Assembly (NCBI GenBank): GCA_037893245.1
Contig: JBAIAA010000315.1
Coordinates: forward strand, 930,001 to 994,000
Direction: 5' to 3'
DNA: 64,000 nucleotides
From: Crossaster papposus
Lineage: Eukaryota; Echinodermata; Asteroidea; Velatida; Solasteridae
Positions 1 to 64,000 of this stretch are shown here, piece after piece; within the stretch, counting starts at the first letter, position 1, and the number at the start of each line of letters is the position of its first letter. The position numbers were made by a program, and so were the translations under genes. The notes below the pieces were generated by a model. It made no database searches. It had not been told where the DNA came from and was given only the letters and a program-made list of their open reading frames with translations.

Positions 1-190
1 CAGTACACACCCAATCATCAGTCACAGAGAGACCCAGTGCTACAAAATACTAAGTAGTATTCTGTAGTACGCAGTTCTTTAGCCCAAAGTAAGGCCTAGG
101 GGGTTAAGGTTAATAACTCGAATTGCGACGAGTCGCAACGTTTTAGTGAAATCGGGGGCTGGTCACCCCTAAATATCTTGTTTCTTGCAG

Positions 191-3100
191 TCGCTCACAG
201 GAGAACCGGATGCTGATGACTCCCCGCATCTTCATAGTGCCTTGGTTGCTTGGCAACTGTTGCCAACCAGCTGTGCCGCATCAGTGGAGATACAGGAGGG
301 GCTGGGTGGTGTCATTCCTCAGGTTCGTTGTAACCCCCTTTGTAGGGATGTCCCGATTAAACCAAGTATTTGAATATGCAAACATCAACCAATAGCTATA
401 TTCGCTGGTTTGAATATTCAAAAAGGAAAAAAATTCACGTATATGACCAAAAAACAATAGGCCATTTGTTAGTTAGATATTTCTTTACCAGTTCGCGCCG
501 GGATTATTTTAACATCACCGAGCCGAGGCGCAGGATTATTTGTAAAGAAATTTGATCCGAGGCGGGTTCAGGCCGATAGTGCCGGGAAGCACACTCACGC
601 TTTTCCGGCCTTGCTCGCTGCGGACAGACATTTTCGCTTTGCTTGTGACGTGTTTATGCGTCATTCGTTTTGAATCTGGTGAAAACTTTGCATGTATATA
701 CTTCCTCCGGCGCGAACTGGTTAACAATTCGGCAGTAAAAAATGTCGATGTGTACAAATGGTGTATCTACCTTTAACACTATGATATTGGAATACACTGT
801 CCCCATTTGGTTGCAGGTGATTTCGAACTTGCTGCAAATTCTTAAAAGAGCCGTACGTTACTGGACTCGTGGTGGTGCTGTTGCTGTTTCTGTGCTTAAA
901 GCTGTGAGCAATATCATAGGACAAGGGAAGGTAAAGAACGTGACTAATTGGGAGACATTGCAAACACCATAAGAAAGGGCATGATGTGATTTTGCTTTCA
1001 ATGCGGTCCTTAGCAGGATGTGATTTCAACAAAAGATTTTCAAAATCACATCCAAATGCTTTAAATTCACATCCTCTTCTAAATTTACATCCTGAATATG
1101 GTCGTTAAAATGAAAATTCACATCCCTTTTTTTTTTTTTTTTTTTTAATTTAGTCTCTTGTTTCACCAAGCGATGCCATTCAAGCCCAGCATTTTTGCCT
1201 GATGGTGCCTGTTGCTACGGCGACCACTGCCGACTTCCCATTGGTCTTCAGCACGCTGTGCCAGATTCTCAGAAGCCTTCTGATTGGCTATCCAAGGATC
1301 GTGATGAACTCATTGGCCGGCTACTTCGCCTGTCTACAGCATATCCTTTGAAATTAACGTCAGTGGCACACATTTTGACTTTACACATTTTTTCTCGGTA
1401 ACTTTTTTAAATTACTTAATAACTTCTAGGTATCTGTTCGAATGACTTAGTAACTTCTCAGTAACGTTTCAAATGACTTAGTAAATTCTCGGTAACTTTT
1501 CAAATTACTTAGTTACTTCTAGGTATCTGTTCAAATGACATAGTAACTTCTCTGTAACTTTTCAAATTATCTTAGTAACTTCTCGATAAGTTTTCAAATA
1601 ACTTAGTTACTTCTTGATAACTTTTTTAATGACTTAGTAACTTCTCAGTAACTTCTTGGTAACTTTTCAAATTAATAGTACATTGTCACTTTTCAAATTA
1701 CTTTACTAACTCCTCAGTAACCATTCCAATTATTTAGTAACTTCTCGGTAACTTTTTTAATTTACTAAGTAACTTCTCGGTAAGTGTTCAAATTATTTTA
1801 GTAACTTCTCGGTAACTTCTCGAATTGTTCAGTAACTTCTCTGTAACTTTTTTAATTACTTAGTAACTTCTCGATAACTTCTTAGTAACTTTTTTAAATA
1901 AGGTTTGTGGTAAATTTTTTAAGTTTTCCAAACTAGGCTGCATATAAAACTAAATATATTGCACGTTTATGACATCAGAGTTATAAAACTCACTGTACAT
2001 ACTTGTATCTTGCTTCATTGACTCACCAATCTGGTGGTATTATCGTGCAGACCCTTATAAACAATCTAAACAGCACTTTAGACGTGAGTGTTATACTTGC
2101 CCTTCTGTTGTTCAGGGCAAACTGTTTTGGGCATTTTCTAGAAATGTAAAATGCGATTGAACTCGAAAAACAACCCCAACATTTGACAAAAATTATTCCT
2201 GTATATTTCACGATGTTTTTTTAAAACCTGATTGAGTACAATTTGGGGACAAAGTAGCAACTGGGAATTTGTTCTAAGATAAGTTGTTGGCAGAAGCACC
2301 ATCTGGTAAATTCTCTTTTGTAAATTGTTGTGGTTCTGGGAAAGAATCGAGGGAAACTCAACAGTTTCGGACAGTATGCTCTGCCAGTCGTTAGGAGGCT
2401 TTTGTTTGTCCTTAATGCAAACGTTTACGTCTTCTGCGGGCGGTGATGCACAGAGGCCAGCAGACAAGTGACGTTGATATGAAACTGAGTGATCAGGACT
2501 TATTCATGTGTGCAGAGAACATGGAGAGGTAATAGAACGCTTGGTTGTTTGTGTGTTGTGTTGATCTGTAAGGCTTTCTTTTAGTCGTTATGAATGCCAC
2601 TTTGATTTCTCAAATGTTTGTCAAATTCACCTACTTTATTGAAACCGTCAAATTAATGTGACCCGCTCCAGAAGTTTTTCTTTTATCCCTGATCCTTTTA
2701 TCTGTGATCCCTGGCCACACGGCATTCTGGTGTTTATGATTTCTGACTAGCGCCCTCGAACAAAGATACTGACAATTTGGGAGACTGCCAACATATAGGG
2801 CAAGATAGCTCAGTTGGTAGAGCGCCGGTCCGGTACTTCGCCCCAAAGGTCGCAGGTTCAATTCCTGCCTTACCGATTTCTTTGTTCACTTTGAATATTG
2901 TATATTTGTACCAAATATTTGTTAACATTGTGTGTGGTGCAAAATGGGCACCACTATTTGGAAATTTTTAGTGATCATCCTAATAATGTTTTGCTGGTGA
3001 ATGTGTCATGGAGGTGAATTACTAAGAGAATAAATGTGTGTTCGAGAGGTTTTAATCACTCTGTTTAATACCGCTTGAGTCTGGGTGCTGATAATTACCC

Positions 3101-4543
3101 GAGCCGAAGGCGAGGGTAATTATCGCTATCAGCACCCAGACTCCAAGCGGTATTAACCAGTTCGCGCCGGATGACGTATATAAACGCAAAAATTTCCCAA
3201 AATTCAAAACGGATGACGCATAAACACGCCAAGTTCAAGTTCGGAAATGTATGTCAGCAGCGCGCAAGGCCGGAAATGCGTGGGTGTGCTTCCCGGCACT
3301 ATCAGCCTGAACACGCTTCGGATCGAGTTTCGTTAAAAATAATCCCGCCCGTCGGCTCGGCGTTGTTAAAATAATCCCGGCGCGAACTGGTTAAACAGAG
3401 TGATTAAAACCGACCAAACACACATTTATTCCCATTCATAAATACCTTTTTTGTTAAATTCAGCCAAAAAAGCCCCGAAAATCACGGAAAATTGTCGCAA
3501 GTAAATTTCGGTGTTTCGCCATTCTGTGTGTGTCAAATGACATGTTTCCGCCTCTGTCGCTCTACACAATACATGCAATAAAGCGTATTTACTATGAACC
3601 ACACTATTACTGCCATTGGCAACCTCGTTTCCAGGGTGTCGAGCTGTACGCGCCCAACACTACCCGTTCTTACTATTATAGACGATGTACGGTTGGAAAT
3701 AAAGTGAGCCCTGGGGACGAATATAATGCGACATCGCGTGACGTGTTTTGCTGCCAGCTGGTTTTAAACACTTCCAGCCATGTCTTTATCGTCTGTTTAA
3801 TACCGGCCACGTGACAAGCTCTCGACCAATAGGAATGCCTAAACCGTCCCAGGTATTTATGAATGTCTTATAACCCTGGCAGACTGCTGACGATGCTGGC
3901 CACCTACAAGGACGACGTCAACAAACTCGCCGTGTTCCTGGTCGCAGATTACATCGCTGAGTTGCAGAAGGGAACACTGCTTCCGCTAGTCAAGGTAGGC
4001 AAGCAACAGATGCGAAGCGTTGAGGCAAAATGAGACGGAACTGGGCAAAGGCTGTAACGGGGAATATGCAAAATAATAATTGCCGTAGAAATAGCAAGAA
4101 ATAGCAAGAAAATCAAACACAGATGAGTTGTACAGGGTGTCTCTAAAAAAAAAGTATATCCATTTAACCCATTTTTTTTTTTTTTTACACTTCCATTATT
4201 TTCTTCCAAACAGAAAACCTTAGTGACTGGTGTAATTTTAGATGTAATTTGTGTAAACAAAAAATAAAATACGAGATGATATAATCCTAAGTGCACTTCA
4301 AGTAAATTGATGCTTTTGAAAGTAACAAGAGACACAAATTGCGAAATCATAAAATAAAACACTGTTCCATTATTTTCTTCCAAACAGAAAACCTTAGTGA
4401 CTGGTGTCTACAATCTCCTGGATGCCTGTGATGAGAGAGCTATTGATTTCCTTAATGCCACCCTGCCTCACAATCTCAGGGAACTCTTCAAGACGTTCTA
4501 CTCTGACTTCCAAAAATACCACAGATACTCGGGAAAAGTGTGA
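191..4543 (+). CDS. URB2: URB2 C-terminal part (5 exons visible, 5' part outside window)
   Basis: Nucleolar protein of the Urb2/Npa2 family, needed for early large-subunit rRNA processing (family knowledge). I joined five exons by frame and splice signals: 191-322 (phase 0), 1154-1340 (ends phase 1), 2429-2528 (ends phase 2), 3883-3994 (phase 0) and 4388-4543 (stop TGA 4541-4543), giving 228 residues. The last two exons read LLTMLATYKDD, then DYIAELQKGTLLPLVK, then GVYNLLDACDERAIDFLNA and ending FQKYHRYSGKV, which matches the conserved Urb2 C-terminal domain (a VYxLLDxC..R.I.FL motif followed by a Y-D-Y/F-x-KYH tail). Phases agree at every junction; codon CGT (Arg) is split C/GT across the 1340/2429 junction and AGA across 2528/3883. 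Intron 1341-2428 has AT-AC ends. An AATAAA follows at 4731. The more N-terminal exons must lie left of the window. Exon 191-322 is the least certain because its peptide is poorly conserved in my memory; the last three exons are firm. Confidence 0.8.
488..720. mobile_element. piggyBac-like MITE, copy 1
   Basis: Inverted ends CCAGTTCGCGCCGG / CCGGCGCGAACTGG, followed by TTAA at 721-724 and preceded by TTTA (a decayed TTAA). Shares about 230 bp of interior with the copies at 3157-3390 and 17138-17351. It sits in the first visible URB2 intron. No coding sequence; the small frames on both strands are shadows of the repeat. Confidence 0.8.
735..1130. repeat. Dispersed repeat fragment related to 23.4-23.9 kb
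   Basis: Contains the terminus AAATGGTGTATC near 757 and the repeated phrases 'tcacatccaaatgct' and 'aattcacatcct' that recur at 23460-23520, where they flank a MITE. Ends in a T-rich run (1128-1146), which serves as the polypyrimidine tract of URB2 exon 1154-1340. Confidence 0.5.
1341..2428 (+). other. URB2: U12-type AT-AC intron of URB2
   Basis: The 5' end reads ATATCCTTTG, the textbook U12 donor, and no GT donor exists near the required exon end. The 3' end is TTTAC/GT at 2428, with a branch-point-like GTCCTTAAT at 2408-2416 whose second A is 13 nt from the splice site, inside the usual 10-20 nt U12 window. Using these borders restores a split Arg codon and a continuous Urb2-like peptide (FACLQ-R-LLRAVMHRG). 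No GT-AG pair I tried gives an open frame. Confidence 0.8.
1385..1905. repeat. Degenerate tandem repeat in the URB2 U12 intron
   Basis: More than a dozen imperfect copies of a unit built on 'acttagtaacttctcggtaac' plus 'ttttcaaatt', with variable spacing of about 20-50 bp. Copies differ by many point changes, so the array is old or poorly homogenised. It fills about half of the AT-AC intron. Confidence 0.8.
2797..2877 (+). repeat. tRNA-like SINE head or tRNA pseudogene
   Basis: A D-arm-like segment TAGCTCAGTTGGTAGAGC (box A) is followed by a perfect T-arm, GCAGG-TTCAATT-CCTGC (box B), spaced as in a tRNA. The anticodon arm does not close and the acceptor stem pairs badly, so a functional tRNA is unlikely. 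Lies in the last-but-one URB2 intron. About 120 bp of following sequence (2878-3000) may be the SINE body. Confidence 0.6.
3029..3430. mobile_element. Palindromic (fold-back) element split by a MITE
   Basis: Left arm 3029-3100 and right arm 3110-3156 plus 3391-3430 are near-perfect inverted repeats, interrupted only by the MITE at 3157-3390. Removing the MITE and one TTAA rejoins the arms into one hairpin of about 160 bp, with only small indels (a 6-bp and a 1-bp insertion) between arms. Confidence 0.85.
3157..3390. mobile_element. piggyBac-like MITE, copy 2 (intact TTAA sites)
   Basis: Starts CCAGTTCGCGCCGG and ends CCGGCGCGAACTGG, flanked by TTAA at 3153-3156 and 3391-3394. The TTAA target duplication is typical of the piggyBac superfamily. 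Length 234 bp, non-coding. Inserted in the older palindrome 3029-3430. Confidence 0.88.
4194..4407 (+). repeat. 41-bp direct repeat spanning the URB2 last-exon acceptor, with an insert
   Basis: 'cattattttcttccaaacag' followed by the first about 20 nt of the last exon occurs at about 4194-4234 and again at about 4367-4407. The right copy is the real acceptor, since its frame stays open to the URB2 stop. The insert between them (about 4235-4366) is related to 6455-6590, so a short dispersed repeat appears to have inserted with a long target duplication, leaving a decoy splice acceptor. Confidence 0.75.
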
Positions 4544-4611
4544 TCATATTCAGTGGCAAAGTGGCGGCAAAAGAGGGCTGGAATTATCCCCCTCCCTCAA
4601 TTATTGTCCTT

Positions 4612-4730
4612 GCCCCCCCCCCCCCCTTCCCCTCCCCCTCCCCCTCTCCCTCCCCCTCCCCCTCCCCCTCTCCCTCCCCCTCTCCCTCCCCCTCCCCTCC
4701 CCCTTCTCCTCCCCTTCCCCCTCCCCAACT
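4612..4730. repeat. C/CT-rich polypyrimidine tract
   Basis: Runs of CCCCTCCC and CCCCTCTCC on the + strand just 3' of the URB2 stop, in its presumed 3' UTR. The proline/serine-rich frames across it are repeat artefacts. Confidence 0.9.
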
Positions 4731-4736
4731 AATAAA
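4731..4736 (+). terminator. URB2: URB2 polyadenylation signal candidate
   Basis: AATAAA 188 nt after the URB2 stop codon and the first one in the transcript direction. Directly after it (4752-4780) is a solitary MITE terminus, ATCCCGGCGCGAACTGG. Confidence 0.5.
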
Positions 4737-4751
4737 ATAAGTGTTTCTTTG

Positions 4752-4780
4752 ATGAAAAATAATCCCGGCGCGAACTGGTT
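4752..4780. mobile_element. Solitary end of the piggyBac-like MITE family
   Basis: Matches only the right terminus (ATCCCGGCGCGAACTGG) of the 488/3157 family; the rest of the element is missing. Confidence 0.6.
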
Positions 4781-5684
4781 TTAAGCTGAAAAGCTTCGGG
4801 AACTTTACCTTAAAATGTATTGACCCACCTGGAAATAATTTATGAGTTTCTTCTGGAGGTTACATCAGAGATTGTCTGAATCTGCCAAGTTTGTCAAAAT
4901 TACAGCATCGAGCTGCAAACAGAACCCCCCCCCCCAAAAAAAAAAAATAATAATAATTAATTTAAAAAAACAAATTAAAAAAATTAAAAAAACAAACAAA
5001 CTTCCTTTACCCTGAGGACAAAAATTGTATATCGGATGGGAAGTGGTTTAAAAAAAAATGTATACCAAAATAGGGTCTGGAGCTAAAACTTCTGGACCGA
5101 ATCAGGATTTCTTGGTATTCGTCTTCTACTTGTAGATGGATTCTCCATCATTTGGCCTCGGGTTTGGCCTCTGGTTGGTCCGTTGTTCATTGGATCTCAG
5201 GAAGGTTTTATAGGCCCAATGAGCAGGGGTAATAATCATGCAAAGGGCTCCGATCTTTATAAAAAAAAGTGCTTCATTGGAGACTCGTTCTTATTTACTA
5301 TTTTTCTTTCTGCCGTGAAACCTGAAAAAGATTTATTGAACTTGAATACTAGTTCTTCCTTAAAAATTGGGACAATTAATTGTGAAGCCAGCGTTCAAAA
5401 GGTAGATAGAAAATTGTGTTGTTTTTTATTTCAAACTCAACTGACTGGACTACTGAAAATTAAAGGAAAACAAATCCAGAATGAAATTCGTGGATATTCA
5501 TGTTCTGGATTTTTATTTTTACAATAAACTGGTTGGCGCTACTGAACATTTAAAAGCTGGTTTTGTTTTTTGTTTTTGTGTCCTTTACGGAAGTAACCTT
5601 GAATGCATGGCTGCCCGTATGCAGCGTACGATCATCGCTATATGCACAGCCCAATCTAGTACATGTACTGTACTGTACGCGCCA
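4781..5684. other. Non-genic stretch with low-complexity and SINE remnants
   Basis: A-rich/C-run segment at 4920-5005. 5085-5160 (ggagctaaaacttctggacc...) recurs with changes at 8645-8735 and 56670-56760, so it is a dispersed repeat. 5195-5265 resembles the 3' part of the SINE at 11885-12275 (cccaatgagcaggggtaataat). No gene seen. Confidence 0.6.
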
Positions 5685-6281
5685 AGCTATAGACGATGTG
5701 CCCTCTGACGTCACGTGTTTACATCTGTATTCAAGTGCCCGGCGGTATGCGCACACATCGTGTTTTACATAACATTTACTTAAAGAGTGACGTCGCAGGT
5801 CAGATCACCTTTGCTTAACTTGACCTCTGATGTCATCTCTTAACCAAGATTATGTTATTATGTTTGAAGGACATTGCTCCACCTTATCTCTCTGATATGT
5901 TTCATCTTCACCAAAGCAATCGTCAAGGACTCCGTTCTTCCGGTAGAACTCGGCTTAACACTCATAACTCAAGTTTATCTTATGGCAAACACGCCTTCTC
6001 ACACTCTGCTGCTGAACTTTGGAACAGTCACCCAATTAGTGTCCGTGATTCTACTTGTGTTGTTACATTTAAGAGTAAACTTGAAACTTATCTTTTTTTT
6101 TAAATAGTAGATTTAAGTTTTGTTCTAGTTTGTTTTAATTCATCCTTTCTTTTGTTATGCGCTTTGATCATGTTTTGGAAAAGCGCAGTATAAATGCCTG
6201 TTATTATTATTATTATGTAAGGCATGATGCGCGCGCATACTGCCGGGCACATCTGAATACATATGTAAACAAAGGGCATCC
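5685..6281. mobile_element. Palindromic MITE split by a LINE fragment
   Basis: Left half (about 5685-5850, with TAGACGATGTGCCCTCTG and the CCGGCGGTATGCGCAC segment) and right half (about 6216-6281, with GCGCATACTGCCGGGCAC) are the two arms of a family also seen at 18690-18965 and 51528-51725. The LINE 3' end at 5851-6215 lies between them. Confidence 0.75.
5851..6215 (+). mobile_element. LINE (CR1/L2-like) 3' end, 5'-truncated
   Basis: 5852-6103 encodes the very C-terminus of a non-LTR retrotransposon polyprotein: PPYLSDMFHLHQ, RTRLNTHNSS, AAELWNSHPISVRDST and TFKSKLETYLFF, matching the usual LWN.LP..IR...S...FK..LK..LF ending. It is followed by a UTR and an ATT microsatellite tail (about 6198-6215), as in L2/CR1. 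Dead fragment. Confidence 0.85.
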
Positions 6282-6330
6282 CCACCCCCCCCCCCCCCGA
6301 AAAAAGGGGGGGTGGGGGTGTTCCTCCGTC
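6282..6330. repeat. C-run / G-run inverted pair
   Basis: A C15-rich run, a short A run and then a G-rich run at 6280-6320 can pair into a short hairpin. It adjoins the right edge of the split MITE. Confidence 0.6.
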
Positions 6331-7194
6331 TCATTTCTTGCGCTCATCAGCCCCATATCAGAGACAAACGTCAACCACCGCACAACATTCCACGGATTGT
6401 CTATAGCTATTGGCTACGAGCAATATTTTGTCGGTTGTTTATAGAGAAGAGTTTCAAGATTAATTTTAGATGTAATTTTTTTTTTTTTTTAAGAAAAATA
6501 TATGAGAGCATATAATCCGAAGTGCACTTCAAGTAAATTGATGCTTTTGAAAGGAACAAGAGACACAAATTGCGAAAGCGTAACATTTGTTGCGAGGATA
6601 TTGTGTTTATAATGTGCGCTATTACACTATAAACATCTGTCAAGTCGATTGATTGTGTCGTCAAACCGCAGTACGTGATTAGAGTTGTCTACGCTTTGTC
6701 AACGTCAACCATAAAAATAATTATATTTTCGCTTCATGTGATAACATTATTGCCTCATCTGGTCATTTTGTTTTCTTAGAATGTTGCATATCCGGAAAAA
6801 AACCCCAGTATTCTAAGATTTTGATTTCAATTTAAAATTAGCGCCAGGGCATGCATTGTGACATTAAGATCTAAAACATCAACCATGTTGCGCGTAGACC
6901 ATAGATATTTGAATACCTCCATGAAAAGACCCACCAAACGTTAAAGATGGACTACAACGAAAACTCACACATTAAATTTATTATCGGACCTTGTTTATGT
7001 TGTGTTCAGGTAACACTTTATTGTTACGGTCATGTTTTTCTCTAAATAATTTTGTTGCAATTTGACCGACAAAATTAGACCTTGATTCTTCGATTTTGAA
7101 ATTTCCCGCCCTGTACTGGTTCCCGGCAAAGATCCACTGAAAACCACAATGAAATCCACGATATAGTACCAGCGGACTTGTAAACCAGCGAAAA
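6331..7194. other. Non-genic stretch
   Basis: 6455-6590 is related to the insert near the URB2 last exon (4235-4366): the phrase gtgcacttcaagtaaattga is shared. The remainder shows no open frame with family resemblance and no clear repeat. Confidence 0.6.
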
Positions 7195-7404
7195 GTGATG
7201 ACGTACTACCCATGAAAACGCATACATGGTGGCCCTGAAGGGACTCCGCAGATCGCGAATATTGACGTCAAATTTGACGTCAATATTCACGACTTTCCCC
7301 AAAAGTCGCGAATATTGACGTCAAATTTGACGTCAATATTCGCGATCTGCGGAGTCCCTTCAGGGCCACCATATGTATGCGTTTTCATGGGTAGTACGTC
7401 ACAC
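7195..7404. mobile_element. Hairpin MITE with four CRE-like palindromes
   Basis: Near-perfect inverted repeat: GTACTACCCATGAAAACGCA on the left is mirrored by TGCGTTTTCATGGGTAGTAC on the right, with a loop of about 15 nt near 7290-7306. TGACGTCA occurs at 7263-7270, 7275-7282, 7316-7323 and 7328-7335, two per arm, spaced by AATT. Non-coding. Confidence 0.85.
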
Positions 7405-7839
7405 ACAAAGTATGAATTATTCATGAGTTAAGGGCTTTTGCTGAAACTGAGTTTTTCTGGGTCGTAGAACGCCGATCAATTTTGTTGTTTTGTTTGCATG
7501 AAGGAACAAGATTTATTGAATACTAATGATATATTAGTAATCATTAGGGCCTATACATTTCTTGAACAAAAACAGCAACACAGCCTTTATCATTATTCTG
7601 TTGTAGTCCATCTTTAAGACGATCATTAATGCTGTAAATTTCAATCAGAATTTCACGTAATCGCCACAAAACTCAACATTTGGAAGAAAAAAGTGTATGG
7701 AACATACCATACCATACCATATCAATCTAAAGCAGCACCAAGTGGTAATATTTTATTTGACTTACGCTATGATGTTTTGCTTTGATACGACTGCAACCTT
7801 GCCAAGTATGTTATTATTATGTACGTCCGCTTCATGGTA

Positions 7840-8236
7840 TTAAAGGGATCGTATACGTTTGGTAATTGGAACCCATTGTTTGTTTCAATTCTCTATATAG
7901 TTATAGATATATACCATAAAACTAACCTGTACAAATTTCATTTCAAAAGGTGGTAGCGAATTTGAGATATTGCCAAAAATCTGGAGCGGTTATGTCCCCG
8001 CAGGAAAAATAATCTGCATTGGAATACACAGTCTGAGAAACGTCACTGCAGTAACGCTTCTCAGATTCAAATTTTGGGGGATAAAAAGTGATATCTTTTT
8101 CCATAACCGCAGTACTTCGAAGTGAAAAGTTTCTAAAAATGCATTATACTATCCAAAGCTGCTGTACTTCTTACCAAGTAAGTTTGTATTGCCATTCTTT
8201 TTTGGAGTAATTACCAAACGTATACGATCCCTTTAA
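7840..8236. mobile_element. MITE with perfect 28-bp inverted ends
   Basis: TTAAAGGGATCGTATACGTT... at 7840 is mirrored by ...AACGTATACGATCCCTTTAA ending at 8236. If TTAA is the target duplication this is another piggyBac-like MITE; a TA duplication cannot be excluded. About 390 bp, non-coding. Confidence 0.85.
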
Positions 8237-9320
8237 CATGTTCGTTGGTATAGTGTTGACGTTGATTATACACCCGGTTCAAGCGTTAATATAATTATAA
8301 ACATGGACAACAGATTTTTAGGACCCCCTCCCAAATGATGTTTTTTGTATCAATATAGGAGAAAGAAAATGAGCGATGAAATCAAATCACGTGGGTTAGG
8401 TTTATCCAATTAGGGTTAAGATGAAAACTGCAAATTATACCTATATAATTAAGTTTTGCCCATCTGAACACAGTCTGTCGCTGGCACTGTGCACAGATCA
8501 CTAGCACTGCCCATAATTTGGTGTATAATTTCGTCGTGTGCCCGGCAGAACGGCATATGGACGTATCTGCCAAAATACCTTCATTAAAAGGCCAAATTAG
8601 TATAACGGGTCATGGGGAGTCCTTCTGGGAGAGAAAGATACCAATATAAGGTATGGAGTTAAAACTACTGGACCAAATCGGGATTTCTTGGTATCATTTT
8701 TCTGTTAGAATGATTCTCCATCAACTGAAGTTTCGTATCGATTTGTATCGATACAATAACACAATTTCAAACTCGGTTTGCATTTATACGGAACTTGTTG
8801 GTATAGGTAGTTTTGGCTTTGGGTGGTTAAGGTGCCGGTGTGCATGTACATGTATACAATTTTATAATTGGTTAAATACGAGACCTTTATGGTTTTTCAC
8901 GATTGGATCTGTTCGCTATAGTGCCCACAGCCCGTGATGCGTGCCGTAGAAGTGCCGTGGCCTAGTTGTATGCATTGAATTCGTGGTCTGCAGTTAGTTT
9001 TGCAGGTTTGGGTTTCGGGCGCGGCCTGCCGTCTGGGACACTACTACACATAACATGGGTAGATGCATAAACTACTGCCTTGCCGTAGATTATAGTTACC
9101 CATCCCAACCCTGTTCATACATGTACTGTGAAGATTGTCTTGTTTTTAGTGTGGGGGCTGGTTCTTCCACACATTCCCTAGCCAACACATCGGTCGCGTT
9201 TTGCTTTGGAGTAGACGATTGGAATAGACGTTTTGCCTGTGAAGGAAACGTACGGCATTCTTGGTAGCGTACCATAACCTTTATTGCACGCAGCGCAGCT
9301 AAGCCGCGGAACTGCAGGTG
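8237..9320. other. Repeat remnants, no gene
   Basis: 8645-8735 is a copy of the 5085-5160 repeat. 8955-9050 is a tRNA-derived SINE-like head (TGGCCTAGTTG as box A, a degenerate box B near 9010). 9126-9170 is an inverted copy of 12360-12425 (tggttcttccacac / tgtggaagaacca). No coding evidence. Confidence 0.55.
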
Positions 9321-9475
9321 CCAATTTTATAGAGCTGCTAAGCACAAACATTTGCTTAGCACAAAAAAGTCTTGCTTATTAAAAACAGGTTACCAGCCAA
9401 AATTTTACGTGTTTTTCATGCTAAGCAAAAAAACCAGCTGATTATTAATCCAAAACAATAAAGATCACGTAAACA
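9321..9475. mobile_element. CTAAGCA-type MITE fragment
   Basis: Carries TAGAGCTGCTAAGCACAAAC and TTTGCTTAGCAC, then TTCATGCTAAGCAAAAAAAC. The same phrases build the MITE at 55305-55548. Right end not found, so truncated. Confidence 0.7.
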
Positions 9476-9635
9476 CCCTTGTTTCTACACTTTCAGAGTA
9501 TGTTTATTTCCCAAATTGCTTTTCTCCACACCTGCCGATATATAAATCGCGTGAGAATTTGTTGTTTCGGTGTGTTGCCCAAACCGCCACGAGACTTAAT
9601 TTTCACCCGGGCCGTCATATTGCTGGCTGATCTAT

Positions 9636-9999
9636 GCATGTTTTCATCCCACTCTCTCCCCCTGAGCTCTTTGCGTCGATATGCAAAGAAGTCTTAATTG
9701 TGGATGCAGAGAAAAGATAGATCCATGTGGAGATTCATCCTCGGTCCTTTTATTATTATCATTATTAAAATCATAGCGGGAAACGAGCCAGCGGTGCGTC
9801 GAACCGTGGCCAATAAATACTGTTGGAGCGTCTTGGGTGAGCGCGAATGAGCAACGAACGATAATTAAACTTCCTGAAGGATTTATCTGCGGTATTGGTA
9901 ATAATGCTTTCAGCTGGAGTTTTGACAGTTAAAGTGTTTCTTTTTTCTTTTTCTTCTTTCATACGGGGTTTGGTGCTTCTGGTCTGATCAACTTCGATA

Positions 10000-10030
<31 letters not shown>

Positions 10031-10260
10031 GATGACAACCTTCACGCGGTCCACCCTGTTTTCACTAATGTCATCAAACCAACGTATGCAGTAACACGTT
10101 AAGCTAGTCACCATCGTACGAAAGAAACACTTCGATAAAATGAGAAAACGGCGCAGGCAGGCGTAAGCGGAGTAAACACTAGTATTGGTGTATATAGCTT
10201 TATCACCATTGGACTTTCTTTTTGGTTAACGTACCGCGACTTTTCTGTAAAATGACAAAA
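9636..10260. repeat. Dispersed repeat, copy 1 (partner at 13856-14240)
   Basis: From 'gatgttttcatccc' through 'tctccccctgagctctttgc' to 'aaaatgagaaaac' this stretch aligns in the same orientation with 13850-14240, with scattered indels. A run of 29 G (10001-10029) interrupts this copy. No plausible protein. Confidence 0.75.
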
Positions 10261-10449
10261 TTATATTCAATGGGAACGCGCGTAAGACTAACGTCCTAGT
10301 CAACGTATAGCGCGGCGGGGATGTAAAACTGCCAGGCCTAGAGTGGTCGCAGGACTATCACTGATAGTATCAGGGACTCAGAAAAGTCCAGTGGGGACAG
10401 CTTCGTCCTGTCGAAGTACGGCAAACACGCACAGACTCTTTTGTCTCAA

Positions 10450-10670
10450 AGTCAATGCGACTGTGCACATATCGTACATAGGCAGCACCCACAATGTGTG
10501 GCATTCTGCCAGTCTTGCACGGAAAATGGAACGTTACGTCGCGGTATAAAAGTGCAAGTGGGAACACAAGGTAAAATTACACGAAGAAATGTCATGGTAA
10601 GTTACCGTAAGGCCGCGAAAGAAAAGGTCAGATGGAAACACGGCTTATGGTTGAACTAGAGAGGGGGGGG
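10450..10670. repeat. Inverted partner of 14435-14640
   Basis: 'gaaatgtcatggtaagttac' and 'ggccgcgaaagaaaagg' here recur as reverse complement at 14441-14500. With 9636-10260 and 13856-14240 this suggests two rearranged copies of one larger element. A G-run follows (10662-10678). Confidence 0.6.
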
Positions 10671-10699
10671 GGGGGGGGATTAGTTTAAGTGGGTCAGAT

Positions 10700-11884
10700 C
10701 AAAATAATTTAAATGTCTTCAGAGCGAACAATCACCTTTAGGCCAGCAAGCCAGCCAACCTGGCAATTTCATTGGCATCGTCCTTGCGATAGAGCTCCAA
10801 CTGCCACCATTAAGACTTCACTAACCACCTGGAACAGACGGAAAACTGGTCAAGTACTTAAAACTGCGCCGTGTTATCCACTCAAGCGTTTATGGTTAGC
10901 GATAATAATGAACTAAAAGGGTGCGTTCGAGCGTGATACTCGCGTTAAACACGAGTGTACTCCTGGGCACACGAATGGCAGGGGTACGACCTGCGGGTTA
11001 CTTAGCAAGACATTATGAAGCAAGAAATAGGACGGAGAGATCCCACTTTTTTGTGGTGGTCATTGTGCTTGCGAAACTGGTGGATCAAATATAACTGCCT
11101 TCTTATTTGTTTGTGTGATTCGGGAATACGAGTCGTCGTAATGGGCAATGGCTAAACCAAGACAATTAGTCAGTTATGTTGGGTCGACCGCCCCTATGGA
11201 AAAATAAAACGAGAAAAGATGCTGCCACCAAGCGTCCATTGAGGCTCCAATGTAGTTGTACATGCAATCTGCACTTGCCGTAACTTGCATCTGTTAATTC
11301 AACGTCGACACCTAATTAAAAACCGAGTCACCAGACCCCAGGAGAGAAATAGTATCGATTCTTGTTGTGCACATGCGCAATTCAAATACCAAACTTGCTT
11401 ATTTGCATCTGTTTAATCAACTGTGAACTCGTTGGCTGATTGGTCCCCTGGTCACTTACGTATGATGACGACGGATCGGTTGCACCGCTGGGATGTAGCA
11501 CTGAAGGCGCTGTTTATATACGTGTGTAACAATATCGATTTTTAGGAATAAAACCTGCGTTTTGGTATAGGTTTACCCGGCTATTGTTTTAACAAAATTC
11601 ATTCAAACTCGCAAACTCTCCCATTTCATTTCGTCTGAGAAAAATAAATAACGCACTTTTACCAAACCAATGTATTCATTTATCATTCAATTTAAAGCTT
11701 TGGTTCCTATATTATTAAACATTGTCTCTAGAAAGGCCACTCTGCAAACAAATAAATAATAAAAATAGTAACAATAAAAATAGTAAAAAAAATAATAGTA
11801 AAACAAAAACACCTTTGTTTTTGTTACAAATGCAGATCAATCAACAAACGCTACAGTTATAAAAATACGGCAGAAGGGTTGAAG
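10700..11884. other. Mostly unassigned
   Basis: 10709-10905 is a degraded relative of 16885-17065 (shared 'caatcacctt...aggccag' and 'actcaagcg'). 11215-11300 (gctgccaccaagcgtcc...) is repeated near 22788 and 55995, a dispersed-repeat signature. 11755-11820 is A-rich. No gene seen. Confidence 0.5.
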
Positions 11885-12275
11885 GGCATAATTTATAGAC
11901 GTATCTGCTAAAATATCTTGATCTCGTGGTCTAGAGCATTGAATTTGTAATCTGTATGTAAAGATACAGGTTGTGGGCTCGAGTCCGGCCTGGGACTATG
12001 GTGCGTGTGCCCTTGGGCAAGGCACTTTGTCACTCATTGCTTCTCTCCACCCATGAGTAAATGGGTACCTGTGAGGGCAGAGATGGTTATTGTGGTTGAT
12101 TTAGCTGCTTTGCGCCGAAATGGCAGCATCGAGCTGTATACTCCCCAGGGAGCTGAGATGGTATTTGGAATGTTTCATGGGCCCAATGACCGGGGTAATA
12201 ATAAATTGTAGAGCGCTTTGATACACCCACTTTGTGGGAGTCTAAAGCGCCATATAAGAAACTAGAATTATTGTA
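11885..12275 (+). mobile_element. tRNA-derived SINE with L2-like tail
   Basis: Head with box A-like TGGTCTAGAGCATTG and box B-like GGCTCGAGTCC. Body contains TGCCCTTGGGCAAGGCACTTT, a core found in V-type SINEs of aquatic animals. Tail GAGCGCTTTGAT...AAAGCGCCATATAAGAA resembles the 3' end of L2-clade LINEs. The short frame across it is not a gene. Confidence 0.8.
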
Positions 12276-12795
12276 CTTACTGTTCTTTTTAACGCGATTT
12301 CGCCCATCACAAGTCCAAAGGCCACTCGAGGTGTGTGATACAGAGATATAGAGTGGGATACAGAGTGTGGAAGAACCAGCCCTTCACACTGAAACAAAAA
12401 CAAGATAATCTGATCTCTTCACAGAATAAATATAGGTTTGCGATGGGGGACCATGCGAATTGCAGTTTTCACTCATAATTGGGTATAAATGTATCCCACA
12501 CGATTGTTTTCAGTGAGAAAATAAGCCGAACCATACACTTCTTTTGGCATCTGATTGAGTCTAATTATTGATGCAAACACATTATAATGGAATGCTACAC
12601 ATAGAATGTTTAACCAACATAGATACTACAGGTATGGTTTTAAAGATATACCATTCCACTTTAACATGCGTTATAAAACGTCAGAATCTGATAAATGCGT
12701 GGCATAGTTATTAGTAATTTCCCAAGATATGTCAGATTGATCATGAGAACAAGTTTTCCGATTTTAGGCATTGGAACAAAGGTAGCATATATGCC
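12276..12795. other. No gene; fragmentary repeats
   Basis: 12360-12425 is the inverted partner of 9126-9170. Nothing else recognised. Confidence 0.5.
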
Positions 12796-12798
12796 TCT

Positions 12799-12835
<37 letters not shown>

Positions 12836-12900
12836 TACATTTATATTGCGCAAATTCCATAAAAAATGTTCACATGCGCATTACAATAACATTATAAGGC
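12796..12900 (-). repeat. (AAT)n microsatellite and L2-like tail
   Basis: AAT repeated about 10 times at 12802-12831, followed by ACAATACATTTATATTGCGC, which on the minus strand is the standard end of an L2/CR1-type retroposon (GCGCAATATAAATG plus ATT repeats). Confidence 0.75.
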
Positions 12901-13047
12901 ATACAGCCATTATTGCTTACACCAAACAGTATATACATTTATAAATGTAATCATCGAACACACAAAAATGGACACCAATACAAAAAACACACAAAAACAG
13001 CCATCAAATTTAGTGCATTCACATGCACACACACAAACCACACCAGT

Positions 13048-13250
13048 CATGTATTGACCGGCAATCGTGGACGGGGCATTGTCCGACCGTCTTACCTCTT
13101 TTGTTTGTACTCCCAACGTTTTCGGATGATCGCCATAGGATTTGTACACGAGTTGAGATCGTGGACGTTGTGTCAATCGTGGACCCATTGTTTTGCCTCC
13201 CAATTCTTTTGTCCGACGACCACGATTGCCGGTCAATACAAACGACATCA
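13048..13250. mobile_element. MITE, TGTATTGACCGG family, copy 1
   Basis: Inverted ends TGTATTGACCGGCAATCGTGG / CCACGATTGCCGGTCAATACA. Interior phrases (gtccgaccgtctt, ttgtttgtact, cggatgatcgccatagga) recur at 35924-36105 and 54605-54780, and in degraded form at 26505-26640. Confidence 0.85.
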
Positions 13251-13849
13251 ATTAGTCTTTAAAATACATATGAAAAATGCAAACAAACACCATAGCTTTA
13301 AAATAACACCAATAAAAATAAGTACAGTAATAGTTGACTATAGGCCTATAGCCACTCCACACCCACCCCCGTGCCAAGTTAAAACAAATTACACATCAAA
13401 AGCTTTCTTAAAAAGATATGTCAGTCTTCAAACTACGCTGTGTGGATGATTGCCTGGCCTACACTGCAAAAACTGTCTTAATCCAGTAAACAAAATTCAT
13501 GTTTGTAAACATGCTTACATATATACTAAACATGCCACATCAGGATGGATAGTGTTTACCCATTAGACGTCGATGTTTTCAGGAATTGGACACACTAGCG
13601 TTTAGCTGCTAATAAACACCAACAGCTTCAATCCACATTGCAACACTAGCACATCAAAACAAAACCGAAAAAAAACCAACTTAGTCCCATGGTCAATTTT
13701 ACCTCCCTTTGAAAATTTATCATAACTCTCTCAAAAATGTCGTTCAATGTGTCATCTTAAAGTGAAAAAATATATCTTTCCTACACAATTTGTGTGTGGC
13801 ATTCCGTTATATTTTGTTTGCATTTTTTTACACACTGTACGAAAAAAAT
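13251..13849. other. Unassigned
   Basis: AT-rich, several unrelated short frames, no recognised repeat or gene signal. Confidence 0.5.
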
Positions 13850-14240
13850 ACCAGATGTTTCCATCCCGCTCTCTCTCCCCCTGAGCTCTTTGCGTCGCTA
13901 TGCAAGAAGTCTTGTGGATGCAGAGAAAAGATAGATCCATGTGGAGATTCATCCTCGGTCACTTTTTTTATTATTAAAATCATAGCGGGAACCAAACCAT
14001 CGGTGCGTCGAGTCGTGTCCAATAAGTACTCCCGGATCGTCTTGGGTGAGCGCGAATGATGAGCGACGAACGGTAATTAAACTTCTTGTGTTGATCTGCG
14101 GAACTGGTAATAATTCTTTCATCTGAAGCCGCGATTGGGGGGAGTTTTGACAGTTTACGTGTTTTCTTTTACTCGTCTTTCGTACGGGGTTTGATACTTC
14201 CGGTCTGATTAACTTCGATAAAATGAGAAAACAGCGCACT
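13850..14240. repeat. Dispersed repeat, copy 2 (partner at 9636-10260)
   Basis: Direct-orientation match to 9630-10150, including 'ctgagctctttgcgtcg', 'gatagatccatgtggagatt' and 'gtgagcgcgaatga'. Followed at 14435-14640 by the inverted partner of 10450-10670. Confidence 0.75.
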
Positions 14241-14640
14241 CAGGCGGGGGCGGAGTTAGGACAGAGCGCCGTAGTAACCTGTTGCTTGAACTTTTGGGAA
14301 GAAATTTAGATAGTGCGTCAGATCAAATTTGATCCGCTCGGATTTAACAATTGGAGACCAACAAAAAGTGTGGCATTTTTTTAATTTTAGACACAGAGGT
14401 GTCATTGCTGTGGTCCTATATTCTTAAGCCTTGTTTCCTTCTTTTGCGGCCACGCGGTAACTTACCGCGACATTTCTTTGTGTAAACAGGCGTTCCCACT
14501 TGGACTTTTACACTGTAGGTACGCCGTGCGAGACTGGTAGAGTCTCACATGTTGCGGGCGCTGTGCACAGTCACCTTTGACCTAAGCAAGATATGACGCA
14601 AAAAGGCTTTGTTTGCGGGAAATCCAGCATGCGCGAACGC

Positions 14641-15077
14641 GCCCTAAATAAAAGACTATTTTTCTTTCCTTTGTTTCTTTTAAAAAGATAAACAAAGATG
14701 TCGGCACCAAAAAATGCGCACACACGCAATTCCCTTCTTATTCGGAATTTCTTCGCATTTTATGGCACTATATTTATGTTATATAGACACATAAATAATT
14801 GTAATTACGTATACAAAACTTTAGTGCCATAGAATTTGAAGAAATCCCGGTAATTGTTATCTTTATAGATAGGACCCATTTTCGATAAAGTTTAAAAGAC
14901 CCGCCAAAAAATGACTAAATGACACTCAAAAAGGATATTCTGATATATTCCATGACGCACCTTTAAGCTAGTAATGAGTATCTTGAATATCAACTGGTTT
15001 AGTTTTGTGGAACTATAGAAAACTATAGAAAACAGTATCGACAACCAAGAGTTAAGTCCAAAAAGGATCCTTTGCAC
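14641..15077. other. Short inverted repeats, no gene
   Basis: 'gaatttcttcgcattttatgg' (14752) is mirrored by 'ccatagaatttgaagaaat' (14828), a possible small MITE of about 100 bp. Otherwise unassigned. Confidence 0.45.
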
Positions 15078-15288
15078 AGACAACAAATTTCACACCACTT
15101 ACAGTTATTCGCGAAACAAGGCAATCAACCCACACGGCACTAAAAGTCCTTCTCGCCCCAAACGAATACTACGCCACAAGTTTCGCTGTGAGTGGTGCAA
15201 ATATTTGGAATAATCTGCCTAAACAATTGCGAACATTGAAATCATTAAGCACATTTAAATCGGAGGTCTGTCATGTCATCCGTTAGAT
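15078..15288 (+). mobile_element. LINE reverse-transcriptase polyprotein C-terminus
   Basis: Frame reading NFTPLTVIRETRQST, APNEYYATSFAVSGANIWNN and LPKQLRTLKSLSTFKSEV, ending in TAG at 15286-15288. This is the usual non-LTR polyprotein ending (IWN.LP..LR...S...FK). Truncated relic on + strand, distinct in sequence from the copies at 5851 and 21401. Confidence 0.8.
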
Positions 15289-15584
15289 ATTATGCCAATT
15301 GCGCTGATTTACGGAGTTATATAACTTGGTTGCCACTATAATATGGAGCCAGATGAGAATTTCCCCTTCTTCCCCCTCCCCCCTCCAAGTTGTTTTTAGC
15401 GGGATTTTATTACGGGATGTAAACCAGAACTGGCTTTAAACAGAACTTTTCTAAAGGTTAATGTACAGACATACACAAGTATCAATGTTTTGTATTCCTG
15501 TAAATATCCTTGCACGTCTGTAAATATTCTCTTTGTATTTTTGTTTAAATGTTGTTGTATTTACAATCACAATGAGCACCTTCG

Positions 15585-15845
15585 GGAGACAAATTAGAGT
15601 AAGTTTTTAGGTGGTTGGGAGACATTGACACTTAGGGAGACCTTTCAGTGTCTCAGTCTCCAGCTACCTTAAACAAATTTTTTTTTACAGTCTAGATTGA
15701 TAGAGTGGGGTCCAAAATGAATAAATATGAAATTTCGTGAAAAATCTCTAGGTAAAAACGGGTTAGGTTTACAGTAAAGAATGAACATTTGTGTGCACGT
15801 CTCTATGGAGATGTCTCCCAAATGTACTGTTATTGTATTTAACGA
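15585..15845 (-). mobile_element. GGGAGACA-type MITE, copy 1
   Basis: Shares 'gggagacaaattag', 'agacacttagggagac' style phrases with 25513-25796 and 46692-46978 and reads in the opposite orientation. Ends are CACTTCGGGAGACAAATTAG and TCTCCCAAATG. Divergent. Confidence 0.65.
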
Positions 15846-16690
15846 TGTATGCAGGGCCCAAAAAAAAAAAAAGTTTTAAACTGTTTAGACACACCCTGGG
15901 TAAAGAAATGTAATACAAAAATAAAAATTCTATGCAATGAAAGCTCAATGCTAATTAGTTAATAATAAAAGATACATTGTCCAATTTTTGTTTGATCAGC
16001 CAATCAGCATCGGGCTCTCATTGTTTCGAGCTTTCACGTGTGTTGTGAGAAACACAACGTGAACATCTCGTCTCAGAATGCAAAGAAGATAGGAAAGTCC
16101 CTTTTTCTTGAAAGTTTGTTTCAAAATTACAACAAACAGAAGTTAATCTAAAAAAAACACCTATACTTAGACTGCAAAAGTCACTATGGTAATGAATACT
16201 CGTCTGCAGAATTCAGTTTTAAACAGAACTCGTACTAAATAGAGGTGTCCTAAAGATAACGATTACCAAAACCCAGGCTAAAAGAATGAATGTGTGTTTA
16301 CGACAAATTAAGTGCATTCATTGTTTATTCGGGCCGACATCATTGCTTATCTCAAAACAAATGTCGTTAGGGTGCGTTTGCGCATGCGCGAGTGTAATTG
16401 CCCCAAAACACTTAATATTATACGAAGAAAAACAAACAGATCTCCAAAGAGTGGGAATGTATATATTTGTTACACTCGTCCCCTGTCAAAGATGAGACAT
16501 CCCACGCATTTTATAAAGTAAGCCTCACCCGAGCTCTCAAACAAGTTCAAAGCATCGTGTTCTAATAAAGACGTCAGAGATACGCTTGGTCGGTTAATAT
16601 TTGAAAGGCAGCTACACTAATTGATTTCACCGTATGAGATCGGAACATGCTCGATTGCGTTTCATTTGGAGACCATGTGGTTTTACTTAC
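15846..16690. other. 5' flank of peptide gene A; no gene
   Basis: No resemblance to the 5' flanks of genes B, C and D was found here, so the upstream region of A differs from theirs. Contains unassigned AT-rich sequence. Confidence 0.5.
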
Positions 16691-16699
16691 CTCAACTTC

Positions 16700-16794
16700 T
16701 ATATAAGAACGGCCCTGATTTCAATTTCCCCACACTCTGCAATCTCAGCCCGCCAATTTGTCGAAAACTCGCCTCTTCGCAAAGAACCCGAAAG
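16700..16794 (+). promoter_or_regulatory. Promoter and 5' UTR exon of peptide gene A
   Basis: TATA box TATATAAGAACG at 16700. The non-coding first exon probably starts about 30 nt downstream and ends at 16794 in AACCCGAAAG/GTAAGA. The donor context matches the ACCGAAACG/GTAAGT of the other three copies. The intron runs to the acceptor TTTCAAACAG at 17818. Confidence 0.7.
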
Positions 16795-16884
16795 GTAAGA
16801 CCTACAATTTTGACTTCTCTTATTTTTCTTAACATGAAAACTATAAAGAAACAGTTTGTAGCCTTATCTATAGAAGCGTAATGG

Positions 16885-17065
16885 TGTAGTCTTCATCCGA
16901 GCGGACAATCACCTTCACACTGAGGCCAGAAAGCATACCTGCAATTTTATTGAAACCATCCTTGAGAGAGAGTCCATCTGTTGCATCATCAAAGTGGCGT
17001 TGACCACTTGCTCCTACTGGCAACTAGTCAAATACTCAAAATTGCACTATTAAAACAGACTCAAG
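16885..17065 (-). other. Coding-like fragment inside gene A intron 1
   Basis: The minus strand reads GQRHFDDATDGLSLKDGF and then NKIAGMLSGLSVKVIVRSDE in one frame. A degraded relative lies at 10709-10905. It may be a relic exon or part of a transposon protein; I do not recognise the family. Confidence 0.3.
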
Positions 17066-17137
17066 CGTAGCCGTGTTTGTAAAGGTCATTTCAATGCAAG
17101 TTTTTTTTCTCTGTCTCTTTTAATTGATGATGATGAT

Positions 17138-17351
17138 CCAATTCGCGCCGAGATGCGAGATAATTTTTTTTAAACGAAACTCGATCAGAGGCGGATTCAG
17201 GCCGATGGTACCGGGAAGCACACCCACGCATTTCCGGCCTTGCTCGCTGTTGACAGACATTTCCGGCCTTGCTCGTGACGTGTTTATGCATCATCCGTCT
17301 TGAATCTGGGAACAAGTTTGCGTGTGTTATACGTTCTCCAGCGCGAACCGG
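17138..17351. mobile_element. piggyBac-like MITE, degraded copy 3
   Basis: CCAATTCGCGCCGAG start and CCAGCGCGAACCGG end, TTAA at 17352-17355 on the right. Interior matches copies 488-720 and 3157-3390. Lies in intron 1 of gene A. Confidence 0.75.
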
Positions 17352-17827
17352 TTAACACAGGAATGCGCCGATACAAACGACGTGATTCACGCCGCGATTC
17401 TAGAATATTCGTCATTACAGATCAAATTTGTCTATTAAGCTGTTGTATTAACCATTATTAAAACTTGTGTTAAATATATTAGTCTGATGTGTGCTTGGCA
17501 CCAGACTAATTCATTTAGCATAAGTTTGAAATTGATTAATATTAGATGAATTCAATCTCTGGGATCTTTTGGCAACAGCTTTGACGAATTTGAACTATAA
17601 TGACGAATATTCCCCCATAAATGTGACCAAAGCTTGAAATTCAACGGTAAATGTCCATGGTTTGGTAAAAGCGTGTGATTTTTTTTTCAGACGAAATTTA
17701 ATGTGAGATTTGGTGTATTTAATTGAGAAATGGTTTAAACCTATATTACACTGTACCTTTTAAAACATTTATTTGGGTGTGAATTTACACTTTAAACTCA
17801 ACTTTGTCTTTCAAACAGAAAACTAAA

Positions 17828-19231
17828 ATGGCTGCTAAGATGTTCTTTGTGATCCTTGCTTTGGCCGTGATGACCGCCTTCGTCATGGCGAACGAAGACG
17901 ACGCCGACTTTGAAGGTGCCCTGTTTGAAATGACGAAGAGGGGAAGAAAGGGGCGGGGCAGAAAGACTAGTCCTTTTTACGGTAAGTAATCCACTGAAAT
18001 TACAAGAGAACGACAGAACGTACGAGAGTTTATAAGAAACCTATATATAACCCCAGGCACCTCGAATAAAGAAGGTTTAACGTGTAAAGCGAGTAATCGT
18101 TTTTTTTTAAATAGTTTGTTTGGACGATAGAGTTATAGCTATAGCTTTATGGTTTAAACGATGTTCTTTTTACAAATTTACAATTTGTGAACGACATAAT
18201 TATACAAATTGGGAAAAGAAGAGCGAACAAAATATATATTCGTCATGCGTAAGTTTAGATTAGTCATTCCATTGTTCTCGATCGTATAGCGCTAGTCATT
18301 CTAAACCGTAAATCATAATAGTATGGCGGTCGTCGCATATATGTCGCATACGTGTACGTACGTTTACGTCCGCACACATCAGCGCAAAGGTTATGCACTA
18401 CGGGGAGTTTTTGGGCCGGGCCTTTTCTTCTCGATTGTTAGCCAGTCACGTTGCAAACTGACGCTCACGTCGAACATTGGTCCCCCCTACTTTTCTTCAA
18501 CATTTGAGATAGCCGTCTATGTTTTCATATATTCAAAAATTATTTTCGAATTTGCTATTCACATGTTACGGCCGTTTCATGGTCTTGGTGAAAACAAAGT
18601 ATTATAGAAAACACAGTATTTTAGAAAACCAAATTAACCACACCTTAAAAGTCCAATACCATACGGCGGCATTCCAACCTTTATGCGCGAGATTTGCACG
18701 GTTTATAGACCACGTGCCCTCTGTTTTACATCTATATTCAAATGTGCCCGTAAATATGCGCACGCAACGTGTTTTACATCAATTTGGTTAAGAGGCGACA
18801 TCACAGGTCACATAATGGCGTCACATAATGGCGTGACCTGTGGCGTCACTCCTCAACCAAATTTTATGCAAAACACGATGTGTGCACATATTGCCGGGCA
18901 CATTTAAATACAGATGTAAACACGTGACGTCAGAGGGCACAACGTCTATAGAACGTGTACGTTATTTTGTATCCTGTGCGATAATCTATATCTCATCGCT
19001 ATAAAACCCCTTCGGTAAAAAAGAATATAAAATGTGAACAATTCGATATCTTGGGGTAAAAAATATATCTACTGGGATGAAATATTTGAGTATTACCATT
19101 GTAGTCTATTGGTTGTCTTACGTTTATCTTGTCCTGTTTTCAACTTTGCTATAGCGTGTAATAATGCTTTTGGAGTCCCCGGATGCGTCTGCGACAAAAG
19201 AGAGCTGGGAGATGAGCCTGTGATATGCTAA
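17828..19231 (+). CDS. Peptide gene A: secreted cationic four-cysteine peptide precursor
   Basis: Coding exons 17828-17981 and 19155-19231 (phase 1 junction, GTAAGT donor, TATAG acceptor), 76 residues. Residues 1-21 are a signal peptide (MAAKMFFVILALAVMTAFVM-A). Residues 22-36 are acidic (NEDDADFEG...). KR at 37-38 is a likely convertase site. The predicted mature part, 39-76, starts GRKGRGRKTSPFY and has cysteines spaced C-x8-C-x-C-x11-C, enough for two disulfides; net charge about +3. This layout is typical of antimicrobial or other host-defence peptides; a neuropeptide or toxin-like role is possible. The family is not one I recognise. The tail of A (DKRELGDEPVIC) is the most divergent of the four and ends directly on the last Cys. 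The ATG is preceded by a 9-nt UTR piece in the same exon (starts 17819). The same gene structure occurs in B, C and D. Confidence 0.82.
18690..18965. mobile_element. Palindromic MITE in gene A intron 2
   Basis: TTTATAGACCACGTGCCCTCTG is mirrored by CAGAGGGCACAACGTCTATAGAA. The arms meet near 18825 at TCACATAATGGCG repeated twice. Same family as 5685-6281, 29315-29440 and 51528-51725. Confidence 0.8.
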
Positions 19232-19993
19232 TAGAAGACCCGGACATCACCTGCGATTGTGACTACACTTATATTAAATTAAATATTGTGTAATTTTAGG
19301 GACTAACGATTTGGTAAACGTACAACAAGTAGAGTTAAGATATAGGTCTAATCCCTTGTCAGATACACTGATGGTAATTGAAGTATTTGTTTTGTTTTAA
19401 GTGCACAAAGTTCACGCTAAGAAAGGAATTCGTTTTCTTCAAAAACCCAAACTGCATTATAACTGTATAACTTTCGTCATTATTGACGTTTTGTTTGGTA
19501 TTAAAGCTTTCAATAATGTAAGGGCATTTTTTAATTTCTGGCTTTGTCTTTGTTTGTAGGCTTTATGAGGCGATTTTATAGGCTCCCAAACTGGGGAAGT
19601 CCAGTCACATTCTGACACCTGTTGTGCTTCAGAAACATTTAATCGGGTAAAATAAATTGTAAAGTTCGAAAGTGTTCATTTGCCTTCATTTCTGTTTGCT
19701 TCTCAGCCGAAGACGAAGATGAAGCAAAGTTGTTATGAAGACAACAACTTATGTAAAAACCAAAACAATGTAGAGGAAACATATTGTGGTGAGAATATCC
19801 CAGATAAAATCGGCGGGTTCATATTATGTTAAACCTTCACACCTATACATTCAATGGTTAGCGAAACTACCCCCTAAAATAGTGTCTTTTACTATTTTAT
19901 CTAAACAAATAATTAGTTGAATGTATTAAATACCGATCCATGTGCACGGAGTATCCTTGTACGTGTACATGTACTGTTCATTAACGTGAGCGT

Positions 19994-19999
19994 AATAAA
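19994..19999 (+). terminator. Polyadenylation signal of gene A
   Basis: AATAAA in the context GAGCGTAATAAAATATGCAG, conserved at the matching place in B (30506), C (53122) and D (62819). The implied 3' UTR is about 780 nt and includes the conserved block TTTTAGGGACTAACGATTTG near 19297. Confidence 0.7.
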
Positions 20000-20177
20000 A
20001 TATGCAGAAAAAAATTAACCAGTAAATGGGTGTATGTAAATTAATCAATCGATTAGGCCCCGCCTATTGACGTTGCATTCGGCACGTCACGTTGGTGCGC
20101 AGTGTGTTGTTTTTTGTTTTTCTTTGCGCCAACACGTGACCCTCTATAAACTACCATAGGGACTGTCGTATACTTAC

Positions 20178-20390
20178 CAGGGATGTAGTCGAGTCCATCC
20201 CAAGTCCCTGCAAGTCCCTGTAAGTCCCTGCAAGTCCACCACAAGTCCTTCAGTTCCAATTCACATCGCAAGCTATTCAAATCAGTTTTGACAAAAGGAT
20301 TCCTTTCATGACTGCCTTCATGAAGGGACTTGTGACTGGCTTCACGAAAGGACTTGTGAAAGGACTTGCAGGGACTCGACTACAACCCTG
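20178..20390. mobile_element. hAT-like MITE downstream of gene A
   Basis: Ends CAGGGATGTAGTCGAGTCC / GGACTCGACTACAACCCTG. Flanks ATACTTAC (20170-20177) and TTACTTAC (20393-20400) form a near 8-bp duplication, the hAT size. Subterminal CAAGTCCCTG motifs are repeated. Closely related to 30573-30806. Confidence 0.8.
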
Positions 20391-21321
20391 AATTACTTAC
20401 ACACCAAGGCACATTTTAAATTAAACAGCAATTCTTCCAGAAAGGTCTGCATAGAACCTTTAAAGAGACAATAATTATACCATTTGTCGATTGTGCATTT
20501 GTAACGTTTGAAGCAAAAAAAGTGCTCAAAATATAAAGAAAGGTGCTTGACAAACAGCATGAAGTCTTTAACTCTGTGAATGCTGCATATTTTGATACAA
20601 AAATATTCAAAAATTTCGATATAAATTCTAAATTTGAAAAGTCACAGTTGAATTGCGTCCACCATTATCTGCGTTAAGGGCGCGTTCTCATCCATCGTAT
20701 TTGTTGTGTAGTCTATAGTTCACAGACCGAATAATTCTGTCAATTTCTGATGAATTATTAGAAAAGTGTGTCAACGCTAAACGTGTTATTCACGGTACAT
20801 GGTTAGCTGAACTTAATGAGAATTTGAAAACCGTTTAAATATACATGTATGCAGGGATATCCGTAAGTATGCGTTTAAATGAAAATGCCAAACGTGTTTA
20901 ATTTTGCGACATATTTTTGAATTAGTGATTCTGTTATCCGACCCACCTTTAGCTCTTCCTTTCAAAACGCGTTTTTTATAGCCTAATTGGGCGCTTCCAG
21001 TGCATAGCGTCCCTTTAATAAGAGGAAACAGTCAGCAATTTTTTACAAAAAAATTGTTGTATCATTGACTGTTATTGGTCAAAATATAATAAATTTTGAC
21101 TTGGCGCCAAATGTAGTTTGTAGAATTCTCATTGGCAGAAACTTTTGATTTGTGTCCCCGACTCGATGCCTTATATTATAAGACGAAGCCATGGGTTTCG
21201 AAAAGGCTTCACGTTTCGGTGCATTACTAGTTTCATTACAACATATACATGTACATATGCATACGAGGGCTCGGTTTTCACGCGTTTAACTGTTTGAGGG
21301 TTTGTACCACAGGGTTCGTAC
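20391..21321. other. Unassigned spacer
   Basis: AT-rich, no open frame with family resemblance and no clear repeat apart from A-rich patches. Confidence 0.5.
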
Positions 21322-22764
21322 CAGCGTGGCCACTCGTCAAATTTGATAATCCTAAGATGATGACAGTAAAATTCCCAAGAATTCCCAAGATGTCATAAGA
21401 TTACATTACATTACATTACATTACATTAATATTTATAATGCGCTTTTCCCAAAAGGCTCAAAGCGCGTACAATTATAAAATGTTACTTAGATATACTTAC
21501 AATAAAATAGTTACATTAAAACTAACAATTGAAACAATGATTGCAGAATAATACAAAGGTAGGAAAATTATACAAAAAGATGCGTTTTCAAAGATTTTTT
21601 GAAGTTATTTACAGAGGTAGAAGATCTAACTGAGATCGGGAGATTGTTCCATGCACGGGAGGCACATACAGTGACAGTTCTATCACCGGCTTGTACTCTT
21701 GTTCTAGGATATTCAAGTCGTAGGATATCATCTCCAGATCTCAGATTATTTCTTCTTGGAACATATTTTAACAAGCAGTCTGATAAATAGACTGGAGCAA
21801 GGTTATGAAAGGATTTGTAGACAAATAATAAATGCTTGAACATTATTCTTTGTTGTATTGGTAACCAGTGTAGCGAATGCATCAAGGGTATGGGATCATG
21901 CTTGCGGTTGACAGCAAAAACTAAACGTGCGGCCCAGTTTTGTAACCGCTGCAGTCGTTGTATGTGTACATTGGGTACAGAAGATAACAAACCATTACAA
22001 TAATCAAGCCGTGAAAGTACCAATGAACGAACAGCGTGGTGACATGTAGATTCATCCATGAACTTGCGGGCACGTGATATATTGCGAAGATAGTAATTGA
22101 CAGTTCGTGATATATATGATATATGGGAAGACATGGACATAGCCGAGTCAAAGAATACACCTAGGTTCCTAACAGATTCAGATGGGTGAATAGAAGAGTT
22201 TCCAATAACAATGGAAATATCGGGGATAAGTTTAAGATTATGGGAGGAAGCAGCGACAAATAATTCTGTTTTATCATCGTTTAATTTAAGCACGGATGAT
22301 ACTGTAAGACCATAGAACCCCCAATTTTGTGAATAAATGTACAATACAGTCAAACACCTTTATAACAAGTACACCTGTACTTAAATACCTTGTTATATCA
22401 GATACCTTGTATTATAATGGAAAACAAAGAAAAACAAAGACTTGGGACCTATTCTTTTCCATGTTATAAGCATCATGTTGTATTATCAGTGCTCTTTTTA
22501 TCAGGGTCCGACTGTACTACAAAACATTATCTAAATGTACAGTAATAATGTATCAATTGAATGAGTACATGTATAATGTATTACACTTGGGGAGCCACAC
22601 GCGCGCAAAAGCCACACGTTTGCGGTTAACAAAAATGCCTAAAATGTATATAAAAGCTGTTTGGAGTTAACAAAAATGCAAAAATTCCAAGATTTCGTAA
22701 AATTTTGATACAAAATTCCAAGTTCCCAAGGTTTTGAGGAAAACCCCAAGGAGTGGCCACACTG
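21322..22764. mobile_element. hAT-like element carrying a LINE insertion
   Basis: Ends CAGCGTGGCCACTCG / GAGTGGCCACACTG, flanked by a perfect 8-bp duplication GTTCGTAC (21314-21321 and 22765-22772). The inner LINE occupies most of it; the remaining hAT sequence is short and non-coding. Confidence 0.85.
21399..22315 (-). mobile_element. LINE (L2/CR1-like) 3' part, 5'-truncated
   Basis: The minus-strand frame of about 245 codons ends at 21568. It reads LKLNDDKTELFVAASS, RNLGVFFDSAMSM, then RLDYCNGLLSSVPN, LQRLQNWAARLVFA, HSLHWLPIQQRIMFK and the terminal AWNNLPISVRSSTSVNNFKK. These are the standard C-terminal RT (thumb/connection) motifs of L2-like elements. The tail is a TTACA/ATGTA repeat at 21399-21428. 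The catalytic palm (YADD) is missing, so it is inactive. It is uninterrupted over this length, which suggests a fairly young copy. Confidence 0.9.
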
Positions 22765-22772
22765 GTTCGTAC

Positions 22773-23525
22773 ACCCACTGTCTGCTGCCACCAAGAGTCC
22801 CTTAAGCCCTCAATTTAGTTGTACATGTACATGCAATCTTCACAATCTTCTCACTAAAGGCCCTGCTATAGTGTGCAACCAATATCGGTTATCATTCATG
22901 CAAACTACGTTTAGTACGGTAGTGTTTGAGCCTGTGGTGCCCAAAAAAATGACTTGCGAATATCCCTAGGTCGCCTCACCCCCTGGACCTTAACAGGGTG
23001 TCAAAGACAAAGTCCCCCACCCTGACCCCTGTTCCGGTGGCTGGGGCACCCGACCGGCGATTATTTGGGTGCCAAACATTGAGTACTAGAGGTGCATTGG
23101 TGAATTTTGAGCTATTCGATAGAAATGAAATTTATTTTGAAAAAATCTTCAGGAATAGGGCCTACATCTAATAAGAGTCATCCGTGCAGGAAACTGCAGG
23201 TTGCTGTGTTGCCCCACGGTGCCCTACTCAATTACGCGACCTTATCTTCCATCAGTTTAAGAAACCAACATTTACAAGGCAACAGCAACTATTACCTGGG
23301 TTCAAAATTAACCGGTGCAACTCTGCATCATTGTCCGCCAACCACACATTTATTTTCAAATGGTTTAACCGACACTTGCGTGTGGCGCCACGATGCCCTT
23401 TACATACTTACTAGGAATGGGCGTGATGTGGTTTTGCATTCAATAGTCGAAGGGTGTAATTTTCAAAATAACATCCAAATGCTCCAAATTCACATCCTCA
23501 GTCCAAATTCACATCCTGGGTAAAG
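22773..23525. other. Dispersed repeat mosaics
   Basis: 22788-22860 repeats the 'ctgccaccaa' phrase of 11222 and 55995. 23425-23525 has the 'aattcacatcct' phrases shared with 1040-1110. 23107-23523 has an open + frame but the peptide lacks any recognisable pattern. Confidence 0.45.
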
Positions 23526-23526
23526 G

Positions 23527-23862
23527 TAGGATACACCATTGGTAATGAATTATCATGAATAGGTGGATTTGGGTGTTGTATATTATAGTAAATATCGTTT
23601 AACTGACCTGTTTGAAGTGTTACAATCGTGGATGCCGAGAAAAGCAAGAAAAAACAGCATTCATTTTCACCTGGGGTCGGGCAGTGGTTCTTATTTTGAA
23701 TTGTTGTTGTTTTTTATTCAATTTTTCGGAACAATTATAAGATATCTAGCGCAATCATTTTGCTGGATGTCTACAATCATTATTTACTTTCAAATAAGTA
23801 AAATATTTCTTAATAATTCGGTGGTAACTTTTTTTAAGTTATCTGCAAATGGTGTATCCTAC
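23527..23862. mobile_element. MITE with GTAGGATACACCATT ends
   Basis: GTAGGATACACCATT at 23527 is mirrored by AATGGTGTATCCTAC ending 23862. A truncated, inverted copy is at 62918-63176, and a single end is near 757. Confidence 0.8.
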
Positions 23863-24435
23863 AAATTCACATCCAGTTTTACATAAATTTGGTTAAGAGA
23901 TGACATCAGAGGTCACATAATTCAAAGGCGATCTGAACTGCGAACTGTAAATGGGTCGTATGAATACAAACTAGCAAATGCTGTCAAGTTCAAGCAAAAA
24001 GTAAAAGTATTTACTTCAGAGTAGAAGCAATAAGGAAAAGCAAATGCTTCAATTTCTATGAATAAAATTTAGTTTTACTGTTTAGCATTTACTGGCTGAA
24101 ATAGTAGTAAATGCTTCTTACTTGGAGTTGATTGCACAGCCAAATGGTTTATAACAATATAGTCTCTATTATGTGTATACGTAGCCACACATGCATTAGC
24201 CCATATTCATACTCGTAGCAAAAGGTTTAAGCAAAAGCAATTGCTCAACAAGTAAAAGGTCTAGCTCAAGTAATTGCCAAAAAGCTATTCATAACCTTTT
24301 GCTTTGACTAACTAACACCTGTTGCTTGCCATTTCTACAAATGCTTACTTGCATAACAATAACAATTACTTATTATGTCTAGGAGTGTGTATAGGCCTAT
24401 ACATGCGGTTATAACATCACAATTTGGTCTGCAAA

Positions 24436-24801
24436 CATGGCTACCTTTGAATCTGACAACACTGAGACCAATAGTGAGCAAACACTCGCTGTTGTATAAT
24501 TAGTGTCCATCATCGAGGACCATCCATTCCTTATTGAGAAGAGCCAATTGCATAGCATTAAGAAGATGAAGACAAGCGCATTTAAGAAGGCCAACGTCAC
24601 CATTGCTAACAACATGGGTAAAACAATGGACGAGAAACAGATATCAAAGAAAATAGCCAACATGTAATCACAAGTTAAGAAGAAAACCGATGCAAATGAA
24701 ACTAGAAATCGGAAGATTGTCCTGAGTCTATGGGAGCAAGATCTCTACATCATTGTAAGAGGCGATGAAAATCCGACCATCAGCAAGATGTCATCCTCAT
24801 T
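24436..24801 (+). pseudogene. Myb/SANT-like accessory protein relic
   Basis: Starts MATFESDNTETNSEQT, then an in-frame TAA. It continues LVSIIEDHPFLIEKSQLH, AFKKANVTIANNMGKTMDEK, a second stop (TAA) after KKIANM, and then SQVKKKTDANETRNRKIVL. The pattern of helix-rich basic sequence with 'hPFL.' and 'G' spacing resembles the Myb/SANT-like proteins coded by Harbinger elements. Two in-frame stops make it a pseudogene. Assignment to that family is inference. Confidence 0.5.
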
Positions 24802-25127
24802 TTCTGCTGGCATTCAGCCATTCAACATTCTTCTTATTAAATCGAAACAAAGTTCGGTACGTGGCAGGATTGATATCATCACGATTTATCCTGGCTTTAT
24901 AAACTTATACTTGTTCTTCTACAGGCATACACATTGGCAACAGCTGCAGTCCAATGTGACTGTACTAGCAAAGAACAAAGCTTCTACTGGATTAGCTTGT
25001 AAAAACTACAAGTAAATGCTATTGGTTATGAGTGAAAGCTCAGTTTTATGTATACCCTTTCAAGCAATCGCTTATTTGACTAGCATTTGCTTAAAATAAT
25101 CAGTAATTGCTTTTGCTAATTATATTT

Positions 25128-26209
25128 ACACTCTAAACAAAAATCTGGTAAAATTTCGCCAGAGTCTGGTTGAAATTTCACCAGATTCCTGGTCTGTATA
25201 TCACCCACTTTTTTTCTGGTTATTTTCACAAGGATTTCCTGGTGAATGTACGTCAACCAGAACTATCCTGCATGGTAAACAACACCAAGACACACTGGTG
25301 ACATTTCCTGGTTATTTTCTACCACATTTCTACCACAAAAAAACTTCAGACTCTTCCACTTTAGATTCAGTAGAATGTACAAATAATATACGATAAGCCT
25401 GAATGCTATACGATAAGCCTAACTACTACACTATACTATAACGTATACTACATCAATGACTACAACTTACAACTACTCTACATACTAATAACTTGTCGCG
25501 GTTTAAATTTATATACCTCCAAATGGGCACTTTGGGAGACAATCCCATAGAGTCGTGCACAATCTTTATTGTAACCTAACCCGTTTTTACCTGGAGCTTT
25601 TTCCACGAAATTTCATATTTATGCTATTTAGACCCAAATCTGTCTTCTCCGAGCAAAAATAACTCCCAAATATCGTTTTGTGGGATAGCTAGACACTTAG
25701 AGAGACACTGAAATGTCTCCCTAAGTGCCACTGTCTCCCAAGTGAATCAAAACTATCGCTAATTTGTCTCCCAAAGTGCCTATTTGGAAGAATTTACATT
25801 ACGCTAATTCCCGCCATGATAAAGTCACGGTTTCACCAAGAATAATTTGTGTAAAAATACACAAAAAAGATTTCATAAACTTTTTTGTTTACTTATGTTT
25901 GCTAAAATCAAAATGTTATCATTGATTCGTTAGAATAATTACATATTTTGGTCAAGAAAGTGCATTTTTAGACAAAACACAACATGACTTTTGTGAACAC
26001 AACTTTCGTGAGTTCTGATTGGTCAGTTGGAAGATGGCCACGTCACAGGATTTCACCAGATTTATGTTGAAGTAATTTACCTAAAACCAGGATGATAATA
26101 TACATGGTTTGATCATAACAAGTATCATGTTGATATGTTTGGTGATAACCAGTATAATGTTAATATATGGTTCACCAGGAAATTTTCACCAGAGATTTTT
26201 TTGAGTGTA
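25128..26209. mobile_element. Nested TIR element with ACCAG-rich termini
   Basis: ACACTCTAAACAAAAATCTGG at 25128 is mirrored by CCAGAGATTTTTTTGAGTGT ending at 26208. Subterminal regions repeat TTTCACCAG / CTGGTGAAA. About 1.08 kb, non-coding. Confidence 0.7.
25513..25796. mobile_element. GGGAGACA-type MITE, copy 2
   Basis: CCAAATGGGCACTTTGGGAG on the left and CTCCCAAAGTGCCTATTTGG on the right are inverted ends. A closely related copy lies at 46692-46978. Confidence 0.85.
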
Positions 26210-26499
26210 GCTTTTACTTGTAAGTCTTTGCTTATTAATTTTGTTGTATAAATATTTAAGTAAACGCTAAGAAAAGCCTAGTAAAAGCAATTGCTTTTTT
26301 TATGAATACGGCCTATTGATGCTCGTACGCTGACAGGGATGTTTGAATGAAATCGGAACCTCAAGTTGCTGCTTTCGCAATCATGCTGCCCCTTTCTATC
26401 CCGAGAATGCTGCAAGAAATGATCGGCCATACGTCTCATTTCTTTCCCCGAACCCAGTACAACTGTACGCAAGTGTTTATACGCCTCCAACCAATGACC

Positions 26500-26645
26500 T
26501 CATATTGTCCCTCTTCTGTTTGTACTTAAACATTTTCGGAATGCCTCCCATAGGTTTTGTACACGAATCGGATTCGAGGACCTTGTCGAAATAGGGAACT
26601 TATGTCCTCTTTTGTTAAACGTCCCCTATTTCAATCAAAAACAAG
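26500..26645. repeat. Degraded TGTATTGACCGG-family MITE piece
   Basis: Shares 'tttgtactt...cattttcgga', 'cccataggttttgtacacg' and 'cgtcccctatttcaatcaaa' with 54605-54780. Confidence 0.6.
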
Positions 26646-27591
26646 CTCTTGTATTTTGATCCTAGACATGTTCATACCTTTTCCTGCCTAACCAGATATA
26701 TAACAGCTTTTATTTTGCGTACTAGTATTTGCTTCATTTTTTTATAAAGGTAGCCCCGACCCAACCTTCAAAAGTAGCAAGTAAATACTGTAAATCTGAA
26801 GCATTTACTCATTTTTATTTATACCAAATGGAGCAAATACTAATATTCTAGCAAATGCTGGAAAATGAAAAGTAAATACTTGTATTAGTATTTAGCAAAG
26901 ACTTTCCGGGTAAATATTTTGCTTCGTTTGTACTCATACAGATGCCAGTAAAAGCTTGAACATTGGTAGTAAAAGCAAATGCTAGTTTGTATTCATACGA
27001 CCCAACGTCAATGTCGTTTTGGTTGAAGTCAAAATTCCCCCTTTTCGGAGGTTATGGCGGACACTGTATGGAAGCTATGAGCTCTAATGGTTACTTCATT
27101 TGTAATTACAATTTACCCACTCAAAATAGCGCCCTCCTGATATATCCACCGTAAAGGCCGGTTCATACTTCACGCGATGGTTATTGAATGCGATGCGAAC
27201 TTTTGCTTCGAAAATTTGCCCGAGGGGAAATGTGTTTAACCTTTGCAAAATCGGAGCTCGAAAACCTGCCACTGACGTCACGGTGACAAATTCGCGTTCG
27301 CGCCGAGCATGAATCGGTCTTATTGGCTGATTCTCCGTCGTTCATATTCTAGTGTCACGACGTTTCTCGAAAAAAAATAGTCTTCCATTTGTTACAGCAA
27401 TTATTTCCTCGAATGCATGTGCGTATGCACCGTCTTTTTACCATTTTGGCTCCTTAATACCACAGCAAGACTCACGCCTGATCGAGTCTGTGGGTTTAAT
27501 AAAAATGCTTCGATGTGTTTTGTTAAGTCATGTGGTTATTACTAATTAAGATGGTTTGTGATGCGTGTCCTCTTCAAGTATACGATGCAGG

Positions 27592-27733
27592 CCAATGCCC
27601 ATCGTTGGGAATGCCAGATGGGCTAAGATTCTTAAGAACCTATAAAAGGGCGACGTTGGATCTGTCCCAGTCACAGGACGATTCTACAAGCCCAAAAGAA
27701 AAGTCGACTCTCACCTCTCGCCAAACCGAAACG
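27592..27733 (+). promoter_or_regulatory. Promoter and 5' UTR exon of peptide gene B
   Basis: CCAAT at 27592, a kappaB-like GGGAATGCCA at 27607-27616, TATAAAAGGG at 27641, an initiator-like TCCCAGTCA about 28 nt on, and a non-coding exon ending at 27733 in ACCGAAACG/GTAAGT. All are conserved in C and D. The kappaB reading is inference from the motif only. Confidence 0.75.
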
Positions 27734-28988
27734 GTAAGTCTTCTTTCCTTTTTTTTCTCGGAATGTGACAATCATCGCGGCGCTGAGCCCAACGCCAACT
27801 TAAAACAACTCTTAGTTGTAGAGTTGTTATGGTCGTATCAACTCTTAACGAGCGATGTAAACAACTTTGTATATGTATTACTTAGGTACACACGTAGACT
27901 TGTAACTGGACTTGACTCACGTCGGAATTGGTGTCGGAATTGGTGTCGGAATTGGTGTCGGAATTGGTATCGGAATTGGTATCCGAAACACCTTTCCCCC
28001 AACATTATGGCAGATTCACGTATGTCTGTGATGCCAACTTAGTTTTGTTCTGTTGTGCCCAGGTATCGCACTATACGCCCATCAGTTGTTGTACCGTAAA
28101 CATGACGGCAGATTCAGTCTTTTCTTTTTCCTATTTTAATTTAAATAGGTCTATTGTTGTTCCGTATTCCAATGTCGTAGTAGTCTTTATGCAAGCAGTG
28201 ATTTGTTGGTTTTACTCTATTTGGGCTTTTTCTTAAACTGTTTAGTTTGTTTAGGAATAAGTGATAGAAGTGAAACCAGCAATCTCATTAAATCACGGCG
28301 CCGAAGCCAGCACGCAACAACTCTTAGAGTTTTTATAGTCGCATGGTTACTGTTAACGACTGATGTAATCAACTTGTTATAATATAGCCTGACAGTTTAC
28401 CTCTGGTAGCAGGCTTCCGGACCCCTCGAATTGGACAATTGTAGCGAGTAAAAGTCAGGGTTAAAAAAGAAAGGTATATTAATGTCTTAAGTAAAAATGT
28501 TACTAAGCATCTCAATTGATGGAAACTGAACAATCGCATTACGTGAAAGAGAAATATCGTGCCAAACAAACTGACCTCTCACTTTCAAACACCTAAAAAA
28601 CACGCAGACTCGTGGAATCGGAGCACTCGTATCAAGATAAAAACTTATGGAATAATTTTGTGGCGGTCATTGGGTAAAAACGGAAACTTCAATAGTAGGC
28701 TAAAATGTATTTTGGGACGCATAATTTGTTTGAATAAACTGGAAGGATTTTTTGTTTATTTACAAACAAATCTAAAACGCTTTTTTTTACGTGATCGAGA
28801 CGAGCCTGAATAATTATAGAATCCATCTGATGTAGGCAGGTACATCTTTGCGGCGTTCATTATGTTTGTTCTCACGCAAGCCTTTTGCAACATAATTATA
28901 TGCACAGCAATACATTTTATTTATTAAAACCTCTTCAGCTCAACTTGTATTTGACATACATGCTCTGTATCTTTTCATCGCATCCTAG
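27734..28988 (+). other. Intron 1 of gene B
   Basis: GTAAGT donor and TCCTAG acceptor. Contains four to five tandem 'gtcggaattg' units (27921-27985), fewer in C and D, and sequence otherwise matching gene C intron 1. No exon seen inside. Confidence 0.7.
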
Positions 28989-29001
28989 AACGAAAACCGA
29001 A

Positions 29002-29864
29002 ATGGCTGCTAAGATGTTCTTTGTGATCCTTGCTTTGGCCGTGATGACCGCCTTCGTCATGGCGGACGAAGAAGCCGACGACTTTGAAGGTGCCATGTTT
29101 GAAATGGCGAAGAGAGGCAAAAAGGGCAGGAAGACTAGTGCTTTCTATGGTAAGTAATCGACTGAAATTACAAGGAATTATGGCAACAAAGAGTTGTATC
29201 TTAATATCAAGTGTTTGTTTATTAAGCCAGTTTGGTCAAATTGTTCCCTTCCGTTGTCAATTCTTAATACATGCAACACAATTAACGTGGTCAAAAATTT
29301 TGACAACGTGACCTGGTTGTGTGCCCGGCGGTATGCGCACGCATCTGGTTCTAAAAACATTTGGGCGACATCAGAGCTTGGTCACATAATTCAAAAGCGT
29401 TTTGGCCTGCGACATCACTCCTCAACCTAATTGTATGCATGGGGACCAAGTTGGCTCACCCCTAACTTTCTCTTGCACCCGTCGAGAGACAGGTGTGAAC
29501 TATTGATTGAAAATCAAACACCCGACCGCTGGCCAGGGTTGTCTGTCATTATTTTCTTATAGAGTTGTAACGAGTCACACAATTACGCGTGAGCTGGCTG
29601 TCAATAGACGTGGTCGTAGCCCATGGAAGCCCGTTTCTGACACGGTCTATAAGTGGCTCGGGTCGAGTCGAGTCATTCTGATGAGGAACTTGAGTCGAGT
29701 CATTTGCCTGTAGGAACTAGAGTCGAGTCGAGTCATCGAATCGAGATATTACAACTTATTTGTTGTCCTGTTTTCTACTTTTTTTAGAGTGTCCCGGTGA
29801 GTGGGGAGTCGGATCCTGCGTCTGCAACAAAAATAAGCCAGGAATACCCGTGGTATGCTTATAG
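29002..29864 (+). CDS. Peptide gene B: secreted cationic four-cysteine peptide precursor
   Basis: Coding exons 29002-29149 and 29788-29864 (phase 1; donor GTAAGT, acceptor TTTTTAG), 74 residues. Signal peptide 1-21 is identical to A. Acidic propiece 22-36 (DEEADDFEG...), KR at 37-38. Predicted mature peptide, 36 residues, begins GKKGRKTSAFY and has C-x8-C-x-C-x10-C followed by a final Leu; net charge about +4. The exon starts at 28989 with a 13-nt UTR piece before ATG. The protein is identical to that of gene C. The long frame continuing past the donor is intron. Role inferred as host defence from the signal/acidic/KR/basic/cysteine layout; no homolog recognised. Confidence 0.85.
29308..29440. 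mobile_element. Half of the palindromic MITE in gene B intron 2
   Basis: Left arm (GTGCCCGGCGGTATGCGCAC and on to CCTAATTGTATGCA) is present, but the right arm found in gene C is missing. The sequence jumps directly to the block that in C starts at 52084, so a deletion is likely in B. Confidence 0.7.
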
Positions 29865-29949
29865 GAACGCCCGGACCTCACCCGTGATAGCTCCATGGAA
29901 ACGGACGCTCCCAGACGATGTATATGCTGAATGTTACAATACTTAATTA

Positions 29950-30055
29950 TTTAATTCAATGTTGTGTAATTTTAGGGACGACTGATTCGGTAAACGTACA
30001 ACATGTTGTGTAATTTTAGGGACGACTGATTCGGTAAACGTACAACATGAACATG
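29950..30055 (+). repeat. Tandem doublet in gene B 3' UTR
   Basis: A unit of about 44 bp (TGTGTAATTTTAGGGACGAC ... GTAAACGTACAACA) occurs twice in B and twice in C (52578-52665), but once in A and D, so the doubling came before the B/C duplication. Confidence 0.8.
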
Positions 30056-30505
30056 CAGAGTTTAGATATAGGTGCATGTATACGCCTCGTCAGAGAAACT
30101 AATGGTAATTGAAGTATCGAGAGAAAAAAAATGCACAAAGTTCACGCTAACAATAATTTGTCAAACTCCAAAACCCCATTACTACTGTATGACGTTCGTC
30201 ATTATTTGCGTTTTGTTTGATGTTAATAAGCTCTCGATACTCTGAGTACTACCACAACAGCTTGGAGGAAACATTAATTATACAATGTGATGCGAATGTC
30301 CTAAATGAAACCGGCTGGTTCATATTTTGTTAAACGTTTAAACCTACTGCCAACGGTTAACGAAACTATACCCATAACAAATACAGGTAGTCTTTACTCT
30401 GTCACCTTATAAGTGAATTTGTTGAATGTATTTGGCCTAATACCGATCCATGTGCACGAGAGTATACACGATCATTGTATATGTACAGTTCATTAAGTTG
30501 AGCGT

Positions 30506-30511
30506 AATAAA
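30506..30511 (+). terminator. Polyadenylation signal of gene B
   Basis: AATAAA in the conserved context GAGCGTAATAAACTCTGCAG, about 640 nt after the stop. Confidence 0.7.
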
Positions 30512-30572
30512 CTCTGCAGAATAAAAAACAGTAAATCGTTGTATGTATCTAATCGATTAAGGTTAGACCCCG

Positions 30573-30806
30573 CAGGGATGTAGTCGAGTCCGTCACAAGT
30601 CCCTGCAAGTCCCTGTAAGTCCCTGCAAGTCCATCACAAGTCCTTCAGTTCCAATTCAAATCACAAGCTATTCAAATCAGCTTTGACAAAAGCATTCCTT
30701 TGTCATTGTTCATCCAGTTACTTGTGACTGCCTTTATGAAAGGACTTGTGATTGGCTTCACGAAAGGACTTGTGAATGGACTTGCAGGGACTCGACTACA
30801 ACCCTG
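30573..30806. mobile_element. hAT-like MITE downstream of gene B
   Basis: Ends CAGGGATGTAGTCGAGTCC / GGACTCGACTACAACCCTG with a perfect 8-bp duplication AGACCCCG (30565-30572 and 30807-30814). Gene C lacks it at the same place, so it inserted after the duplication. About 90% like 20178-20390 by eye. Confidence 0.9.
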
Positions 30807-30984
30807 AGACCCCGTCCATTGAAGTTTGATCATTTACATTCTTGATACAATAATACATACAGTTATACTTGGACGCAATTAAAATGTAGAACAAACATAT
30901 CTTGGTTCTTTGCTGCAGCCAAAAGCAGCCCTTTATTTGACCAAAAACCTCTTCAAACAAATTCAAACATATATATATGATGAA

Positions 30985-31262
30985 GGTTCATCTCAGTGAC
31001 CCCACCATGGTATAGCTGCGGGCGGCTCACCAGCGTGATGCCCGACTTTTACTTGGACCGACAGGGTCTCTTTTTGGGTTGATCTCAGTGACCCCACTAT
31101 GGTATACATGCGGGCTACTCACCAGCGTGATGCCCGACTTTTACTTGGACCGACAGGGTCTCTTTTTTAGGTTCATCTCAGTGACCCCACTATGGTATAC
31201 ATGCGGGCTACTCACCAGCGTGATGCCCGACTTTTACTTGGACCGACAGGGTCTCTTTTTTG
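30985..31262. repeat. Three tandem 93-bp repeats
   Basis: Units at 30985, 31077 and 31170 share GATGCCCGACTTTTACTTGG and GACCGACAGGGTCTCTTTTT. The last two are almost identical. They abut the DIRS-like RT relic on its 3' side. Confidence 0.88.
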
Positions 31263-31942
31263 AGATACGAACTTTGTGATGTGGCCGTTTCAAGCCTTTA
31301 GTGAGGTTGGTTAAACGCCGCAAAAAGGCACAACCCGGGGGAATAGCCCTGCACAAGAAATTGAGTGAACCCAATAGCGACTACACTGACACAAGCGTGG
31401 CCTTCGTCTTACTCAAGAAAGCATGAATTTGACCACATGTTTTGGTAACTTTCTCCTGTGGGACTTTAACTTGGGCACGAACAGTATCGATTTCCAAACC
31501 CAGATATTTAATTGTTTGCACTGGCCCTTCAGTTTTCTCGTGCGCTAAGGGGACGTTTAGCTTGGTACCCATAGTTCGGAAAACATCTAATAACTCTGCA
31601 CACGAGGAGGACGTGTTGCCCACGAACAAAAAATTATCTAGATAGTGAGTGACTAAAGATACATCAGCCATACGCTTAACTTGAAATTCCAAAAATGAAC
31701 TAAACTTCTCGAAAAGCGAACAAGAAATGGCACAGTCCATTGGCATACATTTGTCAAAGTAGAAATGGTTGTCAAAGACAAACCCCAGCAATTTATAATC
31801 AGCAGGTGAAAGTGGCAACAAACGAAATGCAGACTTAATGTCGGCTTTCGCTAACCAAGCCGTTTCCCCTACGGTCATAACCAAATCCACAGCCTCGTCA
31901 AACGAGACATAGTGAACTACACAATATTTATGAGGTGTAGTA
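31263..31942 (-). pseudogene. DIRS-like retrotransposon reverse transcriptase relic
   Basis: The minus strand reads VVHYVSFDEAVDLVM, then AWLAKADIKSAFRLLPLSP (RT motif A with Asp), MPMDCAISCSLFEKF, and HYLDNFLFVG, where motif C is YLDN instead of YLDD. It continues IKYLGLEIDT, then a TAG at 31378-31380, and goes on in frame as SLLGSLNFLCRAIPP and FLRRLTNLTKG. These blocks (ADIKSAFRLLP, CRA..PG.AFLRRL) are characteristic of DIRS/Ngaro elements, which use a tyrosine recombinase. The stop, the changed catalytic motif and the MITE at its 5' side show that it is inactive. Confidence 0.85.
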
Positions 31943-32300
31943 ACGCAAATACAGCATGGTTTATTCCTGGAAAATAGTGAGAATTACTGGTTCCTCGGTG
32001 CAGGTCAGCTCCACTATACTTCTACCTCCCTCCCTCCGCTTTGCGTCAGAAGGTTACGGCGAGCTGACCTTTACCTCGCGACCAGTAGTTCCCACTACTT
32101 ACCCCCAAACCATGCTGTATTTGTATATTATTGGTCCCAAGGTGTAGGTCAGCTCAGCTACCTCCCTCCGCTTCGCGTTGGGAGGTAGTGCTTCGCCCTT
32201 GTGAGGTAGTCTAGCTAACCTGCAGCGAGGGACCGGTAATTCCCACTATTTCCCAGAAATAAACCCTGCTGTATTTGTTTTACTACACCTCATAAATATT
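31923..32300. mobile_element. MITE with AATATTTATGAGGTGTAGTA ends
   Basis: AATATTTATGAGGTGTAGTA at 31923 is mirrored at 32300 (TACTACACCTCATAAATATT), and the next 20 bp (AAATACAGCA.GGTTTATT) are mirrored too. It abuts the DIRS RT frame, probably inserted in it. A single end of the family lies at 35527-35560. Confidence 0.85.
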
Positions 32301-32539
32301 CACTGCCTTCACCGGTACCTTGTCGATAACGGCATTTTTATTACCCCATGCGACAGGACACATGACAAATTATTTAGGCATTGGCCCAAAGAGTTTATTT
32401 TCTTTATTTATCGAAAGGCCGGAGCAGTTTATTGACAGAGGTTGATCTCAAAACATAGTATTATTTCAAACCAACAGTATATTACAATAGTATATTACAA
32501 AAGTATATAAGTTTGCTTCCGATAGCGAAATTACAACGT

Positions 32540-32800
32540 ATTTCTATCATGTTTTAGTTATTTACCAAAATAACATAAAACCCCATGATAGCACCAGCAC
32601 TAATCATGTCTTCGCACTTTACGAAAACCCAATAATTAGCGCCGTACCGATCGCGACATTAAACGTATCGCTATCATGTTTGAGTTATTTACCAAAATAA
32701 CGGCGCCCATACCATCATGTCTTCGTACTTTACGAAAACCCAATAATGGTATCACCATTATGTTTTAGTTATTTACCAAAATAACACAGCTGTAAATACA
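32540..32800. repeat. Three-copy imperfect repeat
   Basis: AGTTATTTACCAAAATAAC occurs near 32559, 32682 and 32767, with TTACGAAAACCCAATAAT following twice. Confidence 0.7.
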
Positions 32801-32880
32801 ACTAGACATGTGTTTGTGGACAAACACAGAGCTGTTTCGAGTGTCTAAAATTACTTTCAATATGTGTGTGGTGGTCTTTT

Positions 32881-33500
32881 GTGTGTGCCAAGTCTCAAGT
32901 CGATCAGATTTACTAAAGTGTCAAAGGCAATAGTCTAAAGAAAAACGTGTACAAAACCTATGGGGAAAAAATAGAAACTTTAACGTGACGCCCCGTGACC
33001 TTGAATGACGTAATCGTGCCGAAGTTCTTCTAGGGCCGTCTGTGGATGGTGGTCTAAGTGTGTGCCAAGTCTCAAGTCGATCGGATTTACTAAAGTGTCA
33101 AAGTCAATAGTCTAAAGAAAAACGTGTACAAAACCAATGGGAGAAAAATGTGAACCTTTAATGTGACGTCACGTGACCTTGAATGATGCAATCGTGCCGA
33201 ATTTCTTTCAGAAACATCTGGGGGTGGTGTTCTAAGTGTATGCGAAGTTTCAAGTCGGTCGGATGTACCCAAGTGCAAAAGTCAATAGTCTGAAGAAAAA
33301 CGTGTACAAAACCTATGGGGAAAATTAAACCTTTAACGTGACGTCACGTGACCTTGAATGACGCAATCGAGCCAAATTTCTTCTAGGACCATCTGTGGGT
33401 GAAGGTCTAAGTGTATACCAAGTCTCAAGTAGATTGGAATCACCAAAGTGCCAAAGTGTATTGGCAGAACAAACGTGTGTAAATCCTATGGGTAAAAACA
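32881..33500. repeat. Tandem repeat, period about 177 bp, 3.5 copies
   Basis: Units begin at 32881, 33059, 33238 and 33413 with GTGTGCCAAGTCTCAAGTCG (varied), each followed by AGAAAAACGTGTACAAAACC and a TGACGTCACGTGACCTTGAA block. An A-rich stretch (33509-33550) and a hairpin (AGCTGTTTCGG ... CCGAAACAGCT, 33569-33594) follow. Confidence 0.88.
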
Positions 33501-33599
33501 CTGAAAGTGGAAAAAAAAAAAAAAAGGAAAAAAAAAAAGAAAAAAAAAAACTTTAACGAAAACAAAAGCTGTTTCGGTAAAAAACCGAAACAGCTAATT

Positions 33600-34225
33600 A
33601 GATTAAACATGAAGCCGCAAATATTATCATTACATTTGCCTTAAAATTCGTATAATTGGCATGGCTTATGTTGGTATAAAGTTAGCCTAAGTTAATGGGG
33701 CCTACGACGGCGTCCCGAATGCAATTCCGCCAAGGACTCAATTCAGGGAAGGGCGAAAAACTCCTGCAAAACCTCTAACTTTGCTCCGACACTTTTAAAA
33801 GAGGAAAACAGGAGGAAATTCCGGTCCGGCTCCAAACGCAACCGAGTATTTTGTAACTTCAGAATTGGGTCCTGATGGCAGCTTAAACACAATTAATTGA
33901 AGTTATTTATTACACAGGTGGCAGTATACAGGGGGTAGCTGGCGGGCTTCGAAATTAAATACAACAACTGATAACTACTGTTTCTTTAACCTACTCGCAA
34001 TTACTGCTACGACAGAATGAGGGGCTATAGCTAGCTCTGACCACAACAGAGATGAAGGAGGCCTAATTGTTTGTTCCAAACTCAGGGCCATAAAACAGCG
34101 TCCCAATTACACGTGACCTCCATATAGCGTGGGGAAGGGGAATTTGGCCAGACCTCTGCATACCAAGCTGTCTCGAGGTAATAAATTCTTTTAAGTTTTA
34201 ATTAACTTAAAAGTGGTTATTCAGC
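33600..34225. other. Unassigned
   Basis: No repeat partner and no gene recognised in this stretch. Confidence 0.45.
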
Positions 34226-34499
34226 ACCCCTATTCATATGAAGCAGAATCAGTGTCAAAAAGATCGGACGTGTTTTTACAACTCGGATGTTTTCCTAATT
34301 CGGATGCTTTCCTTATTCGGATACATTCCTAATTCGGATGCTTTTCGTAAACTCGGATGCTTTCCTAATTCGGATGATTTCGTAATTCGTATGCTTTTTG
34401 TAAACTCCGATGCTTTTTAAAAAATCGGATGCTTTTTTATTTCGATTGCTTTTTTAGTTTGGATGCTTTTGGTAAACTCCGGGGGTGGGGTTCGGGTGA

Positions 34500-34542
<43 letters not shown>

Positions 34543-35290
34543 GCTGAGCCGAGTACGAACGGCTGTCTAGTTTGACTCTTCCATTACAAATATAGGGGTG
34601 CTCGAAATAATGAGAAATGAAATATCTGTTTTAAAGTCGTATTTTATATATTTGTTTGTTTCGACCATCATTATTTTAGCTTTTCTTCTGTATAAAATGT
34701 TTATATATTATTTATTGTTAATTATTTATTGAAAACATATAATTGCCCCCTTTTGTAAAATGCAATGAAGCATGCTGCGACCACGTACTTTAATGCAATG
34801 TTAATTTTTTTTTAAACTTCAATATGACCCTATAAATTACGCTAAAAATGGTTTATATTAAAAAAACAACTAAAAACGCTTATTTGACTTCATTTTTCTC
34901 TCTAAATTTAATACTTTAATGGGTCAATCAGTTTGGGTTGTAGCTTTGAACCTTATTAGACGACTATGAAACGGGCCGACTCTGTTTTTTTTTATTGTAA
35001 GGTATTATTACACAACATACATGTACATATACAGTATATTTTGTATCACCGAGGTTGTGCACTGCATATTGGGTTTGCGGCGCGTGCCTGCAATTTGGGC
35101 GCGCTGCATGCAGTCTTTACGAAGGGAATGAGATGCGACCCAACGTCGGTGGCGCCCCCTGATACCCCCCCCCCCCCCTCCCCCAACAAACAGCATCCGA
35201 ATTAAAAAATCATCCGAATTAGGAAAGCATCCGAGTTGTAAAAACACGTCCGATCTTTTTGACACTGATTCTGCTTCATATATTCACCAC
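34226..35290. mobile_element. Long-TIR element with iterated GGATGCTTT motif
   Basis: About 80 bp at 34231-34310 (ATGAAGCAGAATCAGTGTCA ... CTAATTCGGATG) is mirrored at 35195-35278. The left subterminal region repeats TAATTCGGATGCTTTC-like units about ten times up to 34470. A run of 40 G (34502-34541) follows. About 1.06 kb; no transposase, so non-autonomous. Confidence 0.85.
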
Positions 35291-35923
35291 AGGATCTTCG
35301 TTTGTCTAGTCAATGACGGAAACCTAGTAACGTTACTGTAAAGATTACGTGCTATACATGTCTACGAGGCGGGTCCCAGAGGGGATTGTTGGTGCTACGT
35401 CAGAAAAAGAATACCGCACTGCAGCAAGCTGGATACTCACCGGAATGACGTCACATGGCAGCGTATCAATGTTACTTCCCGGCGGACGCGCAGCGGAATT
35501 GGCCAATGACGCGCTCCAATGTTCTCATGAATATGTATGAGGTGTAGTAATATTAAATACAGCTTAAAGGGATGACTATGTCCTAGAAGTGTCCAATTGG
35601 GCTACACAACGCGTCGGAAAGAATTCGAAAAGAGCATTTAAAAGTAGGATATAAACATTCACACAACGATCCTTTAAACACTGGGCAATTTTGTGTTATT
35701 CTTGTATAGAACGAGTTTCGGGGGTCACAAAAATGACCCCCAAAACTCGAGCTGTTTGCGTGTAATCGTGATTCCAGCCGTAAAGTGGTCGTTTTTGCGG
35801 ACGTGTCAGAAACCACACGGTGCCATATGTAAGTTATGTGACACATACACACACATCTATACATGTAGACACTACCACACTGAGGGCATACTTGTCATTC
35901 TATCCAATGGAGGACACTTGCGT
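35291..35923. other. No gene; one MITE terminus
   Basis: 35527-35560 is a solitary end of the 31923-32300 MITE family (ATGAGGTGTAGTAAT..AAATACAGC). Remainder unassigned. Confidence 0.5.
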
Positions 35924-36105
35924 TTGTATTGACCGGCAATCGTGGTCGTCGGACAAAAGAATTGGGAGTCAAACAATGGGTCCACGATTGACAAAACGTC
36001 CACGATCTTTTCCCGTGTACAAATCCTATGGCGATCATCAAAAAACGTTAGAGTATAAACAAAAGAGGGAAGACGGTCGGACAATACCCCGTCCACGATC
36101 GAAGG
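35924..36105. mobile_element. MITE, TGTATTGACCGG family, copy 2
   Basis: Starts TGTATTGACCGGCAATCGTGG and contains the family interior in the orientation opposite to 13048-13250 (caatgggtccacgattgac, gtacaaatcctatggcgatc). The right end is degraded (CCCGTCCACGATCGAAGG). It lies 3' of the recombinase-like gene. Confidence 0.8.
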
Positions 36106-36292
36106 CCTTTACACACTTGTGTGAGTGTGTGTGAATTACACCTATCAAAGTGAGGACACGACACTAAAATGCTGGTTGTCCATTGGTTTCATATTGATGT
36201 GCATTCTAAAGTCATCATTGCGATTGCAAATTCTAAATAGTCAAGTACTCTGACGCATCCGTACATGTGTGTGAACTGACGAAACACCCTGC

Positions 36293-39200
36293 TTAGCTTT
36301 GATGAAGCTTCATTTTGTTCCGACAAAAGTCTTTGATGTTCCTCCAGGTTCGTGTCTGCAGTGCCACAGGACAGGATGTTTCGATGTCTCGTTTGCCAGG
36401 AAGCTTCTTCAGCAGAAAGAATTTCTGCAAACCCTTCGTAACGTCTCCCTTCTCCTCGGCAGTCCAGGGACGACGTTTCACTCGTCTCGAGTTGTTCAGA
36501 GATGCCAGACTTCCAGATGGAACACCGATAGGAGCCTGTCGAGTACCTAATGTTAATAGGAAACAAGTCGATATAAAACACAGATATTTAGGCACTTTTA
36601 ATTCAGACAGCCCGATAGCCAGATGAACAAACAAATGGACAGACAGACAATTGTTTTTTTAAAGACAGCCCGACTTAAAATACAGACACATAAAAGCCTA
36701 AACTTACTGTTTTCACTGGGCACATCACAGGAATTGTCACTGCTGTCATCGCTGTCCTCGTCACTAGTGAAGCCTTCTGCAAGTCACAAAGAGCAGTTTT
36801 TGTTAGATTAATGCACACATACCTGACAGTTGGTCAATCTCTGCTGGAGCTGATGGAAGGGAAGATGGGGGAGGGGGAGGTGGAGGGGGGAGGAGGGGGA
36901 GGGGGAGGTGGAGGGGGGAGGAGGAGGGAGGGGGAGGGAAGGCAACTAAGGTGGTGGTAATAGTAATACTAGCTAATTATGCATTTCTAGAATGGTAAAG
37001 TCAAGCGGGTTTGTTGTCCTGCATGTAAAATCAGAAAAGTGGACTCAACTCTTGTCAATTTTCTGTGGTCTGTTTCTTTCTTTCTATTTTTCTTTATTTC
37101 TCTTTCTTGTTCTGTAATGCAGGAGCAATAGCAAAAGAAATGCACACAAACACGTATACCATTTGTTATCATATATTGTGAACTGATAACAAAATGTTAT
37201 TTCTTGCATTTCTTTCGCTGTTGAAGATGTATTAGTGAATAGTAATTACTGATCAAGTATTTTTCAACAAAAGCAATCATTAATGTCTTTCTTTTGCTGT
37301 TGAGTAAATAATTTAAAACGACTGTGTCCTTACCACCAGTGACATGCAGTTCATCTAGGGATTTGCCCTGCTGGGAAGGCAAGTTTCTCCTCTCCAAGCT
37401 GAGAAAAAGCCGAGAAAGTTTGGTGACCCTCTGCACAGTATCTGGCAACTGGTAGTAATCACGATGGACACGCAAATCATGACCCATGAAGTTTGCAAGT
37501 GTTTCAAGTTGATGTTCCTTCAAGGCAAGAATTTGCGATGCGGTTGCCACGTGCTTACGAAGTTTTGTAGACCGGATGCTGGCAGCATTGTCAAGGCCCG
37601 CCATGTCTGCGTACACTCTTATACAGTCACATCCTCTTATATGACCTGTACCTCCATAAGAACATCGTGCAAACTAGTAGGTGTTGTCGTGGGCGACTCC
37701 AGCTTCATTTCTCTTTGCAATCAGAGCACTCAACCACGCCACCACCTCATTGCTGAGAAGCACAGGAACAGTTCGACTCCTCTTGCCAACTATTTCGACA
37801 ACTCTGAACATCTTGCACAGATGCCGTTCAAGATCAGTCAGCAGGCATTCCCCGTTGACACTAGCTGTTGTGTGCTTCTGAAAGTCTTCTAGTTTCATCT
37901 TTGATACCTCCCCCTGCCTTCTGCGGTTGAACATAATAAGGTGGCACAGTGCGACTTCATTCAATCTCTTCCAAGCTGGTCCAATTTGTTCGCCCCGAGC
38001 ATCCTGGACAAGTTCCACTTCCCTGTTGCCAGCTTCATGGAGGAACGCCGACATTTTCACAACATCAGCATTTGTCGGAAGAATTTTAGGTTTGTTGCGC
38101 TTTTCTTGGTACAGTGTTCTGTGTGCATGGGTGGATACACGGTCTCGCCAGGTCAGTTCGCACAACTGCATAAATTCTTCATCGTGTTGCGCTTTTTGCT
38201 TTTGGCCAGACTCTAGAGCATTTCCTTTAAGTATGAGTGCACACTCCTTGATGGAATGTCCAATCTTTAAAGCTAGAGACGGAACATCACACAACTGCTT
38301 GTCTTCATTAAAGCCAGCTATACCGTGAATAGCTTTGATGATATCATTCACGTAGTGGGGGTGGACAAATAATTCAAGTGATGCATTTGGCTGGTGTGTA
38401 TTCTTGCGGAGTTGTATGACAAGACGACCCAATTCCCGTATCTTGTTTCGGATGTAGCCATGTTGATCTACATCGTGCCCGAGTTTCGCGTATTCCCGCT
38501 TGGCTACTTCCACAATCAAAGTGTCATTCTTGGCCAGCAGAGTCACCTCATCTCTCTTCATCGGAATAAGAACATGGTTCAACTGGAAAGACACACCGAC
38601 AGGTGGAGGCTTTAACAAATCACTCTTGTGAGCAACACGTCTACGCAGAGGAGTTGTGGTAGTGCTACCATGCGAGTGTGCAGGGAGTGCAGGTTTCAGT
38701 GGGCACTGGTGACGCCAGAGATCACTTCGCACATAATAGCCATAACAATATATGCACGGTCCGTATGCATGTGGAGCTACCTCCCCCTGCCTTCTGCGGT
38801 TGAACATAATAAGGTGGCACAGTGCGACTTCATTCAATCTCTTCCAAGCTGGTCCAATTTGTTCGCCCCGAGCATCCTGGACAAGTTCCACTTCCCTGTT
38901 GCCAGCTTCAAGGAGGAACGCCGACATTTTCACAACATCAGCATTTGTCGGAAGAATTTTAGGTTTGTTGCGCTTTTCTTGGTACAGTGTTCTGTGTGCA
39001 TGGGTGGATACACGGTCTCGCCAGGTCAGTTCGCACAACTGCATAAATTCTTCATCGTGTTGCGCTTTTTGCTTTTGGCCAGACTCTAGAGCATTTCCTT
39101 TAAGTATGAGTGCACACTCCTTGATGGAATGTCCAATCTTTAAAGCTAGAGACGGAACATCACACAACTGCTTGTCTTCATTAAAGCCAGCTATACCGTG

Positions 39201-42200
39201 AATAGCTTTGATGATATCATTCACGTAGTGGGGGTGGACAAATAATTCAAGTGATGCATTTGGCTGGTGTGTATTCTTGCGGAGTTGTATGACAAGACGA
39301 CCCAATTCCCGTATCTTGTTTCGGATGTAGCCATGTTGATCTACATCGTGCCCGAGTTTCGCGTATTCCCGCTTGGCTACTTCCACAATCAAAGTGTCAT
39401 TCTTGGCCAGCAGAGTCACCTCATCTCTCTTCATCGGAATAAGAACATGGTTCAACTGGAAAGACACACCGACAGGTGGAGGCTTTAACAAATCACTCTT
39501 GTGAGCAACACGTCTACGCAGAGGAGTTGTGGTAGTGCTACCATGCGAGTGTGCAGGGAGTGCAGGTTTCAGTGGGCACTGGTGACGCCAGAGATCACTT
39601 CGCACATAATAGCCATAACAATATATGCACGGTCCGTATGCATGTGGAGCTACCTCCCCCTGCCTTCTGCGGTTGAACATAATAAGGTGGCACAATGCGA
39701 CTTCATTCAATCTCTTCCAAGCTGGTCCAATTTGTTCGCCCCGAGCATCCTGGACAAGTTCCACTTCCCTGTTGCCAGCTTCAAGGAGGAACGCCGACAT
39801 TTTCACAACATCAGCATTTGTCGGCAGAATTTTAGGTTTGTTGCGCTTTTCTTGGTACAGTGTTCTGTGTGCATGGGTGGATACACGGTCTCGCCAGGTC
39901 AGTTCGCACAACTGCATAAATTCTTCAGCGTGTTGCGCTTTTTGCTTTTGGCCAGACTCTAGAGCATTTCCTTTAAGTATGAGTGCACACTTCTTGATGG
40001 AATGTCCAATCTTTAAAGCTAGAGACGGAACATCACACAACTGCTTGTCTTCATTAAAGCCAGCTATACCGTGAACAGCTTTGATGATATCATTCACGTA
40101 GTGGGGGTGGACAAATAATTTAAGTGATGCATTTGGCTGGTGTGTATTCTTGCGGAGTTGTATGACAAGACGACCCAATTCCCGTATCTTGTTTCGGATG
40201 TAGCCATGTTGATCTACATCGTGCCCGAGTTTCGCGTATTCCCGCTTGGCTACTTCCACAATCAAAGTGTCATTCTTGGCCAGCAGAGTCACCTCATCTC
40301 TCTTCATCGGAATAAGAACCTGGTTCAACTGGAAAGACACACCGACAGGTGGAGGCTTTAACAAATCACTCTTGTGAGCAACACGTCTACGCAGTGGAGT
40401 TGTGGTAGTGCTACCATGCGAGTGTGCAGGGAGTGCAGGTTTCAGTGGGCACTGGTGACGCCAGAGATCACTTCGCACATAATAGCCATAACAATATATG
40501 CACGGTCCGTATGCATGTGGAGCTACCTTATGATTAGGCCTATATCCTACAATATGTGCACCCCGGCCTTTCCGAAGGACTTGGCAATTGTGCATATGAT
40601 TACCAAAATTGCGGATTTTCCACAGAAGTATCTTACGGGCACTTGGGTTGGTCTCAGACGCAATCTCTACAACTTCGCTCTCTTTCTTTGTGACATGACT
40701 GGAGATGACGGGGCAACTTAGATTGAGGTACTTCACAGTAAAAGCAGAAGTGTTTCTTGTCCCATTTTCTGTGCCCACTTTCATTGCTGGTCTCCATGAC
40801 TCGGCACTTGAGGCTTCATATGGAGGAAGACAAACGGCAGGTCCTGTACCAGAATCAGTCTGTGGGCCATCATCCCAACTGGAACTGCTTTGTAGACTGT
40901 CTGAACCATTTAAGTGCGGACTCGAGAACAGCGGATGGGCCACCTGGCATAGAAATCAAATCAAAATCACATTTAATTTTAAACAAATAACAATTTCTTT
41001 GGGTTATCTCTAAAATATACTATCCATTTTAACACCGTCACAAGCGACCACCCCAACCACATTCGCCCTTGATGTGCAACTTAACTGACGACATACCGGT
41101 AGTTATCCTCTTCATAAAAAGATATGTTATTCAAATGAGAATTTGTGTCATGGTCATTCGTTATATGACTTCTAAGACTGAGCAGTTCACTAATTAAATA
41201 CTTGTAGTCAGAGTACAATACAGGCGTTGTTCATATTAATAATAATAATAATGGTAAGGGGGAAGGGGGAAGGGGAAAGGGGGGAGGGGGGACGTGGGAA
41301 AGGGGGAAGGGGGGAGGAGGGAAGGGGGGGAGGGGTGCTTGCAAAAAACACTTTATTTACACATTTGTTTCTGGCTTCTGGGCACCCAGAGTGAATAATT
41401 GATAGGGTTCAGAAAACAAGTTGAGTGTGTGTGAATTACCTCATATGGAGGAGGACAAACGGCAGGTCCTGTACCAGAATCAGCCTGTGGGCCATCATCC
41501 CAACTGGAACTGCTTTGTAGACTGTCTGAACCATTTAAGTGCGGACTCGAGAACAGCGGATGGGCCACCTGGCATAGAAATCAAATCAAAATCACATTTA
41601 ATTTTAAACAAATAACAATTTTTTTGGGTTATCTCTAAAATATACTATCCATTTTAACATCATCACAGTACAAGCGACCACCCCAACCACATTCGCCCTT
41701 GATGTGCAACTTAACTGACGACATACCGGTAGTTATCCTCTTCATAAAAAGATAAGTAATTCAAATGAGAATTTGTGTCAGGTGCATTCGTTATATGACT
41801 TCTAAGACTGAGCAGTTCACTAATTAAATACTTGTAGTTAGCGTACAATACAGGCGTTGTTCATATTAATAATAATAATAATGGTAAGGGGGGAAGGGGG
41901 AAGGGGGAAGGGGAGGGGGGACGGGGGAAGGGGGGAAGGGGGGAAGGGAGGAGGGGGGAAGGGGGGAAGGGAGGAGGGGGGAAGGGGGAGGGGTGCTTGC
42001 AAAAACCACTTTATTTACACATTTGTTTCTGGCTTCTGGGCACCCAGAGTGAATATTTGATAGGGTTCAGAAAAAAAGGTCACTAATGAATCAAAATCTT
42101 ACTACTTTCTATGTTGCCGGATGCAGAAAACGTTTATGATTTAGAACGAGTGAAAAACAAACAAACACCACTGTTATTTTACTTTAGGGGTAGACGCATA

Positions 42201-45200
42201 TGCCTAATTGCCTCGGACTAGTTGCCCCTCTGAAGGAGAGGGAGTGGGGAGGAGGGGGAGTGGAAAGGGGTGGGAGGGCGAGGGGAGGGGTGGGTGGGGG
42301 GGGGGGGGGGGGGCGAGGGGTGGGTGTGGAGGGGGGGCTGACGACATACCGGTAGTTATCCTCTTCATAAAAAGATATGTTATTCAAATGAGAATTTGTG
42401 TCATGGTCATTCGTTATATGACTTCTAAGACTAAGCAGTTCACTAATTAAATACTTGTAGTCAGAGTACAATACAGGCGTTGTTCATATTAATAATAATA
42501 ATAATGGTAAGGGGGAAGGGGGAAGGGAAAAGGGGAAAGGGGGGAGGGGGAACGGGGGAAAGGGGGAAGGGGGGAGGAGGGAAGGGGGGGAGGGGTGCTT
42601 GCAAAAAACACTTTATTTACACATTTGTTTCTGGCTTCTGGGCACCCAGAGTGAATATTTGATAGGGTTCTGAAAACAAGTTGAGTGTGTGTGAATTACC
42701 TCATATGGAGGAGGACAAACGGCAGGTCCTGTACCAGAATCAGCCTGTGGGCCATCATCCCAACTGGAACTGCTTTGTAGACTGTCTGAACCATTTAAGT
42801 GCGGACTCGAGAACAGCGGATGGGCCACCTGACATAGAAATCAAATCAAAATCACATTTAATTTTAAACAAATAACAATTTCTTTGGGTTATCTCTAAAA
42901 TATACTATCCATTTTAACACCGTCACAAGCGACCACCCCAACCACATTCGCCCTTGATGTGCAACTTAACTGACGACATACCGGTAGTTATCCTCTTCAT
43001 AAAAAGATATGTTATTCAAATGAGAATTTGTGTCATGGTCATTCGTTATATGACTTCTAAGACTGAGCAGTTCACTAATTAAATACTTGTAGTCAGAGTA
43101 CAATACAGGCGTTGTTCATATTAATAATAATAATAATGGTAAGGGGGAAGGGGGAAGGGGAAAGGGGGGAGGGGGACGGGGGAAAGGGGGAAGGGGGGAG
43201 GAGGGAAGGGGGGGAGGGGTGCTTGCAAAAAACACTTTATTTACACATTTGTTTCTGGCTTCTGGGCACCCAGAGTGAATAATTGATAGGGTTCAGAAAA
43301 CAAGTTGAGTGTGTGTGAATTACCTCATATGGAGGAGGACAAACGGCAGGTCCTGTACCAGAATCAGCCTGTGGGCCATCATCCCAACTGGAACTGCTTT
43401 GTAGACTGTCTGAACCATTTAAGTGCGGACTCGAGAACAGCGGATGGGCCACCTGGCATAGAAATCAAATCAAAATCACATTTAATTTTAAACAAATAAC
43501 AATTTCTTTGGGTTATCTCTAAAATATACTATCCATTTTAACACCATCACAGTACAAGCGACCACCCCAACCACATTCGCCCTTGATGTGCAACTTAACT
43601 GACGACATACCGGTAGTTATCCTCTTCATAAAAAGATAAGTAATTCAAATGAGAATTTGTGTCAGGTGCATTCGTTATATGACTTCTAAGACTGAGCAGT
43701 TCACTAATTAAATACTTGTAGTTAGCGTACAATACAGGCGTTGTTCATATTAATAATAATAATAATGGTAAGGGGGGAAGGGGGAAGGGGGAAGGGGAGG
43801 GGGGACGGGGGAAGGGGGGAAGGGGGGAAGGGAGGAGGGGGGAAGGGGGGAAGGGAGGAAGGGGGAAGGGGGAGGGGTGCTTGCAAAAACCACTTTATTT
43901 ACACATTTGTTTCTGGCTTCTGGGCACCCAGAGTGAATATTTGATAGGGTTCAGAAAAAAAGGTCACTAATGAATCAAAATCTTACTACTTTCTATGTTG
44001 CCGGATGCAGAAAACGTTTATGATTTAGAACGAGTGAAAAACAAACAAACACCACTGTTATTTTACTTTACGGGTAGACGCATATGCCTAATTGCCTCGG
44101 ACTAGTTGCCCCTCTGAAGGAGAGGGAGTGGGGAGGAGGGGGAGTGGAAAGGGGTGGGAGGGCGAGGGGAGGGGTGGGTGTGGGGGGGGGGGGGGGGGGG
44201 GGGGTGGGGCGAGGGGTGGGTGTGGAGGGGGGGCTGACGACATACCGGTAGTTATCCTCTTCATAAAAAGATATGTTATTCAAATGAGAATTTGTGTCAT
44301 GTGCATTCATTATATGACTTCTAAGACTGAGCAGTTCACTAATTAAATACTTGTAGTCAGAGTACAATACAGGCGTTGTTCATATTAATAATAATAATAA
44401 TGGTAAGGGGGAAGGGGGAAGGGGAAAGGGGGGAGGGGGGACGGGGGAAAGGGGGAAGGGGGGAGGAGGGAAGTGGGGGAGGGGTGCTTGCAAAAAACAC
44501 TTTATTTACACATTTGTTTCTGGCTTCTGGGCACCCAGAGTGAATAATTGATAGGGTTCAGAAAACAAGTTGAGTGCGTGTGAATTACCTCATATGGAGG
44601 AGGACAAACGGCAGGTCCTGTACCAGAATCAGCCTGTGGGCCATCATCCCAACTGGAACTGCTTTGTAGACTGTCTGAACCATTTAAGTGCGGACTCGAG
44701 AACAGCGGATAGGCCACCTGGCATAGAAATCAAATCAAAATCACATTTAATTTTAAACAAATAACAATTTCTTTGGGTTATCTCTAAAATATACTATCCA
44801 TTTTAACACCATCACAGTACAAGCGACCACCCCAACCACATTCGCCCTTGATGTGCAACTTAACTGACGACATACCGGTAGTTATCCTCTTCATAAAAAG
44901 ATAAGTAATTCAAATGAGAATTTGTGTCAGGTGCATTCGTTATATGACTTCTAAGACTGAGCAGTTTACTAATTAAATACTTGTAGTCAGCGTACAATAC
45001 AGGCGTTGTTCATATTAATAATAATAATAATGGTAAGGGGGAAGGGGGAAGGGGAAAGGGGGGAGGGGGGACGGGGGAAAGGGGGAAGGGGGGAGGAGGG
45101 AAGTGGGGGAGGGGTGCTTGCAAAAAACACTTTATTTACACATTTGTTTCTGGCTTCTGGGCACCCAGAGTGAATAATTGATAGGGTTCAGAAAACAAGT

Positions 45201-48200
45201 TGAGTGCGTGTGAATTACCTCATATGGAGGAGGACAAACGGCAGGTCCTGTACCAGAATCAGCCTGTGGGCCATCATCCCAACTGGAACTGCTTTGTAGA
45301 CTGTCTGAACCATTTAAGTGCGGACTCGAGAACAGCGGATAGGCCACCTGGCATAGAAATCAAATCAAAATCACATTTAATTTTAAACAAATAACAATTT
45401 CTTTGGGTTATCTCTAAAATATACTATCCATTTTAACACCATCACAGTACAAGCGACCACCCCAACCACATTCGCCCTTGATGTGCAACTTAACTGACGA
45501 CATACCGGTAGTTATCCTCTTCATAAAAAGATAAGTAATTCAAATGAGAATTTGTGTCAGGTGCATTCGTTATATGACTTCTAAGACTGAGCAGTTTACT
45601 AATTAAATACTTGTAGTCAGCGTACAATACAGGCGTTGTTCATATTAATAATAATAATAATGGTAAGGGGGGAAGAGGGAAGGGGGAAGGAGGGAGGGGG
45701 GACGGGGGAAGGGGGGAAGGGAGGAGGGGGGAAGGGAGAGGGGTGTTTGCAAAAACCACTTTATTTACACATTTGTTTCTGGCTTCTGGGCACCCAGAGT
45801 GAATATTTGATAGGGTTCAGAAAAAAAGGTCACTAATGAATCAAAATCTTACTACTTTCTATGTTGCCGGATGCAGAAAACGTTTATGATTTAGAACGAG
45901 TGAAAAACAAACAAACACCACTGTTATTTTACTTTAGGGGTAGACGCATATGCCAAATTGCCTCGGACTAGTTGCCCCTCTGAAGGAGAGGGAGTGGGGA
46001 GGAGGGGGAGTGGAAAGGGGTGGGAGGGCGAGGGGAGGGGTGGGTGTGTGGGGGGGGGAGAAGGGTGGGTGGGTGTGGGGGGGGGGGGGGGGGGGGGTGA
46101 AGGGGGGGGGGGGGGGGTGGGGGGGGGGGGGTGTTTGCAAAAAACACTTGATTTATAAATTTGTTTCTGGCTTCTGGGCACCCAGAGTGAATATTTGATA
46201 GGGTTCTGAAAACAAGTTGAGTGTGTGTGTGAATTACCTCATATGGAGGAGGACAAACGGCAGGTCCTGTACCAGAATCAGCCTGTGGGCCATCATCCCA
46301 ACTGGAACTGCTTTGTAGACTGTCTGAACCATTTAAGTGCGGACTCGAGAACAGCGGATGGGCCACCTGGCATAGAAATCAAATCAAAATCACATTTAAT
46401 TTTAAACAAATAACAATTTCTTTGGGTTATCTCTAAAATATACTATCCATTTTAACACCATCACAAGCGACCACCCCAACCACATTCGCCCTTGATGTGC
46501 AACTTAACTGACGACATACCGGTATTTATCCCCTTCATAAAAAGATATGAAATTCAAATGAAAATTTGTGTCATGTGCATTCATTATATGACTTCTAAGA
46601 CTGAGCAGTTCACTAATTAAATACTTGTAGTCAGCGTACAATACAGGCGTTGTTCATATTAATAATAATAATAATGGTAATTATTATTATTATACCTCCA
46701 AAACAGCACTTGGGGAGACAATCCCATAGAGATGTACACAAACTTTAAACAGTCCTAACTTGTTTACCCTAACCCTTTTGTCTAAGATCTTTAAAATTTG
46801 CTATTTAGACCAAAATCTGTCGTTCTAGGACAAAAATAACTCCCAAATATCGTTTTTTAGGGTAGGTAGACACTTAGGGAGACACTAAAATGTCTCCCTA
46901 AGTGCCACTGTCTCCTTATTACCTAAACACTTACGCTAATTTGTCTCCCCAGGTGCCTATTTGGAAGAATTACGCATTTCATTTGTATTCTTCCTAACCT
47001 GTCTGTTGTTAATTAATGCATTCTATGGTAATTTTCTCACCTGGTGCTCAAAAAGGGAGCGTGTCACACCATCAGTGTACCGGACGCAGTACTTTCCTGA
47101 TAAGAAAGCCACAAATTCAACTAATTAAACTTTAAAGGGATTACATGCAATTGGGAGTAGTGGGAGAGGAATGTTGAAAAGTATTTGTTGTTTACAGATC
47201 ATATATATTTTTGGTTCTGAAGGGGGGGGGGGGGGGGGGGGTGGGGGAAAGCAAGTTTAGGAAAAATGGCATTGTTTATTTACATGTGGTACATGTCATG
47301 GGGGGATGTAAGAGGGTATACAGCTGTCTTAATTTATGTGTGACAAATGGGATTCTACATTATGGATTACATTTCTTACCTACGGAACCCCTAATGTGAC
47401 ATATATCACGAATAGTAATCACCGTGACAAAATAAATTTAGTTTTGTATTTCTTGCCCACGAAATCATTTCGTGCCCACGAAATCATTTCGTGCCCACGA
47501 AATCATTTCGTGCCCACGAAATCATTTCGTGCCCACGAAATCATTTCGTGCCCACGAAATCATTTCGTGCCCACAAAATAATTTCCCGTGCGCTCGAAAA
47601 AATAATTTCCCGTGCGCTCGAAAAAATAATTTCATGAGCTCGAAATAATTTGTGCAATTGTTAGAAATCGGTTAAGTAAATATGTTTTACAGCACGGTCT
47701 TGACGCAAGGTTAACGTGAACCCACAAATTACGAGGGCATTCCATTTGTTTTCGTCATATGTCCTTTTAGAGGCTCCGCACTTACCTTTGGTAAAGGAGA
47801 TTATTACGGCAGGATACCATGATGAATCTGGAGGCCACAGTGCGATTACGTTCTCCCCTTCATGATGCTGGTGATTTGTCAAGGTTCCATCAAGACGACT
47901 ACTCCGTTTCATGTTTGTTATGGTAGTTCTGTCAGCCACACCTAGACTAGCTAGCTGTAACAAGACAACAATACAACAACAATATATCATTAAACTGATA
48001 ATACAAGTAAATATTAATAATTGTGGCTACTTATTTGTTTTATTATTTATACAATAACTACAATTAACTATTTCTTGTTCGCACGGTGCTCAACAACTCA
48101 TGCTTGCGTTGGCAAAATAAAGCAGTTAAATTTGGTTATAACTTCTATATTATTCTGAAATTAGGCATATTCACTTCCCACATCATCCTATAGACTAGAG

Positions 48201-48334
48201 TGAGAGATCGAGGCCATGACTACAAATTACATTACAACGTAAATTAGCATGTCATATATGTCATAGAGTGAGCTACATTCATACTCATAGCGAGTAACAT
48301 GCAAGCTTCCAAATACAATTGCTCTACTTACCAT
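36293..48334 (-). CDS. Tudor / C2HC finger / tyrosine-recombinase-like / SANT gene with one in-frame stop
   Basis: Minus-strand gene assembled from splice signals and matching phases. Exon 1 ends in ATG (48334-48332)/GTAAGT. Exon 2 is 47954-47786 and exon 3 is 47096-47041; together they give a Tudor-like fold (ENVIALWPPDSSWYPAVI, then KYCVRYTDGVTRSLFEHQ). Six cassette exons follow, then a large exon 40943-37334, exon 36776-36708 (acidic GFTSDEDSDDSSDN) and exon 36546-36293. The large exon holds CIYCYGYYVRSDLWRHQC (zinc-finger-like) and a recombinase-like core ending FNRRRQGEV, both in three copies, then STKLRKHVA and FMGHDLRVHRDYYQ, which resemble the C-terminal catalytic motifs (R, H, Y) of tyrosine recombinases. 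The last exon codes RRPWTAEEKGDVTKG...RTWRNIKDF, a SANT/Myb-like domain. About 1,640 codons. The in-frame TAG at 37676-37674 falls before HIRGCDCIR, so a truncated protein, a pseudogene, an allele or a sequence error are all possible. I recall this layout from transposon-derived gene families of fish and invertebrates; exact family and activity are inference. Confidence 0.72.
36840..36945. repeat. GGGGGA polypurine tract in an intron
   Basis: Repeated GGGGGAGGTGGAGGGGGGAG units between exons 36776-36708 and 37334 of the recombinase-like gene. Confidence 0.85.
37674..37676 (-). other. In-frame TAG in the recombinase-like gene
   Basis: The codon following AHDNTY is TAG. The frame stays open for 113 more codons through the conserved HIRG..C and GHDLRVHRDYY motifs to the next splice donor. 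A single-base change explains it; no frameshift is seen. Confidence 0.85.
37906..40524 (-). repeat. Three tandem 873-bp in-frame coding repeats
   Basis: Units 37906-38778, 38779-39651 and 39652-40524 differ at only about a dozen sites. 873 is 3 x 291, so each adds 291 residues in frame: zinc finger, linker, and core up to FNRRRQGEV. The junction lies within the GEV codons (GAGGTA), so two of three modules are cut before the catalytic C-terminus and only the last continues into it. Confidence 0.95.
40944..46640 (-). repeat. Tandem array of cassette-exon units
   Basis: Cassette exons 41440-41568, 42700-42828, 43324-43452, 44589-44717, 45219-45347 and 46238-46366. Each is 129 nt (43 codons, phase 0 both sides), with acceptor CTATGCCAG (CTATGTCAG in 42828) and donor GAG/GTAATT. 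Peptides start VAHPLFSSPHLNGSDSLQ and end SGTGPAVCPPPYE. The large exon (40943) begins with a seventh version joined directly to downstream coding. Units alternate about 625 and 1,260 bp, giving a higher-order period of about 1,885 bp; the longer unit has an additional segment (e.g. 42060-42350). Confidence 0.93.
41253..46133. repeat. Polypurine (G-rich) tracts in the cassette introns
   Basis: Blocks of GGGGGAAGGGGGAAGGGG-type sequence at about 41257-41336, 41885-41993, 42232-42338, 42508-42596, 43140-43217, 43768-43878, 44112-44233, 44404-44485, 45034-45115, 45663-45742 and 45982-46131, each preceded or followed by (AAT)n and the TTTGTTTCTGGCTTCTGGGC segment. Glycine- or proline-rich frames over them are artefacts. 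Confidence 0.92.
46692..46978. mobile_element. GGGAGACA-type MITE, copy 3
   Basis: CCAAAACAGCACTTGGGGAG / CTCCCCAGGTGCCTATTTGG ends; interior closely matches 25513-25796. Lies in the intron between exon 3 and the first cassette exon. Confidence 0.85.
47221..47246. repeat. G-run
   Basis: A stretch of about 25 bases, nearly all G, in the intron between exons 2 and 3 of the recombinase-like gene. Confidence 0.85.
47455..47640. repeat. 19-bp palindromic minisatellite and adjoining 24-bp repeat
   Basis: GCCCACGAAATCATTTCGT repeats six times exactly (47455-47568), then decays into two copies of CCCGTGCGCTCGAAAAAATAATTT. Each 19-mer contains ACGAAAT/ATTTCGT, so each can form a hairpin. Confidence 0.95.
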
Positions 48335-48880
48335 CTATCCACGAATTTATTCCAGCTCCATGGTACACCTAGCTAGCTGCAAATGACCACGTCTTCGCAT
48401 AAACTACAATATGCCTCACTACACTTAGGCCAAAACAACGTTATAATAGTTAAGACATGTCTGAACTAGTTTAGTTAGAGACATGTATGTACATGTATTT
48501 ACGTCGTTGTCACACGCGACACTTATGGAAACCAACGGAGGGCGCTATGCCATTCAGGGTAATACTGGTTGCGTTTTATTTGACGGGGTAAAAAATGTGC
48601 ATACTGCCCCACGTCAGGTCTTATGCGTCAACCGAGGACTCCTCCCAAACGCTTTGATATTTAACCAACAGTCAAAAACGGCCACGAAAGTGCCATTTTT
48701 CACAATATTTCATACCGAGGACGCGCTCGGTTTGCAAGGTGTCCTCAGTATGTGAGTGTGTACTTACATAAAAGCCCTCCATTTGCAGTATTGACATGTA
48801 CAACGTGTATTGAACATTGAATGGAAACAACAGGAAAGACGTATGTGTACACAGTCGTGTCCGATGTAAATAACCAATAT
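48335..48880. other. 5' flank of the recombinase-like gene
   Basis: No clear TATA box found on the minus strand; the transcription start is not determined. 48500-48760 may be part of a short inverted repeat (CATACCGAGGACGCGC / GTCCTCAGTATG). No second gene seen. Confidence 0.4.
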
Positions 48881-49020
48881 TTAGTTTTGTCTTTTCTCGG
48901 GAACGGTAAGACAATATAGGCTGGTTTTCTTTCAACTAGATGTTTGAAATAGGATAACTAAACAATCCAAAACATAAAATTTTCGGAAATTTTAGGATTT
49001 AATTAGTACCCCTTTAACGT
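48880..49020. mobile_element. Fragment of the TTAAAGGGGTAC element family
   Basis: 'gtcttttctcgggaacggta' to 'gtacccctttaa' matches the right 130 bp of the element at 63178-63966. Confidence 0.75.
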
Positions 49021-49354
49021 ATCTTTCCTTCATAGCTTGTGATCTAGCTAAACGCTCGCAAAACTAGAATAATGTATTGAGCACCAACTATTTTGCGTTG
49101 CCATTAATTTCATAAAATGTGAACAGCCGTTGGTATTTTAATGATGGTTTCTATAGTTATTATTGTGAACTGACATCAGTCCGGTGTAATTCTAAATAAT
49201 GGTATCCTATAATTATTCCTATTATATATTATTGAATACTGTCACATGGTACTACACCACCAATCAGTGACAGCAAAAATTACCGGAGGTCGCGTGCGGT
49301 TGTTTGTGCACGCACTGCATGACTGGAGTAAAATGTAGCATGCGCGTGGTGTCA

Positions 49355-49490
49355 TTTGTTTGTCCGACGGCTCTCATTGGTTTTGTACACGAATCTCAAT
49401 CGAGGACGTCCTTGATTCTAACCCTAACCCCAATTCACCTTCGTGTCGCCAGGCATGTGTCCTCCGTTTACACCACAAAAAACCGTTGGA
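49355..49490. repeat. Repeat with embedded CTAACCCTAACCCC, copy 1
   Basis: GACGGCTCTCATTGGTTTTG, CGAATCTCAATCGAGG and TTCTAACCCTAACCCCAATT are shared with 54398-54595 and 57886-58115. Confidence 0.8.
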
Positions 49491-49853
49491 ATACTCTTTT
49501 TTGAAAACGATTGTGTAGCTAGAATTTAAAGAGCTAATTAAATGCTTCCAGAATTAAAAATTGTTTGGTTTACCTTGGGTGACTGGTGTCTACGGAACTG
49601 TTGGTTCATATGCATGAAAAAATAGTCCTCCATTTGTTACAGGAATTATTTCCTCGAATGCATGTGCGTATGCACCGTCTTTCTTTACCATTTTGGCTTC
49701 TTAATACCAGAGCAAGACTCACGCCTGATCGAGTCTGTGGGTTTAATAAAAATGCTTCGATGTGTTTTGTTAAGTCATGTGGTTATTACTAATTAAGATG
49801 GTTTGTGATGCATGTCCTCTTCAAGTATACGATGCAGGCCAATGCCCATCGTT

Positions 49854-49979
49854 GGGAATGCCAGATGGGCTAAGCTTCTTAAGAACCTATAAAAGGGCGA
49901 CGTTAGATCTGTCCCAGTCACAGGACGATTCTACAAGCTAGAAGAAAAGTCGACTCTCACCTCTCGCCAAACCGAAACG
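49854..49979 (+). promoter_or_regulatory. Promoter and 5' UTR exon of peptide gene C
   Basis: GGGAATGCCA at 49854, TATAAAAGGG at 49888, non-coding exon ending 49979 at ACCGAAACG/GTAAGT. Almost identical to gene B. Intron 1 is 49980-51212. Confidence 0.75.
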
Positions 49980-51225
49980 GTAAGTCTTCTTTCCTTTTTT
50001 CCCAAAATGTGGCAATCATCGCGGCGCTGAGCCTAACGCAAACTTAAAACAACTCTTAATTGTGGAGTTGTTATGGTCGTATCAACTCTTAACGAGCAAT
50101 GTAAATAACTTTGTACATGTATTACTTAGGTACACACGTAGACTTGTAACTGGACTTGACTCACGTCGGAATTGGTGTCGGAATTGGTATCCAAAACACC
50201 TTTCCCCCAACAAAATGGCAGATTCACGTATGTCTGTGATGCCAACTTAGTTTTGTACTGTTGTGCCCAGGTATCGCACTATACGCCCATCAGCTTTTGT
50301 TCCGTAAACATGATGGCAGAATCAGTCTTTTTCTTTTTCTTATTTATTTAAAATAGGTCTATTGTTGCTCCGTATTCAAATGTAGAAGTAGTCTTTTTGC
50401 AAGCAGTGATTTTGTTAGTTTTACTCTATTGGGGCTTTTCTTTAAACTTCCGGGGGTTTTAGGACTAAGTGATACCTATAGAAGTGAAACCAGCAATCTC
50501 ATTAAATCGCGGTGCCGAAGTCAACGCCAACTTGAAACAACTCTTAAAATTGTTATAGTCGCATGGTTACTGTTAACGACTGATGTAATCAACTTGTTAT
50601 AACATAGCCTGACAGTTTACCTCTGGTAGCACTTCCGGACCCCTCGAATAGGACAATTGTAGCGAGTAAAAGTCGGGGTTAAAAAAAAAAAGGATATTAA
50701 TGTATTAAGTAAAAGCGTTACTAAGCATCTCAATTGATGAAAACTAAACAATCGCATTACGTGAAAGAGAAATATCGTGTGAAACAATCGACCTCTCACT
50801 TTCAAACATCCAAAAAACACGCGGACTCGTGGAATCGGAGCACTCGGACGTATCAAGATAAAAACTTATGGAATAATTTTGTGGCGGTCATTGGGTAAAA
50901 ACGGAAACTTAAATAGTAGACTAAAATGTATTTTGGGAGGCACAATTTGTTTGAATAAACTGGAAGGATGTTTTGTTTATTTACAAACAAATCTAAAATG
51001 ACTTTTTATTTTACGTGATCGAGACGAGCCTGAATAATTATAGAATCCATCTGATGTAGGCAGGTACATCTTCGCGGTGTTCACCATGTTTGTTCTCACG
51101 CAAGCCTTTTGCAACATAATTATATGCACGGCAATACATTTTATTTATTAAAACCTCTTCAGCTCAACTTGTTTTTGACATAAATGCATTGTATCTTTTC
51201 ATCGCATCCTAGAACGAAAACCGAA

Positions 51226-52481
51226 ATGGCTGCTAAGATGTTCTTTGTGATCCTTGCTTTGGCCGTGATGACCGCCTTCGTCATGGCGGACGAAGAAGCC
51301 GACGACTTTGAAGGTGCCATGTTTGAAATGGCGAAGAGAGGCAAAAAGGGAAGAAAGACTAGTGCTTTCTACGGTAAGTAATCCACTGAAATTACAAGGA
51401 ACTATGGCAACAAAGAGTTGTATCGTAATATCAAGTGTCTGTTTATTAAGCCAGTTTGGTCAAATTATCCTCTTCCGTTGTAAATTCTTAATAACACAAT
51501 TACCGTGGTCAAAAATTTTGACAACGTGACCTGGTTGTGTGCCCGGCGGTATGCGCACGCATCTGTTTGTTATACATTTGGGTGACATCAGAGCTTGGTC
51601 ACATAATTCAAAAGCGTTCTGACCTGCGACATCACTCCTCAACCTAATTGTATGCAGAACACGATGCGTGCGCATACCGCCGGGCACAATTGAATAATAG
51701 ATGTAAACAAAGAGCACATCATTTTGTGGACCATTAGAAGGTTTTTAAACAATATTGCGCATGTAGGCAAATACAACAATAGTCTGGTGCCTGACTACCT
51801 CCATGCTTCAATGTAGTGTTGGTTTTATATGCGGTGTCTGGGGTAAAAAACAAAAAAATCAATTCGTCACTGCGTGATTTTTAAAAACGCGATTTTTGTT
51901 TACCCTCTAAATTTAAACTAGTATAATCTTATCAAGCCAAGTATTTAGTATCACATCACATCATAAGTAGGTATTTTTTCGGTAGTGGGAAAGTAATTAT
52001 TCACATCGAATATTAAAATACGTAATACACGAGTTTCCAATCCACTATTACTATTGAAAACGAGGTTGAAAATATAGTAAGCCATGGGGACCAAGTTGGC
52101 TAACCCCTAACTTTCTCTTCACCCGTCGAGAGACATGTGTGAACTATTGATTGAAAATCAAACACCCGACCGTGTGCTGGCCAGGGTTGTCTGTCATTTT
52201 CTTATAGAGTTGTAACGAGTCACACAATTACGTGTGAGCTGGCTGTCAATAGACGTGGTCGTAGCCCATGGAAGCCCGTTTCTGACACAGTCTATAAGTG
52301 GCTCGGGTCGAGTCGAGTCATTTGCCTGTAGGAACTAGAGTCGAGTCGAGTCATCGATTCGAGATATTACAACTTATTTGTTGTCCTGTTTTCTACTTTT
52401 TTAGAGTGTCCCGGTGAGTGGGGAGTCGGATCCTGCGTCTGCAACAAAAATAAGCCAGGAATACCCGTGGTATGCTTATAG
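51226..52481 (+). CDS. Peptide gene C: identical precursor to gene B
   Basis: Coding exons 51226-51373 and 52405-52481, phase 1, 74 residues. The protein is identical to gene B; a few synonymous changes (for example AAGGGAAGAAAG against AAGGGCAGGAAG) show that these are two loci. Exon 2 of the transcript starts 51213 after CATCCTAG. Intron 2 (51374-52404, 1,031 bp) keeps the complete palindromic MITE which is half-deleted in B. KR at 37-38, mature part of 36 residues with C-x8-C-x-C-x10-C-L. Function inferred as for B. Confidence 0.85.
51528..51725. mobile_element. Palindromic MITE in gene C intron 2
   Basis: GTGCCCGGCGGTATGCGCAC on the left is mirrored by GTGCGCATACCGCCGGGCAC at 51669-51688; the centre lies near the CATAATTCAAAAGCG block. 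Confidence 0.8.
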
Positions 52482-53121
52482 ACACGCCCGGACCTCACCC
52501 GTGATAGCTCCATGGAAACGGACGCTCCCAGACGATGTATATGCTGAATGTTACAATACTTAATTATTTAATTTAATGTTGTGTAATTTTAGGGACGACT
52601 GATTCGGTAAACGTACAACATGTTGTGTAATTTTAGGGACGACTGATTCGGTAAACGTACAAAATAAACACGCAGAGTTTAGATATAGGTGCATGTATAC
52701 GCCTCGTCAGAGAAACTAATGGTAATTGAAGTATCGAGAGAAAAATATGCACAAAGTTCATGCTAACAATAATTTGTCAAACTCCAAAACCCCATTACTA
52801 CTGTATGACGTTCGTCATTATTGGCGTTTTGTTTGGTGTTAATAAGCTCTCGATACTCTCAGTACTACCACAACAGCTTGGAGGAAACATTAATTATACA
52901 ATGTGGTGCAAATGTCCTAAATGAAACCGGCTGGTTCATATTCTGTTAAACGTTTAAACCTACTGCCAACGGTTAACGAAACTATACCCATAACAAATAC
53001 CGGTAGTCTTTACTCTGTCACCTTATAAGTGAATTTGTTGAATGTATTTGGCCTAATACCAATCCATGTGCACGAAAGTTTACACGATCATTGTACATGT
53101 ACTGTTCATTAAGTTGAGCGT

Positions 53122-53127
53122 AATAAA
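53122..53127 (+). terminator. Polyadenylation signal of gene C
   Basis: AATAAA in GAGCGTAATAAACTCTGCAG, about 640 nt after the stop, matching gene B. Confidence 0.7.
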
Positions 53128-54129
53128 CTCTGCAGAATAACAAACAGTAAATCGTTGTATGTATCTAATCGATTAAGGTTAACCCTTTCAATCCCACCCA
53201 CTCATGCAAGAGATTACCCTTGTTTACCACAGCAATTAGGAGCTCAGTCTGACTCTAGCCCCAGTGGTTTTTGAGCAATTTCATTGAAGTGCGCCCTCAA
53301 CACACTGTGTTTACATGCATACTGTACATATACACTGGCTGAGTTTGTGTATGTAAAACTGATTGCAAAAATAAGTGTACAAGGAAAACAAATTGTGTGC
53401 ATCTATTTATTTTGTAAGTGTAAAAGCACAATAATGAAATAATTAGATACGTATTTACACTTGAGGGGGGGGGGGGGAGTAGTAATACAAACAGGTAATA
53501 ATTCAGAACATGTGATAAATACAAGCAAATACGGCACATGTTTCAGATTTTGTTCACATGTGAAAAACAATAACTTGGATGAGAATGTTTGTTTTTAATT
53601 CCTTTGTTATTTTCTTGGAAATGAACCATTTACAAGTATTCGGTGCATACACATGCATCAAAAGCCATGATAAAAACAATTTGCCTGGAAACAAACTATT
53701 TACTTGTACATGTATTCACTGTACATACATCATAAGTAATTATACCCCCCCCCCCCCCAAATCAATGTTGGTTTGGACATGGAGGTAGGATTGGAGTGTA
53801 ATCTGCTGCGCGTATTGTGTATGGTATTGACTGTGATTGACATAGTGAATCATCTTCCAAATTCTTGCAAAATATTAATACAAAATAATACGGAGTCTAA
53901 ATACCAGGCCAAACGGCCTACGAAGCTATTCTTGTTTAAGGTTAAGACTAGTGCATCTTTGTGGACGCAAAATTGCACGACAGGCTATATCATGTTTATG
54001 GGTGGAGGTGAATTTCTATAGGACTGTATTCATTTGATGTACATGTACTATAGTACATCAAATGAATACAGTTATACTCGAGGGTACCTACTCAAGCCTG
54101 TATTGGCCGGGAAGACTGCATGCAATTAC

Positions 54130-54270
54130 CTCTTGAAATTTTGCTGTGTTTTTGCCGACTATGCCCTCGTCGTCCGAAGACTCTTCATCAGTGTCATCAT
54201 TTACGTCAGATCCGGAATCACTATTTGCTAAAATTTTAGCCAAAATGTCATCATTTAGTATTTTTTCCAT
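54130..54270 (-). pseudogene. Acidic N-terminal exon, piggyBac transposase-like
   Basis: The minus strand from ATG reads MEKILNDDILAKILANSDSG, then SDVNDDTDEESSDDEGIVGK to FQE, then donor GAG/GTAATT; 47 codons, phase 0. A short D/E/S-rich head is usual for piggyBac transposases and the exon sits inside a TTAA element. The DDE core is absent from the element. Family assignment is inference from context. Confidence 0.45.
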
Positions 54271-54397
54271 TCCGATTTCAAAAACACAGCGATACGTATA
54301 ACCTACTTCAACCGCAATGCAAGCATGAGACGCGACGCTACGTCGCGCGTCAGCCACGAGACCGGTAGCTAACCTAGTCACATACAAGCACGTTTGT

Positions 54398-54595
54398 TTA
54401 TGGTGTAAATCGAGGAGTTTCCTTTGTTCCTCTCGAAAATTTCCTTTGTTTGTACACCAACTTTTTTCCGACGGCTCTCATTGGTTTGGTACACGAATCT
54501 CAATCGAGGTCGTCCTCGATTTTAACCCTAACCCCAATTCACCTTCGTGTCGCCAGGTATGTCTCCTCCATTTACACCATAAACAAACGCACGCA
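54398..54595. mobile_element. MITE with embedded CTAACCCTAACCCC, copy 2
   Basis: GTTTATGGTGTAAATCGAGG on the left, CTCCATTTACACCATAAAC on the right. Related to 57886-58115 and 49355-49490. Confidence 0.8.
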
Positions 54596-54604
54596 AGTGG
54601 GTAA

Positions 54605-54780
54605 ATGCCGTCAATAGGGGACGGGGCATTGTCCGACCGTCTTCCCTCTTTTGTTTGTACTCTAACGTTTTCGGATGATCGCCATAGGATTTGCACACGA
54701 GTCTGAATCGGGGACCTTTGCGGAATAGGGGACCCCATTGTTCCCTTTGTCATACGTCCCCTATTTCAATCAAAAACAAA
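54605..54780. mobile_element. MITE, TGTATTGACCGG relatives, copy 3
   Basis: CCGTCAATAGGGGACGGGGC to CGTCCCCTATTTCAATC, with family interior CATTGTCCGACCGTCTTCCC and ACGTTTTCGGATGATCGCC. Confidence 0.75.
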
Positions 54781-55070
54781 CGCACCCATACACAGGCTGC
54801 ATGCCATGCATGGCGCGCTAACTTCAAAAACTTTATTTCTATCAACAGAGGGCGCCAAACAAAGAACTCTCAAGCAATGCTTTCGCTGGTGAAATAAGTC
54901 GCCTTGGGTGTCAAGCGCATGGCAAATCCTGGGACTTTTTGTAGCCCACGGGATCGAAGCGTAACACAACAAAGGCTCTTTTTGGAGCCCGTGGGATTGA
55001 AAGAGTTAAACCCCGTCCATTGACATTTGAGCATTTACATTCTTGATACAATAATACATACAGTTATATT

Positions 55071-55304
55071 GAATAAAAGGACTAGGTTGACTGTGTGCAT
55101 AGTACGCGCCTATTTTACTGTGCTTCATTACTTGGTCTCTCGCATGATGGTATACAAATATAATATGGTTAAGGCCGTGTCCGAAACGAGTGTCTAGAGC
55201 TACGGTCTACGTCTACAGCTACAGCTACTTCTACGTAGGCGCTAAGGTAAATGGAATTCGGACGCGGCTACGGTAGAGCTTAGCAGCTCCGTGAAATTGG
55301 CCCC
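55071..55304. other. Spacer with a CTACGTCTACAGCTAC repeat
   Basis: 55195-55240 holds short CTAC(G/A) iterations; 55270-55303 looks like an isolated end of the CTAAGCA MITE family. No gene. Confidence 0.5.
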
Positions 55305-55548
55305 GTAGGCAATTTCATAGAGCTGCTAAGCAAAAAAATTTGCTTAGCATGACAATTTGTCCTTGGCAAAAACAAGGTTACAGACCAAATGTTCACCTGA
55401 TCTTTATTGTTCTAGATTGATAATCAGCTGTTTTTTTGTTTAGCATGAAAAACACGTATAATTGTGGCTGGTAACCTGTTTTTAATGAGCAAGACTTTTT
55501 TGTGCTAAGCAAATTGTTGTGCTTAGCAGCTCTATGAAATTGGCCCCA
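55305..55548. mobile_element. CTAAGCA-type MITE, complete copy
   Basis: GGCAATTTCATAGAGCTGCT / AGCAGCTCTATGAAATTGGCC ends; interior has TTTGCTTAGCATGA and the mirrored TTAGCATGAAAAAC. Related elements at 9321-9475 and 55716-55947. Confidence 0.85.
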
Positions 55549-55715
55549 GGGGTACAAATCAAAAAAAAATCGCCCCCCGTCCAGAGGTTATCAAAAGTGG
55601 TTAAAAAACGCCCTCTTTTGTTAACGCACGGAGCCCATATCTACGTGAAGTGCCGCGTGTCTGTTGCCCATGAGAGTAGTGGGCGGGGCCTGACGGATCC
55701 GAGTTTGCGTCCTGG

Positions 55716-55947
55716 GCCCCATTTCATAAAAGACCAACATTTGCTTAGCATGAACATTTTTCCTTGGGAAAACAAAACAGGGTTATAAATCAAAAATTGA
55801 GTTGATGTTTATTATTTGTGACTAGCTTCAGCTGTTTTTTTTGCTTTGAATAAAAAGCATGTGGAGTTTTGGCCGATAACCTGTTTTTACTGAGCAAGAC
55901 TTTTTTGTGCAAACTGTTGTGCTTACATGTTTTATGAAATTGGTTAA
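55716..55947. mobile_element. CTAAGCA-type MITE, divergent copy
   Basis: GGGCCCCATTTCATAAAAGA start and TTTTATGAAATTGGTT end, with TTTGCTTAGCATGAAC inside. A short unassigned stretch (55549-55715) precedes it. Confidence 0.75.
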
Positions 55948-56120
55948 TGTGCGCATGTTTAAAATGCCGTATCGATAGAATGTACGACGTATTTGCTGCC
56001 ACCAAGCGTCAGCGGCGTACCTAAGGTTGAACTTGTATGGGGCACCTGGGGTGCATCGATTTTTTTAAAGGGGGGGGGGGGCACTAAATGGCAACTGATG
56101 TATTGTTTCTGTGCAATTTG

Positions 56121-56478
56121 GCCATTTGCGTGTGGAATTTAAATAATATCTGGTACACTGACTTGTTTACACAGCTTGGCACAGTTTACATTTAAATTCT
56201 CAAGACCAGAGACACTATTGCTATATCACGTGATTCGGGGCAAGCCTTACGCTAGCAACCCCCGGCTCTGAAATGGTCTGGTGTCTTTGCACCATTCTCA
56301 ACCATTGTGAACAATGTATTGGTGCTGAGCGTCTCTAACGTAACTATGCAAGAGCTTGCCCCGAATCACGTGATATAGCAACAGTGTATTTGGTCTGGAT
56401 AATTTAAAGTCAAACTGTGCCAAGCTGTATGAACAAGTCAGTGTACCAGATATTATTTAAATTCCACACGCAAATGGT
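56121..56478. mobile_element. Palindromic MITE of about 360 bp
   Basis: CCATTTGCGTGTGGAATTTA is mirrored by TAAATTCCACACGCAAATGG. Inner arms share GGTACACTGACTTGTT, GCCAAGCTGT and ATATCACGTGATTCGGGGCA. The centre is near 56300. Confidence 0.9.
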
Positions 56479-57460
56479 CAATTCGAAATGTCAAATGGGG
56501 AAGGGGGTGTGGCTGCCATTTACTCGCTCGCACGTACGTGGCAGGCCATAGACAATTCCGGTCAATACTAATACAAACAAGAGAAATAACTAAACCGCGC
56601 CCGCGAATTTAAACATGACATGACTGAGTTATATTTATCGGTGCGAAGGGACCTCGGACTTTACACAGAGTCTACAGCTAAAACTTCGAGCATAAATTGA
56701 GATATATTGGTATCCTTTTTCTTCTCGAAAGTTTCTCCCTATCAGTTTTAACCTCATGGTACGTAGTGGAAGTATGCTCGTCCGTTGTGTCTGTTTGTGC
56801 GTTTTTCTTGGGACATCTTGTATATCACCCCATTGAATTTCTTTAAGTTATGGCGGACACTGTATATGGGAGCATATGAAGCACGAATGTGGCAGTGAAA
56901 CCCCCCCCCCCCCCCCTTCTTTTGTGTTGACCATTGTGTTCCTGGAATCTCAGGAATTCCTTTTAGGTTTCAATGGGGGATGGGTTAGGTTACAATAGTG
57001 TTTAGTGCGTATAAAGTATAGGGATAAGAGGGGGGGGGGGGGGTACCCCTCTGCCATATCGTGCTGGGTATATAAGAGAGTTAGGGCTCCAATAGTTAAC
57101 CTCGTTTGTAATCACCCAAATGTATCCACTCAAAATAGCGACCTCTTATTTTATCAACCACGAGGGCTGATTTTTGCCGTTCATATTTTAGTGTCGGTGC
57201 GTTTCTCGACAAAATAGTCCTCCATTTGTTACAGCAATTATTCCCTCGAACGCCTGTGCATTTGCACCGTCTTTTCCTATTTGTTATGTTGTTTTCAATT
57301 TTCTTCCTTTATGGAGTAAGACTCACGCCTGATTGAGTCGGTCAAATTGAAATGCTTGAACGTTCTTTGGTAATTGATGACCGGAGGTTATTATTAATTA
57401 AAACGGCTTGTGATGCGTGTCTTCTCGAAGGATTTTGATGTGGGCCAATGCCCGACGTTT
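56479..57460. other. 5' flank of gene D
   Basis: 56670-56760 is a copy of the 5085/8645 repeat. 56850-57165 matches the region upstream of gene B (27045-27150: 'atggcggacactgtat', 'actcaaaatagcg'), so the B/D homology extends about 600 bp before the TATA box. C-run 56900-56917 and G-run 57031-57043. Confidence 0.6.
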
Positions 57461-57579
57461 GGGAATGCCAGATGGGCTAAGCTTCTTAAGAACCTATAAA
57501 AGGGCGACGTTGGATCTGCCCTAGTCACAGGACGACTCTACCAGCTAACTGAAATCTCACCTCTCGCCAAACCGAAACG
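57461..57579 (+). promoter_or_regulatory. Promoter and 5' UTR exon of peptide gene D
   Basis: GGGAATGCCA at 57461-57470, TATAAAAGGG at 57495, non-coding exon to 57579 at ACCGAAACG/GTAAGT. CCAAT lies just upstream (GGGCCAATGCCC). Layout as in B and C. Intron 1 runs 57580-58905. Confidence 0.75.
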
Positions 57580-57885
57580 GTAAGTCTTATTTCCTTCCTC
57601 GCAGAATGTGGCAATCTTCGCGGCGCTGAAACTAACGCCAACTTAAAACAACTCTTAAGTGTAGAGTTGTTATGGTCGTATTAACTCTTAACGACCGATG
57701 TAGCTTTGTACATGTATTACTTAGGCACAGACGTAGACTTGTAACTGGACTTGACTCGCGTCGGAATTGGTGTCGGAATTGGTATCCGAAAACACCTCTC
57801 TCCCAAAAATAATTGGCAGATTGACCAAGTCTTTGATTGCTGCATCACAAGTACGTACACGTACAGACGCATATACGTTTATGGT

Positions 57886-58115
57886 TTAAATCGAGGAGTT
57901 TCTTACGGACATGTACACACACGTTTGTTTATGGTGTAAATCGAGGAGTTTCCTTTGTTTCTCCCGAAAATTTCCTTTGTTTGTACTTTTTTCGACGGCT
58001 CCCATTGGTTTTGTACACGAATCTCAATCGAGGTCGTCCTCGATTCTAACCCTAACCCCAATTCACCTTCGTGTCGCCATGTGTGTGTCCTCCATTTACA
58101 CCATAAACAAACGCA
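57886..58115. mobile_element. MITE with embedded CTAACCCTAACCCC, copy 3, in gene D intron 1
   Basis: Left end GTTTATGGTTTAAATCGAGG is repeated at 57929 (GTTTATGGTGTAAATCGAGG), right end CTCCATTTACACCATAAAC. Rest of intron 1 (58116-58905) is AT-rich without recognised features. Confidence 0.75.
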
Positions 58116-58918
58116 CGCACGTATGCGCTATGTGTGCATTTACTACAGACTTGGGCCAAGTCAAACTTGTAACGAGCCGCTGAAATTCTTGTCGGGTCTA
58201 TTCATTTTACTAAGAAGTGACTCAAGTCAAGTTTAAGAAGATCGAGTCATTTCGAGTTACGATTATTTAAACACAATAATAACAAAAATTAAAAAGAGAG
58301 AACAAGTACTTTGTTTGCATTTTAAAAATAAATAATAAATCACCCGAAGCTAACAAATTAGAAAATGCGTTTCCAAATTCCGGTCTTTTATCGTCTTTTC
58401 TTTTTGGGTATTTGAGTGAATATTTGTTTTTGCTCAAAACGAAATGTTTAGACTCAACTTGCCGATGTGCACCTTTCTCAGCATTGTTTCTCAGGAACTT
58501 TTTCACATGCTCTAGAAAAAAATGTGTTTATACAAGGATTTCAAGTGTTAGTCATTTTTGTTTCACCCAGATTTGTGTGCATAAACATAAATTGCTTTAT
58601 GTCTCACATAAATTCCTAATGAGATTCTCAATCGTGGTTTAGGCAAAAAAAGATATTACGGGGCTTTCTTGTTGGTGATGTGTGTATAATATATAAATAT
58701 ATACATACACACGTTAAACAAAGTACTCTAATTTCTTTCTGACATAATAAAACTGACATCTTAAACATCTGTTTATTTCTTGCAACATACACGTAATTAT
58801 AATATGCATGGTGGTATATCTTATTTATTACAACCTCTTCAGCTTAACTTGTATTTGACTTATTAATACATTGTATCTTTTCATTGCATCCTAATTTTAT
58901 ACTAGAGCGAAAAACAAA

Positions 58919-61888
58919 ATGGCTGCCAAGATGTTCTTCGTGATCCTTGCTCTGGCCGTGATGACCGCCTTCGTCATGGCGAACAAAGACGACGACTTCG
59001 AAGATGCCGAGCTGTATGAAATGGTGAAGAGAGGAAGGAAGAATAAAAAGGCTCGCTACTTTAGTAAGTGTCCACTGGAAACATTATACAAATATTTACT
59101 AGTAAAACTAGCTTCCCGAGGTGATCCACGGAGCATTCTATTTTCCCGAGGCGAAGCCGAGAAAAACGGAATGCACCATGGATCGCTGAGAGAGGCTAGT
59201 TTTACTACACAACGAGATAAAGCAATCAACATTTTGTTTTATACCACCTCACCCAGAGATTCTGCTTGGTTTAAAGATTTTTTAAAATTATTTAAACTTA
59301 AATACACGTACAGTTAAAATAGACTTCTATTTCAATGAACAAATTCAATGGTGGGAAATGTATTTGTTTTCTTCCAAACTACCCCTTCACAACATGTTTT
59401 GACCATAGATATAGAATTAAAATTTTAATTATATATCTATGGTTTTGACCCAGCTCTGTAGCGCTGGATCCTCGGAACAATACGCGCTACGCGCTACGCG
59501 CTACGCTCGACGCGCACGCCCGCATGTATCTGCACTCCATATAAATATCAAATAAGTTAAGAGGGCCTAATATTTCGATCTTAACAAGATCTTCTTTAGA
59601 GACAAAATGGCTGTGTACAAACAAACATATATAGGGCAACATACAGAATGATGCACATCATGGTTGGCGGAAGAAACACAAAAGAAAAAGCACAGAGTCC
59701 AGTAGAACAAATAACTAGATCAAAAGTGCGTTTACTACATGCATACTGGGCGACGCCATTAGTCATGTGAACAGGGGTGCGTTCCACTCACGCCACTCAC
59801 GTTGCCAACGTTTGCCAACGTTCGCGTGAGTGGAACGCAATGTGCGCCAATTATGTTAGCGAACGTTAGGCGGCGAAAACGGCGAACGACATTACGAGCT
59901 GTTCGCTGTTGGCCAGTGACGTATTCTAAAGATAGCAAAGAGGTTAGCAGGCGGCAGTGTTCTTTTTACGGTTTTTATACTTTTCGTTATAAACGGTGAA
60001 TTGTTTTGAGCAGTCAAAGGAGTCTTTTAAAGACAAATAACGAGCTGGACAATGCAATTGGTGCAGCAGCAAACCAAACAATGTCACTGTCACTGGGCGC
60101 CGCCATTTTGAAAACGTATTTGTTAAAACATCGTTCCATTTCAACTGGCGCCAACTCAAAACGTTGGCGAACGTTCACGCGAACAGTTCGCGTATTAGTC
60201 GAACGTATCCCAGGGTTACAGTTTGTAAGCGTCACGATCTGCCGCTTCACTGCATCTACTATACCGTTGTTTGTACAAACGTTTTTCTTTTGAAAACATT
60301 CCAATTTGGTAATAATGCTTTTATAGTGGGTGCGTACGTGCGTATGTTAAAAATACATACATTTTGTAATTGAAAATGTCACGTTAACAGGGCAACGACC
60401 CTGGGCCCAATTTCTTGGCTCTGCTTACCGTTAGCGAAAAATCCCTGCTTACTATAGCAGAAAATTCGGTGCTTACGGTAAACGTATTTCACGCGTTAGC
60501 AAGGAATTTTGGTCTCTGAGCATGCGTACATCCCGTAACTTAGGATTCTGTGCTTACCGGGTGAGCAAATAATTTTTCTGCTAGCGCGGTTAGCGGAAAA
60601 TGGTGACCGTAAGCGAGGAATTCTGTGGTTAACAGAGCCATGAAATTGGGCCCTGTTCATGTGACTTGTTAGTATTGATTATATAGCAGTTGCGTAGCGC
60701 GTCCGTGCACAACAAAAACATTCCGTGCACAACAAAAACATTCCGTGCACAACAAAAACATTCCGTGCACAACAAAAACATTCCGTGCACAACAAAAACA
60801 TTCCGTGCACAACAAAAACATTCCGTGCACAACAAAAACATTCCGTGCACAACAAAAACATTCCGTGCACAACAAAAACATTCCGTGCACAACAAAAACA
60901 TTCCGTGCACAATAAACTCGAACGGTACGCGCGCGCGCTTCCGATCTGGGCCCAATTTCTTGGCTCTGCTTACCGTTAGCGTAAAATCCCTGCTTACTAT
61001 AGCAGAAAATTCGGTGCTTACGGTAAACGTATTTCACGCGTTAGCAAGGAATTTTGGTCTCTGAGCATGCGTACATCCCGTAACTAAGGATTCTGTGCTT
61101 ACCGGGTGAGCAAATATTTTTTCTGCTAGCGCGGTTAGCGGAAAATGGTGACCGTAAGCGAGGAATTCTGTGGTTAACAGAGCCATGAAATTGGGCCCTG
61201 GTTATTTATTTGTCTGATACATATGGCTATGACATATGTAATATAGTGCCATTAGTAAAGTACTTTGGTTGCTAATGGTTAAATAATTGAGCCCACGAAA
61301 TATCCTGAATACTATCTCAGCCCCCTGGGAGGAATACACGCTGCCGTTTCGGCGCAACGCCGCTAATAACAAACATATCTGCCCTTATCGGTACCCATTT
61401 AGGTACTCATTTCAATTCTGGGTGGGAAGGAGCAATTTGTGACAACGTTCCTTGCTAAATAGTGCATCGGCATAGTTCAATATATTAAACCGATTGTACA
61501 TTTTGTGATAAAAAGCACCAAAATAGCACATTATATCTATAATTGCATACAAAATCATTTATAGATTGGGAGGCACGTGAAATTTAACTTGTATCGGCCT
61601 GGACAGCCATTTTTTTTAAATGGCCGCCACAGAACATGAGTAACATGACTGAATATTATGTTTTAGTTTCTCTCGATTTTATTTGGTAACAGCTTTCGGG
61701 CCGACCCAAACCCACAACCTACAGCTTTAATTACAGGCGTGCAAACTGCCATGCTCTATACTGTACTGGTTATAATTTTATGACATTTTTTTCTCTTGCT
61801 TCCCATTTTGCTAGAATGTCCCGGTGAGTTTAATGTCGGAGAATGCGTCTGCGACAGAAAACAGGGAAACATACCCGTGGTATGCTAA
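58919..61888 (+). CDS. Peptide gene D: secreted cationic four-cysteine peptide precursor
   Basis: Coding exons 58919-59063 and 61815-61888, phase 1 (donor A/GTAAGT, acceptor GCTAG), 72 residues. Signal peptide 1-21 is identical to the other copies. Acidic propiece NKDDDFEDAELYEM, KR at 37-38. The predicted mature part, 34 residues, starts GRKNKKARYFK and has C-x8-C-x-C-x10-C, ending on the last Cys; net charge about +5, the highest of the four. Exon 2 of the transcript begins 58906 after TACTAG. The open frame running past the donor to 59317 is intron with a small MITE. Intron 2 is the longest of the family (2,751 bp) and full of repeats. Function inferred as for A to C. Confidence 0.85.
59098..59212. 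mobile_element. Small palindromic MITE in gene D intron 2
   Basis: TAGTAAAACTAGC...GATCCA on the left is mirrored by TGGATCGC...GCTAGTTTTACTA on the right, with TTCTCGG/CCGAGAA-type inner arms. Confidence 0.8.
59400..59830. repeat. Short hairpins and CGCGCTACG repeat
   Basis: A hairpin at 59398-59455 (ACCATAGATATAGAATTAA / TTAATTATATATCTATGGT), tandem CGCTACGCG at 59486-59510, and a hairpin at 59779-59829 (GCGTTCCACTCACG / CGTGAGTGGAACGC). The remainder to 60402 has related GTTGGCGAACG phrases but no gene. Confidence 0.7.
60403..60653. mobile_element. GGGCCCAATTTC MITE, copy 1
   Basis: GGGCCCAATTTCTTGGCTCTG / CAGAGCCATGAAATTGGGCCC ends, interior with GCTTACCGTTAGCG / CCGTAAGCG. 251 bp. Nearly identical to 60948-61198. 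Confidence 0.9.
60701..60912. repeat. 20-bp minisatellite, 10 perfect copies
   Basis: TTCCGTGCACAACAAAAACA repeated ten times (first copy differs by one base) plus a partial. Each carries the GTGCAC palindrome. The 20-bp period makes all frames open, so the long cysteine-rich frames on the minus strand are artefacts. Confidence 0.95.
60948..61198. mobile_element. GGGCCCAATTTC MITE, copy 2
   Basis: Same length and same orientation as copy 1, differing at only a few sites. The two MITEs bracket the 20-bp minisatellite. Confidence 0.9.
61199..61814 (+). other. 3' part of gene D intron 2
   Basis: No repeat partner or exon recognised before the acceptor at 61814. Confidence 0.5.
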
Positions 61889-62818
61889 TAGAAAGGCCCG
61901 GACCTCACCCGTGATAGCTCTGTGGAAACGGATGCTACCACAGCGACTGCACAAACTGGATGTTTAAACAACCTTTAATTAAAATCAATATTGTGTAATT
62001 TTAGAGACGAATAATTCGGTAAACGTACACAATGTAAAGTTTTAGAAATTTTACTATAATTCCACGGCTCTGTCTGTCCTTCTTGGTGTCTGTCTCTGTG
62101 TGTGTATAACCGTATTTCGATTATCTCCAGAACTAGACACCGTATGAAGTTGAACATCGGCAGGTGTATTGCTCAGGACCCAATAATGTGTAATTTTACG
62201 TGAACTTGTTTGGATAAGCTATTCTCGAAAAAAAAACTGAAAATAAAGCAACAATCTTGGAGGCCTATATAAACCCGCAGACGTGACGGTATGGATCGCC
62301 ACGCACTGTTGCAAATTTTGAACTATATACCGCCACGCTTAATTGCGGATCTAGCGAAGGCCATCAAGAAAGTCGCCGGTTCGGAAAAAGGCATATTATT
62401 GTTACCTGGGAAATGCACAGGTAATTGAAGTATTGAAAGGAAAAACAATGCACGCAGTTTACGCTAACAAAGGATTGTGCCAGACTCCAAAACACCATTA
62501 TTAATTACTGTATGACTTTCGTCATTATTGGCCTTTACCTTGGTGTTAATAATATTACTCTTACTAGTAACCGCAAAAGCTTAAGTTAGAGGAAACATTA
62601 TACAATGTGGTGGAACCTAGTTAATGTCCTGTTAAACCTTTAACCTACCTTCAACGGCTAACGAAACTATACCTGTAGAAAAGTTGTATTTTAATATCAC
62701 ACCAGTCACAAGTAAATTTGTTGAATGTATTTGGTGTAATACAGATCCATGTACACGAAGATATACGAGATCCTTAATTGTACATTCATTGTTTATTCAA
62801 TTGAGCGTAATAAAATAT

Positions 62819-62824
62819 GCAGGG
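62819..62824 (+). terminator. Polyadenylation signal of gene D
   Basis: AATAAA in GAGCGTAATAAAATATGCAG, about 930 nt after the stop and matching the other copies. The 3' UTR contains the family block TTTTAGAGACGAATAATTCG (61997) and an inserted stretch (about 62045-62400) not seen in A to C. Confidence 0.7.
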
Positions 62825-62917
62825 TAAAAACCAGTAAATCGTTGTATGTATCCTAATCAATCAATGAATTTCCCGCCCATTGCCATTTGCAGTTATAGGG
62901 GGGACAATTCTACCGAA

Positions 62918-63176
62918 ATTATTGAGAAATATCTTACTTATTTGAAAGTAAAATAATGATCGTAGGCATCCAGCAAAATGATTAGGCTAGATATTCTGTA
63001 ATTGTGACGAACATTGAATTTTATAAAAACAAATTCACAATTTCTTGCTTTTCTCAGCATCCATGTTTGTAAAATTTCACAGTTCAGTTCAGTTAAACGA
63101 TATTTACTATAAAATGCAACCCCCTTAATCCACTCATTCCTCATATTTTAAGCAATAACCAATGGTGTATCCCACC
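62918..63176 (-). mobile_element. Truncated copy of the 23527-23862 MITE
   Basis: Inverted relative to 23527: 'ttacttatttgaaagtaaa' and 'catccagcaaaatgatt' correspond to 23740-23830. Right end ACCAATGGTGTATCCCACC. The left end is missing. Confidence 0.8.
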
Positions 63177-63177
63177 T

Positions 63178-63966
63178 TTAAAGGGGTACATTGCTTTGGA
63201 TCGGGCGTTTTTATGTATACAAATAAAATGGATATGGTCGGGAAGCGTTTTTTTAAAGTAGAATATAACGATTCACACATCTATTCTTTCAAATGTTGTG
63301 GTTTTTGTTTAGTTTATTTGTGACAAATAACGGTCCGTAATATTGCAGATGTAGGCTATTATTTACTCCCCCCTAAAACGGACCGTGTTTACTAGTCGTA
63401 TATTTCAGTCACATGTGATCTTTGAAAATGCGTGTGCCTACTACATTGTACCTCGCAGATACCACATACATCTGGGGCCTGTTTTGGCGCGCACAACCAA
63501 GAACTGTTTCGGTAGTCGGCCATTGGCTGAGCATTTTGGCGACATCGGTTGTGGCATGATCACGTGGCTGTTGCGATCAAAGTTGAACCGACGGTCGGGG
63601 TTAATATCGCGCAATGCATGATGAGACAACATGGCGCATCAAGATCGTAGCCATGGTAACGAGGTTTATGCTACAGTGGCATAACACCTCAATTCTAAGT
63701 GTGATATCGGTCGTGTATTCAATGCAATATTTGCGGCACTAGTCTAATTACACGATACAGCCCATCATTATTCCATGACGGCCGGAAATGCGTCTACGGA
63801 TAACCCAAAATGTCCACTGCGTCAAACGTAAACAACGTAGTGTTTTCGTCTTTTCTCGGGAAAACGGTAAGACATTAGTTTAGTTTTCTTTCAACCAGAT
63901 GTTTAAAATAGGATAAGTAAACAATCCAAAACATACAATTTCAGCTAGGGTCATGTACCCCTTTAA
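63178..63966. mobile_element. TIR element TTAAAGGGGTAC, about 790 bp
   Basis: TTAAAGGGGTAC at 63178 is mirrored by GTACCCCTTTAA at 63966. The right 130 bp is repeated at 48880-49020. TTAA may be target duplication. No coding sequence recognised. Confidence 0.65.
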
Positions 63967-64000
63967 TTTCAGCAGTCACATTTATATTAAATGCATAGAT

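Follow-up and report, generated by a model that had tools for sequence, protein, structure and literature searches.

One of the closest described systems is PpCrAMP, the cysteine-rich antimicrobial peptide (CrAMP) of the starfish Patiria pectinifera (Kim et al. 2018, doi 10.1016/j.dci.2018.05.002, as presented in reviews). In the review passages concerned, PpCrAMP is described as an antibacterial, cysteine-rich peptide with a predicted beta-hairpin of two strands and as the sole known antimicrobial peptide of sea stars (PMC11767717); a review passage also gives the coelomic epithelium as its source and treats it as the prototype of an echinoderm family. According to a review, the sea urchin strongylocins and centrocins are likewise echinoderm antimicrobial peptides; however, strongylocins have six cysteines and centrocins consist of two chains joined by a disulfide. 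Judged by sequence similarity, the four genes of the starfish Crossaster papposus analysed here are new members of the known starfish CrAMP family and do not represent a new family. The defining plan of PpCrAMP is reportedly a set of four C-terminal cysteines with a C-x-C centre, preceded by a basic head; the peptide is said to have 38 residues, with the four cysteines towards the C-terminus and clusters of basic residues towards the N-terminus.

The window, that is, the whole stretch of 64,000 nucleotides that was analysed, contains four gene copies on the + strand. As the earlier note had claimed, they are built on one common exon plan, and this plan was found in the coding anatomy of all four copies. 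The features of the cluster are the following:

16700..16707, + strand: gene 1 TATA box (TATATAAG), from the TATA scan
16730..16794, + strand: gene 1 putative non-coding exon 1, from a donor 95 bases after the TATA box, aligned with genes 2-4 (weak)
17819..17981, + strand: gene 1 exon 2, with ATG at 17828; encodes the signal, the acidic propiece, KR and the basic head
19155..19231, + strand: gene 1 exon 3, coding part, C-x8-C-x-C-x11-C tail, from pattern and frame
27641..27648, + strand: gene 2 TATA box (TATAAAAG), from the TATA scan
27670..27733, + strand: gene 2 putative non-coding exon 1, start assumed, from alignment
28989..29149, + strand: gene 2 exon 2, ATG at 29002
29788..29864, + strand: gene 2 exon 3, coding part, C-x8-C-x-C-x10-C, from pattern and frame
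49888..49895, + strand: gene 3 TATA box (TATAAAAG), from the TATA scan
49917..49979, + strand: gene 3 putative non-coding exon 1, start assumed, from alignment
51213..51373, + strand: gene 3 exon 2, protein identical to that of gene 2, ATG at 51226
52405..52481, + strand: gene 3 exon 3, coding part, C-x8-C-x-C-x10-C, from pattern and frame
57495..57502, + strand: gene 4 TATA box (TATAAAAG), from the TATA scan
57524..57579, + strand: gene 4 putative non-coding exon 1, start assumed, from alignment
58908..59063, + strand: gene 4 exon 2, ATG at 58919
61815..61888, + strand: gene 4 exon 3, coding part, C-x8-C-x-C-x10-C, from pattern and frame

Exon 2 begins 9-13 bases upstream of the ATG and closes one base into a codon (phase 1) in the four copies; the start of exon 3 was placed at the AG located two bases 5' of the first cysteine codon, which is the site that keeps the frame. 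The encoded precursors (76, 74, 74 and 72 aa for genes 1-4, respectively) start with a predicted signal of 21 residues, MAAKMFFVILALAVMTAFVMA, that is identical in all of them, followed by a propiece with a net charge of -4 or -5 that ends in KR at residues 37-38, and then by a basic head. The tail exon encodes C-x8-C-x-C-x10-C or C-x8-C-x-C-x11-C in every copy. The identical signal, the acidic propiece, the position of KR, the phase 1 junction and the cysteine tail had all been proposed previously and recurred in the four copies, and the net charges computed for the part after KR (+3, +4, +4 and +5 for genes 1-4) agree with the mature charges of about +3 to +5 that had been estimated. The tails by themselves, from the first cysteine on, have a net charge near zero (-2, +1, +1 and -1). 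When the six frames of the window were searched for C-x8-C-x-C-x9-12-C, the pattern occurred four times, every time in genes 1-4, versus 0.22 occurrences on average, and never more than 2, in 60 windows simulated with a first-order Markov model; a chance origin of the cysteine pattern was rejected on this basis.

A tblastn search of the window with six family sequences (E up to 1) matched both exons of genes 1-4 and revealed no fifth copy within the window; it also returned five further short and weak matches, with E values of 0.17-0.94. Two of these are antisense: one falls in gene 1, within exon 2, and the other at 49956-50003, beside exon 1 of gene 3. Between copies, exon 2 aligns at the DNA level with BLAST E values of 2e-40 or better. 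Genes 2 and 3 lie within a duplicated segment that is 91-94% identical by BLAST over 3 kb or more, with one of its ends set by the limit of the sequence compared, and since their coding sequences differ at 3 of 225 bases and encode the same protein, the four genes give three distinct peptides. The family of four peptides that had been put forward is therefore one of four genes but of only three different products.

Nine matches were obtained in the TATA scan of the four upstream stretches, and those at 16700, 27641, 49888 and 57495 were taken as the TATA boxes of the genes; a GGTAAG donor is located 85-95 bases downstream of each. This arrangement suggests that every gene has a short, putative non-coding exon 1, the start of which was assumed (about 30 bases after the TATA box in gene 1). 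BLAST comparisons showed that the promoter region is clearly common to genes 2-4, whereas the DNA upstream of exon 2 of gene 1 had no BLAST match to the other copies and shared no 18-mer with them within two mismatches, so the TATA box and exon 1 of gene 1 were placed by alignment only. The idea that each gene has a TATA promoter and a non-coding exon is thus backed by a shared promoter in genes 2-4, but it is weak for gene 1. At the other end, ATTAAA or AATAAA signals are present downstream of genes 1, 3 and 4 (at 62809 for gene 4, near 62824, where the stretch described in the note ends), and none was detected in the stretch 29860-30500 scanned for gene 2.

Using the gene 2 precursor as a query, we obtained four proteins, two of which are named as Patiria miniata: LOC119735398 (P0001; 62% identity over 99% of the precursor, E 6e-19) and LOC119735486 (P0002; 58% identity over 99%, E 7e-18). 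Both show the same plan as the window copies, with cysteine gaps of 8, 1, 12 and 8, 1, 10, respectively, but residue 15 of their signal is L, whereas it is M in the window. P0001 and P0002 are each on a contig of 28,030,815 bases, presumably one and the same. A profile made of the window copies and the P. miniata proteins (A1) was scored against 188 candidates; 8 proteins reached an E value of 10 or lower, and LOC110986500 of Acanthaster planci (P0005) gave an E value of 2e-17; this protein has the same plan, with KRG and four cysteines, but a shorter head and cysteine gaps of 7, 1, 8. A wider profile (A3), which took in P0007 and the A. planci protein, was scored against 696 candidates, and 17 proteins reached an E value of 10 or lower. 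Eight of these relatives have the four-cysteine tail and nine do not; the tailless ones look like exon 2 read into the intron or cut. In all eight tailed relatives an acidic stretch is followed by KRG, the head is basic, and the four cysteines are separated by gaps of 6-8, 1, 8-14, versus 8, 1, 10/11 in the window copies. An organism name is available for six of the 17, and all six are starfish (P. miniata, A. planci, Asterias amurensis and Asterias rubens); the earlier guess that the DNA came from an echinoderm was correct.

Among the named relatives there is a single functional name, CrAMP-2, which is given in UniRef to a protein of A. rubens (P0012, LOC117301867), and the window copies are homologous to it. 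CrAMP-2 obtained an E value of 1.8e-17 with profile A3, and an hhalign comparison of A1 with its whole precursor gave a probability of 98.6%, with an alignment that extends up to the C-x-C region; in a BLASTP comparison with gene 4 only residues 1-25 align. Its signal is similar to that of the window copies, and it shares with them an acidic propiece, a basic head and a set of four cysteines centred on C-x-C; it carries KRG at residues 36-38. In contrast, its cysteine gaps are 6, 1, 14, and its head is longer and includes a GPLTKDD stretch. The earlier note had presented the family as undescribed-looking; this view was rejected given the match to CrAMP-2 and the review passage on the PpCrAMP family. 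The same two elements, a relative with this name and a peptide that the review describes as antibacterial, favor the reading of the cluster as a host-defence locus that the note had also advanced. The tie to PpCrAMP itself runs through the database name CrAMP-2 and through the review descriptions, which have starfish origin and cysteine richness in common with the window copies, and not through a sequence comparison.

The six other tailed relatives were scored with a profile of the part after KR, built from the window and P. miniata sequences, and each score was compared with those of 500 cysteine-keeping shuffles and 500 full ones. The A. planci protein, P0007 and P0009 scored above all 500 + 500 shuffles; the score of P0010 was reached by 69/500 cysteine-keeping and 20/500 full shuffles, that of P0011 by 40/500 and 31/500, and that of CrAMP-2 by 154/500 and 105/500, respectively. 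When the profile was limited to the tail, P0007 and P0009 were again above all shuffles, and the score of the A. planci protein was reached by 1/500 full shuffles; the numbers of cysteine-keeping and full shuffles that reached the score were 5/500 and 1/500 for CrAMP-2, 6/500 and 2/500 for P0010, and 6/500 and 1/500 for P0011. Going by the scores of the A. planci protein, P0007 and P0009, the homology is not confined to the signal. Since the part of CrAMP-2 after KR is weak against the window profile, its link to the window copies is made through the signal, the precursor plan, and P0007 and P0009, the former of which is 61% identical to CrAMP-2.

Searches of other collections gave no further assignment. 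The three distinct window precursors had no Pfam match above the cut-off (one sub-threshold match, E 0.058), and in NCBIfam the 8 members of profile A4 matched nothing but two models of sigma factors, with one member hit by each (E 0.007-0.008). A pattern search of genome contigs for prokaryotic relatives produced 138 matches, none of which was confirmed, and tblastn found no phage relative; records near the genome of the window were possibly excluded from both searches. A sequence search of the PDB with the 27-residue tail of gene 2 returned a single match (E 2.6). Profile A4 matched the PDB entries 8erw_A (E 3e-05, positions 10-42) and 9e78_5S (E 0.027, positions 8-46), which were discarded as fold relatives because these matches sit in the signal and propiece, outside the tail. 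No paper was found for short peptide strings of the family; in the titles and abstracts retrieved, the locus names of the relatives and the term PpCrAMP-like were absent, and the word CrAMP-2 appeared only in connection with bacterial transport of host peptides and with modelin-5.

We consider it very probable that the locus is a tandem cluster of starfish CrAMP genes for secreted, KR-cleaved, cationic peptides with two disulfides that act on microbes. Each gene would be transcribed from its own TATA promoter, and its three exons would be spliced; the precursor would enter the secretory pathway by means of the 21-residue signal, and the acidic propiece would offset the charge of the cationic peptide. 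A cut after KR would free a peptide of 34-38 residues formed by the basic head and the two-disulfide tail, and the latter is probably a beta-hairpin. An AlphaFold2 model of P0001 (8 sequences), of low confidence (mean pLDDT 64.9, pTM 0.27), has two short strands in the tail, at 50-52 and 62-65, and the tail blocks have a pLDDT of 68-73. Microbes in the coelomic fluid or at epithelial surfaces may be the targets of the peptides, and binding to negatively charged membranes is their most likely mode of action. A signal followed by KR would also fit neuropeptide or hormone precursors, with KR as a prohormone-convertase site and a disulfide-bonded peptide that acts on a receptor, but we regard this as very improbable, given that one relative is named CrAMP-2, that the head is strongly basic and variable, and that P. 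miniata and A. amurensis have two paralogues each. The spacing and sequence of the tail also vary among copies and species, and such variability is unusual in receptor ligands.

The segments of the precursor have diverged unequally. Between copies, the signal segment differs at 0-3 of 63 bases and at none of its 21 residues. For the propiece and head, the Ka values of three pairs, based on small counts, were 0.19, 0.40 and 0.39, versus Ks values of 0.52, 1.52 and 1.04; as this part shares the exon of the signal and yet diverges, the conservation is limited to the signal segment and does not extend over the entire exon. In the tails, also with small counts, the corresponding Ka values were 0.52, 0.60 and 0.37, versus Ks values of 0.54, 0.53 and 0.08, which suggests that the tail may be under relaxed or diversifying evolution, although the numbers are small. 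This similar or higher rate of non-synonymous change in the tail, together with its near-zero charge, is what could be expected if a secreted set derived from CrAMP had changed its function here, for instance to that of an opsonin, an adhesive or a protease inhibitor. We find such a change unlikely, since the tail substitution counts are tiny, Ka is lower than Ks for the propiece and head in the three pairs, and the plan and overall charge match those of the named family. In the preferred reading of an antimicrobial CrAMP cluster, it is conceivable, although rather doubtful, that tandem expansion with a nearly frozen signal and a tail whose rate of change is close to or higher than that of silent sites has generated CrAMP variety segment by segment, and that at least one copy may have been retargeted. 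Segment-wise evolution is seen in the peptides of cone snails and of frog skin. The cluster adds no new kind of system; it documents how a starfish CrAMP cluster is laid out in the genome, with separate TATA boxes, a phase 1 intron and unequal evolution of the segments, for a family whose cysteine spacing varies across starfish genera, and it could be of use for locating CrAMP genes elsewhere and for studying the diversification of starfish defence peptides.

A phase 1 intron directly 5' of the first cysteine is seemingly common to the relatives, a tentative reading, given that the junction sites were picked by eye in a stretch rich in K and R and the codons of the relatives were inferred from residues. 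The nine tailless relatives show R, S or G and then K near the expected junction, as expected from an N-GTAAG donor read through in phase 1, and the window copies read through their junctions give GK, GK, GK and SK. Additionally, P0013 and CrAMP-2 are identical as far as DDME, after which the former continues with S and K and the latter with T and C, a divergence that fits A-GT versus A-CN.

The segments that carry genes 2 and 3, two of the four CrAMP-type antimicrobial peptide genes (27372–30400 and 49617–53016, respectively), are duplicates of each other over 3 kb or more, with an identity of 91–94%. Intron 2, which separates the exon encoding the signal peptide, propiece and basic head from that of the four-cysteine tail, comprises 1031 bases in gene 3 compared with 638 in gene 2, the gene 3 copy containing an additional segment. 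In gene 4, this intron reaches 2751 bases, exceeding its counterparts in genes 1–3, and includes a 20-base tandem repeat of approximately 11 copies (60702–60916).

For each of three Asterias relatives recovered by the family profile search (P0009, P0011 and P0012, the last being CrAMP-2 of Asterias rubens), the longest contig listed has the same length, 15,767,093 bases. This coincidence hints that a CrAMP-type cluster is present in Asterias as well.

We also observed an open frame of 1089 residues on the minus strand (37674–40943), lying on top of 873-base direct repeats. A Pfam search of this frame returned weak matches only, all under the cut-off, and the frame probably represents a repeat rather than a gene. 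Rfam gave a tRNA match at 2799–2875 (36.3 bits), a site where ARAGORN, used with the bacterial code, made no tRNA call. A unit of approximately 630 bases carrying long G-rich runs occurs in as many as nine copies at 40800–46800, and a reverse transcriptase fragment (RVT_1, E = 1e-13) is located between genes 2 and 3 on the minus strand (31381–31890).
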